In this document: one piece after another, positions 1 to 64,000 of the stretch
How the letters are laid out: the number at the start of each line of letters is the position of its first letter
Numbering within the stretch: the first letter of the stretch is position 1
Assembly (NCBI RefSeq): GCF_032884065.1
Contig: NC_088872.1
Span: forward strand, 8,307,493 to 8,371,492
Direction: 5' to 3'
DNA: 64,000 nucleotides
Origin: Artemia franciscana
Taxonomy: Eukaryota > Arthropoda > Branchiopoda > Anostraca > Artemiidae
Program-made: the position numbers and the translations under genes
Notes under the pieces: generated by a model
What the model was told of the DNA's origin: nothing
Databases searched by the model: none
Seen by the model: the letters and a program-made list of their open reading frames with translations, nothing else

Positions 1-24
1 GAACTTATTTCATTCTAGGTCATA

Positions 25-2002
25 ATGTTCCGCTTCTCCAGCTTTGTCGCTCTTTCTTTGGTCGCTGTTGCCTACGCTAGAATGGCTTACATTTTACCAG
101 ATGGCACAGACTCCTTATTGAACGAAGAATTGAAGACAACATTTAGCTGCGAAGGGAAAAATTATGGATACTATGCTGATGTAGATAACAACTGTCAAAT
201 TTTCCACGTTTGCCAGCCAGTTGTAGATGCTGAGGGCAAGGTAAATAACACTGCTAACTAATAGTTCTTTTCAGCGTGTAGTCTGTTTTGCGGTTACCCC
301 AACAAATACCACGATAGAAAATTCATTTAGGATCCCTAATATTAAGGAATGCTTAAATTTGAAGTTTGGGCTCTTAAACCTTTGACACTCTAAAATCTTG
401 TATTTTCGGAATTTGGATAGTATGCAAGTTTAAACCATGTACAGTGAATTCCAAGGATAGCCTTCCCATTGGATGGTTCTATGAGGTATCATTGGAGCAT
501 ATACAAATGAAACAATAGATTGAAACGAAAAGATATTTAGACCATAAGATATCGCAACAAAAGTCTGCTATAGCCATGCTACATTTTTTTTTTTTTAGAA
601 CACATAAGAGCAGAAGCTAGAATTCACGACAACCATGAGATACCCAGAATGCATGGAAAATATGGAGGAAAACTTGGTATTTCTGAGGGGCATGGTCCCG
701 AAGGCCCTTCCTTGGCCGGCGTCTTGCTTCTTAACTTCCAAGCTTTTCTTAATGGGAAAGCATAGAAAAATATGAGTTTTCTAAGAAACAAAATCAGTAC
801 TACCCAGACCCCTTGTATCTAGAGAATGAGGTTTCTCCTTTAACAAAGCAGCCAAAATTACGCTAAAAGATAAAAAAAAGATAAGAACTTTAGTGCTTAT
901 GTTTTTCATGATCGTAAGCCTAATTTAAAGAGTCGGATTTCTTTTCTCTTCACCCACGTCCTATAGTATTGACTAACTTGTACATTATTGACTAATGCTT
1001 GGTTCTCGCCGTATTAATATTTTGGCCAATCAACGGGCGGTAACAAACGTTACCTGTAGTCAACGCCAATGTTGAGTACAAGGGAAGGAGGAATATTAAT
1101 AATTATCAATGCATTCTACTATCTTGTATCGATAACCCATCTTACCTTCGGATATACGGGATCTCTACACTTAATAAAATCTGGTCTTTTTTGATAGAAT
1201 GGGGGAAATCAAAAGAAACCTTGAAGTACCAATGACATTACAATGAAAACATTTTGTGATTCTTGGAATCGTCTAGGGCCTATTCATACCTAAATCCTAT
1301 GATTATTTTTTTTTACATTTTTATTATGTTTAGTTCAAAACTACGAAGTTTGTAGAGCAGCATTACATTTTAATCGGTGTTGCCATTTTTTTTATTAAGT
1401 ATGCCCAGTTGATGGTTGTAGGGTCTATGGAATTCCCTTGTTCATTTCCGAACTTTGATCAGTTCAATTTGAAAATAAAAACAAATCAAAAAGCTTGAAG
1501 GTAAAAATGATTTAGCGGGAAATTTATAAAATCCTAGAACAAAACCAGAAAGTTTGACTTCATTTCCATAGTGCTTCCAGCCAGTTTATTACTTTTGAAA
1601 AATATAAAGCTTATTCCCAATAACGAGTGACAGTAAATGAATGCAAATAAAATTTTACCTTTAGTACGAGAAACAACGAATTTTTCAGGAGATCCAAATT
1701 ATGATGAATATGTCAAAATATCGCTTTCAAAAATCAGAAAAAAAATCATTTTGAACCACGAAAAATCACTTGCTGTGACTGTGAATGTTTTTATTCATTT
1801 TTTTAAATACTTTGATTCTTTTCTTTTTCAGAGTCAAGAAACAGCGCAATTCAGTTTTGTTTGCGGCAACCTCACAATTTTTAGTCAAGAAACCCTGACA
1901 TGCACCCTAGCTGAAGACGCCTTACCCTGCTCAGAAGCCCCTTCTTTCTATGAAACCAGTAACGAGGGATTTGGAGTTGTTCCTGATGATGATGATGAAT
2001 AA
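25..2002 (+). CDS. Secreted chitin-binding (CBM14 / peritrophin-A type) small protein, two coding exons
   Basis: Coding exons are 25-240 and 1832-2002, joined in phase 0 to give 128 residues. Donor AAG|GTAAAT is at 240/241. The acceptor, a T-rich tract ending in CAG, is at 1831/1832. A further acceptor-like TAG at 16-18 just before the start suggests a non-coding 5' exon outside the window. Residues 1-18 form a signal peptide with a hydrophobic core and likely cleavage after AYA. The domain has exactly six cysteines (C42, C57, C63, C83, C96, C105). Their spacing (14, 5, 19, 12, 8) fits CBM14, which binds chitin in peritrophic matrix and cuticle. The intron splits the domain between the third and fourth cysteines. 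The tail ends in a short Asp/Glu run. AATAAA overlaps the TAA stop (1998-2007), with another at 2188-2193. Secretion and a single chitin-binding domain are well supported; the exact tissue is not known. A decayed copy of exon 1 lies at 13499-13717. Confidence 0.85.
241..1831 (+). other. Intron of the CBM14 gene
   Basis: The intron is 1,591 bp, GT...AG, phase 0. It is AT-rich with several homopolymer runs. I see no second gene or recognisable repeat in it. The first ~50 bases are also partly present after the dead exon copy at 13718, so the duplication reached into the intron. Confidence 0.75.
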
Positions 2003-3181
2003 ATAAAAATAATAACAAGTCAAGAGCCAGTAATTCCACTTTTCTACATTTTGTAGTACCTGTATATACTCACACAACAGTTTATATAAAAACATCCCGG
2101 TGCCAATTTCAGTTTAATTTGACGGAACACGAAAGAAACAGCTAGGCTATTTAGATAGATTCCTCTTTGGCCAATTTTTGGTTTTGCAATAAAAATATTT
2201 TGGAGTATTTGTCTTTCCTTACATTAGTTTCGAAAAACAGTTTTTAAATAAATATGAACACAGGGGGTAGTGGGACTCTGAGCTCATGCTCCCTCCTAAC
2301 AAAAAATATTGATGTTTTACCGTTTTATCTTTAATATATAATATTATACATGTAGTATGCCTCTTTTTTGTGTGTTTCAAAAAATAAGGTGTATCTAGGA
2401 GTATCGCCGTTCCTAGGGTTGGCGGAGCCCGGGGAAAAATTAATTACAACGCCCTCCTCCACTCTCAAATATAAGCAAAAGAAACCAAATCAAAATGAAA
2501 AACCTGATCAAAGTGGCCAAGCCCCCAACTACAGCGCCCCTCTCCAGTCACAGCGTCCAGGACAGCTGCAACGCTTGCCTTGCCTCTTGAAATGCTCTGT
2601 CTAGGTGATGTCAATTTTAGGATCCCCAGTAGCAGATTATTATTTCTATCAGTAAAAAAACATCCTCTTTAACTTGTTTGTTTATTAAACATAGAAAAAA
2701 AGACAGTGCCATTAAATTATACTTTTTAAGATGCATGGGAGGTCAACTACGATTTTGACTAGAATTTTGTTACTGACAATATTTTGTTATTGTCATTTAT
2801 TTATTATGTTATTGAATTTTGTTACTGAATACATTTTGGGTTTCTATGCATCGGGAAACTCTAAGTAGTTAAAGCTGTTTACTGACGAATTGTTGGAATT
2901 TTTTTCACAATGACTCCTTAGTTATTCCCATTAGAACAGTTTCTGCGATGCCACTAGTGGCTTATGGACGTTCGCAGTGTTGGCTTGTACTATATATATG
3001 GACTAAATAAACAGGAATTATTTCACCGAGATGATAGGGAGTCAAAACAAATCAAGAACAAAGAATAATAGTTTAACTTAGCGAAATTGGTTTCTAGCAT
3101 TATATTTCATTACACAATAGCTTACCTGTCACGCAGTAATGTGGCCTCAAAAGAGATGAAATTCAAGGGAATTCCCTTCCC
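2003..3181. other. 3' flank and intergenic DNA, nothing recognised
   Basis: AT-rich sequence downstream of the CBM14 stop. It contains candidate polyadenylation signals and a short C-rich patch near 2440-2580. The short open frames here have no recognisable domain. Confidence 0.5.
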
Positions 3182-3333
3182 CCTGAAAATCTTCCCATTG
3201 AAAATTGTTCCCTATGAAACCCCTCCGTGCGAAGTCCCCCCTCCACGGGCAATTCCTCCTGAAAATCTTCCCATTGAAAATTGTTCCCTATGAAACCCCT
3301 CCGCGCAAAGTCCCCCCTCTACGGGCAATTCCT
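3182..3333 (+). repeat. 76-bp tandem duplication (two units)
   Basis: Units 3182-3257 and 3258-3333 differ at only a few positions. The C-rich composition (runs of CCCC, TTCCC) resembles the flanks of the dispersed G/C-run repeat seen at 9480-9770 and 34480-34760, so this may be a fragment of that family. Confidence 0.75.
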
Positions 3334-4261
3334 TTTTTGTAATTGGTTTTTAATAGTTGAGCTTTTAATAAGTTTTTAATTATAAAGACTTTTTCTTTTT
3401 GCAAACAAGTTTGAAACAAGGTTTTAGTTAATTTGTGCGGTCTCTGTTTAATTTTACTAATGACGCAAACCGCCTAAAAGTATTTAATTAAGTTTACGTT
3501 TATCAAGGGAATCTGTCCGTATTACCGCAAAAGCCAACTAGCAGGCAAAAATCTTTATTTCGTAATAACAAGGAGGAGAAATTTGAAATCCTAACTTCTT
3601 TAGGCTGTCGAAATGCTGTTTCAGGATTGTGCTGTCACAACGGCGTTGAGAAGCAAAATATTTACTTCTTTGTACTGTTAAAAATTTGTTTTCGGCTCTT
3701 GCTATGGCACTGAGGTGAAGAAATTGATATCGTTATTTTTTTGGCTGTCTGTTTTAGTTTTTTGTTGTTTTTTTTGCGAAGCGGGGTGGTTTTTACAACA
3801 CTGTGGTTTTTTAGGTGATTTGTATAATGGAAAGTAAATGTGTGAGAAGTGCAAAAATTATGAATTTAAGTTTTGGATTTCGGTGAGGAAATGATGGCCA
3901 CTTTACTGCCTATTTTAATCAAATTAAGGCTCTGCATCGTATAACATATCACATCCTCTGTTCATCCTAAAACATTCAAATAAAGTCGAAGCTCTTTAGA
4001 ACTTTAATAAAGGTTCATAAAAGCATATACTTAAAACTAAGTATATGAGTCCAAATACTTTTTTAAAGGTCAGAGTAATCATTTAATCGAAAAATCGTGT
4101 ATGAAAGAAGGCAAATAATTATGTGTTTTTTTCTAGCTCGTATAGATGGGTCTCGTAATTCTCAGTTTGAATCAGTGGAATGGCTTCCATTTTTTTCGAA
4201 CATTTACAAATAAAATTTTGATAAAAAGTGGAAATTCACACAACTTGAATTAACCACGGAA
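3334..4261. other. Intergenic DNA, nothing recognised
   Basis: AT-rich. A short patch near 3780-3800 (GCGGGGTGG followed by T runs) recurs near 5391 and 36860 inside the dispersed repeat, so a repeat fragment is possible. No coding signal. Confidence 0.4.
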
Positions 4262-5625
4262 ACTGAATGCAACTGCAATATCACTTAAGGATTTTTCACC
4301 TTGTTAATACCAACCAGTCACAAAATAAAGTTATGCTTTTGCATAGGGGTTGCATATATTTGTCCATAAAATTGTCTAAACTCCTGTGTATACCGCGAAT
4401 GATTTTTATTCTTATTTTGATACATGCCATCCAATCATATTTCCACGATTAGTTGCTTATAAATCAAAATAGTTACTCTTACTTAATGCTAAATATGAGT
4501 CAAATTTCAAATTTTTATTGCTGTTCTCAACAAACATATCGAGATTTAACGTTTGAATTGAAAAAAAAATAGAAATATCCACAGATTAAAACCCTGAGAG
4601 TTCAAATCACCAATCTATACCCATCAAATACAAAGATAACAAACACATAATTCGAGTCGTATACTTAAGTTTGGAAAACAAACCTACATGCATCTTTATT
4701 AGAGTTAATATTTTTCTGACGATTTTGGTCTTTATTCGAATATTTTGGGATGAATAGAAGAGGAAATACTAAAGAAGAGCTCTAAACTGACAGGACTAGC
4801 CACTATAAACGTTCACCGAAAGATTGAGGTAGACATCGACCGTGCAATAAATACATATGGCGGGAGTGGAAATAGAAAGATCGACCGTTCCTTATAAAAT
4901 TTTAAGTTCTTCAATTTAAGCGATATATACTCTAACTTTAAAAAAATGGGAAAATACGCTACGTTGTTATGAAAATTAAAATTTTGATTAGTAAATTTTT
5001 GCTATTTCGTCAAAGTTGACACTGTTTATTAAAACACTATTGTTAGAAAGAAACAGTGATTAGTTAATGCTTTATTGCCTCTACTTAAAATCCTCGTTTT
5101 AAATGTCTTCTATGCATTTTTATCTCTTTGTTCTATTTTTCTTGTTACATCCCTAATAGAACTAGCATTTAATGTTTAATATATCTTTTACGAATATACA
5201 AGTTGTATCTTTATCCTCATTTCCAACCCTTCATTACTATCATATTTACTAAACAATGTTGCAAAATTAGGCGACATGCTAAATGATTTGACCTGTACAT
5301 ATTGTCACAAAGAGTGCATGACCCTAAGAAATCATGCAGAAAATATTAAATATAATTTTTTATAGATGGTGGATAGCTTTTTTTATAGCGGGGTGGTTTT
5401 TATAACTTACTATTTTTTGTATCAATATTTTCATACCATTTTAATATAACAGATTTATTGGAACTTTAACCCTCATCAGATTTTAGATTAAATTTACGAC
5501 CATTTCCACTCCCTACCTACGAAACATAATTGTCGAGGTTCCTATTTCTTTGTTCGCAAGTTCATCGAAGCAACTTATTATGTAACCGCTCATGAAGAAA
5601 ATCCTGGAACCGCCCCAGTTAGGAT
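4262..5625 (+). repeat. Dispersed ~1.35 kb repeat, diverged copy
   Basis: Collinear, by eye, with 35557-37110 and with that segment's second appearance at 50002-51520. Shared landmarks in order are CATGCCATCCAATCATATTT, TTCTGACGATTTTGGTC, GCGGGGTRGTTTTT and GAAAATCCTGGA. The frames are closed and I see no terminal repeats, so it is a non-coding interspersed element of unknown class. Ends are approximate. Confidence 0.7.
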
Positions 5626-5913
5626 TAAACTATTAACCTACCCTCTGGGCAATTTTCAATTATAATTAGTTTCCAAAAAATGTGATTAAGGGGAACGGAA
5701 GAAACGCTTCTTTGTTTATGTCCAGGGGCCTCTAATTTCAGTCAGAGCTTAAATTATTCAAAACACAAGGAGGGCCCCAGATAGCGGGGGAATTATTTTA
5801 TACCTAAAATCTTCGCAAGAGTGCACTTACTGGCTTCTTTGAGTTTCTTCGCGATCGGGTGAACGGTATAGTAGTGCATACAGAACACAAGACCTACCTT
5901 CAATTATACTATA

Positions 5914-9479
<3,566 letters not shown>

Positions 9480-9770
9480 TCACCAAAATTATTACACCAA
9501 AAATAATTTACCAGAATTCGGGGGGTGAAATTTTCAGGGGACATTTTACACTGGGTGAATTTGCCGGAATTCCTAGACGAAACTCCTGTATATGTCTTAC
9601 TTTCTCTTTACCGATTCAATTTTACGCATGGAGAAGTTAAGGGTAACTGTCCGAGGTAAATTTTCACCATAATTGAATTTTCCGGAGGATATCTCTATCG
9701 GGAGGGGAATTTTTCCGTGGAGGTGGAGCCAGGTATCCTGGAGTTACTTGAAAAACGATCAGAAATTAAA
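9480..9770 (-). repeat. Fragment of the G/C-run dispersed repeat (R1), reverse orientation
   Basis: Read on the minus strand, it follows the same order as 34480-34760 and 37560-37860: Lys/Asn-rich AT sequence, a CACGGA patch, then CCCCTCC runs, TTCAATTTTACGC-like and TGGAAAATTTCCC-like motifs. It sits directly beside a hairpin repeat, the same arrangement as in the 32-38 kb region. Confidence 0.6.
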
Positions 9771-10150
9771 CCAAAAAAACTAATTTTTTCAACTGAAAGA
9801 AAGGAGCAACATTAAAACTAAAAACGAACAAAAATTATCACGTGTTTAAGGGGGTTTGTCCCTCCTCAACACCTCACTCTTTACACTAAAGTTTAAATTT
9901 CATCCGGATTCTTTAAAAGCGACCCAAAACACAAAAAACGACTGAGACACAAGGGTGACTTAATTAGAACAATAGGTAACATTTTTAGTGCTTACAGTAG
10001 TGCTTAGTGGTAACTTAAAAAGTGCCGAAAAACTGTAGTGTGAAGAGCGAAGTGTTGCGAAGGGGGCAACCCCCTCATGTATGTAATAACGTCTGTTCGT
10101 CTTAAGTTTTAATGTTGCTCCTTATTCTAGCTGGAAAAAAATTTTTTGCT
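9771..10150. repeat. Long hairpin (fold-back) repeat, diverged copy
   Basis: The left arm (AAGGAGCAACATTAAAACT, then CTCAACACCTCACTCTTTAC) is mirrored by the right arm (GTGAAGAGCGAAGTGTTGCG, then AAGTTTTAATGTTGCTCCTTA). The same arms occur at 32522-32822, 37206-37560 and 15975-16310, so this is a non-coding inverted-repeat family (MITE-like). Target duplications are not clear in this old copy. Confidence 0.75.
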
Positions 10151-12382
10151 CTTTATTTCATGAAGCTTAGAGACTAACATTTTTCTAAAGGCAATGGAAA
10201 AGATATGTCAATTAAAGTAAAAGTATATAAAAATGAAAAAACTAAGTAGTTACAAAAATACATAAAACAATCGTTTGCTTGCAAAAACTAAAATATAAAC
10301 TCCCAGCACTCAGTTCTGTTGAGTAATTACGAAGCGTTGGACTGATATTTTTTTTTTAATATCAACAGTTTTGAACTTGGTTTTCAGACACCACAATATT
10401 TAATGCCTTTAGGTTTAGTGTTAATAAAAGTAGTGCATTGGCAAAGTAGTTTGTTCAAAGTAAAACATTAAAACTAAGATTAAGAAAATCAAATAAAATT
10501 TTTTATTCAATATTTTTAACTTAATTTTGAAAACAAAAAACCAATATATTTGACACCTTTACACATCGTAATTATAAAAAATTAAATCTTCATCAAAGTG
10601 ACAACTAAATAAGCACATTCACTCCTGGAAAAAAAATTATAATAAACACAAAAACCGTGTCCGTTCAGGGGAAAATACAGAAATTCCCAGCATTCCGTTC
10701 AGAGAAAACATTTCTGACTATAGTGGCTTCATATACCAGCTCATGGGTACTCTTGCAAGGCAAGCGAAAGTTGACGGCATATTTTTAACGACACTGCCCC
10801 TTATTAAGTTGTTTTCATTGTGTTTTCTATAATTATACGATTTTTCTTGTGTACTAATAACAGCACTAATTACTAATAAATAAATACATAGCTGATTCTT
10901 TGATTGAATGTTATCAATGCTTAGGATCTTTCGTTATTTCTAAGGATTGTTATTTGCTTACCATTCATTACTACTAAGAATTTGAATTTTTTTTTTTGTT
11001 GCTTCAACAAAAATCATATAGAAAAATCTTCGTTGAAAACACGAAAGGGGTCACTCAGTCACAAATTAGAACTTTTATTTTCTTTATTAATGGTCCAAAT
11101 CTATTGTCAGGCAGCCAACAATGGGGTAACAGACATTTTTTCTATGGTTTTCCCCTGCTCTACCCTCTTTCAATTGATTCCCTTATAATTGCTTTATAGT
11201 CCCAAATTTCTCGGGGGGAGACACAATGGTTCCCCTGCCCCTACGAGAGCCCAAGCTCCAATTTATTCCCTCCTCCCCACTTGTGTGCTACAGCTTTACT
11301 AGTTTTTAACTGAAAGCTTTTCTGAGAGTACCAAATGCTGACCACTTGTTAATTGTAAGAGTGTGTAGCTTTATTTTACTTTTTACTTTCTTTTAGACTT
11401 TTTTACATTTAACCAAATTATTTATTGAAAATCACTCTGGCGCTCGTCACCAAATAGCCTTTAATTTTTATAATTTGAAAATTTGTCCATTAAGCACACA
11501 TTATGCTCTCTTCGTGCTAAAAAGGGATCCCGTAATAAATTCTTTAGTTTCACTATCTCTTCTCAAAAATTTGCGCAGATGGCATTAGCGAATAAGAGAA
11601 GTCAACAAGATACAATATTCAAAATCGGGAATTCATTTATTCTCCCTCTGAATGCTCAGGTTACAGACGAAAATTGGTAAAGTTTTAACTGCGCTAGTTA
11701 TGTGAAAATTTAAAGATTTATTTAGTTTGGTTGCGAATCGTTGAAAGATTTCACGGATTGATTTCTACAGGGTACCTAATAGGTCAAAGATAGAGAACAT
11801 GAAGCATTCCTCTTGTTAAAGTAGATGAGAATAACCCTTTATTTGGCTCTCTAAACACATCCGGGACTAGCAGAAGCTAACAGAACCTAGCTTTAGGCTC
11901 CTTTTTCAAAGTTCATACTGACTAAATAGGTTTTTGTGCCACTCCCCCGGCAACTAGCCCTTTTTCTAAAGTTTAGAATTTATGTAACAATTATATCACA
12001 GACTCATCCAAGAATAACCATTCAGAGCCTATAAAGAGCCTTCCAGAGGGAGTTCCAACCAAGGTTACTATGAAAATTTTGGGAAGTTTAATTTAAAGAA
12101 CTTCATTGTTTGTTTACCTTTACATTGACTGTTGTCTTGTACAGTCACGAAATATAATTTTTTGATATACAGAATAGAACACCAAATCAAATACTACCAT
12201 CAAACACTTGTTGCCATCAAACAACCAATACTTTTTCTTAGGAGTCAATAGGCCCAATGGCTATAGACAAAGTAATGTGTCAAATCAGAAAAAGGGATAT
12301 GAAAGATGTTAGGCTTCAAAAACATGAATTTAACAAGAGAGCAAAACATGTTAAAAAAAACATACTTAGGGTTTTCTTACTA
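10151..12382. other. Intergenic DNA, nothing recognised
   Basis: AT-rich; contains scattered open frames (10982-11199, 11483-11680) with no recognisable domain, signal peptide or splice support. I see no repeat structure in this stretch. Confidence 0.4.
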
Positions 12383-13235
12383 TTAGTTTCTTTGGTTAGG
12401 CTTCAAGGACACGAAATCAAGAATCTTGATCCCTATCCCTATTTTCATCCCTATTTTGAACTGTTTTACTTTCATAACCTGTACACCCATCTTGTCCGAG
12501 ATAATACTGTTAATACACGATTTTATATCAGCACCCGGAGCTTGTTTGACACCACTGAAAATAAGCGAATCCAGCCTATCTTCCTGCTCGACATCGTCAA
12601 GTCTATTTTCGATCTTTTTCACTCGCTCTTCGAGGATCATGAAGCTGTTTTTTAGCGATTTTAGTTGCTTTTCGATAAAATCAAATTTTGGCGAGTACTC
12701 GACCATCAAAGAATCATATACGCCAGATATAATTGATTCAGCTGAGTGTGGGAGTTGATTGTTTATGCGATCAGAAACTTTGCGTGAGATTTCTTTCCTG
12801 AGATTCGCTTTTACAGCTTCCAATTCGTGTTGGGTCTAATGCTCAGGTCAGAAGATTGAGTGCCTATATTCGGGCTTAGATTTGACGGAGGATTTCTCGA
12901 AAGATGTCCTGGTTGATCGTTGCTGTTAGAAACAGTGCCCTTGCACTTAGCAAGATATTTTTCCAAGTATGGCTGGTAGATTTCTGGATCATTGTTTATT
13001 TCATAGAAAGCAAGCTTGGCATCGTTAGTAATTTTTTGCAGTACCTCTGTTCTCTTTAATTTGACGTCATGGAGGCTTTGGGTAGAAACTGTTTGAAAAG
13101 CATACGACCTGTAGCACAAATGGTGAATTTTGCTGGACCTGACGCTTACTTGACTTCACCAATAATTTTAACTGGCAACAAGGGATAACCCTGAAACTTA
13201 GCAACCGCAACATCTCCGATTTTCCAAGACGACAT
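12383..13235 (-). pseudogene. Broken PWWP-like plus coiled-coil ORF, probably from a retroelement
   Basis: The minus strand starts at ATG 13235 with a PWWP-like opening, including IGDVAVAKFQGYPLLPVKI (compare the GD-x-V-x-AK-x-x-GYPxWP pattern of PWWP domains). A TAA follows the first 29 codons. The reading continues in another frame at 13119-12811, where FYEINNDPEIYQPYLEKY resembles the end of HDGF/LEDGF-type PWWP domains. A second frame change near 12820 leads to 12823-12383. That part has a heptad-rich coiled coil and a segment (IENRLDDVEQEDRLDSLIFSG) of the kind found after the coiled coil in LINE ORF1 proteins. At least two frame breaks make it non-functional. The PWWP assignment is moderate and the LINE ORF1 link is inference; a decayed host PWWP gene is the alternative. 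The last residues are repetitive (KIGMKIGIGIK), marking degeneration or junction with other sequence. Confidence 0.5.
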
Positions 13236-13498
13236 CGTAAACTACTAATTAGTAACTCTAATCAACATGAGACAAAGACTTACACGCAAGGGGGGCTTTT
13301 TTACGACCCCCCAGCTTCAAATAGCGCCAGATATTATCCAAATTAAGTTTGCAGCAGGCTAATCCAAATCAATTTCCTGCATTCGGTATGACACGAACAA
13401 ATTATAACACTGGTTAAACGAGTTTAGGTGTCTTCACTATGAATGGTGGATAGTAATGTAAAAAGATGAATTATTTTGATTGGCTTAATCCATTCCAG

Positions 13499-13717
13499 GT
13501 CAGAATTTTCGGCTTGTCCAGCTTAATTGCTCTTTCTTCGGTCGCTGCTGCCTGTGCTAGAATTGCTTGCATTTTACCAGGCGGCACAGACTCCTTGTTG
13601 GGCGAAATAAAAACAACATTTAGCTCCAAAGGAAGAAATTATGAACACTTTGCTAATGCGGACAACAACTGACAAATTTTCCATGTTTGTAATCCAGTTG
13701 TAGATGCTGAGGGCAAG
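13499..13717 (+). pseudogene. Dead copy of the CBM14 gene's first coding exon
   Basis: Aligns along its full length with exon 25-240, with matching acceptor context (CATTCCAG before it) and donor (AAG|GTAAAT after it). The start codon has become ATT at 13505-13507, one codon has been lost in the middle, and the codon for the second domain cysteine (TGT) has become TGA at 13670-13672. Similarity runs ~40-50 bases into the following intron, so it arose by DNA duplication and not by retroposition. I found no recognisable copy of the second exon downstream. With start, cysteine and partner exon gone, it cannot encode the domain. Confidence 0.85.
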
Positions 13718-14270
13718 GTAAATCACATTTTCAACTAACAGTTCTTTTGGTCGTGCAGTTTATTTCAGGACCACCCTAACCGCGTCTACTGTTCTCTTAT
13801 ACTCGAGTATACTCATTGGAAGGTTTTCTTTCAATTGATTTTTGTGTCATAGAATCAAGGAGTAGCTAATAGAATATACAGGTTAATTAAAAGGATCATT
13901 TATATGTTGTCAAATATTGACAACATATTAATTGATAATTGTACAGTAATAATTAAATTACACTACTATAATCAACTAGTAACTTTTTAATTAAATTTTT
14001 ACAGATTAACATTTCATTGCTATTTAAACTTAAATATTGTTCTTAATTTATCAAGCGGGATCTTTCCAAACCAAAATAAAGTGAACGTCATTTTAGATAT
14101 GGGTCAATCTTCTAATTTTTCAATATTTTGCCATACAGATAATGAAGTAAACTTTCGACACTCTGACTTTGGCAGAACCTTCGGTTGCCTTAACTGAAGT
14201 CGAGTCAACTGTCGTAGTTAAAAAATATCACTTTTCACAAAATTAATACTTTTTCTCGTTTCATCTTTCT
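13718..14270. other. AT-rich intergenic DNA
   Basis: Begins with residual similarity to the CBM14 intron and then becomes very AT-rich. No gene or repeat recognised. Confidence 0.4.
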
Positions 14271-14332
14271 TTAGCAGCCAAGTTTAGCAAGAGATGTCGT
14301 GAGAAATGGAGCCTCTCCAAAGTAAGGGCTAA

Positions 14333-14366
<34 letters not shown>

Positions 14367-14410
14367 CAGCCGGTTTAGCAAGAGATGTAGTGAGAAATGC
14401 ATTTTCTCCA
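14271..14410 (+). repeat. Direct duplication around a poly-T tract
   Basis: A ~45-bp block (TTTAGCAAGAGATGT and neighbours) occurs at 14271 and again at 14363, period 92. The two copies are separated by an almost pure T run at 14337-14364. The layout suits a short poly-A/T-tailed insertion or slippage-mediated duplication. Confidence 0.7.
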
Positions 14411-14439
14411 AAGCAAGGGAAAATGTCTGATTCGATTGG

Positions 14440-15010
14440 AAATATAAGGGCTAGTGCCCCTTTAATAGTGAAAGGTGATTGGAGGACAAGCACACCCCCT
14501 CCCACGCCCATCGTTTTCCGAGACAAATCCTATCAATACTCCAAGATAGCCATTTTGTTCATCGTAGTTAAAAGGTCTGAAGATTATGTCCTGAGAATGA
14601 CAACCCCCCCCCCCACAGCACTCAGTAAAAGGGTTGTAAGTTATGACCTTCGGGCATAAAAGATTTTTGTAGAATGGGTGGCCCTATAAACTTTAGAGGG
14701 TGCTCATTGAATTGGTAACCAGAGGTTCTAGTACCCTTTATAAGATTCAAAGTTATCGGAGGGCAGATACCCCTCTTCCCACAACTCTTATTTCCGAAAT
14801 GTATCTGATAGAAATTTTCAGATGGCCATTCGTTGTCGTAAAAATTTCGGAAAACGCTCCTTCGATTGGAAATTGAAAGGACTAGTGCCATTTTCAATAG
14901 TCAGAAATGATTGGATGGCAACAAACTCTTCCCACCACCCATTAATTCTCAAAACGCATTTAATAAAAATTTTAAGATAGCTATTTTGTTCAGCATATTT
15001 CAAACAATGG
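14440..15010 (+). repeat. R1-type dispersed repeat, two partial tandem copies
   Basis: Shares the ordered landmarks of the R1 family: text like CTAGTGCCC, AATGATTGGA, C runs before CACAGCACTC, then AAAATTTTAAGATAGC followed by TTTTGTTCA, repeated with a spacing of about 330-400 bases. Diverged; ends approximate. Confidence 0.5.
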
Positions 15011-15790
15011 AAAAATTAATTTTTTTCAATGGAAAAGACTATGTCAATAAAAAACGAAGAAATCAATCTAAAAAACTATTCCACCAAAATAAGTTTTAAA
15101 AGTAAAGTAAAGGTCAAAAGTAAAGGTCTCCATTAAGCTAAAAATGAGCGGAAATAAAGTTAAATAATCTTCCAAGTATTAAACTAAAACAAATCACTTT
15201 CAATAAGTAAATCCGAATCAAACTGAACAAAATTACAATAAATAGCCGACACAAACTCAAAACGAGCAAAAATTAATATAAGTGGGGCTGATAACCCCCA
15301 TTCCTTCCTAAGACCACAACATAAATTGTGCTTTACTGAGACAAAATATGCTCTAAATATTTTCACTTTTTTACTTTAGTAAATAAAAAATTAATCAAGA
15401 CTTTAAGGAATAAATATCGGTATATGCTAATTAAACTTAAATTCGATGGTCATTTCTTTTTTTTTTCTTTTTTTTCAGTAAGGCTCAAATTCTGTTCTGG
15501 TCTTGTGAAGGCATGGGGTTATCATTCCTAATCATGTTAACTTTTGCTTGTTTTGAGTTTGACTGAGCTATTTGTCATAATATCAGTTTGTCTTTAGTTT
15601 TTTTTTATTTATTGATAGCGATTTGTTGTAGTTTTACGATTGTAATATTATTTGACTTTATTTCTACTCATATTTGGCTTAATGGAGCTCTTTACTTTTC
15701 TTTGAAAACATTGTTTTGTGCAAAAAGTTTTTTTTAATTAATTAAAATAAAAATAAGTCTTTTTTCTACAGAAAGTAGGGTAAAAATAAT
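15011..15790. other. AT-rich intergenic DNA
   Basis: No coding or repeat signal beyond homopolymer T runs near 15458-15476 and 15598-15608. Confidence 0.4.
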
Positions 15791-16310
15791 TTTCATGGAT
15801 GAATTGTCCGCAGAAAGTGTTTTTTTGGGAATTTTTAGCAGGGATAAAATTGTCTGGGGGATGGGTAATTTTACATGGGAGGAAATTTCCAAGGAGGAAT
15901 TTTCTTGGGTGGGGATTTTCCATGGAGAGAAAACGCCAATTTTCAAGCATTATTTTAAGAGGGACCAGAAATTAAATGAACAAACTAATTTTTTCAGCAA
16001 TAAAGGGAAGGAGAACTATTAAAACTTCAAACAAACAGAAATAATCCCGTATATGAGGGCAAATATCCCTCCTCAATACCTTTCTATTTACGCTAATCTT
16101 AAAGTTTTGTTCCAATTATTTAAGATCAACTGCTGAAACACAAGAGCCGTTTAATTAAAGCAAGGAGATTGTTAAAATACAAAAAAGAAACTTTGCCGTG
16201 AAGAGTAAGGTATTGAGAATGGGTTAACCCCCCCTCATATTTGGAAAAATTTTCTGTTTTTTTAAATTTTAGTGCTGCTCCTTACCTTAAGTTGATTTTT
16301 TTTTTATTTA
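15791..16310 (-). repeat. R1 fragment plus hairpin repeat, diverged copy
   Basis: 15791-15960 is G-run sequence that matches the R1 edge on the minus strand (TTCCATGGAG, AATTTTCTTGGGTGGGG). 15975-16310 carries both arms of the hairpin family: AAGGAGAACTATTAAAACTT on the left; GTGAAGAGTAAGGTATTGAG then TTTTAGTGCTGCTCCTTA on the right. Same pairing as at 9480-10150. Confidence 0.65.
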
Positions 16311-17998
16311 ATCACCGAAAGGCTGAACCAATTCTCAGGGGAAAATATTGACATGTTGCTGATATAAAAAGCCAAAAATACCCGTTGGCTTATTTTTCTT
16401 TATACCCAACCCAAGTAATTCCAAATTTTCGAATCAGAGTTTTTGTAATATTCGTTCATGTGATAGAATGTTTTTATTCAAATTTTGGAAAAAAAACTTT
16501 GCAATATGTTCTTTAATTACAAATTTGGTTAATAAATTTTGCCATGCCCTAAAGCTAATCTGAACAAAAAAAACTGATCAGAAATATCTATATATCATTT
16601 GATAAAATTGTTGTCCAACACTACAGGGCGCATAATCATGGAATAAAAAGTTGACAACCCTGTTTTGGTGAATATCATGGTTAATTTGACATTATGACAG
16701 AATAAGAATCGAGGTTGAAGCTTATGGAGTAGTAAACATGTATTTGTCAGAGCTCAAAATAGAAGTCAAATTTATTGCACATCTACATCAGAGCTCTACA
16801 CAAATTAAATTAAATGACGCTTGACGAAATTTCTTCAAGTTTAAACTAGAACTCTCCTATTTTAATATCTTTTTCTAAATAAATTTTGCTACAAAAGGAA
16901 CCCTTTATAAAAAACAATTCTGAGTTAAAAGTATTCAATTTACTTATTGATCATTACATTTCCTCATACAACCTTTACTACATCCTATAATTTAAAAGCT
17001 TCAATAAGAAAATTTATATTAGTTAAATAAATTTTATCAAAAGATTACTCGCCAACTATTTTTTGTTGTTGTTTCATACGAGGCTTGCTGGAGAGTGAAG
17101 AATAGCCTCTGGTCCATCACATCTTATTTGTTGCTATATCTTTACATTAAACATACAAACTTGGAAGAACAGGAGGGAGCAAATGTAAATTTAATAATCG
17201 AGGACGTCTTAGGTTTTTCTCTTGTTTTTTCTATGTTTCAGCAAATTTTTTCTTTGTTTTCTTTCTATAAAAATATCAAAAAAGGAAGGAGTTTAATGAA
17301 AATGCAAAAAAAGTTAAATCTAGGGGGTAAATAGCCCCTCCCCATTTCCACTGAGCCAAATCAAACAATCATGTCTCGTTTCACTTCTCCTTGGTAATTT
17401 ACGGTTGCTTCGGAATGGTGGTGGCCAAACTGATCTCTAAGAGGCCTTATTCCACATGTTTTCAGGCCCAATGAGGCGTTAATTGTATTCATTTAGCTGC
17501 CAAAAAGATTTGTGCCATAAGCCATGATTTTGCCTTACATTGCGTCTACATTCGGCGTTTTGTGGAAAACCGGAACAGAAAACTGGGAGACAGGTAGCAA
17601 TCTACATTACTAATGTCTCCCAGCTTTCAATTCTTCAGTTTTCTGGCCAGTTCTCTGGATCATCACATTTTTCCTTCTAGATTTCAATTTGTGAGATACT
17701 ATGTTCATTGAACCATTTCTGCGAGTTTTTTTAAACCCCTCTATTTTATATTTTGATGGGACCAATAGCTCTTTTTTTTAAATTTTATTGCTTGATTGCG
17801 AAGAAACGGAACCACCAGTCTTCACTTGTAGATTTTTGGCATGCCGGCCCATTTATTGGCTCCTTTTTGTGCCGTGCCCAGAAACGAAAAAATGGAAAGG
17901 TAATAGCAGTCAAAAGTACCCAGTTTCCCAATTTTTGTCCTAGTTGATACAGCTTTACAATTGCTAGGCCCTGTTTTACGGATTAAAGATGCTAAAGA
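16311..17998. other. Intergenic DNA with one short stem-loop
   Basis: No supported gene. A perfect 10-bp stem (CTGGGAGACA at 17583-17592 with its complement at 17614-17623) with a 21-base loop is the only structure I noted. Confidence 0.4.
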
Positions 17999-18214
17999 TT
18001 GTGCTTTATTGGCCATCCATCTGAGGCAAAACACAAAGCAGGTCGTCCCCAAATGGGGGATGGGATCACAAAGGGCTGGGAGACATCCCTAAATAAGAAG
18101 TCAGAAGAAAACATTTTAAGGGAATTGAAACTCAAGGATAAGGAAGAAAGAGTCAAGTATCGAAAAGAACGGGCTGGAAAAAGAGTGTATGCGCCTATGT
18201 TGGCCTCGGGTTGA
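17999..18214 (+). pseudogene. Possible LINE reverse-transcriptase C-terminal fragment
   Basis: The frame contains KHKAGRPQM...GDGITKG and ends ERAGKRVYAPMLASG. This is reminiscent of the basic GRPQxRWxDDI...W...EAY tail found after the RT domain in RTE-like LINEs, but the key RW pair is missing. No intact RT domain lies upstream. Weak call; it may be chance. Confidence 0.3.
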
Positions 18215-19489
18215 TTGGTCAGTTGTTAGCTATAGGAGTGGTATTAGGGACTTAATAGGTATAACATACATCAATTTGTCAAACCAAGTTATTGAAATAA
18301 TATTCTCAAGTTTGGCATCTTCTATCGATTGGTTTAACTTATTCTTCCATTTTATATTTTATTTTCAAAATGCTTACATGCCTTTGTTTTGTACCAAACT
18401 TCTAATGTTCCCATTTCTCACCCATAAAACTAGCTAAAATTTGGATTCTTTGAAATCAAGGTTTTTATGGTGCATCTTTGACGCCTAGTCTTAAAAACTA
18501 AGAGGAAGAAAATTTAATGTATATTCTAGCTTTTCAGCTCTCTTGTTAACTTTTTGTTTTGCAGCATATCACCTTTCTCATCACATTTTCTGATGTGCCA
18601 CAGCAGATTATATTATATACAACCATCGATAATATTGACTTCTAAGACTTCCATACTTTGTCATCTTTTTTTGTTCTGAATACTGAAAAATATCTTTGTG
18701 AATTGGAATTGTGTGAGAACAACAGCCAAACAAGATCTTTAAACAAACTCCCCAAAAAATTTTGGATGTAGTCATGGTATGGACCAGCTTCTTAAAGGCT
18801 TTGTTTGGATTTTAAATAGTTAATCTAAGAAGAGTCGGTGATGTTATTGTGACAAAAGGTCAAACCTTATAAAAAAATGGGTTAGTTGTTGGGGGGAATG
18901 CATAGTACTAGTTACCGTCTATAAATAGGCTTTAAGGCTGATTTCTTCGAAAAATAGGTAAAGATGAATTATTTTGATTGGCATTTAACGATCATTTTAA
19001 ATTTTAGTTGGTTAATCTTGAAAGTAGTGTTTTTACTTTCTTTTTTGAGTATCAGATAAAGGTCACATAAAATTTCCTCATTTTGTAAAAATTTTCCAAG
19101 TGTCAAACTTTCAAACAACCACACAAGTTTTTTGCTAGACCTGAAGAAAATATTGGTAGATACATTAATAAAAGTTTTCTACGGGGGATCGGATAAAGAG
19201 AGAACCAAATAAAGCGTTGTTTTTATCTGATTTATCAAGTAAAGTGCACGATGTGTCCTATTTACGGCTTGTTTGGTTCCCGGTTGAAATCAATGTGTAA
19301 GATTTTCAACGAGAGATAACCAAAGTTTTAAAATTTTCAACTTTCCGCATAACTACGGCGGTAAAAAATTTTCAGTTTTCATATGTAACCTGAGTATTGA
19401 GAAGCAAAACAAATTACCTTAATCGCACTTTGGAGCGATAGGGTCCAATGGATCTGTATTGCTCCGTGAATGATGATGGCTGGCACATG
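18215..19489. other. Intergenic DNA, nothing recognised
   Basis: No domain, repeat or RNA gene seen. A 23-base block at 18960-18982 is identical to 13462-13484, just upstream of the dead CBM14 exon. Confidence 0.4.
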
Positions 19490-19762
19490 TTAGTGATCTG
19501 AATCATCCCAGCAGTATTTCCGGTTCCTGCATGACCACTTGTTATCCAGTGACTTCTTAAAAGTTATAGGTAAAGTTGCTGACACTGTAGACTCAGAGAG
19601 GGAATTCCAGTCGTTGATGACTCTTTTGGAGCAGAAGTTTTGACGCATTCTTGTATTCACGTGGCATTTAGAAAGTTTCTTTGCATGTCCTCTTGTATAG
19701 GATTGGTGGGACTTCTTCATTTTGAGTAGACTAGAATAAAAATATGTCAAGAACTTTAGCAT
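19490..19762 (-). pseudogene. 3' end of a jockey/CR1-like LINE reverse transcriptase ORF
   Basis: The minus-strand frame contains TRGHAKKLSKCHVNTRMRQN followed by FCSKRVINDWNSLSESTVSA and a TFKKSLDNKW ending. This pattern (a TRGH start, basic stretch, FF(S)xRVVNxWNSLP, then FK..LD..W) is diagnostic of the C-terminus of jockey/CR1-clade LINE polymerases. Only about 90 residues are present; further upstream on the minus strand the frame is broken. It is a 5'-truncated dead copy, as usual for LINEs. The normal P of the WNSLP motif is S here. Confidence 0.75.
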
Positions 19763-20352
19763 TTTCGTCCCCTTGACTATTCCTGACTCGCTAATGTTAC
19801 CTATATAAATTCTACATAAGAGAGAATAAACTCAACAATTACTCGTGCGTTCCCTCTTCAACATCGAGCAGAAACGGTATAAATTCAAGGAAATGGTAAA
19901 GGCATAAAAAATTAGTTTTCAAATTCCTTTGACTTAAAACAGCTTTGATATGATAAGGCTCACTTACAGGCCTTGCTAAGACGACGTAGAAAACGATTAG
20001 ACCAGGCGTTTTCAAGTTGAAGGTACCAGTTTAGCCTACCATCTATCTTCATCAAAAACTTATAGTAACTCTAATAGAAAAATTCCTCCAGAGCATACTC
20101 CTGACAAAGTTAAGGATGGGCAACATAATTAACCTTAGTAAGTGTACAATATGATACATTCAGAATAAGGCTTCATTAAACAATCAATTCACAGCTCTTT
20201 GAAATCGTTAAAAAGTTTCAGCTATGTAGCTATAGGGGATACCTTTTAAGCCAAGTCACAATTGGGGATATACCAATATGACTTCTATAGAATAATTTCT
20301 AGTTGAGGGGCTTCTTGCTATCTTGAAAAGTAGCTAAGATAGTTGAAAGAAA

Positions 20353-20520
20353 GGTAAATTTCTAGTTTAGCTTCTTTTTATTATCCTGGAAAGGGATTGG
20401 GTAAGGAAAATAAACTTCCAGGGATGGGTCTACAAACTAAAGTAGGCCTATATCCCAGGAAGGTATCTTAAGATACCTACCACCACTACTTCTTCTCCCT
20501 ATAGGGTACTGACCTTTGAC
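20353..20520 (+). repeat. Single arm of the GGTAAA fold-back family
   Basis: Starts GGTAAATTTCTAG and follows the arm sequence of the complete element at 20672 (GGAAAGGGATTGGG, GGGTCTACA, CCCAGGAAGGTAT). No matching right arm is adjacent, so this is a partial copy. Confidence 0.65.
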
Positions 20521-20671
20521 AACTTAAAAATCTCTGTGCTTTAAAAGTTAATCCTTGCAAAATAGGGTAAAACACTAGTATCCAATTGAGCAAAATTATG
20601 TAAAACTAAATTGCTTTTATTATAAATTCAAATTTAAGCCCTTTTCACCTAAACTAACACAACCTAACTAT

Positions 20672-21295
20672 GGTAAAAATCTAGTTTATTGACTTCTTGC
20701 TATCTCGGAAAGGGTTTAGGTTAGGAAAATAAAACTTTCAGAGACGGGTCTACAGGCTAAAGTATGTCCCAGGAAGGTATTTTAAAGTACCAACCTCCAC
20801 TCCTTCTCCCTCTAGAGGGCCTTGAAATTTGCCTACATGACAGGTCAATACCTATTGAAATTTTGACAAAACAGCATTTTAAATAATTTTGTTACCAGTT
20901 GCTTTTTCTCTGCCTTTAGTTCTGAAAATGCAATTCCTGTCATTTGAGTAAAATTTTGAGCCATATCTCAGTTTTTTGTTTAAAATTTAGGAAATGTATT
21001 TGCATATCTTTAAAACCTTATAAAATGGAATTGAGCAAAGTTATGAAGCTGAAAACAATTTTGTTGTACTTCAATTAAGCAGAAGATCTATTTTGCAAGG
21101 TTTCACTTTTATAACACACATATTTTTAAAGGTTATCAAGGTCAGGGACCTCTAGAGGGAGAAGGAGTGGAGGTAGTTGCTTCATAATACCTTCCCAGGA
21201 CATACTTTGATCTGTAGATTCATCCCTGAAAGTTCCATTTTCCTAACCTAAACCCTTTCTGAGATAGCAAGAAGTCAATTAACTAGAATTTTACC
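20672..21295. mobile_element. Fold-back DNA element (MULE-like), 624 bp with 8-bp target duplication
   Basis: The left arm (20672 to ~20815) and right arm (~21150 to 21295) are inverted copies about 145 bp long, ~85% identical by eye, ending GGTAAAAWTCTAG. The direct repeat CTAACTAT flanks it on both sides (20664-20671 and 21296-21303). Long inverted arms with an 8-9 bp target duplication are typical of Mutator-like non-autonomous elements. The centre is AT-rich and non-coding. A second complete copy is at 40773-41404. Confidence 0.75.
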
Positions 21296-21428
21296 CTAAC
21301 TATAAATAATTTTGGCACCAAGGAAATGTAGTATTATTTTGTCAAAATTGACCAATAACTCATACTTTAATTGAAAATTCATCATTTTTAAGAGCTCAAA
21401 AAGTGCTTAAATTTAGAGTTGCAATAGA

Positions 21429-21976
21429 AGCAATTATTATATTCATAAAGAATATAAAAAAGGCATGGCAAATTATTAATGAAAATTTGACCCAGAAGGT
21501 GGGGTTCTTGTTACTGCCCTCACATTGCACCATTCTGTAGTAAATTATGGGCAGTTCAAAACCCATTTCTATTTCTATAAAGCAATTATTATATTCATAA
21601 AGAATATAAAAAAGGCATTGAGTGGTAGGTTCACTTTATTGGTAAGTCAATTATATGGACTGCAAAATATTTACCCCTATTTTGACATGTATATCATTTT
21701 TAATGTTTCAGTTTCATTCACATAGGCCTATTAACAGAAAGCTGATTTCTGATTCTAAAAATGTAACTTTTATTGCTTGATATTTATTCTATAAATCACA
21801 AATATTGAATATATTTGTTTCTTTTCCATTGCTTGTCAAAACAGAGACCACATTTTCAATTTATGCTGGCAAATTATTAATGAAAATTTGACCCAGAAGG
21901 TGGGGTTCTTGTTACTGCCCTCACATTGCACCATTCTGTAGTAAATTATGGGCAGTCCAAAACCCATTTCTATTTC
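21429..21976 (+). repeat. Nested direct repeats (38 bp and ~112 bp)
   Basis: A ~38-base block containing ATTCATAAAGAATATAAAA occurs at 21429-21466 and 21580-21617. Between them lies a ~112-base block (from GGCAAATTATTAATGAAAAT) that is repeated at 21868-21976. The layout looks like insertion or template switching with target copying. Confidence 0.75.
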
Positions 21977-22019
21977 TCTGCAATGCCAAAGAAAATTGGT
22001 CTTTTACCCTAGACCTTCT

Positions 22020-22431
22020 ACTTAAGTAAAATACAAGAAAACTGTTTTCAGCTTCTTAACTTTGCTCAATCCCAATTTATGAGGTTTCAAAGATCTGCAA
22101 ATCCATTTTCTAAATTTAGGAAACATTCATATAGCTTAAAATCCAAGGCCTACTCAAATAACAAGAATTGCGTTTGCAGAACTAAAACTAGAGAAAATGA
22201 AACTGATAAACTGAAAATATGGAAAAATGTTAATATGTCAAAATTTCAATATGTATGAACCTGTAAAGTGGGCAATTTTCTTAGACTTGGAAATCAGAAG
22301 AGGGTTAACATAGAAGCTTAAAAATACTTTCCCAGAGTATGTTTTTGGCCCTGGACTCATTACTGAAAGTTTCATTTCCTAACCTAACCCCTTTCCATGA
22401 TAGCAAAAAGCAACTAAACTAGAATTTTACC
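22020..22431. repeat. Partial GGTAAA fold-back copy (internal part and right arm)
   Basis: Ends ...CTAGAATTTTACC at 22431, preceded by the arm motifs ACTGAAAGTTTCATTT, CCTAACCTAACCCC and ATAGCAAAAAG. The 5' part holds the family's internal sequence in inverted orientation (CAGCTTCTTAACTTTGCTCA). Confidence 0.6.
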
Positions 22432-22645
22432 AAATAAAATTATAAATTTGTAGTTGACTGCATAATTTAGCTAGGATAGAAGTGAATACATCACTTGATG
22501 CCTTTTGTATATTCTTTAATAATTTAATAATGACTCCTAGGGGAAATTACATTTTGATCCCTTTATGGAACCCAAAAAGGTAAAACAGTCCCTAGTACCC
22601 AACAATTTAAAAACATGTTTAAAAAAATTGTCTAGTGAGAAAAAA

Positions 22646-22800
22646 GGTAAAATTTTAGATGAGCTACTTTGTACTATCTTGGAAAGGGTCGAGGTTAAGG
22701 AAAATGAAACTTTCAGCAATGATTCCAGGGCCAAAAAAAAAAAGAATACTCTGGGACAGTATTGACAAGCTACTATATTAGCCCTCTTCTGATTTCTAAA
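22646..22800 (+). repeat. Left arm of a GGTAAA fold-back copy
   Basis: Begins GGTAAAATTTTAG and carries CTATCTTGGAAAGGG, GAAACTTTCAG and CCCTCTTCTGATTTC as in the 40773 copy. The matching right arm may be at 27194, beyond the satellite array (see findings). Confidence 0.65.
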
Positions 22801-23219
22801 GTTTAGAATCAAAATTTCATCCTGAATCCAAATATGACATTTGTTTCCATTGTAAATTCAGTTTTAACCTAATCTTACCCAAATATAGCCTATAGCCCAT
22901 ATTATACATTTCCCATGCATTTTTGTTACTGTTAATTCAATTTATGGATAAACCAGTTTTAACAAGATTAATGTAAACACAGGTATACAAGCCATATCTT
23001 AAATAAGAGAAAAATCTATCCTCTTTGATGGTCTATAATTGACTTAAAATTGATTTTGTGGTAGAAATGTATGTCATTTTCAGGATGAAATTCCAATTCT
23101 AGAGGTAAGTTTGTTTCTGAGCTATCTGAATTTCTTTTCCTCTGCTTATGGCACTTGGTATTAACCAAGTGACATAGCAATCACAAATTCTGTCAGTCTT
23201 TCAATCCTGGTTTTGCTAC

Positions 23220-26200
23220 TTTAGGCACTTCCAGGTAAGCTAGGACGATGAAATTTGGCAGGCGTATCAGGGACCGGACCAGATTAAATTATAAATAGTC
23301 GTTTTCCCAATTTGACCATCTGGGGGGGGGGCGGGAGTGGGGGGCCTGTTAATTCAGAAAAATGGAAAAACTGAAGTATTTTGAACTTTTGAACGGTTGA
23401 TCAGATCTTAATGAAATTTGATGCTTGGAAGGATATCATGTCTCAAAGCTGTTGTTTTAAATCCCGACTGGATCTGGTGACATTGGGGGGAGTTGGGAGG
23501 GGAAAACATAAAACCTTGGAAAACACTTAGAGTGGAGGGATCAGGATTAAACTTGATGGGAAAAATAAGAACAAGTCCTAGATACATGATTGACATAACT
23601 GGAACGGATTCGCTCTCTTTGAGGTAGTTGGGGGGGGGGGTTAATTCTGAAAAATTAGAAAAAATGAGGTATTTTTAAATTATGAACAGGTGATCGGATG
23701 TCAATGAAATTTAATATTTAGAAGGATATCTTGTCTCAGAGCTCTTATTTTAAATCCCAACCGGATCGGGTAACTTGGGGGGGGGTTGGGAGGGGAAAAC
23801 CTAAAACTTGGAAAACACTTAGAGTGGAGGGATCAGGATGAAACTTGGTGGGAAAAATAAACGCAAGTCCTAGATACATGATTGACATAACCAGAACGGA
23901 TCCGCTCTCTTTGGGGTAGTTGGGGGGGGGGGGTAATTCTGAAAAATTAGAAAAAATGAGGTATTTTTAACTTATGAACGGGTGATCGGATCTCAATGAA
24001 ATTTGATATTTAGAAGGATATCGTGTCTCATAGATCTTATTTCAAATCCCGACCTGATCTGGTGACAATGAGGGGGGGGGGAGTTAGGAGGGAGAACCTA
24101 AAACTTGGAAAACACTTAGAGTGGAGGGATCGGGATGAAACTTGGTGGTAAAAATAGGCACAAGTCCTAGATACATGATTGACATAACAGGAATGGATCC
24201 GCTCTCTTTGCGGTAGTTTGGGGGGGGGGGGTTAATTCTGAAAAATTAGAAAAAATGAGGTATTTTTAACTTACGAACGGGTGATCGGATCTCAATGAAA
24301 TTTGATATTTAGAAGGATATCATGTCTCAAAGCGGTCTTATTTTAAATCCCGACCGGATCTGGTGACATTGGGGGGAGTTAGGAGGGGGAAACCTAAAAC
24401 TTGGAAACACTTAGAGTGGAGGGATCAGGATGAAACTTGGTGGGAAAAATAAACGCAAGTCCTAGATACATCATTGACATAACCGGAACGGATCCGCTCT
24501 CTTTGGGGTAGTTGGGGGGGGGGGGGGTAATTCTGAAAAATTAGAAAAAAATGAGGTATTTTTAACTTATGAACGGGTGATCGGATCTCAATGAAATTTG
24601 ATATTTAGAAGGATATCGTGTCTCATAGATCTTATTTTAAATCCCGACCTGATCTGGTGACAATGAGGGGGAGGCGTTAGGAGGGGGAACCTAAAACTTG
24701 GAAAACACTTAGAGTGGAGGGATCGGGATGAAACTTGGTGGTAAAAATAGGCACAAGTCCTAGATACATGATTGAAATAACAGGAATGGATCCGCTCTCT
24801 TTGCGGTAGTTTGGGGGGGGGGGGGTTAATTCTGAAAAATTAGAAAAAATGAGGTATTTTTTAACTTACGAACGGGTGATCGGATCTCAATGAAATTTGA
24901 TATTTAGAAGGATATCATGTCTCAAAGCGGTCTTATTTTAAATCCCGACCGGATCTGGTGACATTGGGGGGAGTTAGGAGGGGGAAACCTAAAACTTGGA
25001 AAACACTTAGAGTGGAGAGATCAGGATGAAACTTGGTGGGAAAAATAAACGCAAGTCCTAGATACATTATTGACATAACCGGAACGGATCCGCTCTCTTT
25101 GGGGTAGTTGTGAGGGGGGGGGGGTAATTCCGAAAAATTAGAAAAAATGAGGTATTTTTAACTTATGAATGGGTGATCGGATCTCAATGAAATTTGATAT
25201 TTAGAAGGATATCGTGTCTCATAGATCTTATTTTAAATCCCGACCTGATCTGGTGACAATGAGGGGGGGGGGAAGTTAGGAGGGGGAACCTAAAACTTGG
25301 AAAACACTTAGAGTGGAGGGATCGGGATGAAACTTGGTGGTAAAAATAGGCTCAAGTCCTAGATACATGATTGACATAACAGGAACGGATCCGCTCTCTT
25401 TGCGGTAGTTTGGGGGGGGGGGGGTAATTCTGAAAAATTAGAAAAAATGAGGTATTTTTAACTTACGTACGGGTGATCGGATCTCAATGAAATTTGATAT
25501 CTAGAAGGATATTGTGTCTAAAAGCTCTTATTTTAAATCCCGACCGGATATGGTGACATTGGGGGGAGTTTGGGGTGGGGGAACCTAAAATCATGGAAAA
25601 CGCTTAGATTGGAGGGATCGCGATGAAACGTGGTGGGAAAAATAAGCAGAAGTCTTGAATACGTGATTTAACTAATTGGAACGGATCCACTCTATTGGGG
25701 GAGGGGTAATTCTGAAAAATTAGAAAAAATGAGGTATTTTTAACTTACAAAGGAGTGATCGGATCTTCATGAAATTTCATATTTAGAAGGACTTCGTAAC
25801 TCAGATCTCTTATTTTAAATCTCAAGCGGATCCAGCGTCATTAGGGGGGCAGTTGAGGGGACCAGAAATCTTAGAAAATACTTAAAGCGGTCAGATCAGG
25901 ATGAAACTGGATGAGAAGAATAGAAACCTGTCTAAGATACGTGACTGACATAACCAGACCGGATCTGCTCTCTTTGGTGGAGTTGGTGGGGGGTGGGGTA
26001 ATTTTGAAAATTGAGGTATTTGTAACTTACGAAAAGGTGACCAGATCTTAATGAAATTTGATATTTAGAAGGATCTTGTGCTTTAAAGCTCTAATTTTAA
26101 ATTCCGACCGGATCCTGTGACATTGGGGGGGAATCGGAGGGGAAAACCGGAATTCTTGCAAAATGTGAAAATGGGATATTTTTATCTTACGAATAGGTGA

Positions 26201-26690
26201 TCGGATCTTAATGAAATTTGATATTTAGAAGGAATTCATGACTCAGAGCTCTTATTTCAAATCCCGACCAGATCTTTTGACATTGGGGGAGAGTTGGAGG
26301 GCGAAATCTTGGAAAACACTTGGAGTGGAGGAATCGGGATGAAGCTTGGTGGATAGAATAAGTAAATGTCCTTGATACGTGATTGACAGAACCGTACTGG
26401 ATTCCCTCTCTTTGGGGGAGTTGGGGGAAGGGGTTCAGTGATTTAGCGAGTATGGTGCTTCTGGACGTGCTAGGAAGATGAAAATTGGTAGGCGTGTCAG
26501 GGAGCTGCACAATTTGACTTGATAAAGTCGTTTTCCCAAATTCGACCATCTGGGGGGCTAAAGGGAGAGGAAAACTTAGAAAAAATAGGTATTTATAACT
26601 TGCGAGTGGGTGATCGGATCTTAATGAATTTTGATATTTAGAAGGACATCATGACTCAGAGCTCTTATTTAAAATCCCAACCGGCATTAA
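23220..26690 (+). repeat. G-run satellite array, ~282-300 bp units, with 595-bp dimers in the centre
   Basis: The anchor GAAATTTGATATTTAGAAGG recurs with variants at 23413, 23706, 23998, 24297, 24593, 24892, 25189, 25489, 25771, 26053 and 26213. Spacing is 282-300 bases for the full units. The six central units alternate between two types (GTCTCATAGATC...GACAATGAGG and GTCTCAAAGCGGTC...GACATTGGGG), giving a dimer of 595-596 bp. Each unit carries one or two G runs of 6-13 bases. Edges are more diverged, and both edges contain a TCGTTTTCCCAA...GACCATCTGGGGGG block. Not coding. Confidence 0.92.
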
Positions 26691-26844
26691 GCCTCTTATT
26701 TTCCTTTTTAAATCACTCTATTGATTCATAGAATTTTGTTAGAGCTCATACCATATGATCTCTTGGCTCTTAGCTCTTCTTGCCTCGTCACAAGTGCCGT
26801 ATGAGCTTTTAGCTCTTTTTTAGTTTTGCAAATACAATTCCTGC

Positions 26845-27194
26845 TACCTGAGTAGAATTTTAAGCCATATCAATGTCTTTCCCCCCTAAATTTTGGAATT
26901 TTTTTTTACAGATCTTTGAATTCTCATAAATTGGGATTGTGAGCAAAGTTGTGAAGCTGAAAATACTTTTCTTTTACTTTATTTAAGAAGTAGGTCTATT
27001 TTGCAAGGTTTAACTTTTATAACAGAAAGATTTTCAAAGGTCATTAACCTCTTGAGGGAGAAGGAGTAGAGGTTGGTTCTTCTAAATACCTTATTGGGTC
27101 ATACTTTAGTCTGTAGATCCATTCTTGAAAGTTTCATTTTCCTAACCTAACCCCTTCCCAAGGTTGCAAAAAGTAGTTTGTTTAGAATTTTACC
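26845..27194 (+). repeat. Fold-back family internal sequence and right arm
   Basis: Contains GAGCAAAGTTGTGAAGCTGA, CAAGGTTTAACTTTTATAAC, the arm motifs TCATTTTCCTAACCTAACCC and TAGAATTTTACC ending at 27194. Same order as in 41100-41404. Confidence 0.65.
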
Positions 27195-27289
27195 ACAAAA
27201 AATTCCCTTTGCAGCTGATTCAGGAATGATAATTATTTCTTTCCCTAGTCTTAATAGTAAACTGTTATTTTGAAAACAAATTAGGAGGA

Positions 27290-27500
27290 ATTAAAAAAGA
27301 ACTAAGGAATTAAAAACTAAGCTAAAATTAATTAATTAGTTTATAAATTAGTTTAAATTAGTTAATTTAATTATTAGTATAATCATTAGTTTAAAATAGT
27401 TTATTAGTTTATAATAATTAATTGTTAGTTATAAATAAGTTTAAATTAGTTTATTTAATTATTAGTTAATTAGTTTTCTTTAATTCTTAGTTCTTTAATT
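27290..27500. repeat. Low-complexity (TTAGTTTAAAT)-like AT repeat
   Basis: Irregular repetition of TTAGTTTATAAATTAG-type words for about 210 bases. No coding potential. Confidence 0.8.
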
Positions 27501-27935
27501 CCTGAAACCCCTCGAAAATGGCAGCACAGCAAACCTGACTCTTTTACTGGCTTTTTTCATTTTTATGCAAACCTTTTTTTGTAATAAAATTTTACTATTG
27601 GCTAATGAAAATGACAATGACCATTCCTGAATCAGCTACAAATGACAATTTTTTCTCATTAGCCTTTTTTTTAGAAACACATTTTAACTTTGGTTTTATG
27701 GGCTATTTTGAGCCCTTTTAGACTTTAAAGGGCTAAAAATGTAATTTCCCACATAAGCAATTATTAAATTATTATAAAGGGATCAAGTGATGTATTCACT
27801 TTCATCCAAGCTAAATTATGTGATCACCTATTAATTTGCCAATAAAAATTTCAGGGATGAATTCAGGGCCTAAACCCCCCTAAAATGTTATCGGGATGTA
27901 GTTTCTAATCTTTTCTCATTTCTAGGGATGAGAAG

Positions 27936-28307
27936 ATTGTGTAGATGACAAGTCTATACCTAGGCTGTCCAGTGAATGGCATCAGTTAATAAAGCTATCC
28001 ATAAAGTGAATAAATCGTTTAGCCATTAGCATATAGCAAATAGCAGACAACTTATGAGAAGCTTCAAATAAACCACATAGCCTAGGCTATACGTAATATA
28101 TCAAGAAGTATATTAGAAGTATATAGAAGTATATTGTGTAGATGACAAGTCTATACCTAGGCTGTCCAGTGAATGGCATCAGTTAATAAAGCTATCCATA
28201 AAGTGAATAAATCGTTTAGCCATTAGCATATAGCAAATAGCAGACAACTTATGAGAAGCTTCAAATAAACCACATAGCCTAGGCTATACGTAATATATCA
28301 AGAAGTA
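27936..28307 (+). repeat. 197-bp tandem duplication
   Basis: 27936-28132 is repeated at 28133-28307 with essentially no differences by eye. The second unit stops short, at the AAGAAGTAT word. Such high identity means a recent event or an assembly stutter. Confidence 0.9.
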
Positions 28308-28319
28308 TCTACACAAAAA

Positions 28320-28517
28320 AGTGGATTAAGAATGCTTCTTGACTACTAAGGTCCCTGTAATTGCCCTGTAGTGTGTTACTACAAATAGTAATACTAACAA
28401 CACTTCTTGATTACTAAGGTCCTTGCTTCAGCCCTGCAGTATTTTGCTGCAGCAAAGATTGATCTCTGGGTCCCATATCACCAAGCTAAGGTCAAACCAA
28501 CTGCACTATCACAGGGC
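28320..28517 (-). mobile_element. tRNA-derived SINE
   Basis: The minus strand begins at 28517 with a tRNA-like head. GCCCTG can pair with CAGGGC about 80 bases on (28431-28436). The A box TAGTGCAGTTGG (28508-28497) matches the consensus fully. The B box GATCAATCT (28464-28456) matches 8 of 9, 32 bases later, which is the normal RNA polymerase III spacing. The tail carries a 68-bp tandemly repeated block (GGACCTTAGTARTCAAGAAG, seen at 28335 and 28403) and runs into a T/A-rich end near 28320. Confidence 0.65.
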
Positions 28518-29107
28518 ATTATATGGTGGCCGGCGTGTAGCTCCTGGAAAATACCCCCCCCCCCGTGGAAATAATTTCTCTCAATTGGTTGGTCTTCAAT
28601 CGCTCTTGTCTCCTAAAGAACGGATTAGAACTCTCAGTTTCTGATTGAATGAACACCCCCCGAAGTTTCTGCGATCATGAAGTGGTGGTGGGGAGGAGGA
28701 AGGGGCAATCCCCTCCAATGCGGAGTAAATTTTGCTCATTTTTCGGTTTACTGTTACTAAGTTTTATAATTTGTCCTTTGCTTACAGGCAGTACTTGTTA
28801 TTCGAAAACATATAGACAGTTTTTGCGGAGGAGTTTTCTGCAGGGAGGGAGATTGTCTGGAGGAACATTCAGCGGGGAGAAAATTTTTGGGAATAATTTA
28901 CAGTCAGCGTGGATGTATTTTTACGTGGGTATTTTTCCTGAGTGGGGACGCCTAAAACCATGGTTTGTAATCGAGCTAAAAGTCGATGATCAAGCTCGAT
29001 TTTTATTCGCTACAACCCGAGTGTATAACAGCGAGTTCAAGACCCTGGTTCGGCATAGACTTTTGAAAAGATTAAATTACGGATCAACGTGGAAATTTTT
29101 TGCTTAA
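28518..29107 (+). repeat. R1-type repeat debris
   Basis: G/C runs and phrases such as GTCTCCTAAAGAACGGATTAG and GATTGAATGAACACCCCCC match the R1 family in order. The 152-codon open frame at 28649-29107 has no domain and sits wholly on this repeat-like sequence, so I do not call it a gene. Confidence 0.45.
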
Positions 29108-29699
29108 GATTTGGCTAGGAAGAAATTCTGAAAGAACTTCTTATTCTGAATTCGAAAATGCAATGGCAATTTTCCTTTGCACATATTAATACTTTTTATT
29201 TCTTTCTGAGGAAAGTTTTCGTGCCGAAAAAAAAAGTTGAACTGTTTAAGATTTTTCTAATACAGTTTTGGATACTGACTTTAAAAGTATTTTAGCACCC
29301 TTAGCTTTTTTCACAGTAGTTTTAATTTTTTTTTGGCAAAAACGACAAAGATTAAACAACATGGAGTTTAAAAATTAGTTGCAGTAAAGAACAGTTGCCA
29401 GAATTAGTCGGAAAATATAGTTAAATTTAGCATACAATTCACCAGTAAGTATATTTAAGCATTCAAACTTCTTTTTTCCAAAACACAAATCCCGCTGCAG
29501 AACAAAGTTATAACTCCTAGCTCAAAAGCTTAAATTTGAGAACCTTTTCAGCTAATCTCGAAACCCCAAAACAATCCGTTACGCATGTACAGCTTTATGT
29601 GACTATTTTTTTTGTGTGTCTAAAACACAAACAACTCAACAAAAGTACTTTAAAAAATGGCTACAAAATTAGTATCACTACTCCCTTTAGGTTCTAATA
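29108..29699. other. Intergenic DNA, nothing recognised
   Basis: AT-rich with T homopolymers; no gene or repeat recognised. Confidence 0.4.
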
Positions 29700-30240
29700 T
29701 TGCTCTTTACTTTTCTTGAGCAAAACTTAAGCGTTCAAGCGTTGCCTAAGTAAAGTACAATAAGTATTCAATGTATTTATGTTTTGTCATGTTTTTTTGT
29801 TGATTATTGGTTTCTTGAATGCTGAATTATAAACAATGGCCTGGAGTTTAGGTTGTGTATCTTCATTGGTAATTGAACGTAGCTTGAAATATATGACAAT
29901 TGACAATTCAATTGACATCAGTTTTTACAGAGTTTGATTTTAATTAACATAAAACAGAGAACGATCCTATGTCAATAGAAACAAAATATCTAAGGCAGCC
30001 CTCTAGCGTTTTCTAAGTAAAGGGCCATAAGCCTTCATTGTATGTGATTCTTTTTTTTATAAATTGTGAAAAAGCTAATTTTGTCAAAAATTTTTTTTCA
30101 TTGTCAGTTGGATTCTTGAACACTGAATTATTAACTGTGACCTTGATCGAGACTGTATATCTTCATTGACAATCGAATGTGGTAGGCTAGTTGACACGTA
30201 TGACAATTGACGAAATCGACAATCCAATTGACATCTCAGA
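29700..30240 (+). repeat. Diverged ~300-bp tandem duplication upstream of the PKI exon
   Basis: The ordered words CTAAGTAAAG, TTCTTGAAYRCTGAATTAT, GTRTATCTTCATTG, ATGACAATTGAC and CAATTGACATC occur twice, at about 29750-29925 and 30015-30235, offset close to 300 bases. Identity is moderate, so this is an old event. Confidence 0.6.
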
Positions 30241-30617
30241 CAGTTGAAAGTGGGTTGTCAGATTCTAAATTGAAAATTGTGTTCCAATTGAAACTTTCTC
30301 CTTGGATAAAGCACTTGAACCTTCTTCAATATTTAATCCATTTTTTTTTTCTCACAAAATCCAGCTCAGCTGGATAATTTTCCTTTTCAAGCAAAGTATC
30401 CCCGATTTAATTATTTGTCAGAGAAGCCTGGCTATTTTCAAAGGTGTTTCCTAACTTTTCAAAGCAGACTCGGCGGTAAGCAAACACTTTGAACACTTCT
30501 TCCACTCAGTATGGTTCAGGCCTTGGTGACCGTAACATCAGTTTACCAATGACAGAATAGAGTAGCATTACTGAACATTTGTTTATGATATTGTTCAAAA
30601 GGTATATTTCCTTTCAG

Positions 30618-30797
30618 GGCAATGAACGTGACCTATGATGACCGAAACAACAAATATTGATCAGGACTTGCTCAATAGGGACTTTTTAGTGTGTGGACGG
30701 ACCGGGAGACGTAATGCACTGCCAGAATTACAAGGGAGTTTTGCTGTTGTATCCACTGCCGGGCTACCGGAAGCCCTAGAAGGATTATCCTGTGGTG
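30618..30797 (+). CDS. PKI: cAMP-dependent protein kinase inhibitor (PKI family), coding exon
   Basis: PKI proteins are small heat-stable inhibitors. They occupy the catalytic cleft of the free PKA catalytic subunit as a pseudosubstrate and carry it out of the nucleus. The exon follows a good acceptor (CCTTTCAG, 30617/30618) and ends at an optimal donor (G|GTGAGT, 30797/30798), phase 1. It can start at ATG 30635 or 30638; the second has the better context and gives the usual MT start. The pseudosubstrate FLVCGRTGRRNAL is intact. Counting from 30635: F17 for the hydrophobic P-11 pocket, R22, R25, R26, Ala28 in place of Ser/Thr, then Leu. Leucine-spaced AGLPEALEGLS then fits the nuclear export signal. 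About 54 codons are here; the family is usually ~75, so a short last exon is missing, probably beyond the window. Lysine-rich read-through past the donor shows no PKI similarity. The exon's 3' part reappears at 45155-45235. Confidence 0.87.
30622..30660 (+). promoter_or_regulatory. Short upstream ORF overlapping the PKI start
   Basis: ATG at 30622 opens a 12-codon frame ending TGA at 30658-30660. It runs across both possible PKI start codons (30635, 30638) in the +1 frame. If the transcript includes 30618 onward, ribosomes must leaky-scan past it or reinitiate, which would lower PKI synthesis. Inference only. Confidence 0.45.
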
Positions 30798-30964
30798 GTG
30801 AGTCAAAGTTGTTCCATTTGACAAGGCAACATGTGACACTAACAATAAATTTTAATTGTAAAGACACGTCCAAAAAATTAAATAAAAAGACTTATGTCAA
30901 TGCTCGTCAACCAGGATATACGCATAGGGAGACGGGGGATTATAGCCGCTGCTGCAGGAACAGC

Positions 30965-31240
30965 ATGGTATTTGTGACTTCACCAAATTTTTCTAAGTTT
31001 TCTTTAGTTTGACGAGTACTTTTGGTCCACATTTCTTATCGCTGGTACATTTTAACATGGTATTTGTGATTTCACTAAATTTTTCTAAGTTTTTTTTAGT
31101 TTAAGAAGTACTTTTGATCCAAAATTTCTTATCGTTAGTGAATTTTAACATGGTATTTGTGATTTCACAAAATTTTTCTAAGCTTTCTTTAGTTTGACGA
31201 GTATTTTTGGTTCAAATTCTTATCGTTTGTGCATTTTAAC
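30965..31240 (+). repeat. 93-bp tandem repeat, three units, in the PKI intron (copy A)
   Basis: Units start with ATGGTATTTGTGA at 30965, 31057 and 31150 (periods 92 and 93) and share TTTTTCTAAG and TTCTTATCG. Counterpart at 45403-45678. Confidence 0.88.
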
Positions 31241-32360
31241 GTGAAGTTTCTCATCTTGTAGCTTTTATCGGAGGTCCCTCTTTTCATGGAAATATCATAT
31301 TTATTTAAATCGTATATTGTGACGTTTAATTATATTTCTATTCCAGCCCTCTTTTCTTCAAATGCTTCCAAAAATTCACTTAGTTTCTCTGTATTTAACC
31401 AAGTAAAATGTTGGTTACCTGCACAGTAAAGACTGTTTAGTGCCCCCCTCCCCCTGTTTTGACATATGTCTTATTCAAATATCTTCATCAATAAATAAAT
31501 AAGTATCTAGAGTTGAATAAAAACCTCTGATTAATTTTTTCCCCAACTTTACTGTAAAGTTATGTTAGAAAACAACGAATTTGGTTTTGAGAAATAATTC
31601 GGTGGAGATTTAATTTCGGTGGAGATTTCTTAAATTTTTTGATTTTGATAGAAACTTATTTGATTTTAATATTGAAGTATCGAATTGGAATGCAAGAGCT
31701 TTTGCTAGAAAGAGGAATATGGCAACTCTGACGTGAAATATCACGTGAAAATATCTTCAGTTTTGCTAAAAAAAAAAAAAAAAACAGAAATTGGTTTTTG
31801 TGTGATGGTACAATAAAGTGGAGAGAAGACCACCGATACTTGTTTATTATATAAAACCCACTTAATAAGTAAAGCTTGGTTAATACTAATGAAAAAAACA
31901 AAATATGATGAAAATAGAATACTTTATTAGCAAAATTGTGAAAATTACAACTTGGAAACATGCTCCCAGGACGCAGTGTTTTGTTTTGGGCAACAACCCC
32001 TTATCCTGGAAAAATATATTTGCCTGTTCCTCGGTCCTTGGCAAATCCCAGATCTTAATTTGAACATCCACGGTGAGACATTATATTCTATTACTAGTCA
32101 AATTAAACTAACCGGTGTCCTCAAGAATTGCATTAATAATGAACTAGGCCAAGAATTGCGTTAACAATGAACTTTTCTTTGTCTTTGAGACGGTCAGCTG
32201 ATGCCGAAGCTCCCAATTTGGTAATTCACAAATGACCTTCACAATTTTGCTAATAGAGTATTCTAATTTCATTATATTTTATTGTCACCATTCTTCACTT
32301 CTCGAGCGTGTTTTATGTAATATACAATTACCAGACCACCTATGCCTAATACAAATTAAA
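31241..32360. other. PKI intron sequence without recognised element (copy A)
   Basis: AT-rich. The two copies differ here by a small rearrangement near 31602 (copy B carries ~14 extra bases near 46038). The short open frames are closed off by stops and have no domain. Confidence 0.5.
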
Positions 32361-32521
32361 TTAAAAAAAAAAACGAGTTTTTTCTACTGAAGGTAAGGAG
32401 CAACATTAAAGCTTAAAACGGACAGAAATTATTACGTATATGAAGGGCGTTGCCCCCTCCTCAACACCTAACTCTTTACGCTAAAGTTTTTAATGATTTT
32501 AAAAAAGCGTCTTATTATTCT
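32361..32521 (+). repeat. Half copy (left arm) of the hairpin repeat (copy A)
   Basis: Carries GGTAAGGAGCAACATTAAAG, ATTATTACGTATATGA, CTCAACACC and CTCTTTACGCTAAAG in left-arm order and joins directly to the full hairpin at 32522. Confidence 0.7.
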
Positions 32522-32822
32522 AATTACATAAAAAAAACTAGTTTTTTTAACTGAAAGTAAGGAGCGACATTAAAACTTAAAACGAAGAGAAATTACTCCG
32601 TATATGAAATGGGTTGTCCCCTCCGCAATCCCTCGCTCTTTACGCTAAAGCTTTTAATTGTTTTAAAAAACAGAATTGTGGCAAAGAGACAAACATTAGC
32701 GTAAAGAGCGAGGGATTGCGGAGGGGACAACCCATTTCATATAAGGAGTAATTTCTGTTCGTTTTAAGTTTTAATGTCGCTCCTTACTTTCAGTTAAAAA
32801 AAATAGTTTTTTTTATGTAATT
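32522..32822. mobile_element. Complete hairpin element, 301 bp, arms ~120 bp (copy A)
   Basis: A near-perfect inverted repeat from AATTACATAAAAAAAACTA to its complement ending ATGTAATT. Arms carry AAGTAAGGAGCGACATTAAA, GGGTTGTCCCCTCCGCAATC and CCTCGCTCTTTACGCTAAAG and their complements around a short AT centre. It has no coding capacity. The family is present many times in the window, so I call it MITE-like. Counterpart at 46971-47271. Confidence 0.85.
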
Positions 32823-33106
32823 TCTGAACGTTTTTGAATTAATGCATGTTTGATTTTGGTTCTCCACACATCAATTATTAAAATGAAATTTGTATATTAA
32901 TTCCTTTTTTGGCTAAATGGCTTTCTCTTAGTTTTTATCAGACGATTTTGAGAGATAAAGAGTGGGGAAAGAGGCATAGTTGCCCTGCAATTTTTCGGTT
33001 ACATAAAAAGGCAACTATAAATTTTAATTTTTAACGAATATTTTTATTAGTAAAAAATATACGTAACTTAAGAATTAACTTACGTAACAAACTTTTATAT
33101 TCTTAA

Positions 33107-33385
33107 ATTTTTATTATGTATCTGAGGGGGTTTGTACCCTCGTTAATACCCCGCTCTTTACACTAAATCGTAAGTTTTGTCCCAATTCTTTAAGAAAGAC
33201 CCCTGAATCAGAAAGGCCGTAGAATAAATAATTGAAATTACTAAAAACACTATAGCATAAAGAGCGAGGTATTTATCTCCTCCTAAATACCTCGCTCTTT
33301 ATGCTAAAGTATTTTTAGAACCCCTCATATGCGTAATAATCTCTGTTCGTTTTAAGTTTCAATGCTACTCCTTACTTTCAATTGA
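33107..33385. mobile_element. Hairpin element with a perfect 23-bp core stem (copy A)
   Basis: Another family member. Its centre has a 23-bp perfect stem (33253-33275 with 33284-33306) around an 8-base loop TCTCCTCC; the outer arms are diverged. Counterpart core at 47702-47755. Confidence 0.8.
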
Positions 33386-34270
33386 AAAAACGTTTTCATG
33401 TTTATTTTTTCATTGTTTTTTATAGTAATTTTAGAAAATCCTGCGCCCTTTTCATTGAATTTCTGTTCCCCCATGACATATTTCTCAAAGGAAAGGTCCT
33501 CCCACATAGCCCCCTCCCCTCAAACCCACAACCCAACCCCCAAAATCAAAAAAAATCCCCTGAAAAGGTCTGTACAATTCCCAATAACCATTATTATATG
33601 TAAACACTGGTCAAAGTTTGTAACTTGCAGCCCCTCCCCCAGGGACTGTGGGGGAGTAAGTCATTCCCAAAGACATAGTTATTATGGTTTTTGACTATGC
33701 AAAAAAAATGGCTATCTCAAAATTTTGATCCGTTGACTTTGGATAAAAAATGAGCGTGGGAGGGGGCCTAGGTGCCCTCCAATTTTTTCGGTCACTTAAA
33801 AAGGGCACTAGAACTTTTCATTTCCGTTAGAATGAGCCCTCTTGCGACATTCTAGGACCACTTGGTCGATACGATGACCCCTGGAAAAAAAAAAAAACAA
33901 ATAAACACGCACCCGTGATTTGTCTTCTGGCAAAAAATACGAAATTCCACATTTTTGTAGATAGGAGCTTGAAATTTTTGCTATAGGGTTCTGTGATACG
34001 CCAAATGTGATGGTGTGATTTTCGTTAAGATTCTATTGCTTTTAGGGGTTGTTTCCCCCTATTTTCCAAAATAAGGCAAATTTTCTCAGGCTCGTAACTT
34101 TTGATGACAAAGATTAAATTTGATGAAACTTATATATTTAAAATCAGCATGAAAATCCGATTCTTTTGATGTATATTTTAGCATCAAAATTCTGTTTTGT
34201 AGAGTTTCGTTTACTATTGAGCCGGGTCGCTCCTTACTACAGTTCGTTACCACGAACTGTTTGATTAAAC
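33386..34270 (+). repeat. R1 dispersed repeat, first copy in block A
   Basis: Recognised by parallel order with the next copy at 34480: C-rich start, CCAGGGACTGTGGGGGAGTA, CAAAGACATAGTTATT, GTGCCCTCCAA, GGGCACTAGAAC, GACCACTTGGTCGATAC, TCTCAGGCTCGTAACTT. It ends in a hairpin, ACAGTTCG-TTACCA-CGAACTGT (34239-34260), followed by TTGATTA. Non-coding. Counterpart at about 47834-48725. Confidence 0.75.
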
Positions 34271-34304
34271 GGCCTTTGTGTTTCACGAGTCATCTTACAT
34301 AATT

Positions 34305-34445
34305 GGGACTAAATTCAAACTTTAGCGTAAAAAGTGATGTGTTGAGGAGGGACAACCCCCTTCATATGCGTAACAATTTCTGTTCGTTTTAAGTTTTAAT
34401 GTTGCTCGTTATTTTCAGTTAAAAAAAAAACTTGTTTTGTCTTTA
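34305..34445 (+). repeat. Right arm of a hairpin repeat between two R1 copies (copy A)
   Basis: Contains CTTTAGCGTAAAAAGTGATG, GAGGAGGGACAACCCCC and TTTTAAGTTTTAATGTTGCT. Counterpart near 48775-48900. Confidence 0.65.
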
Positions 34446-34479
34446 ATTTAATTTCTGATTGCTTTTTAAAAAACGCCAG

Positions 34480-35390
34480 GAAATCTAGCCCCACCTCCAC
34501 GGAGAATTCCCCTCCTCCAAATGGAAATATCATCTAGACAGTTCAATCCCGGTGAAAAGTTACCATGGACAATTACTCTCGACCACTCTGCGCGTAAAAT
34601 TGAGACTGAAAAGAGAAAACAAGACATATGAAAAGAATTTTGTATAAGAATTCTGGCAAGTTTTCGTAGTTTATAATTTTCCCTGGCAAGTTCACTCCCT
34701 GGAAAATTTCCCCGTGGAAAACCCCCCAGCAGAAAATTTGTCCCCCCTCCCGAAAATGTATGCATGCATCCCTATTGTAAAACTATGCGTAAACAATGGG
34801 CAAATTTTATAACTTAAAGATCTTTCCCCTGGGGCTGTGGGGGGCATGTTATACCCAAAGGCATAGTTATTGGGACTTTCAACTATGATAAACAAAATGA
34901 CTATCAACATTTTGATCGGAAGATTAGGGAAACAGTGGCGGAGGAGGGCGCCTAGCTGCCCTCCAGTTTTGTCGCATGAAAAGGGCACTAGAACTCTTAA
35001 TTTCCGTTCGAATGAGCCCTCTCCCGATATTTTAGGACCACTGGGTCGATACAATCATCCCTGGAAAAAATATTTTTGCAGATAGGAACTTGAAACCTAT
35101 GTATCCGGGTTATCTGATACGCTGATTCCGATGGTGTGGTTTTCATTAATATCACTTGACTTTTAGGGGGTGTTTCCTCTTTTTTTTTAAACTATGAAAA
35201 TTTTCTCAGGCTTGTAACCTGTGGTAGGTAATACTGAACTTAGTGAAATTTATATATTTAAAATCAGCATAAAAAGCCAATTCATTGATATATCTATTTG
35301 TATCAAAATTTCGTTTTTAGAGTTTTGGCTACTATTGAACTGGGTCGCTCCTTAATTACGTTTGATTACCACGAACTGTTTGATTAGTAT
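34480..35390 (+). repeat. R1 dispersed repeat, second copy in block A
   Basis: Same landmark order as 33386-34270 and the same terminal CACGAACTGTTTGATTA, though the left half of the hairpin is mutated here. Open frames inside it (for example 34466-34765, minus) are glycine- and proline-rich products of the G/C runs, not genes. Counterpart at about 48935-49845. Confidence 0.75.
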
Positions 35391-35556
35391 ATTTTAGCCA
35401 TATTTTTGCTAAAGGTTAATTTAAGCTAAAGCCATGGATTCGTTTATCTCGGTCATCTTCACTTTTAAGTGCTTCTTACTCAAACATAGGGTCCAGCAGA
35501 ACGTCATTGGAGGTTCTGCTTGAAAAAGTGGGCTATGATGAACTATGGGGACAAGT

Positions 35557-37110
35557 ATGATACAACTACAATATTATTTCAGAATTTTTCACTTTCTCAA
35601 TACCAACCATTCACAAAATATAGTTATGTTTTTGTATAGGCGTTGCATATATTTGTTAATAAAATTGTATAAACTGCTATATTTACCGCTGAGGAATTCT
35701 GTACTTATTTTGATGCATGCCATCCAATCATATTTCCATTATTGGTTGTTTAAAAATCAAAATTTTTACAGGACTATTGTCTTATTTAACGCTAAATCCG
35801 AGCCGATGTTTCAAATTTTTATTTTTGTGCTCAAAAGACATGTCGAGATTTGAACGTTTACATTGAATATGTGGAAATCTCAAGATTAAGAAAAATAATT
35901 AGAAATCTACCACAGCTTAAAACCCTGAGAATTTAAATCCCCAATCTATACCTATCAAATACAAAAATAACAAACACGTATTTGCTTATTTTTTAAGAAG
36001 TATTTCGAATCATATACTTAGTTTGAAGCACATACCTACATGCGTCTTTATTAGAGTTCATATTTTTCTGACGATTTTGGTCTTAATTCGAATATTTTAG
36101 GATGAATAGAAGAGGAAATACTAACCTCGAGCTCAAAACTGACAGGACTCTAGACTGATAGCACTAGCCATTATTAACATTCACCGAAATATTTAGGTAG
36201 AGATTGACCGTGTAATAAATAGATATGAAATAAAGAAATAGGGGAGTAGAAGTTAAGAAATAGACTTTTTCGTTCTTATAAAACTGTGAATTCTGTAATT
36301 TAAGCAAAATATACAAAACTTTAAAAAGTGGAAAGATCCGCTATGTTGTTATGAAAAGTTAAATTTTGATTAGAAAATTCTTATATTTCGTCAAAGTTGA
36401 CATTGTTTATTAAAACATTATTTTAAAAAGAAATAATGACTAGATAATGCTTTATTATTTGTACTTAAGACCCTCGTTTTAAATGTCTTCTATGTATTTC
36501 TGTCTCTTTGTTCTATTTTTCTTGTTACACCACTAAAAGAATAAATATTTAATGTTTAACAGATCTTTTATGAATATAAAAGTTGTATCTTAATCCTCAT
36601 TTCCTACTCTTCATTACTATCATAATTACTAAGCGATGCCACAAAGTTAGGCGACATGCTATATGGTTCAACCTGTGTCACAAAGAAACTTATGACCCCA
36701 AAAGATGGTTCAAGACCTTTTTTTTTTTTTTTTTTTTTTTACAATAAAAAGCTTAACTCACTCTCTATAGTGGTCGGAAGTGCAAAGGCGAAAAATTATG
36801 CAGAAAGCATTAAATATTTTTTTTTATAGATGGTGAACAGCTTTTTAGTTTTTCATTGCGGGGTAGTTTTTGTAACGTACTATTTTTTTATCAATATTTT
36901 TATAGTATTTAAATTTCAACAATTTTATTAGAACTTTAACCCTCACCAGATTTTAGATTAAATTTATGACCATTTCTACTACCTACCTACGACGCATAAT
37001 TGTTGAGGTTCCTTTTGAATTGCTGGTATTTCTTTGCTTGCAAGTTTATCGAAGCAACCTATTATGCGCTCCTCGCTAAAGAAAATCCTGGATCCGCCCC
37101 TGGGTAGACG
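35557..37110 (+). repeat. Dispersed repeat shared with 4262-5625 (copy A)
   Basis: Collinear with the copy at 4.3-5.6 kb but with a few extra blocks, including a pure T run near 36717-36740. Block A carries about 36 bases (36599-36634) that block B lacks near 51043. Counterpart at 50002-51520. Confidence 0.7.
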
Positions 37111-37205
37111 ACTTTTTGCTATTGAGTAACTTTGGGCATATTTTCTTCATTTTTCAAAAGAGTTGAGCCACCTATGCGGGTAGTCATTTATATCCATGAT
37201 TAAAG

Positions 37206-37560
37206 ATTAAAAAAAAAACATGTTTATTCAACTGAAAGTAAGGAGCAAAATTAAAACTTAAAACGAACCGAAAGTATTACGTATATGAGGGGGTTTGCAC
37301 CCTCATCAACACCTCGCTCCTCACGTTAAAGTTTTTCGGAACTTTAAAAAAAGTTGCTTATTATTCTAATTAAACAACCCCTGTGTTTCAGTAGTTGTTT
37401 TTGAAATAACTGGGACTTAAAACTTTAACTTAAAGAGCGAGGTGTTAAGGACGGGGAGACGCCCCTTATATACGTAATAATTTCTGTTCGTTTTAAGTTT
37501 TAATGTTGTTCCTTACTTTCAATTGAAATAAACTATTTTTTTATAATTTAATTTTTGACC
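37206..37560. mobile_element. Hairpin repeat copy (copy A)
   Basis: The left arm (AACTGAAAGTAAGGAGCAAA ... ACACCTCGCTCCTCACG) and right arm (AAAGAGCGAGGTGTTAAGG ... TTTTAATGTTGTTCCTTAC) are inverted copies. Counterpart at about 51618-51960. Confidence 0.75.
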
Positions 37561-38010
37561 GTTAAAAAAAAACGATCAGAATATCTGTTTCTGCTTCCAC
37601 GGAAAAATCCCCTCCCCACTGAAATATCCTCTGAACAATTCAATCCTGGCAAAAATTTACCCCGGGCAATTACATTTAACATCTCCACGCGTAAAATTGA
37701 ATTGATAATGAGAAAGCAAGACATATAAAGAAATTTCGTAAAGGAAATCTGGTAAATTTCCCCAGTGTAAACTTTCTCCTGAAAAGTTCACCCCCTGGAA
37801 ACTTCCCTCCATGGAAAATTCTTCCTATGCAAAATCCCCCCAGCAGAAATGTTGTCCTCCCCTCCCCACCCTAAATATGTATGCATACTTCCCAACAGAT
37901 ACTATACGGAAACAATGGACAAATTTAATAATTTAAAGACCTTTCCCCAGGGGCTTTGGGGGGGGGGGGTCATGTTATCTCCAAAGACATAGTTATTAAA
38001 GCAGGACGGG
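37561..38010 (+). repeat. R1 fragment with long G run (copy A)
   Basis: R1 5' part ending in GGGGCTTT followed by a G run and CATGTTATCTCCAAAGACAT, where the similarity stops abruptly. Counterpart at about 51961-52410. Confidence 0.65.
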
Positions 38011-39315
38011 CTCTCAAGGAATCTTCCTATACCTCCCATGTTAAACATTTGGAGTTTGCCTGACTGTCCTGAATTAGTGATTCCGACGGTTTTTATTTTA
38101 ACAGATATAAAAAAAATTTGGTGAGTATTTTGATCTAATTAAATCTTAAAGCCGACAATTATTTTTTTTATAATTCCAAAATAATTATAAAACCTGCTTC
38201 GGGTTTACATTCTAAATTGCTATACTTGACACTGTTGTTGTGGGGTATCAAAAAATAGAGCAAAAAATATTCTATTCAACAATCAGAAACTTATTTCTAT
38301 AATGTATACTTGCTGGCTGTAGTCCCTTCAAATACTTTACATATTTTGTTGTGTGTTCTGAAGTCAAAAATTCCCCTCAAAACACTAGATGTAGCTGTAA
38401 TTGGAGCGCGTGAGAATAAATTAGACCAAGGGACTAACCCCTCGGATGTTTCTTGAGCGATTCAGTGAAGTATTAGTTAGTTGTAACCGGTTTAAACTGA
38501 GTCCGGAGAATAAGTAGCGTTCAGACCATTGTTGCCACTTATGCCGCATTTTGTGGCATTACGCCGTGATTTTGAGAGAAATGCCGCATAAAATTTTGAT
38601 CATGCCGCACGCCGCGATTATGCCGCGAAATGGCTTTTTATACCGCATTTGTTCCCGTATGTAAAATTTGTCCAACTTTAAGTTTCTGATCTTTTGCAAA
38701 TGTCTTTGTTGCATAAATGGGGATTTCAAAGTTTCGCGGAAGTCAACTACAGACCTTAATTAATGACCCGTCAGTCGCCAGCTTGTCCTCTGGGAGGCCA
38801 GTGTGTTCGAAGGGGGTTGAGTTATTTTTGCGAGTTTGACGAAACTTTGACATTTGAGTTTCTCAGTTCATCTCATGACTTCATGACCTCTGTTAGCTCA
38901 GTCCAAGTGTTTTCAGAAGTGTTTAACACTTCTTCATTTCAATCAAACATTAGACAAAAATGGCCGTTGATGTAGATTAATTTTAGAATTATCTTTTTCA
39001 ATCTTTTTTTTTGTAAGTATATAATTTATATTTTAGTGTTACGAAGGAGTCAAAATAATCGAAGGTCTCTAATAGTGGTTTTACAGAAGGAAACATGCTA
39101 GAACAAAAAGATACTTAAAAGACATAACATAGTTTAAAGATAAAAGTATAATTTGCAAACTATATATCTGCTGCAGCATGTCTCCCTGTGTCTGTGGTTA
39201 TAAACTGTGCTATTCCAGACATTTATGTGCTTTACTCGAAACACTGCATGCTCTGAATAAAACACTACAAATAAATAATATAGCCTATTTGACTGTTCTT
39301 TAGCCTACTAAGATT

Positions 39316-39584
39316 AAAATGAGGACGAAAGTAAAACAGTTCAAAATAGGGATGATACCTTTTTATTGACAGTGAATAGATATAAAATTATTTAACTGGA
39401 TATTTCGAACACATATATGAACACTGTATGATGATGATGAACACTGTATATGTGTTCGAAATATCCAGTTAAATAATTTTATATCTATTCACTGTCAATA
39501 AAAAGGTATCATCCCTATTTTGAACTGTTTTACTTTCGTCATGGAAAGGCAGTGTGGTCTTCGAAGCTATCTAAAATGAGGACG
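39316..39584. mobile_element. Fold-back insertion with perfect 93-bp arms (copy A)
   Basis: Arms 39324-39416 and 39448-39540 are exact reverse complements around a 31-base loop in which ATGAACACTGT is itself repeated. The 12-base word AAAATGAGGACG occurs at 39316-39327 and 39573-39584 and looks like a target duplication around the insertion, because the related host sequence at about 40670 has the site unoccupied. The outermost 29 bases of the right arm (39510-39538) also occur at 12445-12473, at the end of the PWWP/coiled-coil pseudogene. Counterpart 53737-53953 has one mismatch in the stem. Confidence 0.85.
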
Positions 39585-39673
39585 ATTGTACATTATAGCT
39601 TAAATTTCAGTTTTTAAATTCTAGTTCTATGCTTTTAGCTTTGATAATGCAATTTCTACTATTTGAGCAAAAT

Positions 39674-39870
39674 AGTAAAATTCTAGCTTTGCTATCTTAG
39701 AAAGGGGTTTGGTTAGGAGAATGAATAGCCAAGTAAATCCTGGGCAAAAAACTTAGACCTACTCTGGGAAGGTATTTCCAAGCTTCCGTGTTCACCCTCC
39801 TCTGATTTCTAAGTCTTCAAAATTTCCCTACTTGACAGGTCTATATCCATTGAAACTTTGAAAAAATAAT
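39674..39870 (+). repeat. Left arm of a GGTAAA fold-back element (copy A)
   Basis: AGTAAAATTCTAG then GCTATCTTAGAAAGGGG and CACCCTCCTCTGATTTCTAA, as in other family left arms. Lies next to the 93-bp-arm insertion. Counterpart near 54087-54283. Confidence 0.6.
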
Positions 39871-40772
39871 TGTTGTTAAACAGAAGGAAACGTGGTTGAA
39901 CAAAAGATCTTTAAAAGACTGCGTTGAATGGGGAATGGCTTTAGAAATTGCTATGATCCAAAATAATTATAAGTAGATATACGTATAATTTGCAAACTGT
40001 CTTTCCAACGTATCTCCCTGTGGACATATGCTGTTCTACTCCAGACCTTTGTGTGTTGCTGCTCTGTCTTTTGATAAATTTGGAGCAAACCATATAACTA
40101 GCTTTCATAAAAAGTAAATATACCACTTGATGCCTTTTTATATGCTCTTTAGGAATATAATAATCGCTTCTAGTGCAAATTCAGATTTAAGCATTTTTTT
40201 AGCTCTTAAAAATGACAAAACAAAAGTATGACAGTTCATATAACTGACTTGCCAAACAAGCAAGCATGCCACTTGATGCCTTTTCTTACGTTCTTTGCAA
40301 ATATGATAATTGCTTCTACCACATTTTCAAATTTAAGCACTTTTTAAGCTCTAAAAATGACAAATTTTCAATGGAAATACAAGTTATCTCTCATTTCCAA
40401 CAAAATAGTACTATGTTTTCTCTGTGTTATTTTCAGCAAAATAATACTACATTTTATCAGTGCTAAAACTATTTATAATAACGTTAGGTTAGGTTAAAAT
40501 GTACTTGAATCTGAATTTGTGGTAGAAGTTATTAGTGTATTTGTAAAGAGCATAAAAAAGGCATCAAGTGGTAACTTATTGATGGGTTGGATCAAAATGC
40601 TGAACATGCTCAGAACAAAACACTACGAAAAATAATATAGCCTGTTTGTCACTTCTATAGCCTACCTAGATTAGAATGAGGATACAAGTACATTATAGCA
40701 TAAATTTCAGTTTTAATTTCTTGTTCTGTGCTTTTAGTTTTGATATTGTAATTCCTGTCATTTGAGCAAAAT

Positions 40773-41404
40773 GGTAAAATTTTAGAGTTGCTACTTGTTG
40801 CTATCTTGGAAAGGGATTAGGTTAGAAAAAAGAAACTGTCAGTAGTCTTGCAAATCCTGGTAAAAAAAAAAATACTCTGGGAAGGTATTGCCAAGCTTTT
40901 ATGTTCACCCTCCTCTGATTTCTAAGGCTTCAACATTTGCCTATTTGATAGGTCCTATACCTATTGAAACTTTGGAAAAACAACATTTTACCTTAATTTT
41001 CAGTTAACAGTTTCTTTTTCTCTGGTTTTAGTTCTGAAAATGCAATTCCCTGTTGTTTGAGTTACATTTTAAGCCATATCTGTGATTTATTTCTAAATTT
41101 AGGAAATGTTTTTGTGGATCTTTAAAACCTCATAAATTGGTATTGAGCAAAGTTGTGAAGCTGAAAATAGTTTTGTTGTACTTCATTTAAGCAAAAAATC
41201 TATTTTGTAAGGTTTCTCTTTTATATAACAAAGATTTTAAAGGTCATCAAAGGTCAGAGCCCTCTAGAGGGAGGAGTGATGGTAGGTACATCAAAATACC
41301 TTTCTGGTACATGCTTTTAGTCTGTAGACCCGTCCCTTAAAGTTACATTTTATTACCCTAGGCTTTTCCAAGATAGCAAACAGTAGATAGACTAGCATTT
41401 TACC
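40773..41404. mobile_element. Complete GGTAAA fold-back (MULE-like) element nested in the hAT (copy A)
   Basis: Runs from GGTAAAATTTTAG to GCATTTTACC, with AGCAAAAT on the left (40765-40772) and again at 41406-41413 on the right, one base off the terminus. Arms share GCTATCTTGGAAAG and its complement. It is inserted into an older relative of the same family. Counterpart 55185-55817. Confidence 0.7.
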
Positions 41405-41454
41405 AAGCAAAATTTCAGGTCACATCAATTGTTCAGAAATCAGACCAGATTTAA

Positions 41455-41830
41455 TTAGAAATATTCTCTTCCCCAGTTCAAATATCTGGGGGAGTCGAGG
41501 GATGGTTAATTCAGAAAAAATAGAAAAATTGAGGTATTTTTAACTTACAAAGGGGTGAATGGCTTGTAATGAAATTTGATATTTAGAAGGATCTTATTTT
41601 AAACTTCAGAGCTCTTATTTTAAGTCCTGACTAGATCTGGTGATATTGGGGGGAATTGGAGAGAGAAACCAGTGGAAAATGCCTAGAGTGAGTGGAAAGA
41701 TCAGGATGAAACGTGATGGGATGAATAAGCACAAGTCCTAGATACATGATTGAAATAACCAGACTGGGTCTGCTCTCTTTGGAGGAGTTGGGGGGTTCAG
41801 TGCTTTGGCAAGTTTGGTGCTTCTGAACGT
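41455..41830 (+). repeat. Single satellite-type unit inside the hAT (copy A)
   Basis: Carries the satellite landmarks in order: AAATATCTGGGGGAG, GGTATTTTTAACTTAC, GAAATTTGATATTTAGAAGG, CTAGATCTGGTGATATTGGG, GATACATGATTGA, CTGCTCTCTTTGG. It then has the GGTGCTTCTGAACGTGC edge that also closes the array at 26450. One copy only, so not an array. Counterpart 55868-56243. Confidence 0.75.
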
Positions 41831-42108
41831 GCCTGGGCAATGAAAAAACAAGACCAAAGGTTCTATGTGATCCCAAAAATTCAGTATTTAATCCAGACAT
41901 TGGGTTTTGTCTTCGCTAGATCCAGTCTTCGCCAAACTCCTTGAACATTTTTACTCTTAAAGATCTAGAAACAGATTAAGGCCAAATGGCTAATCCTCTG
42001 AGAAAACCAAGATCAGATTTGGATTCAGTATGTGTGTTTACCTCTATAAGTCATATTTATTTTGACGATACCGATCGAAACGATCCTGCCTTCTGCCATT
42101 TTCCAGTT

Positions 42109-42430
42109 TCGCCGAAATTCCGGAGCTACTTGTCTGGCGAAAAATTGAAGCTCAGAAACAAATTTAGCGTATCTCCTTGAGTCCTTACCCCTATTTCCAC
42201 CATCTAGTCAACTTCAAATAAAAAATATACGTATAACAAATTATCCGGTTTCAGCCGGATTCTGGACGAAATATATGTCCGGCTAAAAAACGATTGTCAT
42301 ATACGGTTTCAGCATGCCCTCTTACCCCGAAATCGAACATCTTATCAACTTCAAATAAAACTTTTTACTTTTAACTAACTTTCTGGTTTTGGCCAGATTC
42401 CCGGCGAAGGATTTATCCGGAAAGAACAAA
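42109..42430 (+). repeat. Diverged ~140-bp tandem repeat upstream of the transposase (copy A)
   Basis: Three related units begin near 42109, 42252 and 42391. Each has a TTCGCCGAAATTCCGG / TTCAGCCGGATTCTGG / TTGGCCAGATTCCCGG start and a GGCGAAAA / CCGGCTAAAA turn, with AACTTCAAATAAAA in the spacers. Counterpart 56522-56843. Confidence 0.65.
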
Positions 42431-42567
42431 GGGTTCTCAGCAGGCTGGCAGTGGAAGAAATTAAACTAATCCAGGTTCGTTTCTTTCACCAGCGAGTCAA
42501 TCCATGAAAGAAAGGACATAATAGCTAAATATTTCTCTTGTTTATAGACCAAACGTGTTACAACATA

Positions 42568-44742
42568 ATGGCAGAAGTGATAGATATCGATCAGGAATAT
42601 GAGGACGGTGATAAAGACTCAGACGATAGTGAACCCTCCAACAAACAACCGAGGATCACAAAGAAAAGGGCAGACCAAAGATACAAGACTGAGTAGGAAA
42701 GAGAATCTGACTTTAATGAATGGCTACGAAAAGGAAAGGTGCAGACCGGTCAAAACAGTGGATTTATCTCACTGTGTTTACTGCAAAAAGGATTTCGTTT
42801 GTAAAAAATGGAAACAGGACGCAAAAAGGCACAAACAGACCAAAGCTCACGAAGAAAATAAGAAAGCATGGATAACTTCGTCTTCTAAGACCATGCCATT
42901 GAGTCTTTATTTTTCTGGTGATTCAAAAATCGAAAGAGTGGCCACTGTTGAAGCGAAGCTAGTGACATTTCTCGTTGAGCACGATCTACCCTATTCGCTT
43001 TCTGAAGACTTGCTGAAACTTGTGAAAAGTATGCCAGGCCCAGATCTTCTATGCCAGGCCACTCTTGGTAGAACTAAAGCAACTAATATAGCTCGACAAG
43101 CGTTGGCCCCTCATTTTCATGAAAATCTTCTTGAAAGCCTGGAAACGAATCTTTTCTCCGTAGTAATTGACGAGACCACAGATTCCTGTGTAGCCAAACA
43201 ACTTGCTGTTTTTGTCAGCTTTTGTGACGAAGCAATGAATGTGCAGGTAGATTTGCTCGCTCTTGTCGAATGCAGCGACGGATCAGCGTCTGGTCTATTC
43301 AACCAGCTAGTGAAGGTGATGGATGATGTCAAGAAGGCAGGTGTTCCTCTACAAAACTGGGTCGGATTCTGCTCTGACACAACGAATGCTATGATGGGGA
43401 TAAACCACTCAGTCAAAACACTTGTTGAAGGGAAATATCCCTGGGTTACAGTTGTGAAATGTAGCTGCCATCTGTGTGCCCTAGTTGCAAGTCCTGCTTG
43501 CAAAAAACTGTCCAAGAGCCTCGAAGATCTATGTCGAACTGTGTGCAATCACTTCAGGCACAGTGCAAAACGCCAAGATGCATATAGGAAGGAATTTCAA
43601 GTCTTTAGTCAAGTGGAACAGCACAGATTCCTTGCTTTGGCTCCAACACGCTGGTTGTCGTTTCAAAACTGTGCACGCCGTATTCTCGAACAGTGGGATA
43701 CTCTTACGTTGTACTGGGACTCGTTGGTACTTGATGATCCCTCGCATGTTAATGATCATGTAAGAATGACACTAAACAACCCATACTGTTGGGAGAGCTG
43801 AATGAGTTCAACAGCATCTTCCAGTCTGAAAAACCCCTATTTCACCTCATGAAAACCCAGGGGGAAAAACTTCTTCGGACATTAGCCATGAACTTTATGA
43901 AGCCTTCATATGTTAGAACAGTCAACCCTTTTGACATCAATCCGCATGACGAAGTGAACTATCTTCCCGACGAAAATGTCTATATCGGCTACAAAGGGTA
44001 CGATTTCCTTGTGGGGCTCGAAACGATAGAAGTTACCAGTGGCCGTTTTGTAGCGGAAAGTCTCCGAATTCGTCGCTCCGCGAGGGATTTCTACGTTGAA
44101 GCTGTTCAACAAATTCTTGACCGTTTTCCATTCTCTGAAAAGATCTACGACCTGGTACACTTGCTTACCCGTAGCTCTAGTTATGAACTGAAAGTTCCCA
44201 GTCTTCGTCAGTTCTTCGATTACTACGATTCTGCGCTTTGGAATAAAGCAAAGCTAGATCAGGAATGGCGGTCTATACCGAGTGTAGCTCTACCTAGTAC
44301 TGTCGATCTCCCTGACGTAGATGACATGGGCATTGTCGTTTACTGGCGCCACATCTTGCAAACGAAGTCACCAAATGGTAGTCGGATGTTACCAAATGTC
44401 GGGAAAATGGTTCAGTACTTTTTCTCACTCCTTTTCTCAAACGTTATTGCCGAGCGTCTCTTCAGTTTGCTCAAGGAAGTGAAAACTGATAAGCGAAACC
44501 GACTGAGTGCAGTGACTCTTTCGGCAACACTGAAAACCAAGTGTGGCCTTAAGCGCAATTCTTCAAGAGGGCTTGACTCGGGCAAGTCAGTGCTAGAGCT
44601 AGAACCCGGACTAGTCAAGCGTGTACTCAAAGTGAAGGCTAGTGCCTCTTCTCGTGACTATAACGTTTTGAACCAAAGCATTGTGTATGGTCCGGCCAAA
44701 GATATTGTTTGTGACACACGTGAACAGTCCGATTCCGATTAA
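42568..44742 (+). pseudogene. hAT transposase, disabled (copy A)
   Basis: Same coding sequence as 56981-59155, described there. The N-terminal frame opens at ATG 42568 and stops at TAG 42694-42696. The main frame covers 42599-43801, and a different frame carries on to 44742. The two copies give the same predicted residues throughout. Confidence 0.9.
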
Positions 44743-44813
44743 TCTTGTCTCTTTGGCTTGTATTATTTATCTGAAATTAATCTTGTCTGTTTGTCTTGTA
44801 TTATTTATCTGAA
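44738..44813 (+). repeat. 38-bp tandem duplication across the transposase stop codon (copy A)
   Basis: Two units, ATTAATCTTGTCT...TTATCTGAA, with a couple of mismatches. The first overlaps the TAA stop. Counterpart 59151-59226. Confidence 0.85.
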
Positions 44814-45054
44814 TGTCCCTTCTTGAAGCTTTTGATATTGATTTTCATTAAACATTAATCGAAAAAGGTTGAGTTACGAGAATCTAGTTACCCATCAATT
44901 ATTCTATTGGATAGACTTGAAGGCCCAAGGGGAAATCACTTTTAATTTCTTCACTATTCACTTCACATTTATACGGTTTTCCCACCGTGGACTTTCCCTG
45001 CTGTGGTACCTCTGCACTTTTACTTCTGTTGCGTGCTTGACGAAAACGATGAAC

Positions 45055-45154
45055 NNNNNNNNNNNNNNNNNNNNNNNNNNNNNNNNNNNNNNNNNNNNNN
45101 NNNNNNNNNNNNNNNNNNNNNNNNNNNNNNNNNNNNNNNNNNNNNNNNNNNNNN
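45055..45154. other. Assembly gap, exactly 100 N
   Basis: A round-number run of N is a conventional placeholder for a join of unknown size. Open frames that cross it are meaningless. Both duplicated blocks end here. Confidence 0.99.
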
Positions 45155-45235
45155 CACTGCCAGAATTACAAGGGAGTTTTGCTGTTGTATCCACTGCCGG
45201 GCTACCGGAAGCCCTAGAAGGATTATCCTGTGGTG
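45155..45235 (+). pseudogene. PKI: Second, truncated view of the PKI exon (copy B)
   Basis: Begins at the base matching 30717, immediately after the pseudosubstrate GRTGRRNA, and continues unchanged to the same GTGAGT donor at 45236. The start codon and inhibitor motif are cut off by the gap. This is most likely an assembly truncation, not a real gene fragment. Confidence 0.85.
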
Positions 45236-45402
45236 GTGAGTCAAAGTTGTTCCATTTGACAAGGCAACATGTGACACTAACAATAAATTTTAATTGTAAA
45301 GACACGTCCAAAAAATTAAATAAAAAGACTTATGTCAATGCTCGTCAACCAGGATATACGCATAGGGAGACGGGGGATTATAGCCGCTGCTGCAGGAACA
45401 GC

Positions 45403-45678
45403 ATGGTATTTGTGACTTCACCAAATTTTTCTAAGTTTTCTTTAGTTTGACGAGTACTTTTGGTCCACATTTCTTATCGTTGGTACATTTTAACATGGCA
45501 TTTGTGATTTCACTAAATTTTTCTAAGTTTGTTTTAGTTTGAGAAGTACTTTTGATCCAAAATTTCTTATCGTTAGTGAATTTTAACATGGTATTTGTGA
45601 TTTCACCAAATTTTTCTAAGCTTTCTTTAGTTTGACGAGTATTTTTGGTTCAAATTCTTATCGTTTGTGCATTTTAAC
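45403..45678 (+). repeat. 93-bp tandem repeat, three units (copy B)
   Basis: Counterpart of 30965-31240 with a few substitutions. Confidence 0.88.
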
Positions 45679-46970
45679 GTGAAGTTTCTCATCTTGTAGC
45701 TTTTATCGGAGGTCCCTCTTTTCATGGAAATATCATATTTATTTAAATCGTATATTGTGACGTTTAATTATATTTCTATTCCAGCCCTCTTTTCTTCAAA
45801 TGCTTCCAAAAATTCACTTAGTTTCTCTGTATTTAACCAAGTAAAATGTTGGTTACCTGCATAGTAAAGACTGTTTAGTGCCCCCCTCCCCCTGTTTTGA
45901 CATATGTCTTATTCAAATATCTTCATCAATAAATAAATAAGTATCTAGAGTTGAATAAAAACCTCTGATTAATTTTTTCCCCAACTTTACTGTAAAGTTA
46001 TGTTAGAAAACAACGAATTTGGTTTTGAGAAATAATTATAAATGGTGTTTTGGGGAGTCCTTAATTTCGGTGGAGATTTCTTAAATTTTTTGATTTTGAT
46101 AGAAACTTATTTGATTTTAATATTGAAGTATCGAATTGGAATACAAGAGCTTTTGCTAGAAAGAGGAATATGGCAACTCTGACGTGAAATATCACGTGAA
46201 AATATCTTCAGTTTTGCTAAAAAAAAACAAAACAGAAATTGGTTTTTGTGTGATGGTACAATAAAGTGGAGAGAAGACCACCGATACTTGTTTATTATAT
46301 AAAACACACTTAATAAGTAAAGCTTGGTTAATACTAATGAAAAAAACAAAATATGATGAAAATAGAATACTTTATTAGCAAAATTGTGAAAATTACAACT
46401 TGGAAACATGCTCCCAGGACGCAGTGTTTTGTTTTGGGCAACAACCCCTTATCCTGGAAAAATATATTTGCCTGTTCCTCGGTCCTTGGCAAATCCCAGA
46501 TCTTAATTTGAACATCCACGGTGAGACATTATATTCTATTACTAGTCAAATTAAACTAACCGGTGTCCTCAAGAATTGCATTAATAATGAACTAGGCCAA
46601 GAATTGCGTTAACAATGAACTTTTCTTTGTCTTTGAGACGGTCAGCTGATGCCGAAGCTCCCAATTTGGTAATTCACAAATGACCTTCACAATTTTGCTA
46701 ATAGAGTATTCTAATTTCATTATATTTTATTGTCACCATTCTTCACTTCTCGAGCGTGTTTTATGTAATATACAATTACCAGACCACCTATGCCTAATAC
46801 AAATTAAATTAAAAAAAAAAAACGAGTTTTTTCTACTGAAGGTAAGGAGCAACATTAAAGCTTAAAACGGACAGAAATTATTACGTACATGAAGGGCGTT
46901 GCCCCCTCCTCAACACCTAACTCTTTACGCTAAAGTTTTTAATGATTTTAAAAAAGCGTCTTATTATTCT

Positions 46971-47271
46971 AATTACATAAAAAAAACTAGTTTTTTTAAC
47001 TGAAAGTAAGGAGCGACATTAAAACTTAAAACGAAGAGAAATTACTCCGTATATGAAATGGGTTGTCGCCTCCGCAATCCCTCGCTCTTTACGCTAAAGC
47101 TTTTAATTGTTTTAAAAAACAGAATTGTGGCAAAGAGACAAACTTTAGCGTAAAGAGCGAGGGATTGCGGAGGGGACAACCCATTTCGTATAAGGAGTAA
47201 TTTCTGTTCGTTTTAAGTTTTAATGTCGCTCCTTACTTCCAGTTAAAAAAAATAGTTTTTTTTATGTAATT
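46971..47271. mobile_element. Complete hairpin element, 301 bp (copy B)
   Basis: Counterpart of 32522-32822; arms differ from copy A at a few bases (for example TTGTCGCC in place of TTGTCCCC). Confidence 0.85.
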
Positions 47272-47701
47272 CCTGAACGTTTTTGAATTAATGCATGTTT
47301 GATTTTGGTTCTCCACACATCAATTATTAAAATGAAATTTGTATATTAATTCCTTTTTTGGCTAAATGGCTTTCTCTTAGTTTTTATCAGACGATTTTGA
47401 GAGATAAAGAGTGGGGAAAGAGGCATAGTTGCCCTGCAATTTTTCGGTTACATAAAAAGGCAACTATAAATTTTAATTTTTAACGAATATTTTTATTAGT
47501 AAAAAATATACGTAACTTAAGAATTAACTTACGTAACAAACTTTTATATTCTTAAATTTTTATTATGTATCTGAGGGGGTTTGTACCCTCGTTAATACCC
47601 CGCTCTTTACACTAAATCGTAAGTTTTGTCCCAATTCTTTAAGAAAGACCCCTGAATCAGAAAGGCCGTAGAATAAATAATTGAAATTACTAAAAACACT
47701 A

Positions 47702-47755
47702 TAGCATAAAGAGCGAGGTATTTATCTCCTCCTAAATACCTCGCTCTTTATGCTA
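47702..47755. repeat. Perfect 23-bp stem-loop core of a hairpin element (copy B)
   Basis: Counterpart of 33253-33306, identical. Confidence 0.85.
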
Positions 47756-47833
47756 AAGTATTTTTAGAACCCCCTATATGCGTAATAATCTCTGTTCGTT
47801 TTAAGTTTCAATGCTACTCCTTACTTTCAATTG

Positions 47834-49845
47834 AAAAAACGTTTTCATGTTTATTTTTTCATTGTTTTTTATAGTAATTTTAGAAAATCCTGCGCCCTTT
47901 TCATTGAATTTCTGTTCCCCCATGACATATTTCTCCAAGGAAAGGTCCTCGCACATAGCCCCCTCCCCTCAAACCCACAACCCAACCCCCAAAACCAAAA
48001 AAATCCCCCTGAAAAGGTCTGTACACTTCCCAATAACCATTATTATATGTAAACACTGGTCGAAGTTTGTAACTTGCAGCCCCTCCCCCAGGGACTGTGG
48101 GGGAGTAAGTCATTCCCAAAGACATAGTTATTATGGTTTTTGACTATGCGGAAAAAAATGGCTATCTCAAAATTTTGATCCGTTGACTTTGGAGAAAAAA
48201 TGAGCGTGGGAGGGGGCCTAGGTGCCCTCCAATTTTTTCGGTCACTTAAAAAGGGCACTAGAACTTTTCATTTCCGTTAGAATGAGCCCTCTTGCGACAT
48301 TCTAGGACCACTTGGTCGATACGATGACCCCTGGAAAAAAAAAAAAAACAAACAAATAAACACGCACCCGTGATTTGTCTTCTGGCAAAAAATACGAAAT
48401 TCCACATTTTTGTAGATAGGAGCTTGAAATTTTTGCTATAGGGTTCTCTGATACGCCAAATGCGATGGTGTGATTTTCGTTAAGATTCTATTGCTTTTAG
48501 GGGTTGTTTCCCCCTATTTTCCAAAATAAGGCAAATTTTCTCAGGCTCGTAACTTTTGATGACAAAGATTAAATTTGATGAAACTTATATATTTAAAATC
48601 AGCATGAAAATCCGATTCTTTTGATGTATATTTTAGCATCAAAATTCTGTTTTGTAGAGTTTCGTTTACTATTGAGCCGGGTTGCTCCTTACTACAGTTC
48701 GTTACCACGAACTGTTTGATTAAACGGCCTTTGTGTTTCACGAGTCATTCTTAAAGAATTGGGACTAAATTCAAACTTTAGCGTAAAAAGTGATGTGTGG
48801 AGGAGGGACAACCCCCTTCATATACGTAATAATTTCTGTTTGTTTTAAGTTTTAATGTTGCTCGTTATTTTCAGTTAAAAAAAAAACTTGTTTTGTCTTT
48901 AATTTAATTTCTGATTGCATTTTAAAAAACGCCAGGAAATCTAGCCCCACCTCCACGGAGAATTCCCCTCCTCCAAATGGAAATATCATCTAGACAGTTC
49001 AATCCCGGTGAAAAGTTACCATGGACAATTACTCTCGACCACTCTGCGCGTAAAATTGAGACTGAAAAGAGAAAACAAGACATATGAAAAGAATTTTGTA
49101 TAAGAATTCTGGCAAGTTTTCGTAGTGTATAATTTTCCCTGGCAAGTTCACTCCCTGGAAAATTTCCCCGTGGAAAACCCCCCAGCAGAAAATTTGTCCC
49201 CCCTCCCGAAAATGTATGCATGCATCCCTATTGTAAAACTATGCGTAAACAATGGGCAAATTTTATAACTTAAAGATCTTTCCCCTGGGGCTGTGGGGGG
49301 CATGTTATACCCAAAGGCATAGTTATTGGGACTTTCAACTATGATAAACAAAATGACTATCAACATTTTGATCGGACGATTAGGGAAACAGTGGCGGAGG
49401 AGGGCGCCTAGCTGCCCTCCAGTTTTGTCGCATGAAAAGGGCACTAGAACTCTTAATTTCCGTTCGAATGAGCCCTCTCCCGATATTTTAGGACCACTGG
49501 GTCGATACAATCATCCCTGGAAAAAATATTTTTGCAGATAGGAACTTGAAACCTATGTATCAGGGTTATCTGATACGCTGATTCTGATGGTGTGGTTTTC
49601 ATTAATATCACTTGACTTTTAGGGGGTGTTTCCTCTTTTTTTTAAACTATGAAAATTTCCTCAGGCTTGTAACCTGTGGTAGGTAATACTGAACTTAGTG
49701 AAATTTATATATTTAAAATCAGCATAAAAAGCCAATTCATGGATATATCTATTTGCATCAAAATTTCGTTTTTAGAGTTTCGGCTACTATTGAGCTGGGT
49801 CGCTCCTTAATTACATTTCGTTACCATGAACTGTTTGATTAGTAT
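47834..49845 (+). repeat. Two R1 repeats with an intervening hairpin arm (copy B)
   Basis: Counterpart of 33386-35390: R1 at ~47834-48725, hairpin arm at ~48775-48900, R1 at ~48935-49845. The terminal hairpin ACAGTTCG...CGAACTGT of the first R1 is intact. Confidence 0.75.
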
Positions 49846-50001
49846 ATTTTAGCCATATTTTTGCTAAAAGTTAATTTAAGATAAAGCCATGAGATTGTCA
49901 TCTTCACTTTTGAGTGCTTCTTACTCAAACATAGGGTCCAGCAGAACGTCATTGGAGGTTCTGCTTGAAAAAGTGGGCTATGATGAACTATGGGGACAAG
50001 T

Positions 50002-51520
50002 ATGATACAACTACAATATTATTTCAGAATTTTTCACTATCTCAATACCAACCATTCACAAAATATAGTTATGTTTTTGTATAGGCGTTGCATATATTTG
50101 TTAATAAAATTGTATAAACTGCTATATTTACCGCTGAGGAATTCTGTACTTATTTTGATGCATGCCATCCAATCATATTTCCATTATTGGTTGTTTAAAA
50201 ATCAAAATTTTTACAGGACTATTGTCTTATTTAACGCTAAATCTGAGCCGATGTTTCAAATTTTTATTTTTGTGCTCAAAAGACATGTCGAGATTTGAAC
50301 GTTTACATTGAATATGTGGAAATCTCAAGATTAAGAAAAATAATTAGAAATCTACCACAGCTTAAAACCCTGAGAATTTAAATCCCCAATCTATACCTAT
50401 CAAATACAAAAATAACAAACACGTATTTGCTTATTTTTTAAAAAGTATTTCGAATCATATACTTAGTTTGAAGCACATACCTACATGCGTCTTTATTAGA
50501 GTTCATATTTTTCTGACGATTTTGGTCTTAATTCGAATATTTTAGGATGAATAGAAGAGGAAATACTAACCTCGAGCTCAAAACTGACAGGACTCTAGAC
50601 TGATAGCACTAGCCATTATTAACATTCACCGAAATATTTAGGTAGAGATTGACCGTGTAATAAATAGATATGAAATAAAGAAATAGGGGAGTAGAAATTA
50701 AGAAATATACTTTTTAGTTCTTATAAAACTGTGAATTCTGTAATTTACGCAAAATATACAAAACTTTAAAAAGTGGAAAGATCCGCTATGTTGTTATGAA
50801 AAGTTAAATTTTGATTAGAAAATTCTTATATTTCGTCAAAGTTGACACTGTTTATTAAAACATTATTTTAAAAAGAAATAATGACTAGATAATGCTTTAT
50901 TATTTGTACTTAAGACCCTCGTTTTAAATGTCTTCTATGTATTTCTGTCTCTTTGTTCTATTTTTCTTGTTACACCACTAAAAGAATAAATATTTAATGT
51001 TTAACAGATCTTTTATGAATATAAAAGTTGTATCTTAATCCTCAAGTGATGCCACAAAGTTAGGCGACATGCTATATGGTTCAACCTGTGTCACAAAGAA
51101 ACTTATGACCCCAAAAGATGGTTCAAGACCTTTTTTTTTTTTTTTTTTTTTTTACAATAAAAAGCTTAACTCACTCTCTATAGTGGTCGGAAGTGCAAAG
51201 GCGAAAAATTATGCAGACAGCATTAAGTATTTTTTTTATAGATGGTGAACAGCTTTTTAGTTTTTCATTGCGGGGTAGTTTTTGTAACGTACTATTTTTT
51301 TATCAATATTTTTATAGTATTTAAATTTCAACAATTTTATTAGAACTTTAACCCTCACCAGATTTTAGATTAAATTTATGACCATTTCTACTACCTACCT
51401 ACGACGCATAATTGTTGAGGTTCCTTTTGAATTGCTGGTATTTCTTTGCTTGCAAGTTTATCGAAGCAACCTATTATGCGCTCCCCGCTAAAGAAAATCC
51501 TGGATCCGCCCCTGGGTAGA
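50002..51520 (+). repeat. Dispersed repeat shared with 4262-5625 (copy B)
   Basis: Counterpart of 35557-37110; lacks about 36 bases near 51043 that copy A has. Confidence 0.7.
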
Positions 51521-51617
51521 CGACTTTTTGCTATTGAGTAACTTTGGGCATATTTTCTTCATTTTTCAAAAGAGTTGAGCCACCTATGCGGGTAGTCATT
51601 TATATCCATGATTAAAG

Positions 51618-52410
51618 ATAAAAAAAAACATGTTTATTCAACTGAAAGTAAGGAGCAAAATTAAAACTTAAAACGAACCGAAAGTATTACGTATATGAGG
51701 GGGTTTGCACCCTCATCAACACCTCGCTCCTCACGTTAAAGTTTTTCGGAACTTTAAAAAAAGTTGCTTATTATTCTAATTAAACAACCCTTGTGTTTCA
51801 GTAGTTGTTTTTGAAATAACTGGGACTTAAAACTTTAACTTAAAGAGCGAGGTGTTAAGGACGGGGAGACGCCCCTTATATACGTAATAATTTCTGTTCG
51901 TTTTAAGTTTTACTGTTGTTCCTTACTTTCAATTGAAATAAACTGTTTTTTTTTTTATTTAATTTCTGACCATTTAAAAAAAAAACGATCGGAATATCTG
52001 GTTCTGCTTTCACGGAAAAATCCCCTCCCCACTGAAATATCCTCTGAACAATTCAATCCTGGCGAAAATTTACCCCGGACAATTACATTTAACATCTCCA
52101 CACGTAAAATTGAACTGGTAAAGAGAAAGCAAGACATATAAAGAAATTTCGTAAAGGAATTCTGTTAAATTTCCCCAGTGAAAAATTTCATATGAAAAGT
52201 TTACCCCCTGGAAACTTCCCTCCATGGAAAATTCTTCCTATGCAAAATCCCCCCAGCAGAAATGTTGTCCTCCCCTCCCCACCCTAAATATGTATGCATA
52301 CTTCCCAACAGATACTATACGGAAACAACGGACAAATTTAATCATTTAAAGACCTTTCCCCAGGGGCTTTGGGGGGGGGGGGTCATGTTATCTCCAAAGA
52401 CATAGTTATT
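51618..52410. repeat. Hairpin repeat plus R1 fragment (copy B)
   Basis: Counterpart of 37206-38010. Confidence 0.7.
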
Positions 52411-53736
52411 AAGGCAGGACGGGCTCTCAAGGAATCTTCCTATAACTCCCATGTTAAACATTTGGAGTTTGCCTGACTGTCCTGAATTAGTGATTCCGGC
52501 GGTTTTTATTTTAACAGATATAAAAAAAATTTGGTGAGTATTTTGATCTAATTAAATCTTAAAGCCGACAATTATTTTTTTTATAATTCCAAAATAATTA
52601 TAAAACCTGCTTCGGGTTTACATTCTAAATTGCTATACTTGACACTGTTGTTGTGGGGTATCAAAAAATAGAGCAAAAAATATTCTATTCAACAATCAGA
52701 AACTTATTTCTATAATGTATACTTGCTGGCTGTAGTCCCTTCAAATACTTTACATATTTTGTTGTGTGTTCTGAAGTCAAAAATTCCCCTCAAAACACTA
52801 GATGCAGCTGTAATTGGAGCGCGTGAGAATAAATTAGACCAAGGGACTAACCCCTCGGATGTTTCTTGAGCGATTCAGTGAAGTATTAGTTAGTTGTAAC
52901 CGGTTTAAACTGAGTCTGGAGAATAAGTAGCGTTCAGACCAGTGTTGCCACTTATGCCGCATTTTGTGGCATTACGCCGTGATTTTGAGAGAAATGCCGC
53001 ATAAAATTTTGATCATGCCGCACGCCGCGATTATGCCGCGAAATGGCTTTTTATACCGCATTTGTTCCCGTATGTAAAATTTGTCCAACTTTAAGTTTCT
53101 TATCTTTTGCAAATGTCTTTGTTGCATAAATGGGGATTTCAAAGTTTCGCGGAAGTCAACTACAGACCTTAATTAATGACCCGTCAGTCGCCAGCTTGTC
53201 CTCTGGGAGGCCAGTGTGTTCGAAGGGGGTTGAGTTATTTTTGCGAGTTTGACGAAACTTTGACATTTGAGTTTCTCAGTTCATCTCATGACTTCATGAC
53301 CTCTGTTAGCTCAGTCCAAGTGTTTTCAGAAGTGTTTAACACTTCTTCATTTCAATCAAACATTAGACAAAAATGGCCGTTGATGTAGATTAATTTTAGA
53401 ATTATCTTTTTCAATCTTTTTTTTTGTAAGTATATAATTTATATTTTAGTGTTACGAAGGAGTCAAAATAATCGAAGGTCTCTAATAGTGGTTTTACAGA
53501 AGGAAACATGCTAGAACAAAAATATACTTAAAAGACATAACATAGTTTAAAGATAAAAGTATAATTTGCAAACTATATATCTGCTGCAGCATGTCTCCCT
53601 GTGTCTGTGGTTATAAACTGTGCTATTCCAGACATTTATGTGCTTTACTCGAAACACTGCATGCTCTGAATAAAACACTACAAATAAATAATATAGCCTA
53701 TTTGACTGTTCTTTAGCCTACTAAGATTAAAATGAG

Positions 53737-53953
53737 GACGAAAGTAAAACAGTTCAAAATAGGGATGATACCTTTTTATTGACAGTGAATAGATATAAAA
53801 TTATTTAACTGGATATTTCGAACACATATATGAACACTGTATGATGATGATGAACACTGTATATGTGTTCGAAATATCCAGTTAAATAATTTTATATCTA
53901 TTCACTGCCAATAAAAAGGTATCATCCCTATTTTGAACTGTTTTACTTTCGTC
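53737..53953. mobile_element. Fold-back with 93-bp arms (copy B)
   Basis: Counterpart of 39324-39540, with a single stem mismatch (CACTGCCAAT in place of CACTGTCAAT). Confidence 0.85.
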
Positions 53954-55184
53954 ATGGAAAGGCAGTGTGGTCTTCGAAGCTATCTAAAATGAGGACGATT
54001 GTACATTATAGCTTAAATTTCAGTTTTTAAATTCTAGTTCTATGCTTTTAGCTTTGATAATGCAATTTCTACTATTTGAGCAAAATAGTAAAATTCTAGC
54101 TTTGCTATCTTAGAAAGGGGCTTGGTTAGGAGAATGAATAGCCAAGTAAATCCTGGGCAAAAAACTTAGACCTACTCTGGGAAGGTATTTCCAAGCTTCC
54201 GTGTTCACCCTCCTCTGATTTCTAAGTCTTCAAAATTTCCCTACTTGACAGGTCTATATCCATTGAAACTTTGAAAAAATAATTGTTGTTAAACAGAAGG
54301 AAACGTGGTTGAACAAAAGATCTTTAAAAGACTGCGTTGAATGGGGAATGGCTTTAGAAATTGCTATGATCCAAAATAATTATAAGTAGATATACGTATA
54401 ATTTGCAAACTGTCTTTCCAACGTATCTCCCTGTGGACATATGCTGTTCTACTCCAGACCTTTGTGTGTTGCTGCTGTCTTTTGGTAAATTTGGAGCAAA
54501 CCATATAACTAGCTTTCATAAAAAGTAAATATACCACTTGATGCCTTTTTATATGCTCTTTAGGAATATAATAATCGCTTCTAGTGCAAATTCAGATTTA
54601 AGCACTTTTTTAGCTCTTAAAAATGACAAAACAAAAGTATGACAGTTCATATAACTGACTTGCCAAACAAGCAAGCATGCCACTTGATGCCTTTTCTTGC
54701 GTTCTTTGCAAATATGATAATTGCTTCTACCACATTTTCAAATTTAAGCACTTTTTAAGCTCTAAAAATGACAAATTTTTAATGAAAATACAAGTTATCT
54801 CTCATTTCCAACAAAATAGTACTATGTTTTCTCTGTGTTATTTTCAGCAAAATAATACTACATTTTATCAGTGCTAAAACTATTTATAATAACGTTAGGT
54901 TAGGTTAAAATGTACTTGAATCTGAATTTGTGGTAGAAGTTATTAGTGTATTTGTAAAGAGCATAAAAAAGGCATCAAGTGGTAATTTATTGATGGTTTG
55001 GATCAAAATGCTGAACATGCTCAGAACAAAACACTACGAAAAAATAATATAGCCTGTTTGTCACTTCTATAGCCTACCTAGATTAGAATGAGGATACAAG
55101 TACATTATAGCATAAATTTCAGTTTTAATTTCTTGTTCTGTGCTTTTAGTTTTGATATTGTAATTCCTGTCATTTGAGCAAAAT

Positions 55185-55817
55185 GGTAAAATTTTAGAGT
55201 TGCTACTTGTTGCTATCTTGGAAAGGGATTAGGTTAGAAAAAAGAAACTGTCAGTAGTCTTGCAAATCCTGGTAAAAAAAAAATATACTCTGGGAAGGTA
55301 TTGCCAAGCTTTTATGTTCACCCTCCTCTGATTTCTAAGGCTTCAACATTTGCCTATTTGATAGGTCCTATACCTATTGAAACTTTGGAAAAACAACATT
55401 TTACCTTAATTTTCAGTTAACAGTTTCTTTTTCTCTGGTTTTAGTTCTGAAAATGCAATTCCCTGTTGTTTGAGTTACATTTTAAGCCATATCTGTGATT
55501 TATTTCTAAATTTAGGAAATGTTTTTGTGGATCTTTAAAACCTCATAAATTGGTATTGAGCAAAGTTGTGAAGCTGAAAATAGTTTTGTTGTACTTCATT
55601 TAAGCAAAAAATCTATTTTGTAAGGTTTCTCTTTTATATAACAAAGATTTTAAAGGTCATCAAAGGTCAGAGCCCTCTAGAGGGAGGAGTGATGGTAGGT
55701 ACATCAAAATACCTTTCTGGTACATGCTTTTAGTCTGTAGACCCGTCCCTTAAAGTTACATTTTATTACCCTAGGCTTTTCCAAGATAGCAAACAGTAGA
55801 TAGACTAGCATTTTACC
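55185..55817. mobile_element. Nested GGTAAA fold-back (MULE-like) element (copy B)
   Basis: Counterpart of 40773-41404, with the same AGCAAAAT flanks. Confidence 0.7.
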
Positions 55818-55867
55818 AAGCAAAATTTCAGGTCACATCAATTGTTCAGAAATCAGACCAGATTTAA

Positions 55868-56243
55868 TTAGAAATATTCTCTTCCCCAGTTCAAATATCT
55901 GGGGGAGTCGAGGGATGGTTAATTCAGAAAAAATAGAAAAATTGAGGTATTTTTAACTTACAAAGGGGTGAATGGCTTGTAATGAAATTTGATATTTAGA
56001 AGGATCTTATTTTAAACTTCAGAGCTCTTATTTTAAGTCCTGACTAGATCTGGTGATATTGGGGGGAATTGGAGAGAGAAACCAGTGGAAAATGCCTAGA
56101 GTGAGTGGAAAGATCAGGATGAAACGTGATGGGATGAATAAGCACAAGTCCTAGATACATGATTGAAATAACCAGACTGGGTCTGCTCTCTTTGGAGGAG
56201 TTGGGGGGTTCAGTGCTTTGGCAAGTTTGGTGCTTCTGAACGT
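55868..56243 (+). repeat. Single satellite-type unit (copy B)
   Basis: Counterpart of 41455-41830. Confidence 0.75.
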
Positions 56244-56521
56244 GCCTGGGCAATGAAAAAACAAGACCAAAGGTTCTATGTGATCCCAAAAATTCAGTAT
56301 TTAATCCAGACATTGGGTTTTGTCTTCGCTAGATCCAGTCTTCGCCAAACTCCTTGAACATTTTTACTCTTAAAGATCTAGAAACAGATTAAGGCCAAAT
56401 GGCTAATCCTCTGAGAAAACCAAGATCAGATTTGGATTCAGTATGTGTGTTTACCTCTATAAGTCATATTTATTTTGACGATACCGATCGAAACGATCCT
56501 GCCTTCTGCCATTTTCCAGTT

Positions 56522-56843
56522 TCGCCGAAATTCCGGAGCTACTTGTCTGGCGAAAAATTGAAGCTCAGAAACAAATTTAGCGTATCTCCTTGAGTCCTTA
56601 CCCCTATTTCCACCATCTAGTCAACTTCAAATAAAAAATATACGTATAACAAATTATCCGGTTTCAGCCGGATTCTGGACGAAATATATGTCCGGCTAAA
56701 AAACGATTGTCATATACGGTTTCAGCATGCCCTCTTACCCCGAAATCGAACATCTTATCAACTTCAAATAAAACTTTTTACTTTTAACTAACTTTCTGGT
56801 TTTGGCCAGATTCCCGGCGAAGGATTTATCCGGAAAGAACAAA
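56522..56843 (+). repeat. Diverged ~140-bp tandem repeat upstream of the transposase (copy B)
   Basis: Counterpart of 42109-42430. Confidence 0.65.
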
Positions 56844-56980
56844 GGGTTCTCAGCAGGCTGGCAGTGGAAGAAATTAAACTAATCCAGGTTCGTTTCTTTC
56901 ACCAGCGAGTCAATCCATGAAAGAAAGGACATAATAGCTAAATATTTCTCTTGTTTATAGACCAAACGTGTTACAACATA

Positions 56981-59155
56981 ATGGCAGAAGTGATAGATAT
57001 CGATCAGGAATATGAGGACGGTGATAAAGACTCAGACGATAGTGAACCCTCCAACAAACAACCGAGGATCACAAAGAAAAGGGCAGACCAAAGATACAAG
57101 ACTGAGTAGGAAAGAGAATCTGACTTTAATGAATGGCTACGAAAAGGAAAGGTGCAGACCGGTCAAAACAGTGGATTTATCTCACTGTGTTTACTGCAAA
57201 AAGGATTTCGTTTGTAAAAAATGGAAACAGGACGCAAAAAGGCACAAACAGACCAAAGCTCACGAAGAAAATAAGAAAGCATGGATAACTTCGTCTTCTA
57301 AGACCATGCCATTGAGTCTTTATTTTTCTGGTGATTCAAAAATCGAAAGAGTGGCCACTGTTGAAGCGAAGCTAGTGACATTTCTCGTTGAGCACGATCT
57401 ACCCTATTCGCTTTCTGAAGACTTGCTGAAACTTGTGAAAAGTATGCCAGGCCCAGATCTTCTATGCCAGGCCACTCTTGGTAGAACTAAAGCAACTAAT
57501 ATAGCTCGACAAGCGTTGGCCCCTCATTTTCATGAAAATCTTCTTGAAAGCCTGGAAACGAATCTTTTCTCCGTAGTAATTGACGAGACCACAGATTCCT
57601 GTGTAGCCAAACAACTTGCTGTTTTTGTCAGCTTTTGTGACGAAGCAATGAATGTGCAGGTAGATTTGCTCGCTCTTGTCGAATGCAGCGACGGATCAGC
57701 GTCTGGTCTATTCAACCAGCTAGTGAAGGTGATGGATGATGTCAAGAAGGCAGGTGTTCCTCTACAAAACTGGGTCGGATTCTGCTCTGACACAACGAAT
57801 GCTATGATGGGGATAAACCACTCAGTCAAAACACTTGTTGAAGGGAAATATCCCTGGGTTACAGTTGTGAAATGTAGCTGCCATCTGTGTGCCCTAGTTG
57901 CAAGTCCTGCTTGCAAAAAACTGTCCAAGAGCCTCGAAGATCTATGTCGAACTGTGTGCAATCACTTCAGGCACAGTGCAAAACGCCAAGATGCATATAG
58001 GAAGGAATTTCAAGTCTTTAGTCAAGTGGAACAGCACAGATTCCTTGCTTTGGCTCCAACACGCTGGTTGTCGTTTCAAAACTGTGCACGCCGTATTCTC
58101 GAACAGTGGGATACTCTTACGTTGTACTGGGACTCGTTGGTACTTGATGATCCCTCGCATGTTAATGATCATGTAAGAATGACACTAAACAACCCATACT
58201 GTTGGGAGAGCTGAATGAGTTCAACAGCATCTTCCAGTCTGAAAAACCCCTATTTCACCTCATGAAAACCCAGGGGGAAAAACTTCTTCGGACATTAGCC
58301 ATGAACTTTATGAAGCCTTCATATGTTAGAACAGTCAACCCTTTTGACATCAATCCGCATGACGAAGTGAACTATCTTCCCGACGAAAATGTCTATATCG
58401 GCTACAAAGGGTACGATTTCCTTGTGGGGCTCGAAACGATAGAAGTTACCAGTGGCCGTTTTGTAGCGGAAAGTCTCCGAATTCGTCGCTCCGCGAGGGA
58501 TTTCTACGTTGAAGCTGTTCAACAAATTCTTGACCGTTTTCCATTCTCTGAAAAGATCTACGACCTGGTACACTTGCTTACCCGTAGCTCTAGTTATGAA
58601 CTGAAAGTTCCCAGTCTTCGTCAGTTCTTCGATTACTACGATTCTGCGCTTTGGAATAAAGCAAAGCTAGATCAGGAATGGCGGTCTATACCGAGTGTAG
58701 CTCTACCTAGTACTGTCGATCTCCCTGACGTAGATGACATGGGCATTGTCGTTTACTGGCGCCACATCTTGCAAACGAAGTCACCAAATGGTAGTCGGAT
58801 GTTACCAAATGTCGGGAAAATGGTTCAGTACTTTTTCTCACTCCTTTTCTCAAACGTTATTGCCGAGCGTCTCTTCAGTTTGCTCAAGGAAGTGAAAACT
58901 GATAAGCGAAACCGACTGAGTGCAGTGACTCTTTCGGCAACACTGAAAACCAAGTGTGGCCTTAAGCGCAATTCTTCAAGAGGGCTTGACTCGGGCAAGT
59001 CAGTGCTAGAGCTAGAACCCGGACTAGTCAAGCGTGTACTCAAAGTGAAGGCTAGTGCCTCTTCTCGTGACTATAACGTTTTGAACCAAAGCATTGTGTA
59101 TGGTCCGGCCAAAGATATTGTTTGTGACACACGTGAACAGTCCGATTCCGATTAA
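56981..59155 (+). pseudogene. hAT transposase with zinc finger, DDE core and hATC domain, disabled
   Basis: The enzyme family cuts and pastes the element via its terminal repeats. The N-terminus opens at ATG 56981 with an acidic, then basic stretch; after 42 codons it meets TAG (57107-57109), at a spot where relatives usually have Trp (inference). The frame then shifts. The main frame, 57012-58214 (400 codons), has a BED-like finger (CVYC ... H-x5-H), the first catalytic Asp in VVIDETTD, the second in CSDTTNAM, a CHLCAL motif and TRWLS. It ends just after LNNPYC. A frame change in the overlap near 58169-58214 leads to the second open part, up to 59155. That part holds the hATC dimerisation domain, SNVIAERLFSLLKEVKTDKR, with the catalytic Glu. 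So one nonsense codon and two frameshifts separate it from function. Resembles the domesticated KIAA1586/ZNF862-type hAT branch (from memory). Confidence 0.92.
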
Positions 59156-59226
59156 TCTTGTCTCTTTGGCTTGTATTATTTATCTGAAATTAATCTTGTC
59201 TGTTTGTCTTGTATTATTTATCTGAA
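59151..59226 (+). repeat. 38-bp tandem duplication across the transposase stop codon (copy B)
   Basis: Counterpart of 44738-44813. Confidence 0.85.
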
Positions 59227-59780
59227 TGTCCCTTCTTGAAGCTTTTGATATTGATTTTCATTAAACATTAATCGAAAAAGGTTGAGTTACGAGAATCTAG
59301 TTACCCATCAATTATTCTATTGGATAGACTTGAAGGCCCAAGGGGAAATCACTTTTAATTTCTTCACTATTCACTTCACATTTATACGGTTTTCCCACCG
59401 TGGACTTTCCCTGCTGTGGTACCTCTGCACTTTTACTTCTGTTGCGTGCTTGACGAAAACGATGAACGACAAATGTGTGTTCACGGACTGAGCTGACCAT
59501 GCTTACCTTTGACCGCTGAAAAGAAGGATAGACAACACGTGTTTTCTCAAATTTATGACAGATCTTCACCACACTTCACTTGACACTGAATCAACATTCA
59601 TATTAAAGCGAGATTTTTCACCCATTCTCTCTCAAAAATACAAAACACAGCTTTTCCGAAAATTTCGGGTATGCCGCGGTTTTTACCGCATTTTGGTTCA
59701 AGGATGTCGCGGAAATGCCGCTTTTTGACGAGGCCGGTGCCGCGGAGCGGTGCCGGTCGAGTGGCAACACTGGTTCAGAC

Positions 59781-60030
59781 ACCAAACTGCCAGCTAATAA
59801 ATATATATATAAAATTATATTGTATAAATAATTACAAGAAGAATTGCTAAGGATAACCTGCGCCTAATCGTAATTTCGAGTGTCAAACCTCTTAAGTTCA
59901 ACCTTCTCATGTTTAGTTGAAGGGACGAAGAAAACTGATAACTTTGTCTTTGACCGAGTTGCCGCCCCTGAAAAAGAATTGACTAGGGAGTAAAATGCTT
60001 GGACTTCCGCTAGACCTTCAGCTTTTTAGC
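59781..60030. other. Unique flank right of the hAT
   Basis: Continues the pre-insertion host sequence after the target duplication. AT-rich; no coding signal. Confidence 0.4.
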
Positions 60031-60200
60031 TATGCTGAACGAAATAACCATCTCAAAATTGGAAAAAAGTGACGCGGGAGTGGGCCTAGTTGTCCTCCAA
60101 TTTTTGTGGCCCCTCAAAAAGGTCATTAAAACTTTTTATTTCTGTTAAGGGTTATTTCTGTTGCCGGGGCGCTCCTTACCTACAGTTCATTGCCACGAAC
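60031..60200 (+). repeat. R1 fragment
   Basis: Contains the R1 3' landmarks ATAACCATCTCAAAATT, CGCGGGAGTGGGCCTAG, GTCCTCCAATTTTTGTGGC and CGCTCCTTACCTACAGTTC, ending in a degraded terminal hairpin (TTCATTGCCACGAAC). Confidence 0.7.
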
Positions 60201-62190
60201 AAAAAATTGGATGGAACATTTTGGACACTAATTAAATGAATCTCCTTGTATCTCAGATTTATCACCCTGCCATTTAATCTCTTTCTCTTATTAAAAAAAA
60301 GCAAAAAAACTCGAGGAAGCCAATGACTCAAGAATGTCAGTTGCGAGGATGGACTTTGACTCAATTGGCTATTGAAACAACCCACTTCTTTTTACAACGA
60401 CGGGAGGAAGCTACTGATCCACTCAGAAAAAAATGGTTTCTAAAGCAAGAGACTATGTAAATAAACAATATTTACTTTGTTGTGTTTTTTAATAACATAA
60501 AAAAAACATCATTTATGAAAAACTTAAGATGGGTTCAGAGGCAAGAGACATTTTACTTTTGATTGCCTTGGTGCTTTAATTTTGTTCTGGTTTGGCTAAT
60601 ACAAATAAAGTAAAGTATTTTTCGATGGTATATAATATTGGTTAAGTTTATCCTAAGACAATTCTTGGTACCGAGGATTATTTTTAAGATGACATAAAGA
60701 AAAAGAAAGACTCCTAATATTAATCATCATCAGAAAGCATTGGTGCAAATAATGGTCCAAAAATATTTAAGCATTTCTTTTAAAGATATTTTATAATATC
60801 AATCTTTTCTCCGCTTAATTAGACACTGCGTAATAATCAAAATCCAATTTGGATATTGAAAATTATTTATCAATAGTTACATCAAAAGAGGCGGCCATAG
60901 AAAGATCATAACCTCATATTTCAACCTGAAAAAAGGTTTTTTTCAAATTTTTTTTTTATTAAATAGACCTTCAACACCTTGAACGAGAAGTTAAGGCAAT
61001 AGATTAACTTGGATGCTATTGTCTTCTGTACTCTTGTTGCTTGAAACAAACGAATTATACATATGCCAATGTTAGTCCCTAATAGAGGTACTTACTAATT
61101 CTTTAAAAAATTGTTAAAGCTTCAAACATTGGGAATAGTATCAAAACTATTCAAAAAGTTATTTAGACTTGATGTTGGGGTCGTCCTGATGGTGTCACTT
61201 TGTCATTACGATGTCTTGAGCTGTGTCCTGCTCGGCTGATAATTAACGACAAAAGCGTGTGTTAGGTCAAAAGCTTTTTTTGGTGTCGTCTTTACCGAGA
61301 GGGCAGGAGGAGGGATTTCTTTTTAATATCATTTACACAGATATTGATTGAGAAATGCGTGGAATTATGCTCGTCAGTTCCTTAATTTTTGTAAAGCTTA
61401 AAATCGAAGTGAGTGAAGTTTCTCCTTTCAGTGCCACTCATTATTGCTTGTTAAGTTAGTGTGTCGTCTGAAGTCGTGTGTCTTCTGACTCGTGTTTTAA
61501 TTTATGGCTGGAGATTTCAACCTTTTGAGTAAGGACCATGAAGTTTAGTGGACATCAAATTTGAGATAGAGTGCAACTGTAAGCCTTGTCAGGGTTAACA
61601 ACGTTATAAAGCTCAACACGCTGAACGATTGCACACACCCGACTGAACTTCTGAGGATCAATTTTTAGGGTTCCGTAATGTATGCAGTTATTTGGCTCGT
61701 GGGAAGTGTTTTCAGTATAGTCTCTGTGGATGGTTTCTATTTAGTTTGTGATAAAATTACTCTTAGAACCTCTGGGGACTGTGGTCCGTGGTGATCTTTG
61801 AGGTAAATACAGCCAAGAAATTGACATGACTTTTAGCCGTTATGGGCAGGGGTCGATTTAAGCTGTTAGTAGAAGTTCGCCTATTTTCGTCAAATTTTTA
61901 TTTATTTTCTTTTAATTCTATTTGATTCTAAATTACAGAGACCTGATGGCTCAGTAAAACTTTAAGTGTTATTGTTCACTTTATAAGGGTGCTATTGTAA
62001 GGTTCAGTAGGCTGAAGTATTTTGGTCTCGTATTTTCTTTCGCCCTATAAAACTCCATTTTCGATCCTTATTTCATTAATCCTCATTCTTTGTAGTGTCT
62101 TAGTTATACCCCTAAGGTATCATGATCGGATCTGAACTATAAGAGGACGAGATTCTTGTTACCATGACATCGTCTACTCGAAGGGCTATT
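60201..62190. other. Right-flank DNA without a supported gene
   Basis: AT-rich with T and A runs. I searched for a plausible last PKI exon (a short acidic or serine-rich tail after a pyrimidine tract) and did not find one I could defend. Confidence 0.35.
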
Positions 62191-63700
62191 TTGATCTCAA
62201 CAAACTTGATTGGAATCAAGAGGTAATGTCCTAGCTAATTCTTTGGTATTCGGGCGCAGCGTATTCTATAGGAGGAGGGTCCCTAATCTTTTCGTCAGTG
62301 CATTTACCAGAAACACTCGCTGGCTTTGAGCCACACTTGATGGGAAGTAAGAGCTAGCGTCCTAATTATACCTTTTGTAGGTTATGACCCGATTCGATAT
62401 ACGTGGGAAAAATGATTTGCCCCTTATGGATTTCCTGTCATAATTTGGCCTTTATGTTGTAGGTAAGGGGGGCTGAGTCCCTTTCTTTAAAATCTCCACT
62501 AGAAAGGGCTGCCAGATCCCGACCAAAGTTATTCAGAAAAAAAATATTAGCACCAGTTCCTTTTTGGAGTTAGGGACTTATTCTAGTCTAAATTCAATTC
62601 AGCCTACTTGGAAGAGGAAGGGAAATTCCAAAATCCTCTGGTTGTTACATTTTCTAGGTCGAAGTTGGATCTCAATTATTATTGGAAAGTAAGAGTTAGT
62701 GTTCTAGTCATTCTAGTCATGCCTTTTGGGTTTCCAAGAGTGATCCAAACTGCTGTCTTCTACAGAAAGAACTGGTTCTATAAATGCTTGCCGTTAGTAC
62801 TTTACCTGAAGATTTTATCAGATATGAAACAAATTTGGTTCAGAGTATGACCTTGAAGGGGTTGTTCGATCTTAGCCAAAATTTATGATAGGTAATAGCT
62901 ATTTTCCTAGTTCTGACTCTCGGGGTCAGGACCAATTTCATGTCTCAGGGAGAGGGAGAGAGATACGTAAATCCTGTTAACTTGGGTGTCTGCCAAAAGT
63001 GGTTGTCAGCTCTCGAACAAAGTAAATAATAACAGCTAACGTCCTAATCATGCCTTTTTGAATCTAGGATCGATTACCCATATGGGACAGGACTAAGGGG
63101 ATTTTAATTATTGCCATTAGCACATTTACAAGAAAGGGACATCATACTCTAAATAAACTTAGTGAAAATAAGAGTTTGACCTACAATTTTGCCTTTTCAA
63201 GTTTTGCACCTGATCTTATTTTGGGAGTAGGACAGATGACCAAAAAATCTTATGTCCTCAGTTTAATTGCTAGGTGGCATGACCCGCTGTGGAAAGAGTT
63301 AAGAGGCATAGTAGCAATGCTACTTGGCAGTTTTCGTGGCCAAGTGAAATTTGTTGGTTGATTTTGTCTGAAAATACCTTTTTTACACGTGAAAATACTT
63401 TTTGATCAAAGAAAAGCTGTCAAAACACAAGTTGTGCTGCTAAAGTGTCGGCAGCTTTTAGAATTCTCTTGAGTTCTGCCACTGGCAGCTTTGGAACTTT
63501 AACTTTTTCCATACCTGGGTATTGCGGTTCAGTTTGACCTGGTAAATAGCTACAGCCATGGTTTCGGGTGTCTATCTTGACCTGACATATGTGAAGAAAG
63601 ACTTACGTTCTTGTCATTTGCCTCCATCACAAGAGCTTCTTTATTGGATCTCAAATAAATTTGGTTGGGATTAGCTACTAAGGTTTTACGAGAATATGTG
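62190..63700 (+). repeat. Highly diverged repeat series around a TAACGTCCTAATCATGCC-like word
   Basis: Related words occur at about 62222, 62348, 62692, 63033 and 63170 (for example AGCTAGCGTCCTAATTATAC and AGCTAACGTCCTAATCATGC). They are often preceded by GATTGGAA-like or GGGAAGTAAGAG-like text. Spacings of ~344 and ~341 separate the three best. Old tandem repeat; weak. Confidence 0.4.
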
Positions 63701-64000
63701 ATTTTGAGGTGTTTGAGTCCAATCTAATAGCTTTTAGAGCCTTTCCCTCTAAAAGTTAAGTTCCAAATGAATTGTTGAGTGTTGTTTCATTTTTTGATTG
63801 ATTTCACCTTCAGGCACCGGTCGCTTCACTGATAGTCCAATAACTGTTGATAATCGTCTAAGAATGTCACATAGCTAACAAACGAAGTTTATTCTATGCA
63901 TAATTCGTAAAAATTTCAAAAACAAGTAAGTTGTCGCATGTGTTACCCTTGTTGTTGCAACACTTCACGGGGCCTTGTCATATAAGGTTTAGCTACTGAT
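63700..64000. other. Window end, nothing recognised
   Basis: No gene, repeat or RNA feature seen. Confidence 0.35.

Follow-up and report, generated by a model that had tools for sequence, protein, structure and literature searches.

An apparent 14.3 kb tandem repeat in the Artemia franciscana assembly is almost certainly an assembly error left by unmerged haplotype versions of one segment

The window, the whole stretch of DNA that was analysed, comprises 64,000 nucleotides of Artemia franciscana (GCF_032884065.1, NC_088872.1, positions 8,307,493 to 8,371,492). Its sole run of 100 N, at 45055-45154, is the placeholder between two contigs. The right end of contig 1 (block A, 30717-45054, forward strand) stops at the first N and overlaps the start of contig 2 (block B, 45155-59467, forward strand); a third contig begins at the identical base as block B. 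The left flank of contig 1 (L), the last 1.7 kb of which were used in a genome search, covers 1-30716. The right flank of contig 2 (R) covers 59468-64000 and is matched by contig 3 up to 61991, followed by lower-identity patches only.

The coding part of an exon for a cAMP-dependent protein kinase inhibitor (PKI) lies at 30677-30799 on the forward strand (PF02827, E = 3.3e-11, residues 16-56 of the ORF 30632-31012). Contigs 2 and 3 both begin inside this coding exon, at the equivalent of base 30717. Because the exon straddles this base, block B and the third copy (C) carry only its later part, without a start codon. We take the PKI pseudosubstrate motif to be in the part of the exon that is absent from B and C.

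A hAT transposase reading frame is found in two frames at 42584-44742 on the forward strand (42584-43801 and 43756-44742). The second ORF matches PF05699 above the cut-off (E = 1.9e-5), the first gave only a sub-threshold match to DUF4371 (E = 0.011), and the split frame is probably degenerate. Its counterpart in B, 56997-59155, falls inside the stretch in which A and B are identical. A high-copy hAT element has its 3' part at 57623-59772 on the forward strand, with the 3' end at 59772 and a left limit given by the reach of the fetched copies; 38 further places match at 92-97% among the best 40 of 2234 candidates. Six copies of the element were compared, and they have the last 14 bases, GAGTGGCAACACTG, in common and diverge beyond them. 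Contig 1 ends inside this element, 305 bp short of the point equivalent to 59772. Neither a 5' terminal repeat nor an 8 bp target-site duplication matching the hAT 3' end was found in about 55200-57100, and searches for RNA families above threshold and for tRNAs found none. Pfam searches covered 10 of the 24 window ORFs with 110 aa or more, one of the ten being truncated by the gap, as well as 10 of the 78 ORFs with 100 aa or more farther to the right.

A preliminary description had stated that A and B are about 99% identical and collinear, and that the left copy stops exactly at the 100 N and the right copy starts directly after it. Both observations are borne out by the alignments. BLASTN paired 30717-36599 with 45155-51044 at 98.36% and 36618-45054 with 51031-59467 at 99.28%. 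In a global alignment of A (14338 bases) with B (14313 bases), 118 of the 14287 aligned columns are substitutions (0.83%), and there are 16 indel events with lengths of 1-32 bp. Because this alignment runs from the first base of contig 2 to the last base of contig 1, the overlap is base-exact on both sides of the gap. The ends of the overlap are thus contig ends, as in a heterotype false duplication, and 100 N stand exactly between the two members of the pair on one scaffold. A true tandem would show its junction in assembled sequence, whereas A and B join only at the N gap.

All 118 substitutions and all 16 indel events lie in 31042-40871 of A. The remaining 4183 bp (40872-45054) are identical to 55285-59467 of B, and C differs from them at 28 sites. 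Identity of the overlapping ends is confined to these last 4183 bp, a pattern that homozygosity would also give. The differences between A and B, 70 transitions and 48 transversions, look biological. Pure sequencing error was ruled out as their source, because substitutions exceed indel events by 118 to 16, with an excess of transitions. Repeat conversion or mis-mapping was also considered and was dismissed because six comparisons show no consistent pattern, the paralogous repeat agreeing with A/B at 13/9, 4/4, 3/8, 1/2, 4/3 and 2/0 differing sites. The assembly was built from 14 pooled females with Peregrine, Purge Haplotigs and RagTag (Jo et al. 2024), and a survey by the same group gave a heterozygosity of 0.655%. 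The A/B divergence of 0.83% is near this value, as fits a heterotype duplication.

The third copy lies at C10:9062278, 0.71 Mb downstream. Its contig begins directly after 100 N at the exact first base of B, and the locus is therefore tripled. The earlier suggestion that the content of this segment is doubled by the assembly was thus right as to inflation and wrong as to the factor of two. A search with 29000-31500 as query, in which 10 of 10 candidates were scored, found the last 1.7 kb of L matched in full at this one place of the 1.27 Gb assembly. In the same search, sequence left of 30717 gave 7 short matches elsewhere (40-88 bp, 76-93%), and from base 30717 onward three places match at 99-100%. 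The missing second left flank is not proof, because purging could have removed one.

Across A, B and C there are 157 ungapped variable sites, all of them two-state. They are grouped in blocks, each with one pair of contigs that match completely or almost so and an odd one out: B and C agree, then A and C, then A and B. The 157 sites fall into 18 runs against a shuffle mean of 78, and 0 of 10000 shuffles was as low. With segment borders that were set after the pattern had been seen, the substitutions between A and B, A and C, and B and C numbered 105, 113 and 12 of about 7430 in the first segment, 15, 1 and 13 of about 2680 in the second, and 0, 28 and 28 of about 4182 in the third. Such block-wise sharing is as would be expected for haplotypes with phase switches and not for a tandem pair. 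On these site patterns, the blocks would be mosaics that combine two or more haplotypes of the pooled sample and not two readings of one sequence, so that a simple half depth per block is not expected everywhere. The identical 4.2 kb tail of A and B will divide reads arbitrarily. In the segment in which B and C form the pair, 12 substitutions in 7434 still separate them, which counts against the explanation that we prefer.

That explanation, which we hold with high confidence, is that a single genomic segment was assembled twice, as A and as B, from unmerged haplotype versions. The apparent 14.3 kb repeat is almost certainly an ordinary assembly error and not a real gene duplication. The dovetail, the third contig, the block-wise allele sharing and the single left flank strongly support the earlier proposal of unmerged overlapping contigs, and we infer that A, B and C are alleles. 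The long reads from pooled related females would have carried at least two haplotypes, about 1% apart. The assembler may have followed one version in contig 1 until it broke inside the high-copy hAT element, and contigs 2 and 3 would have begun in the PKI exon, at a putative graph node common to both that corresponds to window base 30717. Purging seeks contigs that are contained in others and would have left end overlaps in place, although the assignment of each failure to a tool and a step is presumptive. Reference-guided scaffolding would then have joined the end of contig 1 to the start of contig 2 through 100 N and put contig 3 at a distance of 0.71 Mb.

Paralogs about 1% apart that arose by a true and recent tandem duplication would likewise yield a dovetail at the gap, provided that the duplicated unit exceeded 14.3 kb and that its junction was lost there. 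For this reason the argument of the preliminary description, that a true tandem would not need its breakpoints at the gap, is weaker than stated; its conclusion holds on the other evidence. The resemblance of the differences to real substitutions rather than read errors also agrees with a tandem. However, it requires that a third contig starts at the identical base by chance, that copies are identical over 4183 bp beside 1.2% divergence and that site sharing changes partner twice, and a second left flank was not found in the assembly. We regard such a duplication as very improbable. That the same haplotype was assembled twice with read errors, a pure homotype duplication, is barely credible for the whole overlap. 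The identical tail and the end of contig 1 in a repeat fit it, and that part alone may be homotype, but 31042-40871 holds 118 substitutions with a transition excess and 16 indel events only. B and C also agree against A at 104 of the 157 sites, which carries less weight because these two may partly stem from the same reads.

Errors of the heterotype kind are described in parts of Rhie et al. 2021 (PMC8081667) and Ko et al. 2022 (PMC9516828). As in the passages concerned, two haplotypes are kept in one assembly, with a gap between them and a divergence near heterozygosity. Unlike there, three contigs, a pooled sample and a third copy 0.71 Mb away are involved, and the present case is known from assembled sequence. 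The homotype overlap at contig boundaries, as described in the legend to Extended Data Fig. 5b of Rhie et al. 2021, shares the end-to-start dovetail of about read length and the gap-split 'tandem duplication' (here 14.3 kb, with a 20 kb library). In contrast to that type, the right 4.2 kb alone is identical here and the remainder carries haplotype-like differences, which corresponds to the combined type in the legend to Extended Data Fig. 6c of the same paper.

Past 61991, contig 2 (R) and contig 3 (R') share patches at 81-91% that span about 29 kb and mostly keep their order, and the B-C divergence, initially 0.67%, reaches about 10% towards 61991. One 3.2 kb piece of R' has, over its first ~1.5 kb, a single other match among the best 40 of 2921 candidates, namely the collinear position of contig 2. 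The patchy sharing points either to hyperdivergent haplotypes or to paralogs from an old local duplication. Patches at 81-91% would not be expected of ordinary alleles at a heterozygosity of 0.7%, and this counts against the best explanation.

Contigs 2 and 3 may represent two long haplotypes of a single chromosome-10 locus, forming a hyperdivergent block in A. franciscana, to which we give slightly less than an even chance. Tentatively, and at similar strength, they would start at the PKI exon with about 99% identity, keep it for some 15 kb and lose it within the next 1.6 kb or so. The 81-91% patches and large insertions, largely ordered for ~29 kb, could then be the continuation of the same two haplotypes, again a little short of evenly probable. 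If true, the block escapes notice because scaffolding put one of the haplotypes at a distance of 0.71 Mb. The same largely collinear patches, the 1.5 kb that match only the collinear place among the matches listed, and the rise in B-C divergence would also be produced if contig 3 were a separate paralogous locus from an old local duplication (R/R'), its PKI-side 16.8 kb recently copied or converted, with A and B alone being alleles. Against this stand the same first base of contigs 2 and 3, the finding of only one left flank and the grouping of A with C in one segment (1 substitution in 2683). A paralogous contig 3 is possible but rather doubtful. It bears on copy C, and the duplication of A and B is not rescued by it.

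A second C10 gap, at C10:9040266, has a dovetail of 4893 bp at 99.53%, the ends of the overlap again being contig ends, and the sequences on either side of the gap at C10:9062178 do not overlap. The overlap fault was thus seen at two of the three C10 gaps inspected, a count of three gaps only and not a rate. The gap without overlap counts against the preferred explanation, and the second dovetail speaks for it. The authors of the assembly found 5.9% of BUSCOs duplicated and a k-mer peak at two copies (Jo et al. 2024), and its 1.27 Gb are 37-47% above both size estimates (930 Mb by flow cytometry and ~867 Mb); these figures, too, favour false duplication. Because the assembly is oversized to this extent and two of the three gaps inspected are faulty, its copy-number and gene-family claims need checking. 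A practical remedy is the purging of end overlaps, for which purge_dups is named in a passage of Rhie et al. 2021 (PMC8081667). Over the present segment, counts of genes, hAT elements and repeats are up to three times too high, and the truncated PKI exon may get annotated as additional gene copies.

The single run of Ns in the window (45055-45154) separates two collinear blocks, A (30717-45054) at the right end of contig 1 and B (45155-59467) at the left end of contig 2. Their overlap is base-exact on both sides, extending to the final base of the left contig and beginning with the opening base of the right contig. Pairwise alignment of the blocks gave 118 substitutions in 14287 aligned columns (70 transitions and 48 transversions) and 16 indel events. 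All differences are confined to 31042-40871, and the final 4183 bases are identical; at the 1.2% rate of the remaining overlap about 50 substitutions would be expected there, and 0 were observed. Two mechanically listed ORFs, 44842-45450 (+) and 44958-45329 (-), cross the N gap and are gap artefacts.

A whole-assembly search was performed with window positions 29000-31500 as query, and all 10 candidates were scored. The sequence left of 30717 was fully matched at one place only, with seven short matches of 40-88 bp elsewhere, whereas the sequence from 30717 onward was found at three places: A, B, and C10:9062278. The third copy, C, is preceded by its own 100-N gap, starts with the same base as B, and aligns collinearly to B and on into the right flank of B for 16.8 kb at 98.6%. 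The first bases of contigs 2 and 3 lie in a coding exon of a PKI gene (PF02827, E 3.3e-11), just past its putative pseudosubstrate motif, so that B and C lack the beginning of this exon. Contig 1 ends within a hAT element, 305 bases before the 3' end of the element at 59772; 38 further places match the element at 92-97% (best 40 of 2234 candidates scored). A and B are identical in sequence in this region and share the same split of the hAT transposase across two frames.

The three copies were then compared in a three-way alignment, using ungapped sites within the span of A. All 157 substitution sites are two-state: A stands apart from B and C at 104, C at 38, and B at 15. The patterns are arranged in blocks, with 18 runs compared to a mean of 78.5 and a minimum of 58 in 10000 shuffles. 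With segment borders set after the pattern was seen, the AB/AC/BC substitutions amount to 105/113/12 in the first segment (~7430 columns), 15/1/13 in the second (~2680 columns), and 0/28/28 in the third (~4182 columns); the A-B count is 120 in this alignment versus 118 in the pairwise one. Such block-wise sharing is predicted if the contigs carry allelic haplotypes and switch phase relative to one another, and not if the copies are fixed tandem paralogs. In the first segment, the 12 substitutions between B and C may reflect a third haplotype or polishing differences.

The preliminary description had argued that a true tandem duplication would not need both breakpoints to fall on the gap. Its reading of A and B as unmerged overlapping contigs is upheld, but a genuine tandem duplication is compatible with the end-to-start overlap taken by itself: if the duplicated unit exceeded the overlap in length and its junction had fallen into the gap, the same picture would result. 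The strength of the assembly-artefact explanation comes from where the third contig starts, from the block-wise sharing of sites, and from the left flank being found in full only once, the last being limited evidence since purging could have removed another left flank. RagTag inserts 100-N gaps by default. Three 100-N gaps lie in the ~260 kb of C10 examined, window included, two of them with an exact dovetail. The second dovetail, at the gap C10:9040266-9040365, joins the left contig's end (C10:9035382-9040265) to the right contig's start (C10:9040366-9045256) over 4893 bp of repeat-rich sequence at 99.53% (loci L020 and L009). At the third gap, C10:9062178-9062277, no overlap was found between the two sides. 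Rhie et al. 2021 (PMC8081667) describe heterotype false duplications, homotype overlaps at contig boundaries that result in tandem copies on either side of a gap, and a combined form; according to Ko et al. 2022 (PMC9516828), a gap between copies is one mark of false duplication. The A/B case, judged here from sequence rather than from read-based marks (depth, k-mers), matches the combined form as outlined by Rhie et al.

Beyond the shared segment, the right flank of contig 2 (R, from 59468) and its counterpart in contig 3 (R') show rising divergence from ~60.4 kb, with 0.8-6.8% per 250-base bin in 60405-61640 and 10.8 and 9.2% in the next two bins. Past 61991 (against C10:9079111 onward), shared patches are mainly at 81-91%, some repeat-rich ones being lower. 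The patches reach ~91.5 kb in window coordinates, largely in the same order for ~29 kb, a collinearity judged from matches filtered out of 535 by offset (<7000) and length (at least 120). Near-diagonal offset bins hold 7949 and 6548 bits versus 3942 in the best bin elsewhere, an excess over background of about twofold. Among the best 40 of 2921 candidates, the first ~1.5 kb of a 3.2 kb piece of R' had no listed match other than itself and its collinear counterpart in contig 2, and the remainder also matched a dispersed repeat. From the patch collinearity and the matches of this piece, R and R' are probably homologous to each other, either as haplotypes that are hyperdivergent or as old local paralogs between which a recent exchange took place. 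Ten of the 78 listed open frames of this region were tested for domains: reverse transcriptase was hit in three with scores above the cut-off, matches in two others (endonuclease; PHD finger and others) stayed below it, and no domain match was obtained for the remaining five.

The assembly comprises 1,270,528,402 bases in 6468 contigs, the window being C10:8307493-8371492. The published description gives 1,270,721,445 bases, 6486 scaffolds, 21 of them chromosome-size, a scaffold N50 of 45,252,357, and a longest scaffold of 67.3 Mb, compared to 71.5 Mb for C1 here (PMC11492255); as total and scaffold number differ slightly and the longest scaffold differs as well, the analysed version is not identical to the described one. 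According to the same source, 14 females of one maternal lineage were used for PacBio with a 20 kb library, and the pipeline consisted of Peregrine, Purge Haplotigs, 10x scaffolding, Pilon, and RagTag with A. sinica as reference. The paper also reports that 5.9% of BUSCOs are duplicated and that the k-mers show a two-copy peak (Jo et al. 2024, PMC11492255). The assembled 1.27 Gb compares with a k-mer genome size of ~867 Mb, at 0.655% heterozygosity, from a survey by the same group, and with 930 Mb by flow cytometry cited there (PMC7955100).

In the left flank of contig 1, a satellite array of 9.5 copies with a period of 298 bp occupies 23350-26130; GC skew is strong there, at 0.37 for 24-26 kb. 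The same flank also contains a direct tandem repeat at 27936-28308 (197 bp unit, 1.9 copies, 100% identity), which is either a small duplication of very recent origin or a further slip of the assembly.
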